64,000 nucleotides of DNA from Asterochloris sp. CNOR1 (taxonomy: Eukaryota; Chlorophyta; Trebouxiophyceae; Trebouxiales; Trebouxiaceae), in NCBI GenBank assembly GCA_963969365.1, contig OZ017747.1, positions 2,480,001 to 2,544,000 on the forward strand, written 5' to 3'. Below the pieces are notes generated by a model. The model was not told the DNA's origin, did no database searches, and worked only from the letters and a program-made list of their open reading frames with translations. Made by a program: the position numbers and the translations under genes. Shown here one piece after another: positions 1-64,000 of the stretch. Positions within the stretch are counted from its first letter, which is position 1. Each line of letters opens with the position of its first letter.

Positions 1-3000
1 AGTGACCGAGAGCGTCTACGAGGGGACACAGAGGTATGGGGCCCCAATGGCGAGAACTCCGTAGGGCTACTACAGGACGTGGGCCTGAGAGTGCGCTACA
101 CGTATGACCAGTGCTTTGATGGCACGCGCACCAATCAGCAGGCAAGCAGGGTGGGCACTTGGCATCGCCGTGGTGGTGTCAGCTGTGGGATTCGGGGCAT
201 TCTGGCACCACAGCTTGAGCTGCTTGGACCACAGCTCAAGCTGGCCTGCTAGCGGGTCATTGGAAGGCTGTTTATCAGCCCTGAAAATCATGATCCACGG
301 TTGCTTGCTGGTCCCATTATGCTGCAAAGTCCTCCCAGGGGCTGCCTGCAAGGCCAGAGGTCCGAACAAGCAATCATTTGCGTGCAGGTGTATGCAGCCA
401 CCTCCAGCAGCATCGTGCGCTCTGCCATGGACGGCCTGAATGGCACTGTGTTTGCCTATGGAGTCACCAGCAGTGGCAAGACTTACACAATGATGGTGAG
501 GCCTTGAACTCATGTCTGCAATCCCCAGATGCTCCTTTCCTGCTGCTGGGCCTGCCCCTGGTCTTGCCGCTGACCGCCAATTTGGCCCAGCCTACAGGAG
601 TTGTCAGCATTTGCATGTCAATCCTGGCCCCTGCTGCTGGCCCTGCTGCCAAAGCCATAACAGAGAGCATTAGGCCATTGAGGGGGTGCAACTGCATCCT
701 GCTCCTCTAAGTAGTGCCCTGACATGGCCTGCAGGGGGAGGCAGGCAATCCTGGGGTGGTGCAGCGAGCCATGCAGGATGTATTTGAAGCCATCGAGAGG
801 ACGCCAGGCAGGGACTTTCTGCTGCGGCTGAGCATGATGGAGATTTACAATGAGGTCAGTCAAAGGGGCTGGGCAGCCATAAGAGCTTGCCGTCTGGCTG
901 GCCTTGTCATGCTCCTGGCCACCGGCAGCACTTAACTGGAGTGCCATGGCTCACGTGTGCTGGCCAATCCTGCTTGTTGCTTGCTGTTCGGCACAAACAT
1001 CTCAGCCACTGGAAGAGCTGTAGTCCATCCAGGCAGCAACAGGACTACCTGCGGGCACACATGGCTGCAGCTTGTTACTGGCCCCATTCCCTGCAGGCAA
1101 AGTTGCCCATGGATGTGCTGCCTGTGCCAGAGCTTCAGCCTGGCAAGCCTGTTGGACCTCACGCTGGCCCTGTTCTGAGCCGCGATGCTGTTGTCTAGGG
1201 TTGAGTAGCCTGCACAAGTTCGCTGCCTCACCCCTGTGGGCGATCGATGACACCTGGAGTTGGGGTGCTTTGAGGGCCTGGCCTGCGGCATCATGCTCGC
1301 CTGCTTTGCTGCCTGTCGCCTGCAGGTGGGTGGAATGCCTCCTGGACCCTCAGGGAAGTGGAGCATGACCTGCAAGAGCCGCGTCATGACCCTGCTGCGT
1401 CCCCCCCCGCAGGTGGTGAATGACCTGCTGGACCCCCGGCGGGGCAACCTGAAGCTGCGGGAGGACCCCAAGCGCGGCTTCTTCATTGAGGGCATCAAGG
1501 AGGAGACCCTGGTGTCTGCAGAGCATGCGCTGTCCATCATTGCAGCAGGCGACGCCCACCGCAAGGTGCCCTGCTGCTTGCCAGCTTGCTGGCCCTGCTC
1601 GCACCTGCCACAAACCCTGCCACGTCAAGGGGCCCTGCCTGCACCTGTAGGGCTATGCCCAGTCTCGCCTCTGGCTGCCTATCACTTGGGCTCTTGCTTT
1701 GCTCCGCCCCTGTTGCTGCGCACGGGGACGGCCAACCACGAGGTGCTATATTATCTTTTTGTGATGTTGACAGCCAAGGCCTGCCCTGGGAACTTTAGCA
1801 TACTTCCAGCAGGGGCCCGTTTTGCTTTGTGCACTCTTCCTGAACAATCCATGTCAGGCTGCGCACATCAAATGGTGCACTATCATCATGCAAGTGGCTA
1901 CCCCAGTGCTGCAGGCCAGCCAGCACATTGCCTGCTTACATGCCCGCCAGCAGCTGCTCCCAGTGTTTCCCCCGGCTGCCCCAGGTATCTGCCACAACCT
2001 ACAACGAAGGCAGCAGCCGCTCCCACACCATCCTGCGGCTGACCATCGAGAGCAGCGAGCGGCCAGACCCAGACGCACCCCCAAGCCAGCATGTGGCTCG
2101 CACTCTCAGCGTGCTCAACCTCATCGACTTGGCAGGCACGCACATCAACATCCAAGCTGCTTGCTGTGGGGCTGTCTTGCACATAACCCTTCTGCCTGGC
2201 AGGCACCCCCACTTGCTGCTTGTGCTGTGTGGCCGTCTGATCAGGCCTCACCTCCGTGGCAGGCCCAGCTCTGGGGCTGTCTATGACCCTCACGACCTCA
2301 GTAAGATTCTGGACCATGCCCACAGAGCACCAAATTCAGCTGTGGGAGGTGCTGCTTCTGGAATGAAGCCTGTGATAACACCCATGCTCCGCCAGTATTG
2401 TGCATCAGGGAGCTCGTTGGCACACAGAAAGCCAGAGGCTTTGCCAGAGGCGCCCAATGACGGCCTTCACTCTTTGTGCTCTGACTTCAAGAGACCGGGC
2501 CTGCAGGCTCAGAGTCAGCACGAGCATCTCTGAGTAAGAGCCACCGCCAGGAGGGCTCCTTCATCAACAAGAGCCTGCTCACCCTGGGCACTGTCATTGC
2601 TAAGCTCTCTGATGGCAACGCGGTGCACATCCCCTTCAGGGACAGCAAGCTCACTCGACTTCTACAGGTCAGTGTCTTGCCAGCTGCCAAAGCGGTCTGC
2701 AGGGGGTTGTTGTGCAAGCAGCAACCCCTCAGCGCTAGGCACTGTGTACATTCTGCAGCTGGCTATTCAAGAGCCAGGCACAGGGAGTGCTTGTGGGCTA
2801 GCAGCAGCGCCTTGTGACCATTGCTTCCTGCTCTGCTGAGCCACATCAATCCTGAGGAGCATGGTTCAGAGCTTGTGTTGCCACTGGCTTTCCCTTCCTG
2901 CCTGCAGGCTTCCCTCACAGGCAGCGGCGCCCGCATAGCAGTGTTGTGCACAGTCACACCAGCCTCCAGCCAGGCCGAGGAGACCCACAACACCCTCAAA

Positions 3001-6000
3001 TTTGCAACGCGCGCCAAGAAGATCGAGATCACTGCTCAGCGTAATGAGATCCTGGACCAGAGCTCCCTCATACGGCGCTACCAGGAGGAGATTGCTGCGC
3101 TGAGGCAGCAGCTGGAGGTAGTGGCACGGGACCCTGGGTCCTTTGGCGGCATGATGCCTTTAGAGGTGCGAGGGAGTTGTGCAGGGCAACCACATGCAAC
3201 AGGGGACCAAGCTTGAGCTGTCAGGCGGTTTGAGGCCTGTGCCGATGCAGCAGCAGGGGGCTGGTATGAGTCTCTGCATCACTCAGCGACATGATGGCGC
3301 TTGAGGCGAGGTGGTGCCGTGAATGCCACCATGAATGTAGCGTCTGCAGGAGCCCCAGAACCCCCTGCAGGGCATGGCTCTTGGCGCAGTGTCTGGCATC
3401 CTACATTCTGTGACCCCAATGGTTGAGAGGTTGCTCTGCTGCTGTCATGCTGCACCCGCAGCGCTGGGAGAGGGCATGTACTGCAGCACTGCAGCACAGC
3501 TTTGGCTGGTTCCACTTTCCACTGCAGCCTTTGCGAGATGCAAGGGCTCTGCAGCAGCTGCACACTGTTCACAACGACAACTGCTGCTGGCTGATCTCGC
3601 CAGGCTCTGGCTGCAGGTCCAGGATCTGCGGGAGCGGCTCCAGGAGGAGCACCAGGCCCTTCTGCAGCGAGACGCCCAGAAGGCTGCCCTCGAGCAGCGC
3701 ATTGCCCGCCTGACCAAGATCATCCTGCACTCCACGCGCGTGCATGCGGCCAGCGCGCTCGCCCGCCGCCAGCGCATCCGCCTGCTGCGCTCATTTTCTG
3801 CACACCCCTCCCCTGCAGTAAGCCCACTGGTTGTTGTTTGAGAGAGGGGCCCTGGCACCTGCTGGAGCTGCCTTCAGGTCTGCAGTTGGGCTGGCTTATG
3901 CTTGTTGCCTTGTTCCTGGATGCAGCTTTGTATGCTGCCAGCGCATCTGCCTGCTGCACCTGATGTCTGCACACCCTTCCATGCATTGAGCCCACTCCTT
4001 TGCTGTTTGATTGAGGCACTGCCCACAGGTGGCTGGTGGGGTCCCTTGCACCTGCTGGCTCTGCCCTCAGCCCTCAAGTGGCGCTGTCTTATGCAAGGCA
4101 TTTTCTGTCGCGCTGTAGATCTAGCAGATTGCATGCAGCCAGCACACCTGCCTGCTGCGCAACATGTCTGCACGCCCCCTCTTCAACAGTGAGCGCTGGC
4201 AGAGCTGGAGGGTAGTCAGGGTAGCTGCAGAGCTTGGTGGGTATCCTGCTTGGTGGCTTGAAGCCTGCAGAGAGAACTCAAACCTGCAATATGGTTGTGT
4301 AGTGAGCACAGCCCCATGAGGACTGGGGCAACGGTCAGCTGTGTCAGATGCAGCCACCCACGCAATGTTGGTTGTAGTGCCTGTTATCAGTGCAGCTTGT
4401 GTCTATCTTTTGCGTGCTGCCCACATGTGCAGGCCATCTGCAGGCAGCGTCTGTATGTTAGTGGCAAGGCCTGTCCTCAGGGAGTCGCCCTGTGCAAAGC
4501 ATCTCTGCCCCGCATGGGGTTGTCAGCCTGAGCCTGCACGCTGCCTCGCCTGCAGCCCTCCCAGCCTCTGAGCCCCCTGAAGCGCCCAGGGGGGGCCCCG
4601 CTGGAAGAAGGCGATGGCGGCAGGGGTAGCTCTTTTGCCAAGGCACGGCGTCTAGACCTGGACGACTCTGCGGCTAAGATTGCATCGTGGGCCCTGCAAA
4701 ATGGTGAGGGGCTCTTGCACTTGACTGTAGGCGGGTCTGCATGGCATGGGGGTGGCATGGAGGGGCCTGGGCAGTCCCAGCCAGCAGGACTGCATCGAAG
4801 GAGCTGCACATCTTGATGGACGGCCTGTCGTGATGACATGGTCTGGGCCTGGACAACTCAGCGGTCAGGGTTGCTCCAAGAGCCCTGCAGATGGCGAGGG
4901 AGACAGCTGCACACTGATACGAGGGGCAGAAGTGGCCTTCTGTGGTGTGAGGCTTTCATGATGTGTTGCTCAACAGCTGGGATGGGAAACCTCCGTGTGA
5001 GGAGCTCTGCATGTCCTACAGCAATGTCGTGTTCCAGACTTTGGTCGACCACATACATGAGCTCACAGCTGCGCTCTGTTGCTTACACCTGCATGCGGCT
5101 GCTGCAGAGGTGGCACGGAGGCATGGTGAGGAGCCCGGCACGCCGCCCAGCCAGGAGGCTGGGATCATGAGCACTGTCAGGCAGGTCAAGACCGCAGGCG
5201 AGCTCATTCCTGGCAGGCAGCTACTGCAGCAGGTGAGTCATGCTCTGTGGCACCAGAGGAGGTGTGCAGGCAGGGCTGCATCAACCGACTCTGTGGGTCT
5301 TGCTTGCAGTTGCGTTGTGTTCTGGCACCAGCCCAAGTTCAGGCACTGAGGGTCCTGCATGGCAGGAAGGCGGCTCAGCTCATCTTAACAGACTTGCATG
5401 TGCATGCTTCTGTGCAACGTTGTCCCTAACCAACTCTGTGACCGACCAGGCCTGCCCGCCTTGTTGCAGGACATGGACATGTATGCCCCCTATGACAGCG
5501 AAGCAGCCTTTTTGCGCGAGCAGGTGGAGGTGCTGGCCGAGGAGCTGGCCGAGAGGGACCGCGCCCTCGAGGCAGCGCAGGCGGCGCGCCCGTCCCCAGA
5601 GCCAGAGGGGGCCTCGGAGCGGGCAGTGTCGTCGGCGATGGGGGTGCGCTCGGCGTCCGGGGCCACTTCTGAGGAAGGGGACCGCGATGTGGAGATGCAG
5701 GTGGGGGCCTGATCTGTTGTGTCATCTTGGTGCAAGACTTGATGCTGTGAGAGAGCAGGGCTGGCATGAGCACGCAGCACTTGCGATGGCCTGCACAGCA
5801 GGAGGAGTGCAGCATTGCAGCAGCAATGCTGCTTTGTATTCATGGGAACTGGTTGCTCAGCAGGCCTTGTTAACTCTGTGCATTGCAAATTGCTGCTGGC
5901 CCAGCTAGACACTCATCCCCACTCAGCCTACTCTCAGCCCGCTCCTGCTCGGCCCGCCCCTGCTCAGCATCGTCCATTGCCTCTGTGGCCTGTCAAGGAA

Positions 6001-8580
6001 TCCCCAGCCAATGCTACTCTTGCATGTGTACTGAAAGGGGTGCAGCTGTCCACGCTTTCCATCAACAACATCGATGCAGCCAGCACAGCACTTGCCTTCA
6101 AGATGCAGCGCGCTCAGTGCGAGTTCATGTTGGCCCTGCTATGCTGGGCCTAGCACCAACTTGGGGCATCCAGGCTGCCACTTACCTACTGCATCGTTTG
6201 TCTTTTAGGTACTGTACGAGAGTTCATGTCGACCCTCCTGCGCTGGGCCCGGCTGCCAGACTACTTATCATACGCTGGCCTGCCACTCACCCACCGCACC
6301 CTTTCCCTTTCAGGTGCTGTATGCTGAGCGCGAGTTCATGTCGGCTCAACTGCGTAGCGCCCAGGCCAACTCGGCTGCCCTCATTCGCGAGGTGCAAAGT
6401 CTGAAGGCCCAGGCAGGCATGGGAGGCGGCGGCGAGGGGCATGCCGGCCCCCATGCATCACTTGCTCCTGCCCCCTTTGGCAGCGGCACTCTGGACACCC
6501 TGGTGGACGACGACATCTTTGCAGATGCCAACAGGTGAGGATGCCTGAGCTCTGCAACAGACAAGTAGGTGGGCCCGCTAGGCACCAGCATGTGCCCAGC
6601 CTCGTCTGTGGCTTTGCAGAGCGTCCGCAGGGCATGCCGTCGGAGATGCTGATAGGGATCCCACCTCCTGGCCTTGTCGCAAAGCACGCATTCCTCTCGT
6701 GTGTGCATATAACAACAGCAGGTCACTTGGTGGGCTTGCCTGGCAATACAGGGAATAGCGCAATGGTGAGGGGCACCTCTCTGACTCTGCATCCTGTCAA
6801 GCAGGGGCGCAGTTGCGCAGATGTGATCAGGTAAGGGTGCTGCCAGCAGGCTTGAGAGACACTCCGACACTGCACGCTGCTGGCGTGCATGCAAGCCTTC
6901 ATCACAAAGTTGACACAATCAAGGCTTGTCGCGGTTGTGCCCCTGCGCGGCGGCAGCAGAGCTTGAGAGCCTCTTTGGCCGCCAGAGGTGTGCCGCATCT
7001 GTCAATGGCCGTGCTGCGCAGCCGCTCTGCTGCGTGAGACCAACACTGCAGCATCGTTGTGGAGGCCCCTGCAGGCTGACCCAGCGCTGCCCCGGTCCCT
7101 GCAGGCTGGCAGCAGAGCTGGAGGACGACACAGCGGCCCCCATGGCCTCCTCGCAGAGCTCACAGACGACCGCCACGCTGCCCTCGCAGCCGGATGGCAC
7201 CTGCGAGCTGCAGCAGCAGCTGCGCAACATGGAGGGACAGGTGCAGCGGGTGCTGCAGGAGCTGCGGCGTAAAGAGGACACCCTTGCCAGGGAGCGGGCG
7301 GTTGCCATCAAATCGCAGGTGCGAAGGGGACACCTTGCTGTCCAGGTGCCTGCAGTCCCCTGCAGGAAGCTGCGGCCCCTGCTAGGCGCATCAAGCGAGC
7401 AACCAGTTTGTCTTGGCAACCAAAGTCTGCTGTGGGTGGTGCCCTGGGCTGTGGGCCTTGTGTGAAGCTTGCTGGGGAGGCCTGTAGAGGCTGCTCCATC
7501 TGTGTGGTGCCTCAGACTTTGGCCATCTGACAGGCAGCTGATCTGCAGCAAGGACCACAGTATTGCCTTGGCAGGGCCACAGGCCCCTGGTTACGGGATC
7601 TGCAGCTCTGCACCGCCAGGCCCCTGATAGCAATTCACAGTGCTAGCCTGCAGGCCCAAAAGCTTGTGCTGCTAGGCTCCAAGCTTGTAACAATCTGGCT
7701 TCCATTCACTCTACCCTGTGGCCATAGGAGGCAGAGGCAGCGGCGGCCAAGCGGCTGAAGGAAGCGGCTTTGGAGAATCAGGAACTCAGAGCTGAGTCTG
7801 CTCGCCTGCAGCATCAGAACAACCGTCTGCAGGGGTACGCTCTGGACGATGCCGGTGCTGAGCAGCTGAGCGAGCTCATTGGATCCCTGACTCAGGTGGG
7901 CTGTCAGTGCAGTTCAATTGAAATGCTGCTTTGCTGACAGCTGGTGAGCAGCTGGGCAAGGGTCATTGCTCTGCCAGAGTTTATTGCCCTGCTGACTCAG
8001 GTAGGCTCATGCTGTGGCAGTAGCTGCTGTCGCATTAGCTGCAAGCACAGCTAGGCCCTGAGCACCCGCTTCTTGAAGTGGTCTGCGGCGGCTCTGTGAC
8101 AGTGGGACAGGCTCGCTTGCCGGCTCCGAGTTGCTGGCAACCCTCAGCATCAGGAAGTTGCTTGTTCCAGGCAGTGTCAGAATTGTGAGGGAGACGCAGG
8201 TCTGCTGCAGCATGGACAGCCCTGCTGACAATGATCTGATGCTGCAGGCGGTGGAACGTGTGCGCATCACTGTGCAGCTGCGCCACCTCAGTGCAAAGAT
8301 TGGGCCTGCGCGCTCTGGATCCCAGGGCTCCATCAGCAGCGCCACAGTGTCCCCTGAGACGCACAGCGGGGCAGCCCCAGCACATAGCAGCGTGTCGCCC
8401 GCGTCCCGGCCAGATGCGAGGATGGCAGCCATGGCCTCGCTGGGCTCCAGACCCTCCAGTGCAGGCAGCAGCACAATGACCCTTGAGCGGATGCGCAGCG
8501 TCATATCAGAACTGAGCCGAGCAAATGCAGCTGGCAGCAACATCCCCAACCCACCACAGCACCACTCCCCAAGCCAATGA
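1..8580 (+). CDS. KIN7: Kinesin-7 family motor protein, 5' end outside window
   Basis: Microtubule plus-end-type motor with N-terminal motor domain. Exons: <1-141, 388-495, 735-854, 1413-1565, 1985-2135, 2507-2667, 2908-3165, 3617-3817, 4556-4703, 5108-5232, 5470-5700, 6314-6534, 7105-7318, 7728-7895, 8248-8580; all junctions keep frame and give 910 residues to a TGA. Visible motifs: P-loop GVTSSGKT (exon 2), switch I NEGSSRSH, switch II DLAGSE split across the 2135/2507 junction, and the neck-proximal [24 protein letters not shown] and [13 protein letters not shown] are typical of plant kinesin-7 proteins (family knowledge). The rest is coiled coil, a Ser/Pro-rich stretch and a short C-terminal tail. 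Only the first part of the motor is missing. Introns after 141 and 2135 begin GC. Exon 7 could instead end at 3117. The introns contain decayed copies of neighbouring exon ends (listed separately). It converges on the ZC3H15 gene. Confidence 0.93.
3769..4196 (+). repeat. Exon-end copies in kinesin intron 8
   Basis: The last ~49 bases of exon 3617-3817 plus the first ~25 of its intron (3769-3841) recur at about 3937-4010 and 4138-4196. All three copies share the order gccagc, ctgcctgctgc, tctgcac, and the second also keeps the intronic gcccact...tgtttga. Only the first copy reads in frame with the protein. Confidence 0.8.
4841..4899 (+). repeat. Decayed copy of exon 9 donor end (kinesin)
   Basis: Resembles 4651-4709, the 3' end of exon 4556-4703 with its donor: both have cctggacaactc/cctggacgactc, then gccctgca(a/g)atgg(t/c)gagg. 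The copy lies in the following intron, and its donor GT has become GC. Confidence 0.7.
6101..6262 (+). repeat. Two decayed copies of exon 12 start (kinesin)
   Basis: Copies at about 6101-6145 and 6201-6262 resemble the acceptor and start of exon 6314-6534. All three carry gagttcatgt, and the second keeps a full ttttag|gtactgta acceptor-like start. They lie in the intron just upstream of the used exon. Confidence 0.75.
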
Positions 8581-9054
8581 GCTTTCATCATTCCTGCAGT
8601 TCCCCCGCTGACAACACTTAATCTCTGCAGTAAAGCAATACTGGCCCCTGCATGCATCCTTGATCTCCGCCATCAAGCTATCCCTTGCAGAGGCGTCACT
8701 GTCCACGCTTTCAGTTGCATCGTTCAGCAACACAGGGCAGGCATGATCACTGCACCTGCAAAAGCTGCTCTTGTCTCGGACTAATTCATTATTTCTGTCA
8801 AGTGACCAGGAAGTGCCACTATAGCAGATTCCCATATGCACATGGAGCCCTTCAAGTGCTGCCATGGAGGCACTTGCATTGTGATGCAATTTGAAGAAGC
8901 CACACTACTGACAAGCTTCACTGCACGAGGAGCTGATTCAGGCGGCCTGGGACTGGCGAGGCTCGGTGAAGGCAGGTGCAGGCAGACCTCAAAAGTATGG
9001 GGCGGTGCCTATCTCTCTGCAACCTGCAGCTATGCTACACATACATTTGCTGGC
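8581..9054. other. Convergent intergenic region, kinesin / ZC3H15
   Basis: Tail-to-tail spacer of 474 bases holding the two 3' UTRs. I see no open frame, repeat or recognisable RNA gene in it. Confidence 0.6.
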
Positions 9055-12000
9055 TCAAGAGACTACTGCTTTCTCATGCATGTCCGCTTCCAATGCGTCA
9101 AGCTCTTCGTCTCCAATGTCGTCCTCAGAGTCGTCATCATCGTTGAAGAGATCATGCTGCTCAGCCTCTGACAGCTTGAGGCCCGTCCCATTTGCAGGGT
9201 GGTCAGATGAGGGACCGGCCTGACTGCCTGAGGTACCAGGCTCCTCTGAAGATGGTGCTTCATCCTCCTGAGCATCTGCAGTGGCAGTGGCAGCAGGGTG
9301 TAAAGGATCTCTGCCTATAGCTGCTGCATTGCTGGCGGTTGATGGAGACAGGCACAGAGGGCCTTCCAAACCACCACATGAGGTACTTAGTTCTTCTGCA
9401 GCTGACCTAAGGGCAGCCCTCAACCCCTGAGCTGATTAAGTATGTGCAACAGCTTGCTGGACACTTGCCAGCAGAGCACTGCAGTCTCCAGGGCTGCCCT
9501 GGCAGCATCAGCTTGTGTTATTGTTGTTTAGCCCCGACAGCTTGCCAGGCAACATGTCAGGAAGCAATATGCCTGGCTTGAGAGGCCCCTGCAGCAACAC
9601 AGCAGCACTGCCCCTCCTGCCTCCACCCCCATGCACCCAGCACACGCAGGCTGTATGTGTGACTGCACTGCACCCTTCGCCTCAGGTGGCACCCCACCCC
9701 CCCCCCCCCCCCCCCTTTCCTCCCTGCCGTAGGATTGAATTGAGCGGGCAGCCCGCCTCATCACACCCTCAGGCTGCCCACCCGGCAGAACATGCTCCCC
9801 TCTGCATCCTGCCTGACAAGCAGCAGCACCACACCCCTAAAATGGCTTCGTCACAAACCGCCCTCTGAAAAGGCTGCCTGTGCATCTAAGGCGCACTTCT
9901 TTGCCCTCCTGCCCCACTCAAAGCCAGTCAAGTGAGCCAATTCGCAGAAGATGGTCATTGGCTGACTGCACAGTAGCACATGCAGTACCACCACACCTGC
10001 ATGGTTGCATCCCTGCAATGCACCCTCTGCATTCTCAAAGGCTGCCTGCATGGCTGCAATGCCCTTTTCCCTGCCTCCACACGCTGCCCACACAGCAGCA
10101 TAGCCTTGGGTGCACTGTTGTGTGTCCAGTCGCAAACAAAGGGCAGGCCAGCACTCACAGGCTGCTCGAGCGGCTGCGTTGCGCTCCTCCGCTTCCTGCC
10201 TGACCCGCCTGAACTCCTCCTCCTCATCGTTCTCACGCGCATACTCGTCGTGGGCGCCCATGTCGTCCTCCGCCAGGAAGCCCTCCTGCAGGCAGGGGCA
10301 GGGCAGGGTACGCGACACAACCAGCTGTGTGCAGAGCAGCAAAGGGCCTGTGACACGGCTGCAAGCAAGTGTCAGGAAGCCCTCGGCAGGCAGTGCAGGC
10401 AGCAGGAAAGAGCATGCCTGGAAGGGCAAGCAGTGGCCAGGCCCAGCGTTGTCCTGCAGACATGCACAGCTGCTTGAGGCGCCTCTGTGAAACAGCCACA
10501 CTGTAGGCAGGCAGGGACAGCAACATGCATGGACAGTAAAGTGCAGGTAGAGCCAGGTTGAAGCCTCACAAACAGCTGTGTGCGGACCGGATGAAAGCTA
10601 TCAAACAGTTTGGGCTACAGGCAACCCAGCAGGCAGGCCAGCGTGCCCAGAGTCCTCAAAATACCGATGGCGAACTGTCCAGCCAGCCCTTTTGCTCCAG
10701 GGAAAGCAGCTAGCAACTCCAAAGGCTCCGGCTGATACCTGCTGAGGCTGATGCATGCAGCTAGCAGTGGTGTGAAGCTGCGCCATTGGCCTTCAACGTG
10801 GGCTCGCACAATGGAGCCTTGCGGGCAGGGTGCTTGCACGTGGGGCTTGCCTGTGCGAAGATCTCCTTGCCCGTCATGATGCCCTTGCGCTTGCGCTCTG
10901 CCAGGGTGCTCTCCTGCTCCTTGGCACGCGCAGACACCTTGGACTCATGCCACTGCTTGAACGTCTGCAGACAAGAGAGCACCCAGCTTGATGCGCTGCC
11001 TGTGCAGTGCCTACATGCATGTTGCTCAACATGAATCAGCCCAGCATTGGGCCTGTGCCATTTCTTGAAGGTCTGTAGACGGGCCAGCAGCCATCTCAAT
11101 GCCCTGCGAGTGAGTGCCTGAAAACACTACTGCACCCTGTTGATCAGCCCAGACTGAGCATTCTGCTTTATGCTGCCAGCATCATGGCAATGTGGCCACA
11201 GTTTCTAGAGCCTAACCCCACGTGCATGATTTGCAGATGGCATCGTGCTGTTCCTACACGGCAACAACAACACTGCAGCAGGCTGGCACCAGATGGCTGC
11301 TGCCTGTGCTGCTCTGGCTTGCCCACCCAGCTCCTCAAGCTCCCAGCACATGCGACAGATTGGCACAGACTGCGAGCATATGTGCAACATGTGCCATGCA
11401 AACCTCTCAAAGGTAGCACGTACGTGAGGCAGGAAGTGATGCTACTTTTTGCTTCCCTCTGTGATGATTGGCTGCTCACGATCCAGGACAGCTGCAAGCG
11501 GGTGAAGGGTACCAGCATGCGCCCCGGACATGCCCTGCACGTGCAGGTGGAGCACAGATGCTGCTGCTGCTGTGCTGACCCTATAGCCTACCTCCTCTGT
11601 GATGGGCGTGCGCGCGTCCACCTTGCGCCGCTCCTCCTCAATGAGATCCTCAATGGGCTTGGCATTAGCAGCCTCCTCTTCCAGGAGCTCCTGCAGCACC
11701 GAACACGAGGATAAGTGCAGCCCAGGAATGGGGCCACAGCCACTACAGGCTTCACTTTGGAGGCTTTCAAGGAGAGACTCACTGCTGAAGAGTGCAGCCC
11801 AGCAGTGGCACACCCCTTCCCAGCAGCTCGTGCAACACTACACTGATGCTCCACAGCAGCAGTGAGCCCAAACCATCGGTAGTGTCCTCTTCTAACATGA
11901 CATGCAACCCCTGTGAACATTTTCAAGGGGGTGACCGTGCAGGTGCCAGCATAAAGAATCGGCAGCTTCTTGTCAGGCTCTCAAATCTGCAATGAGAGTC

Positions 12001-14417
12001 ACCCAGACCATCAACTCCATCCCCAATGCAAGCATAAGTGATCACTGCCATCACAACAGATGTCCATGGCCCCAGATCTGCCACCAGGTGCCCCACCCCA
12101 TGCCTCACCTTCGTCTGAATTCTCAGAGCACTGCTGGTCTCCCCAGATGCAGGCTCAGGCAGTTGCTGGATCCAATGCAATGGCCTGCATTTGATGCCAG
12201 CCACACGGCTCCAGCTGCCCAACCCCATCCCTCACCTTCATCTGGGACTTGAGCACGTAGCCTGGCGGCAGGGCGTGGCGGTACTTGCAATCCTTGCCCC
12301 CATTTGGGCACACCCAGAACCAGCCATACTGACGCTTCTCCACAGCCTCCAGGAAGTGCTTGCAGATGATGTCTGTACGGTTGTTGGCCTGCATACAAGC
12401 AGGGCTTCCTGAAGACCCCAGTGGCTAAGCAGCAGGCAGCCTCAGCCTGCCAAAGGCCAGGGAACCAAGGCGTCTGCTAAGACAACGATCAATGCACTGG
12501 CCCTCATTGATTCCCAGTGCAGGACAGGCTTTGTTGTGCCAGGGGCAAAAGCCATTTTGTGAGCCCAAGGTGTGAGGCCGACTGAGCCGGTGGATGCCCA
12601 GTCTGCAATGGCCCCTGTGGCCATGAACCGCAACAAACATCTCTTGCTGCCCTGGATACCTGCTCCGCGCCGTGCTTTTGCTTGACAGCCTTCTCCAGCT
12701 GCTCCTGGTCCCATTCTTCCATGCCTGCATCCTCCTCCTCACCGCCATCACGCCTGCAGGCCAGGCAAGGGGAGCTGAAGTCAAGACAATGCTGCGAGTA
12801 GCCAGGCTGCTGGGAGGCCACAATGTCGACGAGCCCCGCTCTACTGACCAAGACCCAGGGATCCATGCCACCTTGAAGGCGGACAGAAGGGGTGTGTGCC
12901 AGGGTTGGTGGTCCCTCTGCTGGAGTTTTGCGGCTCAATGTGCAATGCTGTCGCATCCCAGGGGCAGGCTGCCTTGTCCGGGCGCTGGGTATTGTCCTCC
13001 TCGAGGGACTATGAAGCCTGGACATGCAGCTGTGCAGTGCAACTTGTCTGCTCTCATTGGCTCATCTATGCTGCTGCAGAGACACTGCAGTTGACAGACA
13101 TGTTCGCATGCCAGTGCTGAATGAAGATGTCGCTACACGGGTGGTGTGAGAGAATCAGGTAGGGCCTGACTGAGCTATCTTGCTGATCTCCTTACTCCAT
13201 TGAGCATGCAGCAACTCATGTGCAACTCAGCCCAGGCATCCCAGACATTGCGTCTGCTGGGAAGCAGCACTCACATGTCAGTGAAGATGTCCTTCTTCGC
13301 CTTTACATTGAGGTCGTGGCTGAACTTGCACTTGAATCCCTTTTGGCACTTGCCAGCCTTGAAGTACTCGCACACTATGGACTTGGGGTCCACGCCTGCA
13401 CGGGGCAAGGCAATCGTTTTTGAACTTCTGTGAAGAGCTCCAAAGGGAGGCAGCCTTGCTGACAAGGGCTTTGTCAGAGTGAGCCCGTGAGACAGTGAGC
13501 CAGTGAGATCTGCCACTTCCTCTATATGGCCACATTGGACCAGTGATGACATGTCAGGCTTTGCAGGGAGCGACCGGGAGGTGTCAGGATCCTACCTGCC
13601 TGGCTGCATCATGACACAGGCAGGGCTGCAACCTGTCTGCAGGCTGCCGAGCCTGTCCGCACCTGCTGGCACCTTGGGCTGCTTGATGGCCACGGCAAAG
13701 AGATCATCGAGCTCTTTCTGGCGCTCCTCCTCAAGCTTCTTCTTGTCCTGCAGAGGTGTGCATCAGAAAGACATGCAAATCTGGCAAGGGTGCAGGGCGG
13801 CCATCCCGCGTCTAAACAAGCTGCTCTCAGGCTGTGATGACACGCCAGTGCCTTCAGGGACCAGCTCATGAAACAAGCTTGCACTTGCTAAGGTCCCTAA
13901 AGGCAAGGGAATGTGTCCAGCCTAGTGTCTCTGGCTGGAAGGGCCAGCAGCTAAACCAACCTTCTTGTCCAGTGTTGCCCCTGTCTTCTTCTGGGCTGCC
14001 ACCTGAGCAGTTTTCTGCACAGTCTGAACATACCTGCACGGCAGGATGGACATCAACATCTGATGCGCATCAAGGTCCTATGCACGAATTGAGTGCTTGT
14101 CCACCTCACTCACTTCTGGACTTTGGCACTGGATTTCTTGTTCTTTAGGCCAAATGTTTTGTCCTCAGCGACCTGCAGGGCTCAAAGCAATGCCTGGCGG
14201 CTTGCAAATAGCAACAATGGCATCATGGACTGCAGTGCAATGCAATGCCTCAGGGCCATCTTGCAGGCGTATATGTTGTCCTCCAGAGAGCTGCTCCAAA
14301 GCAGCTGACTGCAGCATGCAGAAGTAGCACATGCAACCATCCCCTTGCCTTCTGCTTTTTGGCTGCATCAGCCTTGCCTTGGGCCTTGGCTGCCTTCTGA
14401 GCACCTTTTGGTGGCAT
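9055..14417 (-). CDS. ZC3H15: CCCH zinc-finger protein, DRG family regulatory protein 1 (ZC3H15/DFRP1/Tma46 type)
   Basis: Partner and stabiliser of the ribosome-associated GTPase DRG1 (family knowledge). Exons on the minus strand: 14417-14349, 14172-14114, 14033-13961, 13747-13663, 13395-13275, 12753-12660, 12388-12236, 11690-11592, 10964-10851, about 10287-10144, and a terminal exon ending at 9055. It starts [13 protein letters not shown], then [10 protein letters not shown] as in orthologues. CCCH finger 1 is [19 protein letters not shown]; finger 2 is CKHF...[14 protein letters not shown] with the invariant [18 protein letters not shown] and TFKQWHESK match the DFRP region, and the acidic C-terminus ([18 protein letters not shown]) matches the family end. 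The join between the last two exons is unresolved: the obvious acceptor at about 9402 gives a stop in the required phase, so a small exon may be missing. Two introns use GC donors (after 14349 and 10851). Confidence 0.9.
9697..9715 (+). repeat. Poly-C tract, 19 bases
   Basis: Uninterrupted run of C on the plus strand (G in the ZC3H15 pre-mRNA) within the last intron of that gene. It is likely to be length-variable. Confidence 0.9.
11049..11084 (-). repeat. Decayed copy of ZC3H15 exon 9 acceptor end
   Basis: Read on the minus strand, the acceptor and first codons of exon 10964-10851 (TFKQWH) have a second copy here that would read LQTFKKWH after a degraded acceptor. It lies upstream of the used exon in the same intron. 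Confidence 0.75.
12098..12135 (-). repeat. Decayed copy of ZC3H15 exon 7 donor end
   Basis: Plus-strand tgcctcaccttcgtctgaat resembles tccctcaccttcatctggga at the donor of exon 12388-12236 (about 12229-12248). The copy sits in the downstream intron. Confidence 0.7.
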
Positions 14418-15451
14418 GCCAGGACGGAAGCAAGGTGTGCAAGAGCTTTCTAGCCTGCAGCTCCTCTCAGCTCGCACAGCCTCAGCTGGCTGGAATTGTC
14501 AGCAGCACTGGTAACAGCACCGAGCACAACCAGGGGCTCTGCTGTGACAACGAAAAAGCAGATCGCACATTTTCCTTTTCATCCAAGCCCTTCTCCCCAA
14601 CTCATTGCTGAGGCTTCAGCCTGAAGCTGTGGACAGACTCTCATTGACTGCTCTTGGCAAAAGGGGCTGCGGAGGTCATTGCAGTCAGAAGGCAATTGGC
14701 CTCCTCAACATCGAGCATCCCCAGTCACGGGTGTCATAGACAATCACTGCTGCCGGCAACCAGCCAGGCATGTCAGGCATGGCTGCAGCTTTCAGGACTG
14801 CACTTCACCAAGAACCTGTGGTCATCTGGAGCTGCATGATTGGCGCTGTAGGTGAGATATCAGAGTGCGGGCAAAGGACTGGACATTCAGCAGTTGCAGA
14901 AGCCGTCTGCTGTCCCAGGCGTCAATGGCTCACAGCACGCTGCGCTGCATCAGACGTGCAGTGCTCCAATGTCTATAGCAACAGGCCTGTCAGAGAGTAG
15001 GCACCCTATGCAGCTGCACAGGCTTGAGAGCCGCAGGCTTTAGCCTCTGCCTTGTGATGCAGGCATTGCACTGCCCATCATCGTGCCACCCATCAGGGAA
15101 TCTTTCTCAAAGCCTGACGTCACCGCACCACCACCTTTCAAAGAGCTTGTGCAAGGTGCAAAAGAGCGGGGCAAGCCACAGGAGTAGACCTGATGATAAC
15201 AACAAACTTGCCACTTGGTGACTGAATTCAGCTCATCAGGCCCATGAAGGAGAAGTCATGAGGCGCTTATGTCTGAACCATGCAGATTGCTAGGAAGTGT
15301 TATGTCTTGGCTGCCATTCAGCCTGAAATCAGATTTGTTGAATTGTTCATGCGCAATATAACGAAAATGTTGCCAATCTTCTGCAAGGGAGCCCGGCGCA
15401 TAGCAGTCTCGCACAGCATGTAGTGCAGCTGCATGATGCAGCCTAGACATC
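14418..15451. other. Divergent intergenic region, ZC3H15 / ULP1
   Basis: About 1 kb between two start codons, so it should hold two promoters and 5' UTRs. The part near 15330-15370 is more AT-rich than its surroundings. I recognise no specific element. Confidence 0.5.
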
Positions 15452-18400
15452 ATGAGTCAGTTCACAACAGTGCTGCAAAACTTGTATCAAGTGGTCTCAT
15501 CGCCTTTCAGCACAGGCAGGAAGCGCAAAAGGACGGATCAGGATGATGCAGGCCTGAACCAGCTCAATTCCAGGCCTGCTGACAGTGCTAGTGCTGGGCC
15601 ACCAAAAGCTGATGTGCCTGCTGTGACGCATGCGCAGCAGCAACCACAGGAGCCGGCAGTCCCTCAGCAATTGGCGAATGGGCATGGCCCAGAAGCAGAC
15701 AAGAGGCCAGCCAAGCAACGTGCTGTAGAGGGCCGAGGCTGGGCGCAAGATCTCAGGCAGAAGGCAGCAGGGGCATCGAGAAACGTCCTGCAGCAACAGG
15801 CCACACCTGCACGCGGTTGGCAGCCACGCAGCACATTTTACGGCATCAGTAGCACGCGCCATGCGTCACCATCATATCTGCATCAGGTGGGCAGCATCAC
15901 ATATCCAGGCAGTGGCCACATATGATATCAGCTACGCCCGCTGCTGCTTTGGTGAGATGCGGCTCTGTGCTGTGGCGCACAATCTCATGCTGTGCTGTGC
16001 TTCAAGCTCTGTAATGCCATGCTCTGCTCGTCTCTGCTCACTCTGACATTCCTGCCCACCCTGTGCAGTCACAGATGTCATTTGCTGGCCCTGATGTGGC
16101 CACCATGGACACAGCGGCACTGGTGAGGATGCAGCAGAAGCTGGCACATGAAATTGCGAGCCGCCATCGCCTGGCCACACAGCCCAGACAGCCCGTGCTG
16201 TCCCCTGCTGAGATGCGGAGGAGGCTCAGCAAGCAGCTGAACGGCAGGCCCAGCTCTGCTTCCCCCCCCCGCGGCAGCGCCAGGCAGCCCAGGGTGGATG
16301 TTGACCTTGGGGTGAGCTGACTCATCCTGCTTGTGGGCAGCAAGGGCAGTACTATGTCACCTGCTGCTGGCGGCCTGCTCAGCTCCGGGGCCCCCTACTG
16401 CCGATGTCGATTATCACGCAGGCTGCGGCTGGGGTTCTCTGCTCAGCGGCAGTGCGAGGCAGCCCAGGGGGGCATTCAGGTCTGGGAGTGAGTGGTGGAC
16501 ATCGGCTTGAGGTGCTCTTGGGGGAGGCCTGGGAAGAAAGCATGGAGCCGGCTCTGCTGCACACTGTCGAAGCATGCCAGCTGCACCCTAGTCTGTGGCA
16601 GCTGGGCAGCCATTGAGTTGGAGGCAAGCGTGTGCAACATAAGGGGACGAGGAATCCTGTGCCACTGTCTGTCAGCTTCCTTTGGGATTGGGGACATTGA
16701 AAGCCCCCAGCTCCGAAAAGTGCAAGGTGCATGTTCCTTCATGGCCAGCTGCTCCCAATGTGGTGTGAGGTGGCCAAGGGTAGTTACTGAAATCAGGGTG
16801 AGCTGTTGCTCCCCTTTGTGGAAGTGTTTCAGCTGCCTGGAGCACATCTTTGCCTGGCCTTCGTGCTGTTCACAGAAATCATCAATTTTTGCACTGGTCT
16901 TGGAACACCTGCATATGGTCCTCAACGCAGCACCAAGACAGCGAGAGTGGTCTCTGCAGGGGCGCCAGGCATTGCAGGAGCTTGTGCGGAATGACAGGCA
17001 GGCAGGCCTGGTGAGTGAAGTGAATGCTCTCTGCAGCAGACATCCTGTGCACCAGCTCAAAGGTTTTGCGTCACCAGCCAAGCCAAGGTTGCTTACTATC
17101 AAAAGTCACGACCCATCAGCCTATGCTCCAGTTTGTGCTCTTGCATCACCAGCGACTGCAGGAGCATAGCTGGGGGTATGAAGGTCACCAGGCATTGCTC
17201 ACAACCCCTCGAGCATGTTGCAGGGAGTGCAGGCAGCTGGCCCCAGCAGCAGTCCAATGCAGGTGGGCTTCACCCCGCAGCAGATGGTTGCGGCCGCTGA
17301 CGCAGTGCATACCAGAGGGCAGGCGCTTGCGGCCCCAGCAGCAGAGGCCAGGGGATCTACAGACGGGTGCGCAACAGGCCCAGAGGTTGGAGGCAGCGCT
17401 GCTGACGTTGCGCAAGCAATGCAGGATGTGTGGGCTCCCCAGGCTGACGGCTACCAGGTCTGATGCTTGGGCAAGCACAGCATGCGCTACCCAGAGCATT
17501 GATGGTTGTGTGGGAAGCTCAGGCTTGGCGTTGCATTCAGTTACACAGAATATGAGCCAGTGCCTGACTTCTGAGCTGCCGGACTGTGTATACAATTTTG
17601 TGGCAGGTGCGGCTGCAGGCATGCATTCCTGGCAGACAGTGTCATAGTGCTCTGCTGCTGCCAAGCTGCACGCCGTTGCCCTTCAGCAGGGTGTGGATGC
17701 ATGCATACATCCCTGGCAGCCTGTGCCTCTGCAGTGTGCTGTTGGATAGCTCCTCACAGCGTGTGAAAAGAACATGTGAGCGCCTGCAGATGGCCATGAA
17801 GGCTCTGGCAGCAAGCAAGGAGCGATTGAGGACCAAGCAGGAGGAGGCTCTGCGACTGGTTGGGCGCATGTGAGCTGGGCTCTGTGGAGCACAGGGGCTC
17901 ACAGTGGCAGGCTGTGGGCATGGCTAGTGGCAACCATGCTTTGGTCTGTGGGAAAGCTGAGGCAGTGGGCCAGTCTGCAGCCTGGGCAGAGGACCCTGGT
18001 GCCTCCACTTACTGCAAATCATGCACAGCTCATGGGTATTCATAAAGGCAGTAAGGAGGTGGGCTGTGAACAGGTGTCCCTTGGTGCTTGGCCTTTGCAG
18101 TGGCCTGCGGGGATGCTGTAGGAGCCGGTGCGTCATTGCTGTGCTGTGCAAGCTCTGTGGCAGCCTGCGCTGACAGCCAGGCCAACCTGCTGGGTCCAGT
18201 CCTGCCTGCTGCAGAGCCCCCTGCATGACATGTTGACTGAATGATGATTGGGGCGCTGCCTGACTCACGGCTGCCCTACAGTTACAGCAGGCCTTATTGC
18301 GAGGCAAAGCTGCTCTCTTGCCAACAGCATCACTCCCTCATGTGCCTTCCTGAGCAATGCAAAGGTTGCCCTGCACTCCCAAGGTGTCGATGCCACCAAC

Positions 18401-21400
18401 CAGCTTGCCAACAACTCCCTCCACTGCTGCTTTACAACCCAGTAGCTGCCCTGCAGTCCCCAGCGGGCTGCCCAGCTTGGCAAGGCCACCATTCAGCTGG
18501 CCACCGACTCCCTCCAGTGGGCTGAGGAGCAGCGGCGGCGCCTGGACGAGCGGCAGCAGCAGCAGGAGCAGGCGCAGCTGAATGGGTGGGCAGAGGTGAG
18601 GCAGCTGCTGCATCAATCAGCAAACTGGCGGGGTTGATGTGCAGGCTGCCTGCTCAAGCAGGGTCGCCATCCAGAGCTGCCCGCTGGACTGCCTGCCTCA
18701 GATCACGTGCTTGGCCACAGCAGGACCAGGTCCCTGTGTCTGCCTGGTGGCATGGCAGTGCTTGCCCACGCCTGCTGATTGCGCAGTCATGGCCTGTGCC
18801 AGTGTGGCATCTTGAAAAGTGCATCGCAGGATGCAGACCTGAGGTCAGTGCTCTCTGATCAACAGGCAGACCAGTTGCATGATTATTTTCTGCATGAGGA
18901 CCTTAGTCCAGTGCTTTGTGCTGGTGTCCTCTGGACACCAGGACACCAGGGTGTGGCAGAATGATTAGGCTTGACGCACTTCGCTTTCATAGAGCTCAGA
19001 CAAACTTTGCAAGTTGCAAAACACTGAACTCAAGCCAGTATCAAATCATTTGTGCTGCAGGATGATGCACTTGACAAGCTTGATGAGGAGGAGCAGGAGC
19101 CAGACCCCAACATCTCCCCCAAGCTGCAGGAGATTGTTGACTGGTAGGCCTGCCCGCCCCATCCGGTCTAGGCGTTAACATAAAACATTTTTTATTTGTG
19201 TGTAGTTATCCTGCTCCGGGGCTGCGCTGCTGCTGTCTGTCTGATGGTGCAGCCGCTTCATCTACCACGATCTTCACCTCCTGCCCTGGGGCTGCACTAC
19301 TGCTGACCTGCCCAGTGATGCAGCCATTGCTGCCACCTCCCCCAGGCCTGAAGCTGCCATACTGCAGAGCTGCATTTTGGTGCAGCCATTCCCCGCAGGC
19401 TGCCTGCTGCTGTCTGCCTTAGAGCACAGGTGTCATTTCTTCACATGGGCTGGATTGGGGTCTCGTTTGCCAGCAGTGTGGCCTTAACCATGTTTTGGGC
19501 AGCATCGTGCGGCAACTTGCTGCGATCCCATGTTAGCGGCGAGCTGCAGTTTGTTGTGCCGCAGTAGGGTTCGTGTCCTTGTGATCGCAAAGCCCTGCTG
19601 CAATTTTTACACAACGCTGAGGAGTATGGCTGCACCATGTGTGCTGCTTGTGGACTGTTAATGCATTACTTGCAAATCTCAATGGTGCATATATACACTC
19701 TTGAGCTTCTCAAGCTGCAGGTGCTGTCTTTCCATGAGCCCGCGAGTGTTTCTGGTTTGGGCCCAGCGTCCTCAGTTCCTCTTGATGGAGGGCTGCGTGG
19801 GCTGGGCAGCACAATGGGTGCTGCTTGTATGGCGCCACAGCTTCATGAAGACATGCTGCATGTGTCCACCCCGTATCCTGCTGCAGGGCGCTGGGAGAGG
19901 AGGGCGCTGATCAGGAGGTTGTTCTTTGCGACCACAAGCTGACTAACCAAATGATCAGGCGGCGGGACATCAAGTGCATGCAGGCCTCGTCGTGGCTCAA
20001 CGACGAGGTCATCAATGTATGGATGGGGATGCTGCAGGTAGGCATGCCGCGAAGCTGCAGGCTTCTGGGTTGACGCCTTCGTTCTGCAGGGATGGGATGC
20101 TCTTGGCTGTGTGTCTCGGGGTTGCTTTTCAGGGCTGCCCAATTGTCCATGGCTGTGTGCCTGGGGATGCTCCAGGTGTGCCGCAGGTGCTGCAGCTTCT
20201 GCTTTGTGGTGAGACAATGCACTGCAGCTTCAACACATGCAGGCTGCGCAGGCATGCAGCACCACAATAAGCTGTGTGTTGCCTTATTGCAGGAAAGAAA
20301 TAAAGCCCGGCGGGAGGCAGGCATTGGCCCAGATTGCTATTTTCACAACACTTTTTTCGTCAACAAATTGTTCACGTGAGCTCACACTGGCCACTTGTGG
20401 CTAGGCTGCCTCTACATTCTCTTGTTGCTCAGTTCTGTGTCCGCTCACCTGTCTCTGGGGTTGCATTTGCATGTCAAATCTGACACATCTCTGCATCAGG
20501 CATCAGCAGCAGACGCTGTCTTCAAGCTGTGCCATCGCCACAAGCGCTGAGCTGCTGTTGCCTGCCCAGCTGCCCTCTGTCCTTAGCTGCTTTCTGAAAG
20601 CAGTGAAGCTCAGTCTCTGCTGGACCCCTGCAGCCTGACTGCCCGATCAATACCCGGCTCTCTGCACCTGTCCGTGGCATGCCCGCACTTGTCCTTGGCA
20701 AGCCTTGGGCCCCTGTTGCCCCCTGCGAAATTCCTTATTAGTACAAATGTATTTTGCGCTTAGGTGCTGCCAGCTCTATGCTGCCAGCTCTCTGGTGCCA
20801 GCTTTCTGCTGCCAGCTCCCTGCTTCCGCCCAGGGCCTCCCCGGGCTGCCTGCAACGCCCTGCACAGGTCTGGGTCGGCCGCTGCTACAGCTTGCTCACT
20901 GCATTTGCTATTGCATGTCCCCTGCACCGCTGTCACAGCGGCACTGCATGTCTGCTGTGCAGCGCCCTGCACACCGCAAACACCAGTTGGTGCAGCACCG
21001 GAAAGCCCCCACATTGCCCGGATTGCACCCAGTGACACGATGCGCCCTGAGCAACTGTGACTGCAACTTGGTGCAGCACACTACTCTCTGCAACTTGCCA
21101 CCACCTGCTGCCTGCAATTCTGACAAGACTCCAGTCTGTGTCTGCTGTGCAGTGCCCTGAACAAGTACGACTACAAGTCGGTACGGCGTTGGACAGCCCC
21201 AAAGCGCTTGAAGCGGACCTTCCCTGGCGAGTTTGACAGCATCCTGGAGCTGGACCGCATCATCATCCCTGTGCACCTGGGCATACACTGGGTGTGCGCG
21301 GTGATCAGCCTGCAGGACAGCCAGATATGGTGGTATGACAGCCTGGGGGTGAGTGGTGTCCATGCTGAGGTTGACACAGCACTCCAGGCGTGTGCACTGC

Positions 21401-22155
21401 CATGGTGGGACTGCACGCACTTGGGCATGCACAGGGGGAGGGGGAGGGGGAGGGCGGGTGGGCGGGAATCAGCATGCAGAACAGCTACTTCCAGTGCTTC
21501 AACAGCCTAGGGAGGAGGGCATCACCGCACATTCTGGCTCTGCCCAACAGCACTGTTGATGTTGCCTGCAGGGTCAGGAGCCTGACATCATCGAGGCACT
21601 GAAGCAGTATGTGCACGATGAGTATGAGGACAAGCTGCAGAGAGATGTTGACACATCCGACTGGGAGGTCATGTGAGTGCCTTGTTCCTGCAGTCTACCG
21701 AGCGCATGCTCTGCCAGCAGCACCATTTGCCATTGACAGCAGTACCCCCACAGCAGGAATGAGACTGCCCTTTCTGTACACCAGTACTTTGCCCCCAAGC
21801 ACAGCTCAGACTGCAGGTCCTGGGGCCTGCTGAGATCTTGTCTGCCCTGCAGCACCTCTTTGAGCTGCCCTCGTTGTCTTGTGGCCTGACAAGCTCAAGC
21901 TCTGCCTACAGTGATCTGCATCCTGTGTCATGTGTTGGCCCCCAGAATGGGCTCGCCTCTGTCTGCAGAGTCCCCGACGTGCCGCAGCAGCTCAACGGGC
22001 ATGACTGCGGGGTGTTTACCCTAATGTTTGCGGAATACTCTTCCCGGGACGTCGCGTTCAACTTCCAGCAGAAGCACATGCAGTCATTCCGTGCCAAGAT
22101 AGTTGCAGACATCTGCCATCACCACCGCATCACCAATGGATGGCCTGCAGAGTAG
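15452..22155 (+). CDS. ULP1: ULP1/SENP-type SUMO protease (C48 cysteine peptidase)
   Basis: Removes or matures SUMO. Exons: 15452-15886, 16069-16311, about 16876-17010, 17224-17457, 17760-17869, 18457-18595, 19061-19143, 19887-20037, 20293-20375, 21153-21348, 21572-21672, 21969-22155; about 698 residues. The first ~430 residues are low complexity and basic (GRKRKR near residue 25 could be nuclear targeting) followed by a coiled coil. The C48 domain is C-terminal: SSWLNDEVIN, YFHNTFF, YKSVRRWT, then catalytic His in LGIHWVCAV (~H583), Asp in WWYDSLG (~D600), the oxyanion Gln of VPQQLNGHDCGVF (~Q643) and Cys (~C650), all present. The third exon's 5' boundary is uncertain: acceptors at 16876 and just before GRQALQELV both keep frame. 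All other junctions are in phase. Tail-to-tail with ARL16. Confidence 0.92.
16444..16493 (+). repeat. Decayed copy of ULP1 exon 2 donor end
   Basis: The stretch ggcagtgcgaggcagcccag...gagtgagtgg mirrors ggcagcgccaggcagcccag...ggtgagctg at 16273-16318, the 3' end and donor of exon 16069-16311. It lies in the following intron. Confidence 0.75.
18300..18524 (+). repeat. Three-copy array ending in ULP1 exon 6 acceptor end
   Basis: Units at about 18300-18346, 18364-18432 and 18446-18524 share cttgccaaca / cagcttgccaacaactccct / cagctggccaccgactccct. The last is the functional acceptor and exon start (exon 18457-18595); the first two are decayed and intronic. Confidence 0.75.
20947..21010 (+). repeat. 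Decayed copy of ULP1 exon 10 acceptor end
   Basis: tctgctgtgcagcgccctgc... parallels tctgctgtgcagtgccctga at 21141-21160 and continues alignable through the caccggaaagccccc / gttggacagcccc segment of exon 21153-21348. Confidence 0.75.
21434..21466 (+). other. G-quadruplex-prone G-tract cluster in ULP1 intron
   Basis: Four or more G-runs (gggggaggggga repeats followed by gggcgggtgggcggg) on the coding strand, so both DNA and pre-mRNA could form a quadruplex. It lies between exons 21153-21348 and 21572-21672. Confidence 0.75.
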
Positions 22156-22508
22156 AGCAGTGCAGCTGTCTGCCGCCAGTAGTGCAGCGCATACTTCATG
22201 GATGCAGTCATGTTGCCAGCCAACACATGTCTGACGCCTCCAGTGTGACCGTGAGTGTCTGAATTGAGAGCATAATGGTTTCCAGATCCCATAGTGCTGT
22301 CCTGTCTGCCTGCCTTACATGTGACAGCTGCCTCAGCAAATTAGGTGCTGTGTGCCTGCTCACATGCATAAAGTCTGAGCTGGCACCTGACGAACTTCCA
22401 AGGACACAATGTAATCAGGACAGGACTCACACTGCACTTGATCAACAGTCACTTGGACATAAGAGCATCACATCAATGCCGCTGCTGCTCCAGATTCTGC
22501 TTTGAACG
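22156..22508. other. Convergent intergenic region, ULP1 / ARL16
   Basis: 353 bases carrying both 3' UTRs. A TGTAA at 22410-22414 matches the green-algal polyadenylation signal and could serve ULP1, although it is about 255 bases past the stop. Nothing else is recognised. Confidence 0.4.
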
Positions 22509-23528
22509 TCATGCTGCAGCATTGCCAAGCCAGTGCCTAACTCCCTCCAGGGTGCTGGCGTCTACAGCTGACGTTGCAAAGGCTTCCAAGCCACCCTTGT
22601 GTTGGGATTGCAGGCGCTCTATGTCCAGCACATGGGCCAGGGCAGAGGCTCTCAGCAGCCGATCCTCGAGGTCTTGCTTGTTGAGGAGCAGCGCACATGC
22701 CTTGTCCTACAGGCCAGATGGTGAGGTGTGGCTGCTCAGAAAGCACACTGCTCTTGCTGGCGAGCTGACACTGTGCCTCACAGAACAGGGCTTGTCCTGC
22801 AGGCCCGGTAGCATGCCTTGGCTGCAGCATGCACACAGCATAACTCTGAGCTTCTCTGTGACTTCAGGCCGGTGGCAAGGCGGCCTTTCATGCACACATG
22901 TGTGCTGCTGCAAGCAAGCATGCATATGTTCATATGAGTGCAAAGCCCACAGGCAACTCGCCTGCATGTCTGGGTGCTGCAGCACCTGCAGGAGCTCGAT
23001 GACTGCCTCTGCCAGTCTATCATGAGCTGTGACGTCCACAACAAAGAGCAGTGCTGCACAGCTGTTGAAGTACTTATGCCAAACTGGAACCATGCAACCT
23101 CCAACTTCCCTGCAGAAGTGATGCTGTACAGTGTGCGGCCAGCTACAGGGCTTCATGTGGGCGGCTAAGCAGCAGCCAGCAGGGCTTGCCTGGCCCTCAA
23201 GCGCTGTCTGGCTCGCCTGCCATACTGAATGTCATAAAGCTCCACACCGATTGTAGGCAGGACTGAGTCCAGTTGCAGCAGTTGCTGCTTCTGCTTAGAG
23301 GGTTGCAGCGCTGCATGTGCAGAGCGCAGCTGTCAGTAGGAGCTTTCAGTTGGGGAGGTGCAGTGACCAGAGCAGGCAGTGCTACCTGCAAGCTGTCTCA
23401 GCAGGCACGACTTGCCAGCTCCCTGCAGCACAGCGCAAGCATGGATGTGGCCAGCTGAAGGGTGCTGGAGAGCAGTGCCAGCCTACCTCAACACCCAGCA
23501 CAAGGACCTCCTGCAGGTGCTGTGGCAT
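22509..23528 (-). CDS. ARL16: ADP-ribosylation-factor-like GTPase, ARL16 type
   Basis: Small Arf-family GTPase of 181 residues (human ARL16 is of similar length). Minus-strand exons: 23528-23487, 23422-23386, 23310-23190, 23109-22962, 22706-22509; all phases agree. P-loop GVEGAGKS (G12-S19), switch-I threonine in LPTIG (T46), then REVGG (67-71) in place of the usual DxxGQ, followed by CMVPVWHKYF, FVVDVTAHDRL and the guanine-specificity motif LLNKQD (125-128). The REVGGCM/W arrangement is diagnostic of ARL16 among Arf proteins (family knowledge). In animals ARL16 has been linked to cilia and membrane traffic; its role here is unknown. Two of its four introns begin with GC (donors GCAAGC and GCGAGT). 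It diverges from the Sfi1-like gene across 254 bases. Confidence 0.93.
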
Positions 23529-23782
23529 GGCACCAAGTCGAGAGCGGGAAAATAAGATGGCAATTGAGTTGAGTATAGGTCACCTGTCTCTGGAGACTGA
23601 GCGGCATCGCGGTCCTTACCAACGTGACTGCAGTGCTGATACAAGCTTACCCTTCATTGTCGAGATGGTTCTGTCACGCCATGCAGGTCCACTTGAGTGG
23701 ACCTATGCATCTGATAGAATGGACCGAGGTCTGAGCTAGTTCTTCAGCATCAAGCCAGTGGGGGCTTGGGCATTACAGCGTC
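23529..23782. promoter_or_regulatory. Short divergent promoter region, ARL16 / Sfi1-like
   Basis: Only 254 bases separate the two start codons, so both promoters and 5' UTRs must fit here unless untranslated exons overlap the genes. No specific motif is claimed. Confidence 0.45.
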
Positions 23783-26700
23783 ATGCAGGCCCAGACTGGC
23801 GCACCCAGTCCACTCAGCAGACGGCAGAGCACTGTTTCAAACCCCCGCACAGATGCTTTTGTGCCTCCCCGACCACCTCTCCAGCACACAGCCAGTTCAG
23901 CTGGCAGCCCCAATGCTGGTGCCATTCCCTTGCAAAGCTCTGAGGGCAGGCAGCTGGAGCGGCCAAGGTCAGCAGCTGCGAGTCCTCCAACCAGGTAAGG
24001 GCAGCAAACCCATGGCTGCTCAAACAGGATCACTCAAACAAAGAGAATGATCTCAAGGGTTTGTAGAACCCCAGTAGGCAGGCAGCATGTTGCGGCACAG
24101 GTGCTTGATCTGCACATTGATCCTTCAGCATGGCCTGGGTTTGATACATGGCAACAGCATATCACAAGCAGTGGTGCGCACCCTGCTCTGCAGAGCTCAG
24201 AACCGAGGTCGCACAGAGAAGGCGCCCTCAAGGGAGCCATCAGACGTGGACCTGTCTCACTGGGGCAAGCGCAATATGGATGACGAGGATTATGAGAGGC
24301 AAACATGTTGGTCCCTGTGGTCCTGCCAGTTTGAATGGGTGTGCTGGACTTCTGCTTGGGTTTTGTCTGTGCTTGGCCAGGGTGTCATGATATCCTGCGG
24401 CCCAAGGAGATCTGCAGACAACCCTAGTGCATGAGCGCATGAAACAGCAAGTGTATCAGAAGGATGGTGCCAGCCTGGATGGCGACCACCACCCTGCCTC
24501 TCATGTGCTCCTGCATGTGCTGCAGCGATGCCAGCCACCCCAGCCTGAGCAGCGGGCTGAGTCCCCGTGACATGCGCCCTCGAGTCAAGCCCTGGGACCT
24601 GGAGGAGGGCTTTCGGGTGAGGCAGCGTGATCTGTTGCTGAAGCACCTTGCCAACAGCTTGTCATTCAAGGCTGCTGCGCTTGCCAGGAATCATGCCTCA
24701 CCTTGTCTCTTGCGCATCCTCCATCGACCATGCATTTGTCATTCAAGGCATTGCTAAGAGTCAGGATCCCAGGGCCCACATTCCAGGGGCTGTCCAGTAC
24801 GAAGTCTCAGCCCACTATTTATCTACTCCCACAGCAGGTGCTGGCCTGCCTCTCCTGCCTGACGGCTTCTCACATGAAGCATGTGTCCCTGCGCCTGGCT
24901 GTTCTGGAGTTTCATTCTGCTGCTGTCTGCCTTCACTGCAGTCGCTGGCCTACCACTCCTCCCTGTACTGCCGGGCACAAGCCATGCGCAAGGACGGCAA
25001 GACCCCTGCCAACCACGGCATGGTGGATGACCTGCCGGTCAGGCTGGCCGCGGAGCAGCTGCACACGCTGGCGGGCATGTCGCAGAAGGTGGGCTTGGGT
25101 TTGAGAACAGGTTTGCGGCAGAGAAAATTGCGCGCTTTGGCGGGCATTCTGCAGGAGATGCCAGCACACAAGGTTGGCACAACAAGTGCCTGTGGGTGTC
25201 ACATGGGTGGTCATACCTGTACAGATCCTGGAGGAGGTTATGCCCCTGGGTTCAGCCAGAGTCAGCGGCTGATCCAGTCCCCCTGTGCTTCGCCAGGGCT
25301 GCCAGCAAACACATGTGCAGTGCTGGCCTGTGTCCATGACGATTGGTGGCAGCCAGCTATGCCACCTGAACTGTGCCTGAGCACTCTTGGGCTGCAGCAA
25401 CCCTGTCTGGGGCTGTGCAGCGCCCCATCTGAGACCTTGTGTGTGTGCCTGACAGGTCCAGGAGGCCATCCAGCACAGCAGGAAGGTGTTTGAGCACCAG
25501 CAGCTGCTGAGCGAGCGGGGATTGCTTCGCAAAGTGCTCAAGGGGTGGCTGACACACAAGTAAGGGCTGACAACACTAGGTTCTTCAGAAAGCCTCCCCT
25601 CCTCCTCTTGAGCATTGTCCTGCTTCATGCTGCACATCAGAGCTCACAGCAGCTGCTTTGATGATGCTCACAGTCATTGAGCTGGGAAAAAGTGCCCAAT
25701 GCCGGTTTTAAAGCCCAAGCAATGCACATGTACGCCTGACGGTTGTGCATCCAGATCCTCAAGAGATCTAACTCCTCCCACTCACCACTGTGCAGGCAGT
25801 TGCATGTGGGTAAGCGCCTCACGCTGGCGCGTGCTGTGGCCAGGATCCGGCGGAGCACGCTGTCGCGCTGCTTCCACCTGTGGAGGGACCGCTTCGGGGA
25901 GGTAGACGACTACGCCCGCAAGCGCAAGCAGGTGGGCGCCTCTTGCTGCAGGTGCTGCCCATCTGGCTCCCATTTGCCTTGCAGTCTAGTGATATCACCA
26001 CTTGGCTGCCTTGTACTCCTGTCCAGCAGATGGCCAGGCATCAGCCTGTACACCTCAAGGGCACCCCTGCAGCCTGTGCTCCTCTGAGGCAAGCAGTGTG
26101 TTGCGCAGCCAACCAGTAAACCAGCAGCCATGGGTGCACCCTGCTCACCTGCTGGACTGCTCAGCGGGATGCCCCACCCTGGAGCCGTCCGTGAAGCAGG
26201 GCAAAGCGGCAGCGCCATCTACACGCCGCCTGGGCAGCAACACGCCTCGAGTGCTGTGCAGAAAGCTGCTGGTACTTCCCTCGCCTGCCTGATGTCTGTG
26301 CCTCGTGCTGGCCTGCAGTGCGAGCTGGTGGTGAGGCACGGCCTCCTGCGGCGCTGCTTCGCAGTGTGGCAACACATCTGCGAGGAGCGGGACTGGAAGA
26401 CCCAGCTGGCCACGCGGGACAATGAGATCCGGCGCCTGGACCGCGAGGCAAGCTCAGTGGCTCTCCTGTCCTGCGGTTAGGAACTTGAGTGCATTGCTGC
26501 CACCCTCCAGGGGGCCATGGCATGTGGCCAGACCTGACCTGGCAAGCTCCATCAGCCCTCTGGTGCATGCACAGCCGCCAGGCTGCAGGCAGAGGCTTCA
26601 CTGTGCTGCCTGGCGCTTGATTGCTGCAACTAGCGGCTGGAGGGTTGCGAGAGCTCGTGCACATGTGTGCGGCAAGCACAGCAAGCTGGACATGTGGGTA

Positions 26701-29700
26701 CCCAGGTATGTGCGGTGCAGGAGTCTGTGTGTGACAGCCCATGTTCCTGTATGCAGTTTTGCAAGCTGGAGATGCAGTTGCTTGTGTGGCACATGCTGAT
26801 GTCTGCATAGTGTTGCAAGCTGCTGTGACAGTGCATGTCCCGGTCTGTGCAGTACCGCAAGCTGGAGATGAGGCCAGTATATGTCATGAGCCGCCGCCGG
26901 CTGCGGCGGTGCCTGGAGGAGTGGCAGGTGCAAGCTCGACTGCATGCTGCCCGCAAGCAGCGGGCTGCCCAGGCTGCCCAGATGCAGCGGCGGCATCTGC
27001 TGGAAAATAGCTTTGTCAGCTGGTGGGTGCACGTTCCTGTCCTATATCTGGACATTGCAGGCTGCTGCCCGGATGTGGCGGCAGCACCTGCTAAAGGCGG
27101 GCTTCTCCAGCTGGTGGATGGGTATTGTAGAGCTTGTCCAGGCACTGGCAGGCTAACAGGCACTGGCAGGCTCACTTGTGGGCCTTGGAGGCGGCCCCCT
27201 GGCCTTGTCACAAGTCTCATCAACTAGCACAGTAGCTCTCGCTTGCTGTGGGCAGCTTTCGCAATGCTGGGAAGCCTGCTGCCTGCCTTGTGCATGTGAC
27301 CGGCAAGTCCTGCAGTCTCAACCTCTGCACCTGGAGCTGCCGACCTGCCATCCAGTTCAGAGCGGTGTCTCAAACCTGCCTGCAGGCTGGAGGGTTCTCA
27401 GGGGCAGCACCATAGGTGTCGCAGGCAGCAGGGTCTGCACAAGAAGCTGCAGAAGGCCAAGCTGCTGCGCATCGTGGGCGCATGGACCAACCTTGTTGGC
27501 TCCAGGGCTCGCAAGCAGAAGGGTCTGCACGCTGCTGCTGCTCTGTACCAGCATCACCAGCAGGTGGGTTGAGCAACTGCACTGGCCAGAGCAGACAGCG
27601 GACTTGGACCAGCCACCAGCAGGGTGGGGTGGCGCCGTGCGCCTCATCATGGCCTGACCCCTGCATGTGTGGCGCCCAATGCAGGCACTAGAGAGATGGG
27701 CAGCAGACTGCTGACTGCGCCGCTAAGGTCTGACACAATGGACGTCCTTCCTACAGGGCAAGGCCTGGAGTCGGTGGCTGCAATTGCACGCCCGTGCGCT
27801 CCAGCGCCAAGCTGCAGAACGGGGCACCTGGCAGCGTCCGCGCCTGGCCTGCTCCTTCTATGGCTGGCTGGAGGAGGCCAAGCACCGCAGGAGGGTCAGG
27901 GCGCTGCAGCGACAGAATGTGGCCAAGCGCAGCACCAGGCAAGCCCACTGCGATCTGGCAGTTGCCCATGTGGGAGCGCCTTCCCTTGGCTGAGGCCTGC
28001 AAATGCTCAGCACTGCACAGTGCAAGCTCTGGCTGTGGCCTTCTCAGGGCAAAAGCAGGGTGCTGAATTCCTGCACAAGGCTGGTCACACCTTGCAGCTC
28101 ACCCTTGAGGAACGTGCGCCGTCAGCCCCTGGCTGGCCACAGTGCTCATTTCATGTTTGATGAGATGCAGGGCCTTAAGCTCTGGCTGGCTGTGCCCCCA
28201 CTTAGTGGCTCTCTGCAGGCTGGCAGACAAGGCTTTCTGCGTGTGGATGTACTGGCTGCCATGCCGCTGCCCAAGGGCTGGCTGTTGCAGCCTGATAAGG
28301 TTGTGCTGCCCAGCATCAGCCCTTGTGCGGCAGCCACTTTGTCCAGCAAGCTCCACAACACACTTGCCCCACAGGATGCTGCGCCTGATGGTGGGCAAGC
28401 CTGGAACCTTTCGTGTTGCCTGCTCTCAGTCTTGTGGCACATGCAGGCTGGCAGGCAAAGTCTTCTGCGCGTGGGTATGGGCAGGCCTGCAACCAACTTG
28501 ATTTACTCTCTCAAGGAGGCTTTCAATCTCCACATGCAGGCTGGCAGGTGAGGTCTTCCGAGCGTGGAAGAACGTGTTGGTGGACATGCGCCTGGACAAG
28601 GCCCACGTGGAGCAGGCGGCCCTGCAGGCCCAGCTGGCCCAGCAGCGCGCAGAGAATGAACGCCTGCGCCGCGACAATGAGCGCTTCGTGCGCCTGATCG
28701 ACAGTGGGGAGTGGGGGCGTGGGCGGGTGTCCGAGCTGATGCAGGCAGGCAAGCATGTGGGCCCCCAATTGGAATACTTTGCGGCTGCCAGGAGCTCTGC
28801 AGGGATGGGCTCTCTGGGCCAATTGGGGCCCTTTGCACACCTGCCTGCCTGCTCGCAGCTGTCTGGGCCCACAGATGCCAAGGTCCACGGCTGTCAAGGT
28901 TCCACAGCCTGGTAAGGTCTCCCTGTGGGCTTGCTGAAGCTGTCCGTGGCTAGCTGGGGCTCTTTGCAGGGTTCACAGCTGAGAAGCTTTGCGCCTGCCA
29001 GGGGTTCTGCAGCCTAGGTTGGGCTCAATCTGTCCCTGGCGGTGTTTGCTGCATGTCTGCTGGCAATGCTTCGGGCCACAGGAATGGAGCTTTGCGCTTG
29101 CCAGGGGTTTTACAGCTCAGGTGGGGCTCTCTGTATGCCTGCATGCCTGCTGGCCCCTGCAGCTGACTTTGGCCTTGGAATGCATGGCTTGCCTCCTGTG
29201 AAGGTCATTGTGAGCACCTAGCCATCTAATTCCCTGCCAGCAGATTGGTTCTAGCTGCGCTGTGCCTTGAAACCTGCTACATGCATGTTTCAGAGAGGGC
29301 GACTTTGGCAGAGTGGGTCAGGCAGCTTCTCCTCGGAACTTTGAGCCATGCTGCAGGGGAGGTGCTCAAGGGCGAGCGCGATGCGCTGCTCAAGCTGGTG
29401 CAGGCCCTGCGCAGGGAGTATGAGGCTGTGCAGCTGGCCAAGACGGGGCAGCAAGCAGAGCTGCAGAGCATCAAGGTCAGCTCATGCAGGCGTGGATTGT
29501 ACCTTCATTGACCTGCTAGCTGAGGCTGCATGGGGCGCAGCTTAGCTGGCTTTGCATGCAGGGGGTGCTGCTACTTTGTGGACTGAGGAGGTGTTGAGCA
29601 CAGCTCGGAACCAGCTGCAACGCTGTCACAATGGGTGTTGTGCATAGGCTTGACGCAGCATCTGTACCAGGATCATCCCCCAAAGGTGCTGGCTGTGTCC

Positions 29701-30822
29701 CAGAGGCACCACCAGCTTTGCAAACTGGACTGACTGAACCTGCCAGTATGATGCAGGAGCGCATGCTGGCAGGTGGGTCTGCTCGCAACCGCATGCTGGT
29801 CAAGGGGGGTTCCTCCTTCAATGCGCTGGTGCGGGCGCTGAAGCAGGACGTGGTCACCGGGGCAGCCCCCAAAGCCATCCGCAATGAACAGCTAATGTAT
29901 GACGTGGACAGAGTGAGTCTAGTAAATCAACCGGCAGCTCTGGAGACAACAGCGCTTCAGGCTGATCATCTCAAGTCCGGCATTTTCCTTAAGTGTGCCG
30001 CAATCAATGTGTTCAAGCAGGCAAGACCCAGTGATGGGATCATGAGGGGTGGCCAGACAGGGGCTCAAGCAGCAGCGCACAGGCAGATGCAGCAGGGTAC
30101 CTGTGTGGTGTACTCAAATCAGACTTCTGGTGGCAGAGTGCCACATAAGACTGAGAATGAGGCTGTCCTTGGCTTCATCAACTCACAGCCTGTCTGTCAC
30201 TGCAGCTCTCCATGGATCATGTGGCTGTCTTCCCAGATGGGGAGCTCAATGTGCAAGCTGCCAGGAGCAGGGATGCCTCACCTGTTTTCCGGCAGCCTCG
30301 TTCTGCAGCTGTGCAGCGGGTGCGGGTGCCCAGTGAACTGGCTGCTATGGGCGCCTGCAACTTAGGGTGGGTCATGCAGTGCAGCAGCTGCGGTGGGCGC
30401 TTCGTATCAGTGCATGCTCTGGCCATCAGCTCTGTCAGGACTCCTGTCAGCCATCTGTTGCCTTCCTGTAGTGCCATGGTTGCGCTTCTGCTGTGCTCAT
30501 ACCAGCACCTGTGCCCAGGGCTCAGGTGCTGCTTCTTGCTATGACCTATGGCAGCGGTGTCACAGCTGATGCTGGCCTGCATCTTGATCTCAGGACCTGT
30601 GATCCTGTATGCAGGGGTCGGGCTGCGTCCATGGTGGGCGGGCGCAGCCATGCAGTCGCCAGGGGCAGCCCTGCAGAGACTCAAACAGCCCAAGTGCGAT
30701 CAGGGTCAACAACGCCTTCTCAGGCAGTCGTGACAGCCTTGGGGCAGCTGACAAGCAAGGAGGTTGAGACCTTGCAGCGGGCCCTGCAGCAAGGCCAGCA
30801 GCAGCCTGCGCCTCCTTCTTAG
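23783..30822 (+). CDS. Sfi1-type centrin-binding Trp-repeat and coiled-coil protein
   Basis: Exons: 23783-23994, 24194-24298, 24526-24616, 24942-25088, 25456-25559, 25796-25931, 26319-26447, 26853-27022, 27386-27563, 27757-27938, 28540-28748, 29357-29475, 29757-29912, 30206-30366, 30615-30822; 768 residues with every junction in phase. The N-terminal ~130 residues are Pro/Ser-rich. Residues ~200-500 are helical with repeated CFxxW-like cores: KVLKGW216, CFHLW249, CFAVW282, CLEEW332, SFVSW365, IVGAW398, SRW431, FYGW461, VFRAW494. The spacing is 33, 33, 50, 33, 33, 33, 30, 33, the repeat length known for Sfi1, which binds centrin along a long helix at spindle poles or basal bodies. A coiled coil follows, then a Ser/Gln-rich tail. 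Four introns begin GC (24299, 26448, 27939, 28749). The exact orthologue is not recognised; centrin binding is inferred. Confidence 0.85.
26727..26778 (+). repeat. Decayed copy of Sfi1-like exon 8 acceptor end
   Basis: tgacagcccatgttcctgta...gcaagctggagatgcag parallels 26823-26873 (tgacagtgcatgtcccggtc...gcaagctggagatgagg), the acceptor and start of exon 26853-27022, and sits just upstream in the intron. Confidence 0.8.
27061..27125 (+). repeat. Decayed copy of Sfi1-like exon 8 donor end
   Basis: Would read WRQHLLKAGFSSWW, like MQRRHLLENSFVSW at the end of exon 26853-27022. Its flanking sites do not give a phase compatible with the neighbouring exons, so it is scored as intronic. Confidence 0.65.
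28211..28590 (+). repeat. Three-copy array ending in Sfi1-like exon 11 acceptor end
   Basis: Units at about 28211-28255, 28438-28486 and 28531-28590 each begin tgcaggctggcag and continue with a version of gaggtcttccgagcgtgg. The last is the used acceptor and exon start; the first two are intronic and decayed. Confidence 0.85.
28777..29138 (+). repeat. Three-copy intronic repeat
   Basis: Units at about 28777-28821, 28985-29040 and 29086-29138 share ctttgcg(g/c/c)(c/c/t)(t)gccagg followed by a tctgcag-like end and a gggctc segment. All lie in one intron of the Sfi1-like gene; no exon counterpart was found. Confidence 0.65.
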
Positions 30823-31876
30823 CGCAGGCCAAAGAGGATGGAGCCACACTCAAGGGCAGACAGTTGCCCTTGCTTGACATTACAACATGCAAACAACCGG
30901 GCACTGGACAGCTATGCTGGACACATTTGTAGTGCTGAAAGCAGGCAGGCTGGCCTGGCAAGCAGACAAACTGACTCCAGTGTACAAAGCACTATCAAAC
31001 AAGCTTGCAGGCTGTGCCACTGCAGCCTACCCACTTACTGTAGAGCAGTTGCTCAGCAAAGGGTGAAGCATGCCTGTCCACAGCAGCCACATGCACACAA
31101 GGCAGGCCATCCTTGCACCACATGTGAGGAAAATGCGCTCCAGATTTGCATATGCTGTGAGGCCACTGATGGCATACTGATCTGCTGGCAGCCTGCAGAG
31201 GGGCTCAGCAAGCAGGCTGACCAGAGCTCGCCAACTGGGGGCAGGACCTTGGTGGGCTTGAGGAGCTGTGCCGCCAGCAACTCTGAACTATCATATGCCA
31301 TGGCTACTGCAGCACAGAGCCTTATCATCTACAATAGCTTGCTAAAGTAAGGGCAGTTGACCTGTGAGACGCACAGATCACAGGAACAAAACCCACTAGC
31401 TGTGCATAACACATCTGTATGTACATTGCTACCTCAATGCGCTGCCGAACTGCAGCTTCAGGAGGTGGGGGGCCCGGAGAGGCCCCAACCTTTCCCACAC
31501 TGCCAAACTTGGGAGTCTCAAGCACGCGGATGTCTTGTCAAAATTGCATCGCCTGCCTGCTCTGCTGCCCCCAGTTGGTTCTCATCGAAGCTTCTGCTGG
31601 GCCTCCCTGACCAGCTTCCCATATATGTCAATATAGACTCACCTGCCATGTGTAAAATGGCAGATAACTCTTATAACCCAGCTCTGCAGAGTGTCAGAGA
31701 TCTTCAGGCAGAGTCTTGGAGCCAGAATCTGAGCTTAAGCTTACAAACAAACGTGAGGAGGGTAGTGGAGTACATTGACCAGGTCAAGTATTGGCAACTG
31801 CCAGCCTGGCGGCTGCTGGCAGCTCAAGACAATCTCTTCAAACACCGGGAGAAGCCCTGGTCGTCTGAGAGCTGAA
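30823..31876. other. Intergenic region, Sfi1-like / ITPK4-like
   Basis: About 1.05 kb between two plus-strand genes, containing the 3' UTR of the first and the promoter of the second. A weak minus-strand coding signal lies inside it (next entry). No repeat or RNA gene is recognised. Confidence 0.5.
31248..31525 (-). CDS. Possible small minus-strand gene (weak)
   Basis: Two protein-like stretches lie on the minus strand: 31525-31433, reading VLETPKFGSVGKVG...EAAVRQRIE before a GT, and 31328-31248, reading SSELLAAQLLKPTK after an AG. Their phases are compatible, but I find no ATG attached to the first and no convincing 3' end. Composition and absence of stops are the only evidence; it could be chance. 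Confidence 0.2.
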
Positions 31877-34797
31877 ATGTGGGACCCGCCATTCACCCAG
31901 CCCAAGACTGTGGCATCTCTGGCCGTTAGAGCCGTGATTATTCATGCAGATTTGCTGGCAGCCAGAGCAGGTAAGTGCATCTGTACTGCCTCCCCTATTG
32001 AAACCCGGATCTACAAGTTAGGCTATCTGATCGCAGGTGCTCCAGTCACCCTGGAGCAGCTGCTGCAGCGCCTAGTGCTTGGCAATGTGGCCATGACAGC
32101 GCTGTTTCTGGCCGTGTCTGCAGCAGCTTTTGTTGAGCAGCAACAGAGGCTGGCAGGCCTTGTCATGCCTGACAGCATGGTAGTGCAGGCCGCTCAACCA
32201 GGGACAGTGCAGCTCAGTCTGACGTGAGGCCTCTAGTGAGGCTGCTATCTTTATAGCAAGCAACCGTGGATCTTCTTGGAGTGAAACGACATGTGCAGGC
32301 CAGGCAACAGGACCAATTGTGTACATCTGCTGCTGCAGACTTGCTGTGGAGGCTGCAGGGGTGCCTGCCCAGCAGACGGTCCTGGTCGTGCCCCGAGAGC
32401 GGGATGCTAGCCTGGATGTGGCCTGCCAGCTGCTAGACCTGCAGACTGCAGTGCTGGTGCCTGCAGCCTCCCAGGTCAGCACCTCATGCAGCTTCATGTG
32501 AGCTGGTCGCTGCCATGACAGACAGTGGTCGTTGTCAGCACCCTGCGGCAATTCAGTGCGAGTTGATTGCTGATTTGGCAACCGAAGACTGGCAGCCCTG
32601 CAGCCAGGTGCATGCGTGCGAAACAGCAGCTTCGCCAGCCCACACGTACCTGAGCTGTCTGCTCGACCCTGCGCAGAGTGCAGAGCCAGGCCAGACCCTC
32701 CACCTGAGGCGTCTTGAGGACCTTTTCGTGCTCATTGCGCACAGCCATTCGCGCCAAGAGCCATCTGGCCAGGCCAGCCAATTGACCAGCTCTGGCCCCC
32801 AGGCAGCAGTCAGCAGTCCCCCAGCGCTTGTTGTGGGACACCTGATGAAGCCCTCACGGGAGCGGGACCTGGCCAGCCGGGGCTTGCTGCCCCTTGTGCC
32901 CCAGCATGGCATCAGCTTTGTGCCCATTGACACTGCGCTGCTGCTGGAGCAGCAGGGGCCCTTTGATGCGCTGCTGCATAAGGTGAGCAAGGGCAAGGAA
33001 CCTTGGCAGTCTCACATGGTGTGCACAGGAAGGCTGGAACCCAAGCAGACTTGCTCAGCTGCGCAGGAGGTTGGCTGGACCTGCTGCCAAGCATAGCCCT
33101 GCTGCAGATTGTATCTCGGCAGAACAGGGTTTGTCCATGCTGTGGCTGCAGGCAACTGATGACCTGGTCAGCAGGGGCCCTGGGCAGCTGCCAGCTTTTT
33201 CTGCAAGCGTTCTGGCGTTGGAGGCCTACTGCAGAGCGCACCCCCAGACACGTATCATTGAGCCTTTGGCCATGCTTGAGCAGGTCAGAAAGCAACCTTG
33301 TGCCAGACAGCCTGTGCAAGAAGTTTCAAAGCGCTGCCACGCAGCGGCCATCAGCTGCTTCCATTCAGCTCCTGACCATCCCCCTGCATCCCCTGAAGCG
33401 CTGACAGATGGTGACAAGGTGTGCCTGCATGACGCTGCTAGCCTGCCTACTGCTGGCTTTTGGCTGAGAATGTGTGCAAATCAGCGCTGCTGCCTCTGTC
33501 TGCGACATCAACAGGCTTCTGGCAAATGCTGTGTGTCACTGCTTCAGCAGGTGCTGGACCGGCGAGCCATGTCGGCACTGTTTGACCGCGTGGCTGCCGC
33601 TGCTTGCCAGGCTGGCCTCAACCTTCACAGCCTTCCATGTCTTCAGGTGACTGCAGCTGCACTATGTGAGGCTGTGCAGTCTGGCCAGGTTGTTGCTGCA
33701 AGCCTGCAGGCATCTTCGAGATGTTGCCATGCTGTACTGCAGCAAGTGCAGGGGCAGCATGCACCACTCATTAGCTTGTCTGGAGTGCTGCTGCATGCAG
33801 CTGTGCTGACTGCCCCCTCCTCTCTGCAGCTAACCAGCCTTCCACCCCCAGACGAGCTGCTCGGCAGGCTCAGTGCTGCCGGCATCTCCCTGCCGGCCAT
33901 CTTGAAGTCGGCGGTGGCGTGCGGTGTGGCAGAGGCACACAAGATGGCGATTGCCTTGCGGCCAGAGGGCTTGTCTGAGGTGGACGTCCCCATGCCAGCT
34001 TGCGTGCAGCCTTTTGTGGACCATGGGGCCGTCATTCACAAGATATATGCAGCAGGGGGACAGGTGTGTCTGCCACTGCACTGAGTGGGCCATGCCTCTT
34101 TGCTGCGCACAAGGCCAATCAGCCTGCTGCTGTGCATCCTGCACCTCCACCACAATCCTGTGCTGCATGAGGAACGCAAGCTGCCTTCTGCCCTTCAGGT
34201 GTTCCAATCCCAAAAGGCCTCTGTTCGCGACCTGCGACCTTGGTTGAGACAGAGTCAAGACAATGGAGCTGCAGCGCCAGCAGTCCTCAACTTTGACAGC
34301 CTGCACAGCCTGCCTGCTGCCGTGGAGGCGAGCATCAAAGGTGCCACAATGAAGGCTTGGCCTGTTTGTGCGTGGACGCCTGCTGAGGCTATGACTGGCT
34401 GTCTGCAGGCACTCAGAACGTGCCGGATGCAGTGATGCAGCAGGTTGCTGGGCTCCTGCAGGCAGAGCTAGGGCTGCTGCTGTTTGGCTTTGATCTCATC
34501 ATAGATGCAGAAGGTGGGCCCTGCTATCAACATGATGTTCAACCACTGCGTTGCTGGTATGTGATGCTGCACCAGGAAGTTCTCACCTCTGCTGCCAGCA
34601 AGGCCTACGCAGATGATGTGTGTTGGTGACTGTCGTCACGACTTGTTGTGCCTGAACACATTCATGCAGTGTGTACTTGTGATGCAGGCCGTTTGTTCAT
34701 CATTGACGTGAATTATTTCCCCTCCTTCAAGGGCATCAATGCAGCCCCAGCCGCCCTGGCAGCTGCCATTCGAGGCAGATGTTGCACAGCGAGCTGA
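31877..34797 (+). CDS. ITPK: Inositol tetrakisphosphate / trisphosphate 5/6-kinase, ITPK4-like, ATP-grasp
   Basis: Phosphorylates inositol phosphates on the route to phytate and pyrophosphates (family knowledge). Exons: 31877-31970, 32037-32223, 32339-32474, 32539-32982 (start could be 32557), 33152-33283, 33551-33646, 33830-34063, 34199-34340, 34409-34513, 34688-34797; 559 residues, in phase throughout. The first ~230 residues form the extra N-terminal domain seen in plant ITPK4. Then come MKPSRERDLASRG (~242), GPFDALLHK, RIIEPLAML, the ATP-grasp core SLPAILKSAVACGVAEAHKM, PMPACVQPFVDHG...HKIY, LFGFDLII, and the metal site FIIDVNYFPSFKGIN (D530, N532). In ordinary ITPKs the lysine region reads VCKPLVADGSAKSHELS; the KSAVACGVAEAH version matches ITPK4 KPQVACGVADAH. 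It stops 113 bases before the next gene on the same strand. Confidence 0.93.
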
Positions 34798-34910
34798 AGA
34801 TAAGCTGTGTTGCTGCACAGCTTGCCGTTTCAATGATGAGCTACCCCACCACAAGAGCTGGGCTCACACAGCTGCGCAGGCTGTGCTGGTGCATTTAGCA
34901 GCGCTGCAGC

Positions 34911-35684
34911 ATGAGTGCATACATGAAATCTTTGCCCAGTTCTGCTGCCCAACAGCAACAGGAGCCCATCGCTTCCCATTCGCCTCATACCAGTGTGAAT
35001 TGGAATGCTTGCCGCTTATTTTGGCGCAGCATGCAGGCGGATTTTTCCCCTCTTGGAGCTGGGCAAAGGGTATGCGACATAGGCTCACCCGTCAGATCAA
35101 TGCAATTGACGCATGCAGCGGTCCATTGATCCAGAGATCCGTGCCCTAGCAAAGGAGGTGGCATCAGCGAGCCAAGGGCTCAGGGGACAAGTTGCAGATG
35201 CCACCACAGACCTGCACAGCGTCAGGGTGCGTGACTCTTGATCTGAATGCGTCAGGATGGCTGACATGCTGGCGCATGGCTGCAGGAGCATTTTAGGCGC
35301 ACCTTGCCAATCCTGGTGCAGCTGCGTCATGAGGTTGCCCAGCTGCAAGAAAAGGCACAGGTTGGCTGCCAGTCCTCAGCTTGAAGGGCGGCATCATGCA
35401 ATTTAGGGCGCTTGTCTTCAAGCTTGTGCTGATAGGCCGTGTGGCAGCCGTCCCGGCAAGCAGGCATGAAGACATGTCACTGCGCTGAAATGCAGGCTGC
35501 TGCCCTGCAAGCCGACGGCGCCATCGAGACTCTGCATGCTGCAACTCGATCAGGAACAGTGTCATTGGCACAGGCCTCCGCCATTGTTGACCGCTGCAGA
35601 CTTGCTATGCATTCTGTGTCATCAGAGCCTGAGCAGGGTGCCCTCACCAGATTTAAACAGGCAGTCAACAGGCAAAGGAAGTGA
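34911..35684 (+). CDS. Small coiled-coil protein, function not recognised
   Basis: Four exons, 34911-35069, 35119-35226, 35286-35360, 35496-35684, all phase 0, give 176 residues ending NRQRK. The first ~50 residues are Ser/Gln-rich. From DPEIRALAKEVA onward it is predicted helix with heptad-like spacing (SVREHFRRTLPILVQLRHE, then AQLQEKAQ) and a basic C-terminus. There is no signal peptide or membrane segment. The length and pattern recall small subunits of coiled-coil complexes (augmin, BLOC, kinetochore), but I cannot assign it. It starts 113 bases after the ITPK stop and ends 76 bases from the NYN gene, an unusually tight position. Confidence 0.75.
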
Positions 35685-35760
35685 GAATGGCATTGGGCTG
35701 CAGCCTGCTGATGTGACATCCTTGCGCTGCCTGACAGTGATGATGGTACTGTAGAGCAAG

Positions 35761-38644
35761 TCAGTATCCTAACAGCAAAAGGGAAACATGGCCGAGCACC
35801 ATGATGAAGCACAGCGTTCTAAGCAATACAGATGATTGTTGGACATCAGGCAGCGATGCTATCTGGCTAGGACGCTGCTGCACAGTGGCATTGCGACTGG
35901 GTGCATGAAAGCCTTCGGAACATGCTGCATGTCGTTCCAGAAACTCTAAAGCGTCACCAATGAAGTATCGCATGGTTTTGTTGCCAGCAGGAGCATCAGC
36001 AAGCTTTGAGACTGCATTGTGTGCTGCCTGCTCCTGCTCACACAGACAAGGATTTCACTTAGAAAAGGATACAGCCAGCATCAGAAGGCCCCAGACCAGC
36101 AAGCATTGAGAAGATGCCTTACCTCTGCAAAGACGGCGACAGCAAATGGCTGACCGCTGCGCTTTCTTGCATGGTGTATTGTGGAAGCACCAAAGGGCCG
36201 GCAGAGGGCTGCTGCCTGCTGCCTCACCAGCTCCTCACTATCACTCAACTGGAAGCCATCCACCACTGTGCAATTCTGAGACACACCTGCATGACCCAGC
36301 GCAAGGGTCAAGACAGGCAGCCACCCTGCCATGATCAAGCATTAGAGCCAAGTCTGAGACCAGAGGTGCCTGCACACATTGCAGTGCATGCGGTGTGGCT
36401 GCCATGCTACTCATGCCACCAATCTTAGTCAGAACGAGGCACCGCCCTGTGCCTGCTGATGCTGAGCAGCACTCCATGCAGCCAAAGACACACTCACTGG
36501 GAGTGCCTGCTGCTCCTCGTTTGCTGGGACGACTCCTGTTGGCACCCTTGGGAGAAGACCTGGCAGGGTTTGCAGAATGCCCTGCAGTCACTGCTGCTCG
36601 TCTGCTGTTGCCTGGCGCCCGCTGCACCAGCAAGACGGGCTGTGGAGCCCTGCTGGCTGAGCTTAGCATTGTTGCCTTTGCAGCTGCAAGCAGTCTGGGA
36701 CCACTCGGCGTGAGGAGGCCCGCCACAGAAGCTGGGCTTGCTGCGCCTGTGGAAACAGAGCAAGGATGCATCAGCAACAACTGGTATTCAGGAGCATAAA
36801 AGCAGCTTCAACCTGAGAGTTTGGGCAGGCCTGCTTTTTGTTGACATTGAAGTGCTGCATGACACTCCTGCTCTGAACAACTGCTGAAGCTGTGATGCCC
36901 TGCACCAAACACAACAGCAAAGGGGGGGCCTTTACCTCGTAGGGAGGGTGCTGGGCTGTGCAATTTGCGGACCAGAAAGTCCAGCCATGCCTCATGCAGG
37001 TCGCAGTTTGAGAGTAGGTTGCGCGCCACTGCAGGGCTGTGGTACAGCATGATCTGCAGGGCAGCAAGGCGGGCTTTGCTCTAAACAGGGCAGGTCCTGC
37101 TGGTTGCTGGCTTATTGGTGACTTGGTACTAAGCACACAGGGGGGGGGCTTCAGCTGCACCAGACCTTGTGTGAGCGCTATTGTGCCTCACCTTGTGCCC
37201 TGCCACTCGCATGACATCCAGCACATTGCAGAAGTCGGCATCACCTGCACGCAGGCATGACTTTCAGTTTTGTACTGCTGCAACCTTGAGTGAGTTTGCC
37301 AAAGCAGCAGCAAGTGCTTCACTACACACAGGCACGCCCTGCATGCATGCCTCAACTTCATGTATGCCTATCTGAGAAGCAGTCCGGGACACTGTAGAAC
37401 TTAGCTTTGCGAGCACACAGACAGGCCCTGCATGCTGATGCTGGCTCATCAAGTGATGCCAGGCTGCTGCAGCCGCAGGGGCATTGTCTGTGTGGTGCTG
37501 GGCAGGGCTGGCCATCTATGTTCCCGTGCGTCACAGGATGCGCTTTTCTGCAGCAACTGTCCCAAACTGGCAGACGGCAACACTGCTTGACCCTGCACAT
37601 GGCCCAGACCTGAGCCTTGCACCCACCACTCAAAAGGACGGCCAAGCCCCTCCTATTGGCAGCAAGCTGACTGCTGTGGAAGTCCAGCAGGGCCCTCAGC
37701 AGTGCATCGTCAGCCTCACCACCCTTCTGGTGGACTTTAACCTCCTGCAGAGGCCAGCAGCATGTAGTGGCTACCTGCGCTGTGCTCTGGGCAGAGTGAG
37801 GGCAGATGTCTGCTGCTAATGCCAAACACAGGCAGGTGGCTGGAGAGCAGGGCTGGCAGCACAAGCTGCTGACCTTGCCCACTGAGTACAAGAGAACCAC
37901 CTGCAGCTTGGGTGAGCAATTGCTTGATATGGTTCAGGCTGGAGAGACAGCATGGATGGTGGCAGCTGTCTCACCCTCGGATGGCAACAGAGTGCCTGTT
38001 TCAGCTGCCTGGGATATCTGGCATCATCAAATGTCCTGCGGACAAAGAGCAGTGCTGCAGGTCACACTGCCTGTGGTAGAGCAGCACATGATAGACACAT
38101 CATGGTGCGTCGAGGTTGTTATTCACCCTGCTATGTAAACCTGCAGACAGCAGCCAGGACGTCTACGTGTCCAGTTTTGCACAAAGACTGCACAGCTGCA
38201 CAGACAGCAGGCAAAGCTCACTTTGCTGACAACACTGCCAGGCACACGTGTTTGCACATCATCCAGGAGCCACTGCACAATGTCATGGCCTCTGCTGGCT
38301 AGCTGTGTGGGCACTCTGCAGGCACAGAGAAGAGTTGGGAGACGTCTGCTGAGCTGCACTGTTCTCGAACATCTCTGGCCTTCACCTTGTATTTTCAATG
38401 TCCCAGCAGATCACTGCAGGCACCAACAACACTCAGACGGACCAGCTCTGTGGGACACAGCCCTGCCCACAAGTGCAACAAGCTGCCTGAGGCAGCCTCA
38501 CTGCTTGCCTGCCTCTCTTCTGCCAATTCCCTCTGCCATGAGGCATGTCCATTCTAATACCCATCAGGGTTTCACACTCAATTGAGATCGGCTCTGTGAA
38601 ACCAGCTACAGATCCAGAATGATGCAGGTCGGCCAGGACGACAT
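35761..38644 (-). CDS. NYN (PIN-like) domain endoribonuclease with C-terminal membrane anchor
   Basis: Minus-strand exons: 38644-38610, 38315-38222, 38140-38127, 38035-37975, 37900-37874, 37744-37627, 37244-37192, 37053-36936, 36746-36498, 36286-36123, 36033-35761; 401 residues, in phase. NYN/PIN-like fold: first strand CIILDL (D11), then KVHQKGGEADDALLRAL (D89/D90), the hallmark LLSGDADFCNVLDVMRVAGHK (D118, D120) and IMLYHSPAVARNLLSNCD, giving the expected acidic metal-binding set. After a Ser/Ala/Arg-rich linker (~175-255) comes a second folded segment, DGFQLSDSEELV...QPFAVAVFAEEQ, that I do not recognise, and the last ~22 residues (LLRTLCFIMVLGHVSLLLLG) are hydrophobic with no basic tail beyond, as in tail-anchored proteins. 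RNA cleavage at a membrane is inferred. The third exon is only 14 bases. Its start codon lies antisense inside TOM20 exon 1. Confidence 0.85.
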
Positions 38645-40234
38645 GGAGAGGTGCCTTGAAGCTTTGATGTCTGCGACCTTCGCTGAGGCAGCAGCTGACG
38701 ACCTGATTGTCTGCTTTGCAGGATGATATTCTTTGAGCAGGCTCGGGCCCAGGCAGAAGCAGCTTACAGTGCAAACAGTCAGGATGCAGCGGTGCGTTTT
38801 CGCAGCACATTTTGCATGCAGCATGCCCTGCAACCTCCGGAGCACATTGGCAGCCTGTATCTGAAGCACGGTGAAGTTGGATGGCCTGCATGCTGCAGGC
38901 CCTCACAAGGTGGGGTGGCGCTCTCCTGGAGCTGGCTCATTTCAAGCAGGGGGGTGAGGCCTCAGAAATGATCAATGAGGTGGGCAACATGGCTGGCTTG
39001 AGAGTGACAGGTGTGTCAAGTCCAGTTTGCCGCATGCAGCTGCACAGCAGGGTTCAGCATGCCAGGCTGGCCTGCCTGAGCACTCCACATGTCAAGTTCG
39101 TGCCGCCGCACTGTGCATGCTAAACAGCAGGCGTCAGCGCCAGGCCGTAGCTGACCTGCCTGAGCACTCCAGATGTGGCCTCCATGCATCCACACGCTGC
39201 ATGCTGAGCAGGCAGGGACTTCTTTCTCTGCCCGGGTGCAACTTTACATGTGCCTGGTCTGCAGGCCATCCGCAGGCTGGAGCGCGCCGTTGACATTGAC
39301 AGCCACCGTGCAGATGCTCTATGGTGCCTGGGCAATGCCTACACCTCCAAGGTGGGCCTGTGTTTTGTGACGCTGATACGATGTGCAGGGCAGCCAAGAG
39401 CTGCATATGGAGGGAGCAATAGCTGGAGGCCAGCTGCGGACCAGCGTTGTTGGGGCCGCCACTCATTGCATGGACGCATTGGCTGCATGCCGGCCCTGAC
39501 AGACTGCTCGTACTTGCTCACAGGGCTTCCTAACCGCTTCAACTGCAGAGGCCAAGCAGTTCTTCAACAAAGCCACGGACTGCTTCAAAGGGGCGCACAA
39601 TGAGGTGGGCCTGCTGTGTTACCGTACCATTGTTGCCTTGTTGGGAATACTCAGCAAGGGCACAAAGTGTGCTCTTCAGCTAGGCCTGCTGAAGCTGCAA
39701 GTGCCTGGAATTTACTGCAATGTCAGACAGCCGTCAGGGGACAGGCAAGAAATGCTGACAGACTTGGCTGCCCCTGCAGGAACCTGACAATGAGGTGTAC
39801 AAGAAGGCTCTGGTGATGACCGAGAAGGTGTGCAGCAGTCTGCTGACTTTAGGGTGGCGCTGCTAGTGCCTGTGCTCACCATACAATGTTGCTGCCTGCA
39901 GGCCCCAGCCCTGCATGCACAGCTCCAGGAGCAGCTGCAAGAGCAGGTGAGCTGTCCACAGTGCTCACAAGCCTTGATGTGGTGAGAGCTGCCCACACAA
40001 AATGTTCTTGATACGCAACATGCTTGCATGCAGGCCAATGGAATGGGTGAGGGTGGCCTGGGCGGCTTTCAGATGGGTGGTGCCAGCGGCAGGCAGCGGC
40101 AGAAGCCCACCAGTGACTTCTGGTGGGACGTGGCTGGCTGGGTGACGCTCATATCGGCTGTCTCAACTCTGGGCGTGCTAGCCAGCAGAGCCAACCTGCC
40201 TGGCCCTCCCACTGCCCCTCCCATGCCAAAGTAG
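38619..40234 (+). CDS. TOM20: Mitochondrial import receptor TOM20, plant type
   Basis: Outer-membrane receptor for mitochondrial presequences. Exons: 38619-38650, 38722-38791, 38899-38979, 39265-39351, 39524-39604, 39780-39827, 39902-39946, 40034-40234; 214 residues, in phase. Plant-type hallmarks: DDMERMIFFEQARAQAE, LTRWGGALLELAHF, HRADALWCLGNAYTS, AKQFFNKATDCFKGA, PDNEVYKKALVMTEKAP, and a C-terminal membrane anchor WVTLISAVSTLGVLAS (~184-199) preceded by SDFWWDVAG. The animal and fungal protein is anchored at the N-terminus, so this supports Viridiplantae. The start could be 38619 or the in-frame ATG at 38643. It is head-to-head with the NYN gene, and with the upstream start the two coding exons overlap by 26 bases. 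Confidence 0.93.
39062..39216 (+). repeat. Tandem intronic duplication in TOM20
   Basis: Units at 39062-39133 and 39141-39216 share ccaggc, ctgcctgagcactcca(c/g)atgt, and gcatgct(a/g)a(a)(c/g)cag. Both are inside the intron between exons 38899-38979 and 39265-39351. Confidence 0.8.
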
Positions 40235-40536
40235 TTGCAGAGACTTTGTGTCAGAGGAACCCTGATCCTGTATCATAGCTGTTTGTTTTGGAGACAACTT
40301 AGATTGTCAGACTGGCTGAGACCTATTGCATCTCGAGCTTGATGATCCGGACTGGTTCAGCAATCACTTCAGTGCACAGCCGGTTCAAGTTTCCACAGAG
40401 AATACTCAGATCACCTACAGTGCTGTTGAGGCACCAAAACAAAATTTGGCACAAGGAGGGGCCTGGCAGGAGGACTCTGCATTGTGCTGAGATTGCATCT
40501 GTGACTTCTGTGTCCACCAGCAGCCCATCCATCAGC
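40235..40536. other. Intergenic region, TOM20 / LTA4H-like
   Basis: About 300 bases between same-strand genes. An open frame in phase with the LTA4H start continues upstream to an ATG at about 40339, so part of this may be coding (66 extra residues, possibly a leader). Otherwise I see nothing in it. Confidence 0.45.
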
Positions 40537-43500
40537 ATGGGTGAATCTGCTGTTGTCGATCACAGCACCCTCTCAAACTTCAGAGATGTGACGGTGCAGC
40601 ACTGCCATTTTGGTGAGTGATTGCATCGCATGTGCATATGTCTGCGCTTTGTCACCGCTCAGCAGTCACTGTCATTCTCAGCAATCAACATTTGTGCTCA
40701 CTCCTCAGTCTTGCTGCTGTTCAGACCTGGATGTCAAGTTTGAGTCAAAGACAATTGAAGGGAGAGCTAAGGTGCAGCAATGAGCTTTTGAGGAGCTTCT
40801 GCATAGTGGGTAGTGCTCCCCTGCAATGCACGAGTTGAGATTGCATTGGCCCCTTGGGCTGCTACATGGGCTACTCAGAAAGGCGCTTCCCTGCACCACA
40901 AACGCTTCAGCCTCCTGCTGCAGCTCCGCATCATTTCCCAAGCAGATGCAGTGCAGCAGCTTGTGCTGGACACACGCGACCTGGCCATCAGCTCAGTGGA
41001 GGTCAGCGGGCAACCCCTGAAGCACCAGCTGGGAGAGAGGCACCCGGTGAGGCCCACTTCTGCAGACGGCCCTCTTGACCTTGACACTAAATGCAAGCCG
41101 CAATAAAGCCATTGCCCAGCACACGATCAGCACTGTGGGCACAAAATGCTGCTGCTGGCTGCCCAGACACAGATCACAATCTGGCTCAAAGAGCCACACT
41201 TGCCGCTGCAGCTTGGGATGCTGCTCTCATGCACAAACAGGGTCTGCCTTGCAACATGATCTTGAGCAAATGCAGGCTGCCGTGTGCTGCCATTCAGTGT
41301 GCACGCAGCGCATTACATAGGAACATGCTGCTGCTGCCGCTGCTCCAGGGGCTCCACCTGTCAGCTGCCCTGCCTGCATATGGCAGTGACTGCTGATTCC
41401 CTGCTCACCTGGGGTTTGCATTGCCTGGGCAGCAGTCTACCCTCCTGCAGCTGTCTTGTGCTGCTGCCCATCACAAGGCAAGAGCCGTCACTCCTGCCAT
41501 GGCAGGCTGAGCCCCCCTCTCTCCTGGGTCATAGACAGCCTTGGGCGCCGACCTGATCCCCAGTGTCAGCAAGCCAGGTGCAGTGCGTGCACCCAGCACT
41601 TGGGGTAATCACCCCAGTGGTCGTCATTCAACACGAAGAATTGCCGCAGCTGCCAACCATCTCATTGCTGCTCCCCTGCAGGCTCTGGGCAGCAGCCTGA
41701 CCATCCAGCTGCCGTCCTCCCTCAGCAGAGGGCAGACAGCTGAGGTGGCCATCACCTTTGCCACCAGCCCTGACAGCACAGCAGTCCAGTTCCTAGAGCC
41801 TGTGCAGACGGCAGGAGGGCGGCACCCCTATCTGTTCACGCAATGCCAGGCCATCCACGCGCGCAGCTTCGTGCCCTGTCAGGTGTGCAGACTTTGCTTA
41901 CCTGCGTTTCTCTTCACAGGTATGTGCAGCAGGTGGTATGTACACTTCTCAAGCGTGCCTCATTTGCAGTTGCATGCCCTCTTTGGCTGATCTTCCGTGA
42001 GAGGGGGGACCTGCCTGTCTTTGGGCCAGCTGCAGTTGTACCTGGCGTTACGGACAGCAGGGGGGGTTCCAAGTCAACAGGCCTTCGGGCTGGGTTGCCC
42101 TGGGAGTGTCGCACCAGCTGGTTCTAGTGCAGTGGTATCAGGCCTTGAGGCTGGGGCAGCAGAATGCGTCTCAGGGTGTCAATGCAGACGCTATGTGTGT
42201 GCATGTCCCACAGCTACTGGCCACGTCAGCGCTGTAACAAATTCTGCCTGCAGGACACCCCAGCAGCCAAGGTGACCTACTCAGCATCAGTCACTGTGCC
42301 AGCCCCCCTGCAAGCCCTGATGAGCGCCGTGCCCCTGGAGAGGGCAGAGGCCAGCTCGACCGCACAGGCTGCTGGCACATCCACCTTCCACTTTGAGCAG
42401 AAGGTCCCCGTGCCAACCTACCTGATTGCGCTGGCAGTCGGGAACTTGGAGAGCCGCAAGATTGGGCCGATCAGCCGCGTGAGTGAGGCAGAGCTGTGGT
42501 GCAATGTGCAATGCATACTGCAGCAGATCTTGCTGCTTGTGCTTGGCAGTCTTGTGCTGCTCAGAACAGCTCCTACTGCCAATGCATTGGCTGGCTGCAC
42601 CAACGAGGCCAAGGCCGCTATGCAAGAAGCTGTATATTCTGCGATGTCATTCTTTCCATAAAAAGCATAGCCAGCAGGGGCACAGGAGTGCCATGCGCTG
42701 GCAGCAAGAGCTCCTGTGAGCAGCAGACGACTGCCATGCATGCAACACCAGGGCCGCTATGCAAGCAGCAGTGACCCCTGCAAAACTTCTTTGCTTCTGG
42801 CCGTATGGCAGCTGCCTGCTGCTGTGCGAAGCTCTTGCTGCCAGCGCACTGCTGTGCCCCTGTTGGCTGTGCTCATCTGGCCAGGGCTGCCCTGCAGGTT
42901 TGGTCTGAGCCAGAGATGGTGGAGGCTGCAGCCTACGAGTTTGCAGACACAGCCAAATATGTGGAAACAGGTGAGGTTGATCTTGGACATCTCTTGAATT
43001 GGAATGCGAACCCTTGCCAGGCTACGCTGCTGTGATCCCTCAGCCGTATAGCTGCCCTGCTCTGGCTCATGCTCTGTGGTTGCTGGCTGCAGCTGAGGCA
43101 ATTTGTGGCCCATATGAGTGGGGCGTCTATGACCTGGTGAGGTTTCTAAAGGGCATCTGCACTGCTGCTGCTGCTGCTGCTTGTGTGCTTTGCTCTGCTC
43201 TGTAGAGCCTGCTGACTGGCCTGCATGGCTGTTGTGCAGCTTTGCCTTCCTCCCAGCTTCCCTTACGGTAAGGGGCAGGTGATCTGATGCCGCAAGCCAA
43301 AGCTAGCTGCTTCATCGCCTGACATAAGTGCTGAGGGCCACCATGTTTTTGTCTCCTCACGATTGGACTGGGCTGTCGCATCTCAGTTGTGGCGACTCCC
43401 ACATCATGTGACCCAGTGTGCCCCTGACAGGTGGCATGGAGAATTGTTGTCTGACATTTGTGACACCGACACTGCTGGCTGGCGACAGGTCGCTTGCCAA

Positions 43501-46202
43501 TGTGGTGGCTCATGAGATTGCTCACTCCTGGTGAGCATCATGCTCCCAACCCGCAACTGGTGTCCATCTGCACTAGGAAAGGGGATTGCAGCCAGCGCCA
43601 TCCTTTGTATGTGCAACCTCAATGTCATACTTTGCAGTCAGCTCCCTGCTTCTCAGCAGGGGCTGCTGCTAGGCATGCTGCTGCTATCCTGCAGGATGTG
43701 CAAGGTTGCTGTGTGTTCGTTGGTCATGATGAGCTCCAGTGCAGTGGTGCTCCCAGTGCCTGCTGATGTCTCACATGTGGCTGAACACCTGCCGATCCTG
43801 CTGCACTTCCTGAGCAGTATCTGCTGCTGGCAGTGATGTTGCCCTGTGGCAATGCTGCTACAAGGTGTCTCCTGGCAGACAACCATTCCCTGCATGACCA
43901 GTTGTTGCTATTGCTATTGATGCGCAGGTCTGGCAACCTTGTGACTAATCAGAGTTGGCAGGACTTTTTCTTGAACGAAGGTCAGGCCTTGGACCCGCAC
44001 TGCGTCAAGCTTCTTGGTTCTGTATGCTCCAATGGGCGCCGTGGGCCAGCCTGTTCCCTTCTGGACTGCAGGCTTCACTGTAATGATAGAGCGCAAGATC
44101 ATTGGCAGGCTGCAGGGAGAGGACGCTCTCCAGTTTCATGCTGCCAATGGCTGGGCAAGCATGCAGGAGGCGGTGGACCAGATTGGCAAGGTGGGGTCCT
44201 CCCAGGGCTGAGTTTGAATGATTCACGCCGCAACGGTTTGCAGCTGCACCAGCCAGGACAAGCTGCTGCCAGCCCTCAGCCGGCTGACCAGGCTGCCTTG
44301 GCACACCCTTGCCTGGCAGGAGCTGTGCTGCAGGGCAGGCACCTGCCACAATGCAGCCCTGCAAGCCTGCTGCAGCCCGTTGCTTGAGGACAGCACACCC
44401 TGGCCACCCAGCCTCTGGGAGGTGCTCAGCTGCCTGCTGTGCCCGCAGGACCACAACTTCACACGCCTTGTGCCAGACCTGGCTGGCGGCGTGGACCCAG
44501 ACGACGCCTTCAGCAAGATACCCTACGAGAAGGGGTTCGCCCTCCTTTACTACCTTCAGGTGAATTGCAAATTGCTCAAGGCCTGCACCTATGAGAGGAG
44601 CTTGCCCTGCTGCAGCATCACTGGGTGACTGTCGAAGCGCATGGCAAAGTGACTGCTGCGAGCAGGGCTCGCCCTGCATGACTACCTCCAGTGATGGCCA
44701 CACAGCTTGCAGTATATACATATATGGAGGCCATCCTGCCTGAATGCTGGGAAAAGAAGTTGCCAGGCTGCTTGCACCTTGCATGTCATCCTGCCTGACT
44801 GCCATGAGAGGAGCCTGCCTTGCCATCCTGAATCCAGGTACATGCCCAGCCGGCTGGGCCTGCAAAGTAGTCTAAAAGCTCCTTTGAATGTGGAAGCTCC
44901 CTGCTGCAGAGCGTGGTGGGCGGCAGCCAGCGGTTTGAGGGGTTCCTGAAGGCCTACATCAAGCACTTTGCATTCAAAACCGTCTCTGCCGAGCAGTTCC
45001 GCATCTTCTTTTGCAGCTACTTTGAATCCACCCCTGCCATCAAGCAAGTGGACTGGCAGACCTGGTTCCATGCTCCAGGTCGGCACACATCACAGCAGCT
45101 GCCTGTTTGGTGGTGCTGCACCATGATGCTGGTGTTCTGTTGTGCTGGCCTGCAGCTGCTTGTGCAGTATCAACAAGAATGCAGTTCAGCGGCTGTTCTG
45201 TGGTCTTCTCTGCACAAGCAGCTATCTGTGTACTGGCCTCACCTGCGCTCAGCAGCTCGCATGCTAATACTTATGCAGGCTTTTAGAGAGCCATCTGTAC
45301 TGCAGCCATGCCACCCTTTGCATTCCATCATGACAAAGGCACTGGAACTCTTGTGTGCACTGCAGGCATGCCACCAGTGACAAACACATATTCGTCCCGC
45401 ATGATTGACCAGGCTGAGGCGCTGGCCCAGAAGTGGAACGCAGCCGCTGCAGGGGCAGAGCAGGCCACAACGCTGGGCCCTGCAGATGCCTCCCCTGCCG
45501 ACGTAGGTGGCTGCCCGGCAGAGGTGCTGGTGGCGTTTTTGGACAGACTGGGGGCTCTGAGGGCAGGACGGGCCCTGGACAAGGCGGTCATCAGGCACAT
45601 GGCAGAGTGCTATGGCCTAGACAGCAGCAAGAATGCAGGTCAGCAGTGATTTGAGCACGTGCTGCTGCTGTTTAGGGTGTGCCTTTCAGTAGAGCTAGGC
45701 GTGCAAGGCAGCAGCTTTGCTGGCAAGCATTGTTTGCAGGCAAGCAGCATCCCTGGGCCTGCCTTTTCGCAGGGCCGCAAGTATGCAGGCTCATTGTCTT
45801 GGCAGGGCTTCAGGGATGCTACCGCTGGCCAGTGTGTCTGCTCAGGTATATGTGGTTCCAACAGCAGCTTGCAGTTGGGCAGGCTTCTTTGCAGCAGGGC
45901 TGCGCACCAAACGTTGCACCCAAGAGAAACCTCTCCCTCTGCAGAGCCTGTGTGTTGTGGCTGCAGAGGTGCGCTGCTCGTACTACAAGCTGGGTATCCA
46001 GGCCGGGGACCAAGCCGTGCTGCCGCTCTGCCTTGATCTGCTGGCGTCTCAGGGCAGGATGAAGTACTTACGGCCTCTGTATCGCTTACTTTATGCCTCT
46101 GGCGGCCAGATGCGGCAGGCTGCGATCGACACCTTCCTTCAGTCCCGATCCCGGTATCACCCAATTGCTGCAAAGATGTGTGCTGCAGACCTCCAAGTCT
46201 GA
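40537..46202 (+). CDS. LTA4H: Leukotriene A4 hydrolase-type M1 aminopeptidase
   Basis: Zinc aminopeptidase. Exons: 40537-40612, 40725-40771, 40924-41046, 41682-41882, 42254-42478, 42898-42970, 43093-43136, 43240-43267, 43431-43530, 43928-43980, 44072-44190, 44449-44559, 44910-45078, 45366-45638, 45967-46202; 625 residues, in phase. N-terminal sheet domain with [16 protein letters not shown] and [17 protein letters not shown]. Exopeptidase motif GGMEN (273-277), zinc site HEIAH (H300, E301, H304) and E323 in WQDFFLNEG exactly 18 residues on. Catalytic Tyr389 in [13 protein letters not shown]-terminal helical repeats with [10 protein letters not shown] and YHPIAAKM. In animals the family also hydrolyses LTA4; outside animals it acts as a peptidase. 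An upstream in-frame ATG (about 40339) would add 66 residues. Converges on the GT31 gene. Confidence 0.95.
43161..43182 (+). repeat. (CTG)n microsatellite
   Basis: About seven CTG units in the LTA4H intron after exon 43093-43136. Confidence 0.8.
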
Positions 46203-46470
46203 GGGTGGCCAGACTTGAACCACTCCCATAAAATCACTCCATGACAATGCACGATGTACACTCTCAGCAAATCAGCTGTTGGCATGAGCAATATTCCGAG
46301 AAGTGCAGGCTGTCCGCCACTCAGACGGTATTCTGCTCCCGACGTGCAGCAGCTAAAGGTTTATTGGCGCTCAATTTCTATTGACTTCTCAGCAAGGCCT
46401 GCTGCAATGCGCCTGAAGAGAATCTCTTTCAGGCCCTGGCTCTGGGGCCCAATGTCAAAAGGCAAAGATG
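46203..46470. other. Convergent intergenic region, LTA4H-like / GT31
   Basis: 268 bases of 3' UTRs between two stop codons. No open frame or repeat stands out. Confidence 0.5.
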
Positions 46471-49400
46471 CTAGAATGCAGTGCTGTCAAACTGAAAGAT
46501 GGGCTGCACATACGGCAGCTCAGTATAGTCAGGGTCAAGCGCCGGCGTGAGGCAGTCGCTGCTATTGTGCAGGTGCAACAGGTCTTGTGAAGGGTTGCAC
46601 AGCCCTGGGCAGGTGGGCATGTTCCAGACAGACAGGGTGGAGGCTGTGCACCAGGGCTCACACAGCCGGCGATCATCCATGTGCTTCACATCTAATGCCA
46701 GCATCCAGCTCCCTACCGTCACGTCTGCAGATCACAGGGGGAGTCTGGTGGTGGGCAAGATCAATGGTCCTAGGATGGCTCATGTCTGGCAGAATGCGAC
46801 GGCAACAGGGCAGGGGCCAGCAGCCAAGGCGACAAGGCTACAGGCAAGCTTCACCAGCCTTGATGCAGGCTGCTGGGTTCCAGATCAGCAGGCATGGGGT
46901 GGAGTCAGCTTGCAAATGGGGGAAGCTTGCTGTTGCCCTTACTCCTGCACGATCTTTTGTCGGCATGACCCCAGCCCCAACCTTCACTGCCAAGGTATTG
47001 CAGAGGCCCTTCCGATACTGCTGCAAACTGCACGCAGCAGCCTGAAGGGGGTGCCTTGAGTAGGCCAGCTGGTGCAGCCCTGCACACCATCAGTCTGTAG
47101 CCTGCGCCTACCCCTGTGGACGCGCTTGATCAGGAGGACAACAATTGCAATTGCACACGTGCCGCCTTTCTCTGTGGCCATATAAGGATCTACGCAGACG
47201 ACACTGTCTGGACTGCTGCGGCGTTCAACACCATTGAGCAGACTGGCTGGCCCAGGGCTTTGGGTGCCATCAGCGGCTTCCATGCCCCTGCAAACGGCCG
47301 ACCCTCACCTTCCTAGGCGAGGTAGCGCATCTGCCCCTGCTTGCCTGCAGCTTGCCAGCCATGCATGCAGCAGCTTTAGGGGCCAACTTTGCTGTCTGAC
47401 TGACGCAATACCCTCACTTCGACAGACAGCCTGCCAGGGTCTGTTCATCTGCTTTCCCTGTGCAGATGCCTCTGTGCTGATGAAGGAGAGAACGTGTGGT
47501 CCAAATGACTATTCACAAGTCCACCCACCTTCATTGGCCAGGTAGCGCAGTCGCCCCTGGCGGATGCGCGCGATGTCATAGGCCACTTGCCCCGAGACGA
47601 CGTAGATGCTTCCCCAGGCGTGCGTGAAGTAGGTGCTGCTCCCCAGAACGACATGCTGGGGCTCGTACCAGCGCTGCTGCTGATTGGTCACAATGCCACC
47701 CGTCTTCATGCATCCAATGTAGTCTGCAGGCAGGCACGCTTCACAACTAGCGCAGGACGCAAACAATGATCGATGCCAGAGTTCAATCTGTGGTCATGTT
47801 GGCGCGTGATGTCAGCGAGGGGGAAGGTGGGCATCGCTGCAGCATCTCCAGGAAGCAGCAGCAGCAACAGCAAGGTGTCTGACCGCTACAGGGCCTGTAT
47901 GTGATACATTCGAGCAGGGCAGTTTGGCGGTGGTCATGCATGCATGCGGGCAGGCCTGCTTGCACCATTGCTTCTCGGCCAGCACAAGGGCAGCCAAGAC
48001 CTACTAGTCCTGGAGATATCAACAAAAGACGCACTCAATAGCGCAGGCTGGCTGCTCCAGGGGGTGTCTTGCCATGCACAGGCCCATGCCTGGTGCTGGC
48101 ACATGCCTGCACATCAGATCCCAAAGCAGGAATGCCAATCAGAGCAGCAAAGCAGCTGGTCAAGATGTGAGCCAACCTGCGCCGCGCATGCGCCACTGTT
48201 TGATGGCCAGCGGAAGGCGGTCCAGTCGCAAGTAGACATCGTCGTCTGCCTTTACGATGTACTCGGCATCAAACAGGGTGGTGGCCATGCGCAGGAAGGA
48301 CAGGGTCTTGTTGGTCAGGCTCATGTAGGCTTCCTGCAGTGGGGACAGGGGCTTGTTGATCAGGCTAATGTGGGCGTCCCGCAAGAGGGACGGCATCGTG
48401 CTGGTCAGCCGAGACCAGGCCTCCTGCAAGAGAGGACGTGGGTCGATAGGTCAGCCGCATGTAAGCGTCGCGCAGGAAGGACAGTGCCTTGTGGGTCAGC
48501 CTCATGTGGGGCCCTCACAAGATGGCACACAGGATCTTGTTGGTCGGCCTCATGCGGGCCTCCTGCCCGGGGAGGGCACAGGTCTGCGGGGGAGCCTCAG
48601 GGGGGCCCTCCTGCAGGGGGCATGCAGGGTGCCGGCCTCCCCTTCACTGGGGTGCTGGGACAGGCAGTGGTGTGCCACCAGGCAGCCTGCATTGGGGTGA
48701 CATCATCACCAGGGGCCAGGGCATGCAGGGGAGTGCACCCTGCTGGGCTGCAGCACGCACCCTGCAGGAGGGATTGGGCCAGTCCAAGCCCTGGGCACCT
48801 GTCACAGGCAGAGCTCTTACAGCCAGGCGCTTGCTGCGAGGAAGCATGGTGCGGATGCCCGCCTCAAGTGCCTCTGCGTTTCTGGCAGCGGGGGCCAGCT
48901 TTGCACGACGCACTACGTTGCTATGTTGCAGGTGTCCAGCTGCAGTGGTGTCTTGGACCCGAATCTGCGCACAAAGCCCCACCTGGACAGGCAAGGACTG
49001 GAGATGCCACCCTCAGTCACCTCCTGCTGCAGGGCCTGCTCCTGCTGAGGGGTGGGGCACTGACATGCACAGTCACCTTGCAGGCGCCTCCCTGCAGGGA
49101 AGCATGGACACCCAGTGGGCACACAAAGCCTCACCTGGACGGAATGGCAGGAGGGCATTGTGCTCAGCCTTGGCCTGTTGCAGAATCCTCCTTCACCCAG
49201 GGGTGGAGGAGCACAGCCATGATCTGCCGGCTTGCAGGCTTATCACTGCAGCAATGCCTCAACACCAACAAGGCCTCACCTGAACCGGCAGACGCAGGAA
49301 GGCACCATGGTCAGCCATCTCGTGCTGCAGGGCCTGCTCCTGCTGAGCGGTCGGGGGGTTGCCGATGACAAAACGCACAAGCATGTTGGTGTCCTCCTCC

Positions 49401-50865
49401 AGCCTGCATGGCACACGACAGTCATACTTGCCGTCACCCACTGGCTGAAGGGGCCATGCGACTTCTGTATGACGACTCCTCACCTGTGCAGAGCCAAGTG
49501 TCCATGCAGCATGTCGGTGCCCTCTTCGACCTGCAGAGGGGTGGCGTTGCCAGTGCACCAGATGCAACAATGTTGGCTGCAGTTCCCCAGGCAGGTCACA
49601 CCCGCACAGCACATGGTGCTGCCTTTCAGGAAGCCCTGCCTATGCATACAGGCGACAGTCAGAAGCTGCAGCCATGCCTCCTGCTGCGAGAATGCTGGCC
49701 GCTGATTGTTCGCACCAGCTGCCCTCACCTGCGGATCTCTGCCTCTGATGATGGCACCCACGTCGCGCGCAGTGACCGCCGCCTGAGCTCATAGTTGTAT
49801 TTGTCCTCTGCATTGGGTCTGGAGAAGCCAGTCTGCAGGTAGGGGCATGCAGCAGCCTAAGGCAAACAGGCCCGTCAGCAGAGAGGGGCTGCAGGCAGCC
49901 AGGCCAGTCTGGCACAACCAGTCTGCAATGTGGACGTCCTGTGTTCTCAAGCACGTGTGCATGTTGGACCAACAACCTGAGGGCTGGCAGTGAGCAGGAG
50001 CAGCCTGCATGCAGCAAGGTGCTTGAGGCAGGAGACAGCCAGTCTGCAGGCAGGGGCGTGGGGCCGTCGGGCCAGCCTGCAGGAGGAGTGGACCTATGCA
50101 CACAGACTGTATACAGGAGCCTGAGTCAGCTAGGAAGAGGGCTGTCTGCATGCAGGGGCAGGCAGGCCTGCTTAAAGGGTCATCCAGCAGCAACCTCAGG
50201 CAGGTAGGAAGAGGGCTGTCTGAAAGCCAGTCTGCAATTTTAACACGCAGCAGCCTGGGCCAGGCAGGAAGAAGCAGGCCCAAATGCAGGGGAGGGCACC
50301 AGCCTGAAAGGTGGCAGGCTTCCTGCCACAGCGTCTGCAGTTGACCTGTCATGTCCAGCCATGACCCAGACAGTCCCCCCTGCAAATCCTTCAATGGGCC
50401 CTCAGTGGCATTGCAGCTGATGTAGAGCGCTGAGGCGCAGGCATCAGCCTCCGGAAGGCGGCAACAACCACCATGCACCAGACTGTGATTGATTGAGCTA
50501 ATCTGGCAGCCGCTCGAGGAGGGCTGCCAGTTGAGGGTGCACAGTCTTGCAATGCAGGAAGGGCTAAGATGGCAGCCAGGCTTTGCGCACACCTGGATGC
50601 CGACCAGACACAACAGCTGCTTCCTGCCCTTGGGAAGGCCCTCCTGCAGCACTGTCTCCAACGTCCTCTCGTCATTGGCAGACACCGCTGTCGCCAGGGG
50701 TCGCAGGAGCGGCCTGGGCTGCTGCCCACTGGTTGCGGAGCTGCTGGTTGCTCTGAAGGCCCTCTGAGCGGTCACCAGCAGCAGAATGGCAGCGGCCAGC
50801 GCACAGAGGGCAACACTGAAGCGGTGCCTGCCTCTGCGGAGTCTGGCATGCAGATTGCCTAGCAT
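46471..50865 (-). CDS. GT31-family beta-1,3-glycosyltransferase (galactosyltransferase-like), type II membrane protein
   Basis: Golgi enzyme that probably adds a beta-1,3-linked sugar to glycans or proteins. Minus-strand exons: 50865-50593, 49832-49729, 49403-49280, 48333-48177, 47723-47529, 46724-46471; 368 residues, in phase. Short basic cytosolic N-terminus, one signal-anchor (~17-33, VALCALAAAILLLVTA), a stem, then GFSRPNAEDKYNYELRRRSL and LRATWVP (the RR..RRTW region), MLVRFVIGNPP, the metal/nucleotide-sugar motif YIVKADDDVYLRL (D197-D199), YIGCMKTGG, RWYEPQHV, YFTHAWGSIYVVS, and the catalytic-loop EDVTVGSWMLALDVKHMDDRRLC. The order matches plant and algal GT31 proteins. Acceptor specificity cannot be read from sequence. 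Its introns carry the window's densest junction-copy arrays. Confidence 0.92.
48300..48620 (-). repeat. Seven-unit tandem array ending in GT31 exon 4 acceptor
   Basis: Units of about 43-50 bases at roughly 48300-48343 (the functional acceptor of exon 48333-48177), 48345-48388, 48391-48434, 48436-48480, 48481-48525, 48530-48572 and 48580-48620. On the minus strand the first three would read QEAYMSLTNKTLSFL, RDAHISLINKPLSPL and QEAWSRLTSTMPSLL. Units decay with distance from the exon. Confidence 0.9.
48973..49190 (-). repeat. Two decayed copies of GT31 exon 3 donor end
   Basis: The 3' half and donor of exon 49403-49280 recur at about 49190-49122 and 49060-48973. The latter keeps QQEQALQ followed by a different tail, against QQEQALQHEMADHG in the exon. 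Confidence 0.85.
49488..49560 (-). repeat. Decayed copy of GT31 exon 3 acceptor end
   Basis: On the minus strand it would read LQVEEGTDML, against RLEEDTNML at the start of exon 49403-49280, with a ctgcag acceptor-like start. It sits in the intron upstream. Confidence 0.8.
49895..50244 (-). repeat. Four decayed copies of GT31 exon 2 acceptor
   Basis: The acceptor ctgcag|actggcttctcc (plus-strand 49820-49846) has relatives at about 49895-49935, 50030-50059, 50134-50163 and 50209-50244, each keeping agtctgca or tgtctgca on the plus strand. All are in intron 1. Confidence 0.7.
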
Positions 50866-51443
50866 TTAGGTGCTGAAACATCAACACCGCCGTGCCTGGG
50901 CCTGCATCAGACGGCAGCATCAGTGTAGGTCCTCAGGGGCTGGCAGCAGCCAAAGCCTGAAGTGCTCGCACCAGCAGATCAAATGCAGTATGCATTGGCA
51001 TGCTCCAGGCACAGGTGGATCGTTCTCGCAGCCAAGTGTCTCTGCTTCGATGAAGGGCTATGACAATCATGCAGCTGATCTGTGTGCCTGGCATCAGCCA
51101 ACCATTGTCAGCTCAAAGCCTCTCTCCCATGATGTTGAAGTGTTGACTTGACTTCAGGTCATCCTGACTACATATGCTCAAATTCTTGGCTTAGCCTGGA
51201 ACGACAGGACTGCTGCGAAGATTGCCTAGCATTTAGGCATCAAGCAGCCGGTTATTTTAAAGCCAGGTGAAGAGCGGCCTTGCACACACTCACGAAACTG
51301 AGCACAGTCAGAAAGCATAATCCTCATCACATCTATGATTGCCAACACCTGTCTCACACAGATGCAGAGCAAGCAATATGCGTATATGATATGCATGAGC
51401 ATTATGTAGCCAACACCTGGTGGTACCTTTGTGTCCAAGGCTG
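50866..51443. other. Divergent intergenic region, GT31 / MDR
   Basis: About 580 bases between the GT31 start and the duplicated start region of the MDR gene; it must contain both promoters. No specific motif is recognised. Confidence 0.5.
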
Positions 51444-51583
51444 ATGCTCAGCTGATTGCGCAGTGCGGGAAAGCATGACCAAGCAAAAAGCACTGTTGAT
51501 ACCGATCTTCGATGCTCAGCTGCTTTCACAATGCAGGAAGTCATGACCAAGCAAAAAGCACTGTTGATACCAACCTTTGATGG
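51444..51583 (+). repeat. 68-base tandem duplication of the MDR start region, creating a uORF
   Basis: Units start at 51444 and 51512 (atgctcagctg...), each ending with catgaccaagcaaaaagcactgttgatacc. The first unit's ATG (51475) opens a 23-codon frame starting MTKQKALLIP whose TGA (51544-51546) overlaps the main-frame ATG at 51543 as ATGA. Confidence 0.85.
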
Positions 51584-54500
51584 TGTGACCAAGGACAACA
51601 TCACCATGCAACTCACTGAAATAGACATCCCCAAGCCGGCAGAGGGGGAGGTGCTGGTGCACGTGACTCTACGGCCAGTCAACCCCACAGGTAAGCGCTC
51701 CCCTCTGACTGTTGCAGCTCTCCAAAGTGATGCAGAGCTGTGGCTTGCAGCGTTGAGCTTGAAAACCCTTGGGGAAGCAGTGAGGAGACATGCCACCTAG
51801 CAGAGCGCCAAGTGTTGTGCTGGCTGCCAAATTCACGCATGTCCTGTCTGCAGACGTTTATGAGATGACAGGCGTCTATCGTGAGGTACTGCCCTCCCCG
51901 CCACTCGTGAATGGCAGCGAAGGTGCGGGACATCTCGTCAATGCTGTTTTCACCTCATGCTTCCTGACATGAGTTGCATGCATGAGCTGCCGCCTGCCCT
52001 TTCTGCCAGACCATCAGACTTCTCCCATGCAGCCTGCAAGTCAGTGAGCCTGCTAGCAAAGTCCAGGCAGAGCCTGGCGAGGGGACTTTCATCTTGGTGC
52101 GAAGTGCTATTCTGTTGCCAGCCCTGCGCAGGAGCAGACTGCGTGTTGCAGGCTATGGCGTGGTTCAGTCGGACAATGGCAAGAAGTTCAAGAAGGGGCA
52201 GCGCGTGGTGAGAGGAACACCCTCTTGCTCATCCTGCTCTTCCTTCATCATGTCTGAGCGTCTCACATCTGCCACATGTTTTTACAGGTTGCTGCTCCCT
52301 GGAACCACTTTGCTGGAGCAGGCACATGGCAGCAGTATGTGAATGTGCCAGAGGAGAGCCTGGTGGCAGTGCCAGACTCTGTCAGCGATGAGGCAGCTGC
52401 CCAGGTGCACTGTGGAACAGGTTGTACAAACGGTGGAGCCCTCTCCTCTGCCAAGAACAGCTGTCAAAACTTCGGCACAAGGCTGGGCTCCTGCAGGGCT
52501 GTTACTCTTGCTCCCCGGTTACAACGTTGTCTCTTGCTGCTGTGTGCAAGTGCTGATGTCCAGCTGCTGATGGTCTAGAGGGCTGGGAGTCTGGGCTTCC
52601 ATGCGCAAAGCTGACTCCTTGTTGCTGCTGTGCAGTTCCTGATCAACCCTGTCACCGCTGTGGGCATGGTCAGGAAATTTGGCCAGAGGGACGGCTGGTT
52701 ACTACACACAGGTGAGATACAACAGCCACTGCCAGGCTGCTGTCACAGTGTTCTGCTCCACAGATTGCTGCATTGCTTGGCGCATGTCTGCTCTGGCACC
52801 AATTGAGTGATGATTGCCGCTACCTGCTTGCACAGCCAAACAGCTGCTGTGCACAACGACTTGAGGCTGTAAGGCATCTCGCAGGCAGCACACTCCTCAC
52901 GTGTTAAGCAAGGCAATGCAATTGCATGGTCCCGCTTTGGGGCGGAAGTTGGCATGCTCACTCCTGTCTACGTCCCTCAGTGGCACGATGCATCGCTGGC
53001 AGAGGCCTGCCCATTGCCATGGCAAAGACGCCTGCTAACCTATGTCCGCCTCCCCTTTGACCTGCATTGCTGTGCAGCAATCAGGTGTTGCCGTGAGCTG
53101 CAGGGGCAAACGGGTCGCTGGGCAAGATGCTGATCCCCATTGCAAGGAAGCATGGCGTGAAGCTCATCAATGTGAGTGCTCGCTTCACCTCAATTCTGTG
53201 AGCACTTGCTTGTGAGCAGCAAGTGAAAGCTAAAGCAGCTGCACTGCTGTTCAGGTGGTGCGCAGGAGTGCAGCCAAGGAGGAGCTGGCGCACCTCAAGT
53301 AGGTTCTGGCCCTGGGGTTTTGGCCTGGGTGGCTGCGCCTAATGTCCTCTCTGATGCAGTTTGGGCCCATCCTGAGTGACTATCGTGCCTGTGGGGACCC
53401 AAGAGACCCTAGCTGTTTACTCTGCTGCATTACACTTGCAGACCTGATTTTCTGCGCAGCCATTGCAAGCCTCGTTGCAATTTTGCAAGCTGATGCAGTC
53501 GCAAGCGGGTGGCTGGGCCAGCTGCATAAATGGCTGTCACAGTGCAGCTGTCTGGGGTCCTGAGTCCCCTACAAAGACCTGCATCAGTAGTAAGGTCAGC
53601 CTGCGCCCCTTCCCCTGTGCAGGCCTGATGCCGTCATTGCAACAGACAAGGAGGATCTGGTGCAGCGGGTTAACGAGATTACAGATGGTGAGGCAATGGG
53701 TGGTGCTCTGCCAGCCCTTCATGCAAGGCTCCGCTGTTTCAGCAATGCCTGCAGTGGCCCACTCAGAGAGTCTCCCTTCCATTGACAACAGCAAAACAGA
53801 GGGGCCTTGCACTTGACTGTGCAGTTCATATCTTGACTCCATGCTGCACAGCCGACTCAAGAGGGTGTGGCAGCAAGTGGTTCTGCCTGCCATGTGCCTG
53901 CAGGGAAGGGCGTCGATGCTGCCCTTGACGGCGTGGGCGGGGAGTTTGCTGCCCAGGTGGTTGGCACACTGAAGCAGGGCGGGCGCCTGGTGCCTTATGG
54001 AGCGCTGGGTGGCTTGACAATGTTGGTGAGGCACTTTGCCCTCCATCGCTTCAGGCCAGCTGCACAGGGTCTGCAGAGGTCCTCTGCATGCCCACACATT
54101 GCTCTCAACCTTTGCGTGTCATGAGAAGCATTGCAGCTAGATGCATAGGGGCAACACCAAGATTGCTTGAGGCCTGCTCTGCACGCTGCAGATACCCTTC
54201 CTTCCAATCTTGGTCATGGGCAAAATGATCAAGGGATTCATGATCTTCAACTGGCTGGCCAGCATGGAGGCTCAGGAGAAGCAGGAGGTGCTCCAGGAGG
54301 TGAGTGGCTGGACGCTGAAGGTTTGCCGCTACTCCCCATGACACACAGCTTTCGTTTGTAGGCAGCACACATACATGCTCACAGGACCTGTGGCATACCA
54401 TAACACGCCATATGCTGCCTTGCCCCTCTGAAATCGGCTGCTGCTCCTGACGACAGGAGGGCCAGGAAGCCAGAGGCTGGGCTACGCACAAATCATACTA

Positions 54501-54696
54501 CTCCAGGCGGTGCCTGGCTGCTGTGGAGCTGCATGGCTATTCAAACATGCGCCGTCACCTGCAGGTCATGCAGCTTATCGTGGATGGGACCATCAAACTG
54601 GAGCCCTGCAAGCGATTCCCCTTGGAGCAGTGGCAGCAGGCAGTGGAGTACTCCCAGAAGCCAGGCCGTGGCGGCAAGGCCATGCTGGAGGGCTGA
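51531..54696 (+). CDS. MDR-superfamily NAD(P)H oxidoreductase (quinone / enoyl reductase-like)
   Basis: Medium-chain reductase without the zinc cysteines. Exons: 51531-51690, 51854-51922, 52152-52207, 52288-52404, 52636-52711, 53104-53171, 53255-53298, 53623-53687, 53904-54025, 54192-54299, 54565-54696; 338 residues, in phase. GroES-like N-terminus: VLVHVTLRPVNPTDVYEM, PLVNGSEG, FKKGQRVV, GTWQQYVNVPEE, VPDSVSDEAAAQ. Rossmann half: NPVTAVGM, nucleotide-binding GANGSLGKMLI (~160-170), KGVDAALDGVGGEFA, GGRLVPYGALGG, and the C-terminal KRFPLEQWQQAVEYSQ...GKAMLEG. The NPTD and GSEG motifs resemble mitochondrial enoyl-CoA reductase (MECR) and quinone reductase; the substrate cannot be fixed. The start is 51531 or the in-frame ATG at 51543, which is identical to a duplicated upstream copy. 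Confidence 0.92.
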
Positions 54697-54927
54697 GGCA
54701 GCTCTATCACCTCAGCAGCTGGTGCACAGTGAGCAGTGTGGACCCAGGAAATGAGATGAATCTGAACTTCTGTTAACATACATGATTCATGGACTGAATT
54801 CGATGGGCAGCGCTAGGTAGTCAGGCCACAATGCTACAGGTCATGACATCCCTGCTGCTGTTGCAGATAGTGAAAACAACAGGCTGAGCAGCAGGTATCT
54901 GGCACAGGGCACTTTTCAGCTGCCCTG
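54697..54927. other. Convergent intergenic region, MDR / UVR-TPR
   Basis: 231 bases of 3' UTRs between two stops. Nothing is recognised in it. Confidence 0.5.
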
Positions 54928-56154
54928 TTATCTGTTCTGTTCAGCTCGCAGTGCAGCAACATAGCTCTTAATGTTGTCCATGTGAGGGTGGACCTCCAGG
55001 CACTGCTCAAAGCACTTCAGAGCACTGCTGCGGTCCTGAAGGTGGAGGTAGCACAACCCCATGCCGGACAGTGCCAGGCAGTGCTGCGGCTCCAGGTTCA
55101 GCACCATCTTGCAGTCCTCGATGCTCTCTTTGGGGCGCTGCAGCAGGTACAAAACCTGCAGATGAGAGATGCTGTTGTGGGAGCCCTCTGCCCCTGTTAC
55201 TGACTGCAAAGTTTGCCCAGACAGGCCTTGGTGCTAGCCCCCATCACCTTGAAGCTGCAGCCGCATGTCAGAGTTTGCGAAGCCAGCGAGGCTCACAGAT
55301 GTCGTGCAAGGGTTTAGTGCAGCAGCACATTGTTCAGCATTCCTAGACAAGCTTGCAGTGGCGTCTTGCCCCCACAATGGCCTTTTACTTCATGTTGATA
55401 GGCGGCCAGTTGCAAGGGGCCACAAGCAAGCAGCACTCACAATGGCCTTCTGTCTCCATTCCACCAGAGAAACAGGGCTGCAGCTGCAAACAGTGTCAAA
55501 ATTCAGGATCACCAAGACGAGCAGCCAATCTTGGGATCATAACACATAACCCACAGTGGCCTTTTTGTTCCATCCCTCAGCAAAGGAGGGCTGCAGCTGC
55601 ACCAGGCGGTCAAAGACGTCCAGAGCGCCCTCCAGATGCCCTGCCTCCATCAGACTCGTCCCGCCACGCAGCATGTCCCTCACAAAGGGGTCTGAGTGGC
55701 TCTGCCAGATGAGCATAATTGCTGTCAGTGCAGCATCGGCCAAGTGGGCCTGCCTCAGATACACATAGAGCTCCGGCAGGGCATGCCTGCTGCCAGTGTC
55801 TCCTGCAGACGACAGCTGTAAGACTGTCATGCTCTCTGCAGATCAAGTATCAACAAAGCTCCAGTTGCGCTGCCAGGCCAACTGCGCGAGGTAGAAGCTA
55901 CATGCATGCAGGGCTCTACAACACAAGGCTGCGCGCAGAGCTTTCACACGTCGGGGGTGATTCCCTGTGGCGTTCAGCAGGGTCCCACCTAATGCAGAGA
56001 TGACCTCAGTCTGCTTCTGTGTGCTGCTGGCTGCCTGCAGCTCCTGCAGCTGTGCCACAACATACTGCGCTACTGGGGGCAAGTGTTTCCTCAAGGCAGC
56101 AGCCTCATCTCTGAGGCGAGCTGCCTGCTGAAAGTCTTCCTGGGACACTGCTAC
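54928..56154 (-). CDS. UVR-motif and tetratricopeptide-repeat protein, 5' exon(s) unresolved
   Basis: Three minus-strand exons are secure: 56154-55989, 55802-55555, 55155-54928, in phase to a TAA. The first carries a UVR motif (VSQEDFQQAARLRDEAAALR), a helical hairpin found in UvrB/C, ClpC and plastid UVR proteins where it mediates protein contacts. The rest is TPR-like: GGTSLMEAGHLEGALDVF, FAEGWNKKATVLYLL, CKMVLNLEPQHCLALSG, MGLCYLHLQDRSSALKCFE, CLEVHPH. WNKKATVLYLL...ALSGMG closely follows a bacterial-type TPR family, so a plastid or mitochondrial location is plausible (inference). No ATG lies in frame before the first secure exon; the frame is closed by a TGA just upstream. The true start is therefore in one or more exons between about 56160 and 56470, where an ATG at about 56463 opens a basic leader-like frame. 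UVR plus TPR is known in plant plastid proteins, but I cannot name the orthologue. Confidence 0.8.
55361..55494 (-). repeat. Two decayed copies of UVR-TPR exon 3' end
   Basis: Units at about 55361-55420 and 55431-55494 resemble 55543-55604, the donor end of exon 55802-55555. All have (c/t)cacaatggcctt or ccacagtggcctt and a gcagctgca / gttgcaa end. They lie in the downstream intron. Confidence 0.8.
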
Positions 56155-56568
56155 CTGCAGCTCCCTTCAAGCAGACAACAGGCTTTGGATTCTTGAGGGG
56201 CTCTTGAACTATGGCAAAAGCTCTGTGGTGGGCAGCGGCTGCACCTTCTGAGCAAGGAGACTCTGTGCCACGTGTCCTCAGGGTCTGATGTGGCATTGCT
56301 ACTGGCCTGCTGCTGACAAAGGCATCTTGATGTGGCTTTGGCCTTTCTTGAAAGTTCGCTGGCTCTGAAAGGACCACTCAGTCTCCTCCTGTGGACTCCA
56401 GTGGCACCTTTGCAGTAAGCGTGACTCTGATGGAACTGAGCATGCATGATGGGCAGGTCCATAGACATTGACTGTTCAGAGTCCTAGGTCGAGAGGACCA
56501 TTCATCCTGCAGGTAGCTGGAGCGAGCTCTGTCCGGTTCCACAGAGCGGCTCTCAGTTCCCTGTACCC
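56155..56568. other. Divergent region, UVR-TPR 5' end / C2-like gene
   Basis: Holds the unresolved first exon(s) of the minus-strand gene and the promoter of the plus-strand gene. A stretch near 56290-56315 resembles a decayed copy of the start of exon 56154-55989. Confidence 0.4.
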
Positions 56569-59500
56569 ATGGCCCCTCAGAGCCTATACATCAGCAATCT
56601 CGCAGTGTCCTTCTCGACCAAGGTTCAGGATGCCTACTGCCAGCTGAGCCTAGGCGGGAGTTCAGTGAGGACCTCCATCCTGGGAACAAACTCATCCAGG
56701 CAAGTGCACATGTGGCTGGTCAAACAGTTGCAGGTTTGAGCTGGGAAGGACTGTGCAGACTCCCTGGCACCTCCAGAGGGCAGTCCAGGCTTCCTTGGAC
56801 CCATTGCAGAGGGGCTCTGCATTGCCAGCGGCTGCCTGGGGCCGGGAGCGGTGCAGCATGCCAGACCTAACCACCTCTCTGCTTGCACCCCGGCTGCTGC
56901 CTTCGGTAGGGCTGTATGGCTCGAGCAGCAGTCGAGCGAAAGCGCCTGCTCGACTGACCAGAATCACTTCGGCTCAGATCAGGTTTTGATGGAGCATGCA
57001 GGATCCTGAAGGCCCCGTACTGCCCTGAGAGACCCCTGCACCAGCTGACAGCCTGCCCACTCAATGCAGCCTCCTAGCACCTCTCCATTGCCCACTTGGA
57101 GGGCCACCATGATTCATCTTTGGGCTGATCCTGCAGGCAGCAGCCGTCATATGTATGTGTGTGTGCTTGCATGCATCTGACTGGCCAATGACCTGCCTGC
57201 AGGCTGAACTGGGTGGAGGACCTGCAGCTACAGTATGATCCTGCCAACCCTGGGCATCGGGAGATCCAGGTGGACGTCTGCAGCCAGGGCGGCGCTGGCA
57301 GGGTCGGGGGGCCCATCGCCACCTGCACCCTGCCCCTCAACCTGGGCAGCGGGCGCCAGGAGATCAACAAGCCCCTCCGGGCCCAGGTAACAGAGTCTGA
57401 CTGCCCCATGGGAGAGGTGCAAAGGGGGATGTGCTACCATGCCCAGCAACTCCCCTCTGGGTTCGCATATTGGCCCCTTGGACTTTGTTCTGCTGAAGGC
57501 ATTCTGATGTTGGGCTCTGCCTGGGACTGCGTATCTTTGAGCCCAGCTGAAGTGTAGTGACCCCACTCTCCTGCAGCAGGCAGTCCTGTTTGACTGCCAA
57601 AGGCTGCACAATTGTACTGTTGGTGCCTGGACCCTGGTCCTCTGCCCCTGCAGGTCCGCCAGTACAACAACGGCACGCTCAGCTGCCTGCTGCACTCGGA
57701 CGAGAGTCGTGGTGTCAGGGACGGAAGTCACCACTACAATGTGAGCCTGGCTGCCAGCATTCCTCCCTTTGGTCCCTCTGCTATGACGACCATGCAACTC
57801 TAGCAAGACGTGCCACACCTGCAGTCCCCTCTGCACAGCCACACCTTGGCACTGTCTCCAGTCGCTCCTCAGAATGCATGAGTTTTCATGCGTGTGGAAT
57901 CAAGGACCCTCCTGTACCAGCAACAAGGTCCATCCTTGGCAGCTGGTGGCCTGCATGCTGCCCGCCTTGAACTTGCGGTTGCCTGCCAGCCGGTATCCTC
58001 CTGCTTGGCTGTGCTGCCTGCTCAGCCTGTGCTGCAGCCCTGCCAGCTAAGCGCTGCCCGCCTGTCCCTTGAGTGTGCACCTGCTTCAGCAGCCAGCTCC
58101 ACCTCCCGAGGTGGGCCCCTGGCCTTCAGTGCTAGCCAACCTGGGCACGTGTCAGGGTTCACGGCTGGCCATGCTGAGCCCATCTGCATGCTGAGCAACG
58201 TCTTGTACCACTGCCTGTGCAGGTGGGCGCAGTGCCAGGGTACACAACTGGTCACGTGGACCAGAATGCCATGGGTGGGTCCTTCACGGGAACCATGGGC
58301 GGCATGAGCCAGGGCGGGGTGACTGGAGGGATGGCGGGCGCCAAGACCTGGGGACCCCAGCCGGGATACAACAACACCCTGGCCCCTGCTGGCAACCTGA
58401 AGGTGGGCCCTACTTGCTTGCCTGCTGGGCAGTGTCCATCCCCGGCAGTGACTGGCCTTCCCATGGTGTGACCTCCCTGGCAGTCCTTCTATGAACTTGC
58501 CAGGGCGCCACTGGCAGGTAAAAGGTAAGGACATCTCATAACAGCCTTTGGAGAGCCTACCCCAGGCACGCACCACAAGTCGCCTGCATGGGCGTCCCCC
58601 CTCTCCCCTTCAGGCAACTCCTCCTGCCTTTCCACAGCCTCCCTCAAGACCTGAAGCAGCCCCTATTGCAAGATCTGGTTTGCCCTGCCTGGCAGTGCGC
58701 TCTACCCTCAGCACTGGTGCAAATCTTGCTGCTGGCAACCTGAGGGGCCTTGACAGAGCTCAAAGTGCCTTTGTGGCCCCAGAGCCCTTGTTAGGGTGCT
58801 AGCAACCTGCCCCTCTCTCCTGGTCCCTTGACAGGTGCCCCTCCCATATCCGTTGCTCTGCCCAGCGGCCGTGTTGCATCCAGCCCCGGCACATTGCACC
58901 CTTATTCAAAGCACAGAAGCCTCCCCACCTCAGCCCATAAACACTCAGTGGCCTACCCCATTGCATCGGTTGGATCGGGCACCCAGCTTTGCATTGAGTC
59001 TCTGACCTTGGCTGCGATTCCCCTGCACCTGATGTGCCAGCAGGCGTGGAGCCCCCTTGTGGTGCTGGCTGCGCTACAGACTTGTTTGTAAGCCGCCGTG
59101 CCTCCATTCATCCTCCCTCACCTGCTGTGCCCACCGGCACAGTGCGACCCCCTGGCCCAGGCTCAGCTTCTGCTGCAGACCTTTCCCCAAAGCCCTCCCC
59201 TGCTCACTCCTTGTGTCCTGGTGCACCTGCAGGCCCCCGGCACAGTGCAGGCTCCACTGGCAGTGCCCCAGCCCGGCGGCCTGGCGGTGGGGCAGACTGC
59301 TCCTGAGGCTGTGTGCCACCGTGACTCCTTCACCTCGGTGGAGCCCCGGCCCCTGGTCAAGGAGACCACACGTTTCATCCGGGAGCACCGCCCCTTCCAG
59401 AAGGAGTTTGTCACTGAGGTGAGTGCATCAACTGGTTGGGGGAACTCTCTTGTTGTGATTGCAGCTCACACCAGCTGTGCAGAGAAGTCGTCTGCTATCG

Positions 59501-62500
59501 CCGCCTGTCATGTTGCAGCACTGCAGAATGACAGGGCCCTACAGGTGTCAGCCATGCAGCAATGCATGAATGTGCTCGTGTGCAGCACTGCAGCCCACCT
59601 GGCAGACCGAAGCACTGTTAGTGCAGTAGTCTGACTGAGCAGCCAGCTCCAACCATGCACAAATGCAGGCCATCTGGCCAGCCAGTCCACAAGTCCAGAT
59701 CCCCAGTCCACTTCAGCAGCCAGCCAGTTAACCCTCTCCGCTGTCAGCTGTTCAACCCTCCTGGATGCTGCCTGCATTCCAGAAGCCCTTAAGTGCTGTG
59801 CCTGCCCCAGCAGGTGGTCACATGTGGGCAAGCAAGGCACCCTTTCATGCAGCTGTGAGAGTTGAATCCCCCATGACTGTCCCTGCCGCTGCAGGTTGCT
59901 ATGTGGGCAAACAGGGCCACTGTCACGCTGCTGCACACCTGGACATCCTCTGGCTGCCCCTTGCTGGCTGCCCCTTGCTGGGACCGTGCATCGGCATGTG
60001 CAAGCTTGCTGACCAGCCATCCCTACATGCTGGTTGTGCACGAGGTCTGCCTCAAGTACCCACAAACTTGCATATGCAAGCAAACGCTGTATAGCCACCC
60101 CCAACCTAGCAGCTGTGCACCTACCTCTCAATCCCCCGTCTGAAGTCCCTGCAGGTGGGCCGTGTGCCCGACCACAAGCTGTCCCATGTGCTGCCTGTGC
60201 ACCTCTTGACAGCCCACGGCTGACCCTGCAGGTGCGCTATGTGGGCGAGCGCGAGCTGCCTGACCGGCTGTCCATGGAGCACCTGAAGACAGAGGAGCGT
60301 GTTGTGGAAGAGACCCACACAGCGCCCTGCTCCCCTTTCAATTGCGGCGACTGTGCGGGCGGGCAGCAGGCGTACGCCGCCAACACTGTGGGGCCGCGCA
60401 AGGCCAACTTTGCGCCGCCAGCCAGGTGGGCAGGCGTGGTGTTTGTGGTGGGTGATGCCTGGGGGTGTCCCTGTTTCAGACTTACTCTCTGAGCGGAGGG
60501 ACGCTTCGAGTAAGAGCTATGCACTGCTTCTGACTCGTAGACCACACTAGCTTTGCACCATAAGCCAGCTGGGTGCATGACTTCTACAAGGGGCTGCATG
60601 TGGGGCCTTGGCAGGCTGGCTCGCACTACAGTGTGCAAACAAATGCCCCGCACTGCCTTGCATGCACTGGGCAGCTCGCCATTGCCAGGTGGGTGAATGT
60701 GCCCAGCTGACAAGTGCAATTGGGGGGTAGCCTGTCCTTTCAAACACTGGGAGGATGAACAATATAGGCCTGAGGTGGCTCTTGTGCCACCAGTCAGGTG
60801 AGGACATGGATTCCCAGCAGACAGGTAGGGTCTCAATTGCATTTTCAAGCCTGCAGCTGCCTTCCCAGCCTCACCATAAAGGCGGTGCCTGGGCACTTTC
60901 GAGCCATCCATGGCCACCGTTCGTCCTGCAACGGCAGAGTGTGTGCATGCAGACAATGTGTGGGTGCTCTTCCTGCACTGAGTGTGCTGTTGGGAGGGCA
61001 CCACCCGCCAAGGCAGGTGCAGGCCTGTGCATCATGACGTGGCTCCCATGACCGGCCTGTGGCCGGACACCATCCCTGTTGAAAGGCATATCCTAAGTGC
61101 CCACGGGTGCCTGCTGCAGGCCTGGCAGCGCCTACACAGGGCTGGGGGCTAGTCGCACGGCCAAGCCGATGGGTGCTGACCTGGGCAACTGGAGCACGAC
61201 CTACTCCAACTCATATGAGGTGCGCTAGTTGCCAGACCGCTGCAGCCTGCCCCTTCTTGGGCTCAAGGCTCTTGTAAAGCTCTGGCTGGTTTTGAGCTGC
61301 ACCTGCACCTGCACTGCTATGCCTCGCTGCTCAAGGTTGATAGTGCATCGCCATCTTGCCAGGCTTGCTGGTGATTTGCAGCCAGTGCTGGCTGGCAGAG
61401 GCCTGCTGCCCAGGCCTGCTTCAGATAGACTGGCTTTCATTGTCCCAGCAGCGCGTCTGTGCCCCTGCACCCACATGTGCTGCTGCACCAGGGCTGTCGT
61501 AGCTAGCTCCTTGCCTGCCTGGCACTTCACCACTAACCCACCCCATGACCCCCAGCTTGTCCCCCTATGGCTCCCCTGTGTGGCTGTGGTGCAGGACCCC
61601 CAGGTGGGCACTCTGGCCCGCAGCAGGTACGGCGGCCCTGGCGCCAGGCCCGTGGTGGGAGCATACAAGCAGCAGGTGGCAGCCCCCCAGGCAGCCTACG
61701 GGTCCACCTACGCTCCCCGCAGCTACAACGCCACTGCCGGCTACAATGCTGGCAGCCAGAACTTCACCATCAAGGCGGTGAGCACGCCCTGCAAACGCTG
61801 CCTGCACAGCAAGCCCTGCCTGCTGCCTTCACCTCTTGGAATGGCTGCCCTGATGAGCACCCAACAGCTGACTTGCTGGGCCCTCTGCATCTGATGTGCT
61901 GTGCTGCCTGCATCAAGTAGGCAGTGGCCAGCATGGCCGCTCTGCCGGCCGTGCGTCTGTCGAATAGCAGCCGCTGTCCCTGGCAAGCTTGCACTCGCTG
62001 TGAATGGCCTGCATCACGCCAACGCCCTGCGCCGCAATGCAATCTATGCGCTGGTGAAACTTCCATGCTGCTGGTTGGGGCTGAAGCTCTTAGCATCGCA
62101 TGTTTCAAGTTCAGCACATGCTGACGCAGGCCGCTCAGGGCACCCCAGGCGACTTTGTGAACCCCCATGGCCCAAGCGACCTGGTCTGCAATAGGGAGTT
62201 CTTCACCATGACAGAGGACAGACCGCTGGTCAAGGAGGTGTGGCTTGCTTCACACACATGTGCTCGTTCCCCTGGGGCTGCATGCAGCCTTGCGCTGGGC
62301 GCCACAGTTGCGTCTCTCCCTCCACCTGCCTCACCCTCTGCAAGGCCTCCACTTGCTCGTCTGTCAGCCACATGTTTGCATAATGCCGGGGCTCCTCATG
62401 GCCAACCACCTGCTGACTTTCCATGGTGACCGTCCTCTGCTTCTCTGGGCAAGGGGTCCCTCAGCTGCCTGCACTGCAACTTCCAACACCTTCCCTCAAA

Positions 62501-63030
62501 AGCTGCTAGGCTTCCTATCCACCCTCCTGCGAGTTATGCTGTACACACCCCTCGCTGCGTGGCAAACCTCACCTGTCAGCAAAGCATATGGTGTCATGCA
62601 TTGTTTGACATTGCATAGCACCTCTTGCAGTCTGCACTTCTCAGCTGCCGACACTGTGCAAACTGCTGTCCACAGGTCAAGGACTATGTGCGGGAGCACC
62701 ACTTCTTCGAGAAGGCCTTTGTCAAGGAGACCCGCTTCACTGGCAAGGAGCAGCAGGCCGGCACCGGGGAGTCTGAGCAGCTCAGCTGCGAGGAGCGCGT
62801 TGTGGAGGCAACCCCAGCTGCACCTCCCTGCCAGGTGAGCAGCTGGTGTTGCGCCTCCCTTGAGCTTCCCCCGCTGTGCAACAATGTCTGTTTGATTGCA
62901 TGCTGGTGCTGGATCACTGCTGAGGTCCTATCCCTGGCAACAAAGTCTTGTCACCAACCTGCTGCAGGCTGTCACCAACACAAACAATCTCCCTGTGCAC
63001 ATGCAGGGCTGTGGGGACTGCGCATGCTGA
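56569..63030 (+). CDS. C2-like protein with a duplicated VC...PLVKE...REH...CGDC module; family not recognised
   Basis: Exons: 56569-56699, 57203-57386, 57654-57740, 58223-58402, 59233-59418, 60232-60425, 61120-61219, 61595-61777, 62130-62237, 62676-62834, 63007-63030; 511 residues with all junctions in phase. Residues 1-~125 look like a C2 beta-sandwich: LYISNLAVSF, DAYCQLSLGGSSVRTSIL, NWVEDLQLQYD, REIQVDVCS. Residues ~135-215 and ~325-415 are Gly/Tyr/Asn-rich low complexity. Two copies of a 76-77 residue module follow (~221-297 and ~434-509): VCHRDSFTSVEPRPLVKE / VCNREFFTMTEDRPLVKE, then IREHRPFQKEFVTEVRYVGE / VREHHFFEKAFVKETRFTG, EERVVEETHTAPC / EERVVEATPAAPPC, and CGDC. There is no signal peptide or membrane segment. 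The first intron starts GC. C2 suggests membrane or Ca2+ binding; the module could be structural or bind metal through CGDC (inference). Confidence 0.85.
58878..59165 (+). repeat. Two decayed copies of C2-like exon 5 start
   Basis: About 58878-58905 (gccccggcacattgcaccc) and 59123-59165 (caccggcacagtgcgacccc) resemble the start of exon 59233-59418 (cccccggcacagtgcaggct). Both are in the upstream intron. Confidence 0.65.
59805..60211 (+). repeat. Three decayed copies of C2-like exon 6 acceptor end
   Basis: Units at about 59805-59842, 59889-59947 and 60147-60211 resemble 60225-60290. The second keeps ctgcaggttgctatgtgggc against ctgcaggtgcgctatgtggg at the used acceptor of exon 60232-60425, then gctgctgcacacctggacatc against ccatggagcacctgaag. 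Confidence 0.8.
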
Positions 63031-64000
63031 ACTGAAATAACAACAACCCAGACCCTACATCAGCAGCAAGTATTGCCTTGACGCGGAAGCCAAGGCATCA
63101 CTGCACCAGTCCAGCAGTTGGCAGCCTGACCTTGCAGTGGCATGCTGAGAAGATGCATGCAAGTGATTGCTCTGAAGTTTGCACATGGAGACGTTTGCCA
63201 ATCTGCAGTGAACCCTTTCCTGTGATAAATGTTTGACACTTTTGAACTCGCTATCAGACAGCATGGCAACCAATTCACAGCGTGACATTCCAGGTGAGTT
63301 TTGGGCCTCTCTTGATGCCAGCCACTGAAGCGCATGCAAAGAGGACAGCGGAGTCACCAGGTTAAGTAGGAGGTGTGCTGCCTAACAGGGTCACGATGCT
63401 GGGGGCAACAGTTTTCAATTCAAGTGACAAACAAAGTGATATGTAGTGAGCGGCAGTGCAGGGAGATTGCCAAAACAGACAGTCAGCCCTGAAAGTGCCC
63501 CGACTAACAGTTTTGCAGTGCTTGTATTTGGGCTTGGCCAGTCCAACCAACACACGACAGGCACAGCAGGGACACACCACAAGAAAACGGTGCCACGCTG
63601 ACAGCTGTCAAAATGTGCTGAACTGCCCAAACTTCACAGTCCCTGACGCCTTTGGACTGACAACAGACTCTAGACTTCCTGCTGTTTTGCAGCGCATGCC
63701 GTCGAGACTTTTGTGCTGACTTGTATCTGCCCTGGACAGTGCTCAATACTGCTGCTGACCTCAAGAGAGTGGCTCAAGGTGTGGGCAGGGAGCGTGCATG
63801 CTCCTGCTGGCAGCCAGGACTGGCTGCTGGCATGGTGGTGACACCCCAAGTGCTGCTGTTTGCTGTGTGTGTGTGTTGTGTGCTGTGTGAGGAGCATGGC
63901 CCTGCAACAGTTGACGCTTGAGGCTGGGGTTCTGCGAGAGGATGATGACTGAACCTGGGTCTGAACCTGGGTCTGTACAAGGCCATGATGTCGAGGCGCC
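63031..64000. other. Terminal region without supported gene
   Basis: No frame here shows protein-like sequence or flanking splice sites on either strand. A 12-base unit (ctgaacctgggt) is repeated twice at 63949-63972. On the minus strand this would give the peptide RPRFRPRF after an ATG near 63986, which may be chance. The 3' UTR of the C2-like gene must lie here. Confidence 0.5.

Follow-up and report, generated by a model that had tools for sequence, protein, structure and literature searches.

Single new introns are already known to arise by tandem duplication. A case described from the potato RdRp gene (PMC4974935) is a tandem duplication over an intron-exon boundary; it crosses the acceptor and the inherited splice signals set what becomes intron, as in the alga discussed here. 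However, the potato gene is one recent case in which an extra intron was made, whereas the alga has many old cases in one genome that enlarge an existing intron. A Drosophila system (PMC2891723) is similar in that exon sequence is duplicated locally and one copy is intronised, but its unit lies within an exon, carries AGGT and gives a new intron, while the algal unit spans an existing junction. Introners have been reported from green algae (PMC9860276) and, like the copies described below, are a genome-wide source of intron sequence; however, they are dispersed families, and the 314 kb sampled from the alga yielded no such family.

The window analysed here is a stretch of 64,000 nucleotides from Asterochloris sp. 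CNOR1 (contig OZ017747.1). Direct same-strand copies at short distance, as in the alga, reportedly occur genome-wide as the "doublets" of Thomas et al. 2004 and the "close direct repeats" of Achaz et al. Those copies are said to be mostly exact or near-exact and to have no tie to splice junctions, whereas those of the alga have diverged and concentrate at distances of 60-180 bp. Among the matches listed by a literature search, for which subscription papers were mostly beyond reach, none described junction-spanning copies as a genome-wide pattern.

Decayed copies of exon ends at individual loci

The GT31 gene has a 946-bp intron (48334..49279, minus strand) with the donor CAG/GTGAGG at 49280/49279 and the acceptor CTGCAG/GAAGCC at 48334/48333. 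The junction is fixed by homologues, as an alignment with seven of them (A1) has no insertion at this position. The start of the downstream exon belongs to a 45-bp array that continues upstream of the acceptor in about five decayed copies (48289..48618, minus strand; offsets 45, 91, 136, 181 and 229), and Tandem Repeats Finder reports 48290-48391 with a period of 45. The end of the upstream exon and its donor are also present in two decayed copies at offsets of about 152 and 298 (48926..49355, minus strand; score 34.0 at 298), and blastn aligns 48971-49057 with 49268-49355 at 76.7%. One GT31 decoy was called an exon by the gene finder used here; its mis-called acceptor, at 48401, is 1 of the 26 acceptors scored. 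The best named homologue of the gene is from Chlorella variabilis (59%).

Seven loci named in a preliminary description of the window were tested one by one, with slightly wider limits, against 100 dinucleotide shuffles and 60 random stretches of the genome of the same size. Each was confirmed to hold an internal local copy that scores above 100/100 shuffles. The scores are 29.6 for kinesin (3700-4200), 22.6 for ULP1, 26.0 for the Sfi1-like gene and 35.4 and 34.0 for the two GT31 loci. Two additional kinesin loci, at 4640-4910 and 6040-6380, also beat all 100 shuffles (20.4 and 22.2). For all of these, 0-3/60 random stretches reached the score of the locus. The UVR-TPR copy (55460..55601; offset 113, score 15.8) and the C2-like copy (60147..60258; offset 77, score 17.4) are weak: both beat the shuffles (0/100), and their scores were reached by 8/60 and 13/60 random stretches, respectively.

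In the kinesin gene the end of the exon at 3617-3817 (model set 1.8) and its donor (about 3818) have two decayed downstream copies at offsets of about 170-193 and 370 (3765..4178, plus strand). The HSPs are 3846-3901 against +193 (29.6) and 3765-3808 against +370 (22.0), and blastn aligns 3765-3976 with 3934-4177 at 66.8% over 247 columns (E 2e-11). Part of the exon at 4556-4703 has a copy at +191 in the following intron (4650..4889, plus strand; score 20.4). Three related stretches lie at 6077..6345 (plus strand) with offsets of 105 and 211 (scores 22.2 and 20.6; 0/100 shuffles); by eye the last reaches an exon starting near 6315, but the model starts it at 6338 and classes the matches as non-exon. 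At the ULP1 locus a stretch within the exon model 18457-18595 is matched by a copy lying 93 bp upstream (18378..18519, plus strand). In the Sfi1-like gene the acceptor and exon start at 28540 have decoys at -93 and -321 (28214..28573, plus strand; scores 26.0 and 17.0), and 28214-28246 is also matched at +228 (score 22.0). In the gene models both sides of the C2-like pair, and of the strongest pair in the kinesin gene, are non-exon sequence, so the link to exon ends at these two rests on reading the sequence.

Distance, strand and reading frame of local copies

The distance profile was obtained from 264 kb of the 56-Mb genome, the window included, and later counts cover 314 kb, made up of the window and 50-kb blocks from other contigs (six blocks in total, with gene model set 1.8 run on all six). 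Model sets 1.5 and 1.8, with splice motifs learned beforehand, were used for the own-exon tests and for classing local copies. Local copies on the same strand are about 100-fold more frequent at 60-180 bp than at 6-7 kb (0.9 vs 0.008 events per offset; 264 kb), and 266 events were counted at 20-999 bp vs 12 in 980 far offsets (314 kb). Within the window the excess of matches is back at background beyond about 500 bp. Such an excess of nearby same-strand copies, far above the distant background, is what marks local tandem (close direct) duplication. There are 186 direct pairs at 20-219 bp (offset histogram) vs 10 inverted pairs at 20-220 bp (4 far), which rules out inverted or hairpin-templated copying.

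The duplication is head to tail over the full unit length in the GT31 45-bp array, in a 78-bp array of a WD40 gene and in a 68-bp tandem duplication at 51443..51582 (86%, Tandem Repeats Finder; score 50.0). The latter lies outside any exon model and is the same process without a junction. In most events the core alone remains (median span/period 0.27, n=195). Similarity extends past the matched core at p<=0.05 on the left in 15/69 and on the right in 8/69 non-exon pairs, where 3.5 are expected. Transitions per transversion are 0.80 in non-exon pairs, 1.04 in exon-nonexon pairs and 0.42 in chance matches; values rising only to 0.80-1.04 rule out RIP-type hypermutation of repeats. An Rfam search of the window gave no match.

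Each intron was also compared with its flanking exon ends and with the exon ends of other genes (model set 1.8). At p<=0.05, 29/221 upstream exon ends (13%) and 24/221 downstream exon ends (11%) match their own intron, where about 11 (5%) are expected on each side; at p<=0.01 the counts are 16/221 and 11/221. Similarity to the own exon is therefore above similarity to other exons, and the refuting outcome named in the preliminary description did not arise. Exon parts 91-150 bp away show no excess (2/108 and 4/112 at p<=0.05); for the intron-internal and far-exon controls (set 1.5), the comparisons were too few for p<=0.01 and only the counts at p<=0.05 were used. With a median p of 0.55-0.56 for exon ends, nothing is detectable in most introns, and own-exon copies are a feature of a minority of introns and not a rule. 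In the window, with 600 bp added on each side, 16/24 gene models have at least one exon-nonexon pair. The earlier figure of nine of fourteen genes is plausible on this basis, the models being fragmented. Exon-end copies are also present in the 50-kb blocks of other contigs.

The reading frame separates the classes of copies. Exon-exon events number 30 in 314 kb, 24 of them inside one exon. The periods fall on residues 0, 1 and 2 modulo 3 in 24, 5 and 1 exon-exon events and in 26, 30 and 30 exon-nonexon events, so that 24/30 vs 26/86 are divisible by three. Exon-exon copies keep the frame and exon-nonexon copies do not, and thus the spare copy is not translated. Non-exon periods are uneven (43, 44 and 25), a point against undirected duplication. 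The view that exons hold only one in-phase copy was not upheld, given the 24 events within one exon and the 24 periods divisible by three. The GT31 junction, the frame test and the WD40 array bear out the proposal of the preliminary description, that short tandem duplications span splice junctions, one junction being used and the rest becoming intronic.

In the WD40 gene, relative P0035 lacks exactly one unit (78 bp, 26 residues). In relatives P0015 and P0016 the decoys are present and diverged, whereas the exon peptide of 53 residues has 1 and 2 differences. When decoys were sought in the ORFs of relatives with a peptide test, known ones were missed (p 0.11 for P0035, 0.19 for P0015 and 0.14 for P0016), and the negatives of this test mean little.

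Exon edges, decay and direction

Diverged local copies of exon ends in introns are real. They are probably the outcome of undirected local tandem duplication, in which units that cross a junction are tolerated since one junction is left intact; little yet suggests a process aimed at exon edges. Undirected same-strand duplication, with periods mostly of 60-180 bp, would hit genes and intergenic DNA alike. After duplication across an acceptor, the exon would stay whole in the downstream copy and the upstream one would turn into intron; after duplication across a donor the roles would be reversed, with the upstream copy in use and the downstream one intronic. Each junction-spanning event would add one unit to the intron and leave the protein unchanged, so that such events would be nearly neutral and survive, while units inside exons would survive mainly when divisible by three. 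The spare copy would decay freely and the used copy would be held by selection. Because of this unequal decay, exon-intron pairs would be recognisable longer than intron-intron pairs and would appear as a habit of junctions. The duplicating step may be replication slippage, flap ligation or unequal exchange, and the spliced forms assigned here are predicted from the DNA.

Edge-spanning pairs, whose duplicates contain an existing junction, number 42, with 18.6 expected (sd 4.0; 2.3-fold; reached in 0/1000 placements). At identity >=0.85 there are 6 vs 2.1 expected (reached in 1% of placements), a small set in which at least three identities are self-alignments of short periods. At 20/26 acceptors and 10/13 donors the match goes no further than the splice motif, above the simulated 0.31-0.66 and 0.17-0.43. 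These results could point to a junction-directed process, or to breakpoints at the acceptor word CTGCAG, that copies exon ends and the splice signal into the adjoining intron. Since unequal decay should have the least effect on the most similar pairs, the edge excess among them counts against the undirected model. However, the exon copy is conserved and edge pairs therefore stay visible longer, so that a conserved copy and a free one, decaying unequally, can produce the 2.3-fold excess. The ratio of spanning to non-exon pairs is 42/112 = 0.375, vs 0.30-0.33 simulated with uniform ages, 1.15-1.68 with old ages and 0.10 without constraint (K 0.3-0.9 only). Pairs wholly in exon on one side amount to 0.393 per non-exon pair, above the 0.18-0.19 simulated with uniform ages and below the 2.0 or more with old ages, which counts against the undirected model. 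Against direction, similarity past the core continues into the intron flank at 5/27 acceptors and 3/20 donors (p<=0.05), and copy midpoints are about as dense in intergenic DNA as in introns (1.25 and 1.38 per kb; exon 2.03). Non-exon pairs sharing CTGCA have the word at the left, right and middle in 10, 10 and 12 events, and this lack of preference for ends rules out breakpoints at CTGCAG. A junction-directed process is thus unlikely, and the special habit of introns and junctions first proposed is not borne out. Steady duplication also predicts many young copies, and their near absence counts against the undirected model: with a core >=30 bp and a period of 36-399, 0/150 events exceed 95% and 3/150 exceed 90% identity, and without the length filter 15/101 non-exon pairs reach >=90%, where a quarter or more was simulated. 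The word "recurring" in the preliminary description therefore holds in part, in that copy number differs in one relative (P0035), but near-identical copies are almost absent.

Undirected duplication leaves over that decoy acceptors are kept slightly better than neutral. Their AG retains 47/52 letters vs 0.78-0.87 simulated, as would be expected if spare junctions were under selection as alternative or poison splice sites. However, this comes from only 26 acceptor events and bias in the gene models could produce it; the decoy GT has no excess (21/26 letters; simulated 0.77-0.88), exon-nonexon periods are without bias to multiples of three, and the decoys diverge in relatives where the exon hardly does, which makes such selection improbable. 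Also unlikely, though marginally less so, is a ratchet of intron growth in this algal lineage: each junction-spanning duplication would spare the working junction and shift the old one into the intron, and the stacked spare junctions would be kept above chance through continued use, or binding by the spliceosome, as decoys. Nearer copies are more like the working junction in 3/4 junctions with two scored copies; in the five-copy GT31 array the order of similarity does not follow nearness. An origin from introners (mobile introns) or from some other family of dispersed repeats is very improbable. Nothing was found in its favour, and it was rejected on the basis of one dispersed pair vs 20 near pairs (314 kb, E 1e-5, with the low-complexity filter), a count that does not amount to similar introns dispersed over many genes, and of the return of the match excess to background within the window. 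Shared composition with the splice word alone has next to no chance of being the cause: CTGCAG is frequent in introns (5.2 per kb), but the dependence on distance with its far-distance control, the comparison of own and other exons, the excess of transitions and the shuffles refute it.

Intron lengthening in the alga

Conserved exon copies can give ordinary duplication a junction-directed look, which is a warning for similar analyses. The fossil junctions also mislead gene finders, as with the GT31 decoy, and lend themselves naturally to testing how nearly identical sites are chosen between by the spliceosome. Their presence in a minority of introns makes lengthening by duplication countable and datable within one genome, and shows how introns can grow.

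Copies of exon ends within introns

The window (G000:C2:2480001-2544000) was studied together with 250 kb from elsewhere in the genome (56,383,464 bases, 21 contigs), namely positions 1,000,001-1,050,000 of each of contigs C1, C3, C4, C5 and C6, giving 314 kb or 0.56% of the genome. The own-exon test and the first survey of distances and events covered 264 kb (without C6) and the later event analyses all 314 kb. Exons were predicted by a self-training gene finder written for this analysis, which learned its splice motifs from the sequence (donor AG/GTGAG, acceptor CTGCAG/G, the slash marking the junction); it splits genes and may call a decoy, a spare junction copy in an intron, an exon. Recognizable predicted proteins include a kinesin, a CCCH zinc finger protein, ULP1-like, TOM20-like and aminopeptidase-like proteins, GT31 and an oxidoreductase, all named by reading the sequences except GT31, which has homologues with PF01762. 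In introns of the 314-kb sample the acceptor consensus is strictly CTGCAG/G, and CTGCAG is more frequent in introns (5.2 per kb) than in exons (3.1 per kb).

The preliminary description held that introns contain decayed copies of their own flanking exon ends, and alignment of each intron to the 60 exon bases flanking it, compared with exon ends of other genes, bears this out. With gene-model set 1.8, 29/221 introns matched the upstream exon and 24/221 the downstream exon at p<=0.05 (11 expected), and 16 and 11 did so at p<=0.01 (about 2 expected). Set 1.5 gave 21/178 and 19/173 at p<=0.05 and 12 and 7 at p<=0.01. There was no excess at p<=0.05 for exon stretches lying 91-150 bp away from the junction (2/108 and 4/112 in set 1.8, 1/94 and 2/92 in set 1.5). 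An intron-internal control, bases 21-80 against the remainder, gave 9/93 and 6/75 at p<=0.05, a rate near that of the exon ends. For the sequence beyond the window the set 1.8 counts were 22/166 and 17/171 at p<=0.05 and 12 and 6 at p<=0.01; therefore a minority of introns, in the window and elsewhere, carries detectable copies. The seven loci singled out in that description and two extra ones each exceeded 100 of 100 shuffles. Against 60 random stretches of the same genome UVR-TPR (reached by 8/60) and the C2-like gene (13/60) are weak, while the other seven are reached by 0-3 of 60.

The GT31 intron and the WD40 array

Junction-spanning copies are best exemplified by the GT31 intron. Seven homologues (for example P0003, with RLPLQ/EGY) cross the junction without insertion in alignment A1, whose query was joined by hand, which fixes the junctions at 49280/49279 and 48334/48333. 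Decayed copies in the 946-bp intron comprise about five of the exon start, 45 bp each, and two of the upstream exon end with its donor. In sister open reading frames (ORFs) that read through the intron the decoys are present and diverged, while the exon peptide of 53 residues has 1 difference in P0015 and 2 in P0016.

In a WD40 (SPAG16-like) gene on the minus strand, a 78-bp unit with acceptor and exon start is present in four copies including the working one (C5 block, 25,998 to ~26,330; L019 ~5998-6330; G000:C5:1025998-1026330), the fourth being recognized by eye and through a protein match. P0035, a relative's ORF, aligns across the array short of exactly one 26-residue unit, which may reflect gain here or loss in P0035. 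P0036, which has 114 residues and is 99% identical over them, starts inside the unit absent from P0035 and has the last nine residues of that unit. A decoy peptide test was applied to 15 WD40 and 15 GT31 ORFs with sufficient upstream sequence, and P0041, P0042, P0052 and P0012 reached p<=0.05. P0041, from a further alga, has its own decoy, CCRSHVDSVND ahead of CCRGHVDSVNE, 54 residues apart (shuffle p 0.002). The P0042 and P0052 signals were attributed to a true WD repeat lying ahead, and that of P0012 comes from five residues.

Distance, strand and reading frame

The copies are close together. In the window, ungapped matches with a score of at least 18 occur per offset at 0.16 for offsets of 20-200, 0.09 at 200-300, 0.015 at 300-500 and 0-0.003 farther away. 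Events in 264 kb number 0.9 per offset at 60-180 bp versus 0.008 at 6-7 kb. Exact runs of at least 17 fall from 0.23 per offset at 20-60 bp to 0.18 at 60-120 bp and 0.05 at 120-180 bp, with a rate of 0.00 beyond 400 bp. Direct pairs outnumber inverted ones 186 to 10 at 20-220 bp. Local tandem duplication is indicated by the same-strand arrangement of the copies, their periods of 60-180 bp and the almost complete lack of dispersed ones. Such duplication would arise in replication or repair, and the duplicating step would be flap ligation, slippage or unequal exchange.

Dispersed repeats are practically absent from the 314-kb sample (1 distant pair versus 20 within 1 kb at E 1e-5). The window's highest-scoring array is a 68-bp tandem duplication, 86% identical, at 51443-51582, a short way upstream of the oxidoreductase gene model (51606-54696). 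A long diverged array with a unit of ~82 bp lies at L010 ~6033-6617 (C3 block 36033-36617; 69% over 445 columns).

Short close duplications across eukaryotic genomes were reportedly described by Thomas et al. in 2004 and by Achaz et al. Tandem duplication across an intron-exon boundary is described for a single potato gene (PMC4974935), and PMC3443670 describes tandem duplication as a real way in which introns are gained (see also PMC2891723). A genome-wide account of junction-spanning copies was not among the matches listed in a literature search that was thin in subscription journals.

The 228 events below 400 bp in 314 kb comprise 112 outside confident exons, 86 that join an exonic to a non-exonic stretch and 30 with exon on both sides. 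Periods modulo 3 (residues 0, 1, 2) are 24, 5, 1 for exon-exon and 26, 30, 30 for exon/non-exon pairs, a contrast that is independent of copy similarity; the spare copy is untranslated. This contrast backs the core of the preliminary description, that one junction is used and the others are left as intron. Its statement that exons contain just one in-phase copy does not hold, as 24/30 exon-exon events fall within one exon. Periods of non-exon pairs are uneven modulo 3 (43, 44, 25).

Junction edges and alternative explanations

The exonic copy lies inside the exon in 44 of the 86 exon/non-exon pairs and crosses an exon edge in 42 (26 acceptor, 13 donor and 3 start edges; acceptor 48401, one of the 26, is a GT31 decoy miscalled as an exon start). 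The decoy lies upstream for 24/26 acceptors and downstream for 13/13 donors. The 42 compare with 18.6 expected (sd 4.0) by random placement, and earlier exon sets gave 32 versus 16.9 and 35 versus 20.5. This looks directed, as if a junction-aimed process copied exon ends, but unequal decay alone suffices for the excess in simulation. Mainly one side of a pair would change where a conserved copy faces a free one, and both where two are free. In simulations on real sequences, the ratio of spanning to non-exon pairs was 0.30-0.33 with uniform ages and 1.15-1.68 with old ages (observed 0.375), versus 0.10 when constraint was removed (run for K 0.3-0.9 only); the rates were set by hand and show sufficiency, not proof. 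The edge excess thus needs no directed step. Copy midpoints are also about equally dense in intergenic DNA (1.25 per kb, part of it surely missed intron) and introns (1.38 per kb), and junction-aimed copying is considered unlikely. A CTGCA/TGCAG word is shared in register by 32/112 non-exon pairs (10 left, 10 right, 12 middle). Retention of spare junctions for use in splicing would agree with the decoy AG letters, kept in 47/52 cases versus 0.78-0.87 simulated, but GT letters (21/26) show no excess over the simulated 0.77-0.88, and such selection is quite improbable. Undirected local tandem duplication is the best explanation and, in our judgment, probably the correct one.

Several observations fit undirected duplication poorly. 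The edge excess is seen at every identity level: 27 versus 13.2 below 0.78, 9 versus 3.3 at 0.78-0.85, and 6 versus 2.1 at >=0.85 (1% of placements), a small class in which at least three listed rows are short-period self-alignments with faulty identities. This does not fit unequal decay, whose effect should be least in the most similar pairs. Matches stop at the splice motif in 20/26 acceptors and 10/13 donors (simulated 0.31-0.66 and 0.17-0.43); a bias of the gene models to strong motifs may be the source of these stops and of the AG retention. The 44 in-exon pairs are about twofold above the uniform-age simulation and below the old-age one. Among 150 events with a core of at least 30 bp and periods of 36-399, none exceeds 95% identity and 3 exceed 90%, and the uniform-age simulation has at least one in four non-exon pairs at 90%; without the length filter 15/101 observed non-exon pairs reach 90%. 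Decayed local copies are plentiful in the 314-kb sample and near-identical ones almost absent. If duplication came in an earlier burst and the copies then decayed, this would agree with the scarcity of young copies and, loosely, with the other misfits, though not with the edge excess at every identity level; duplication may formerly have run at a higher rate than now.
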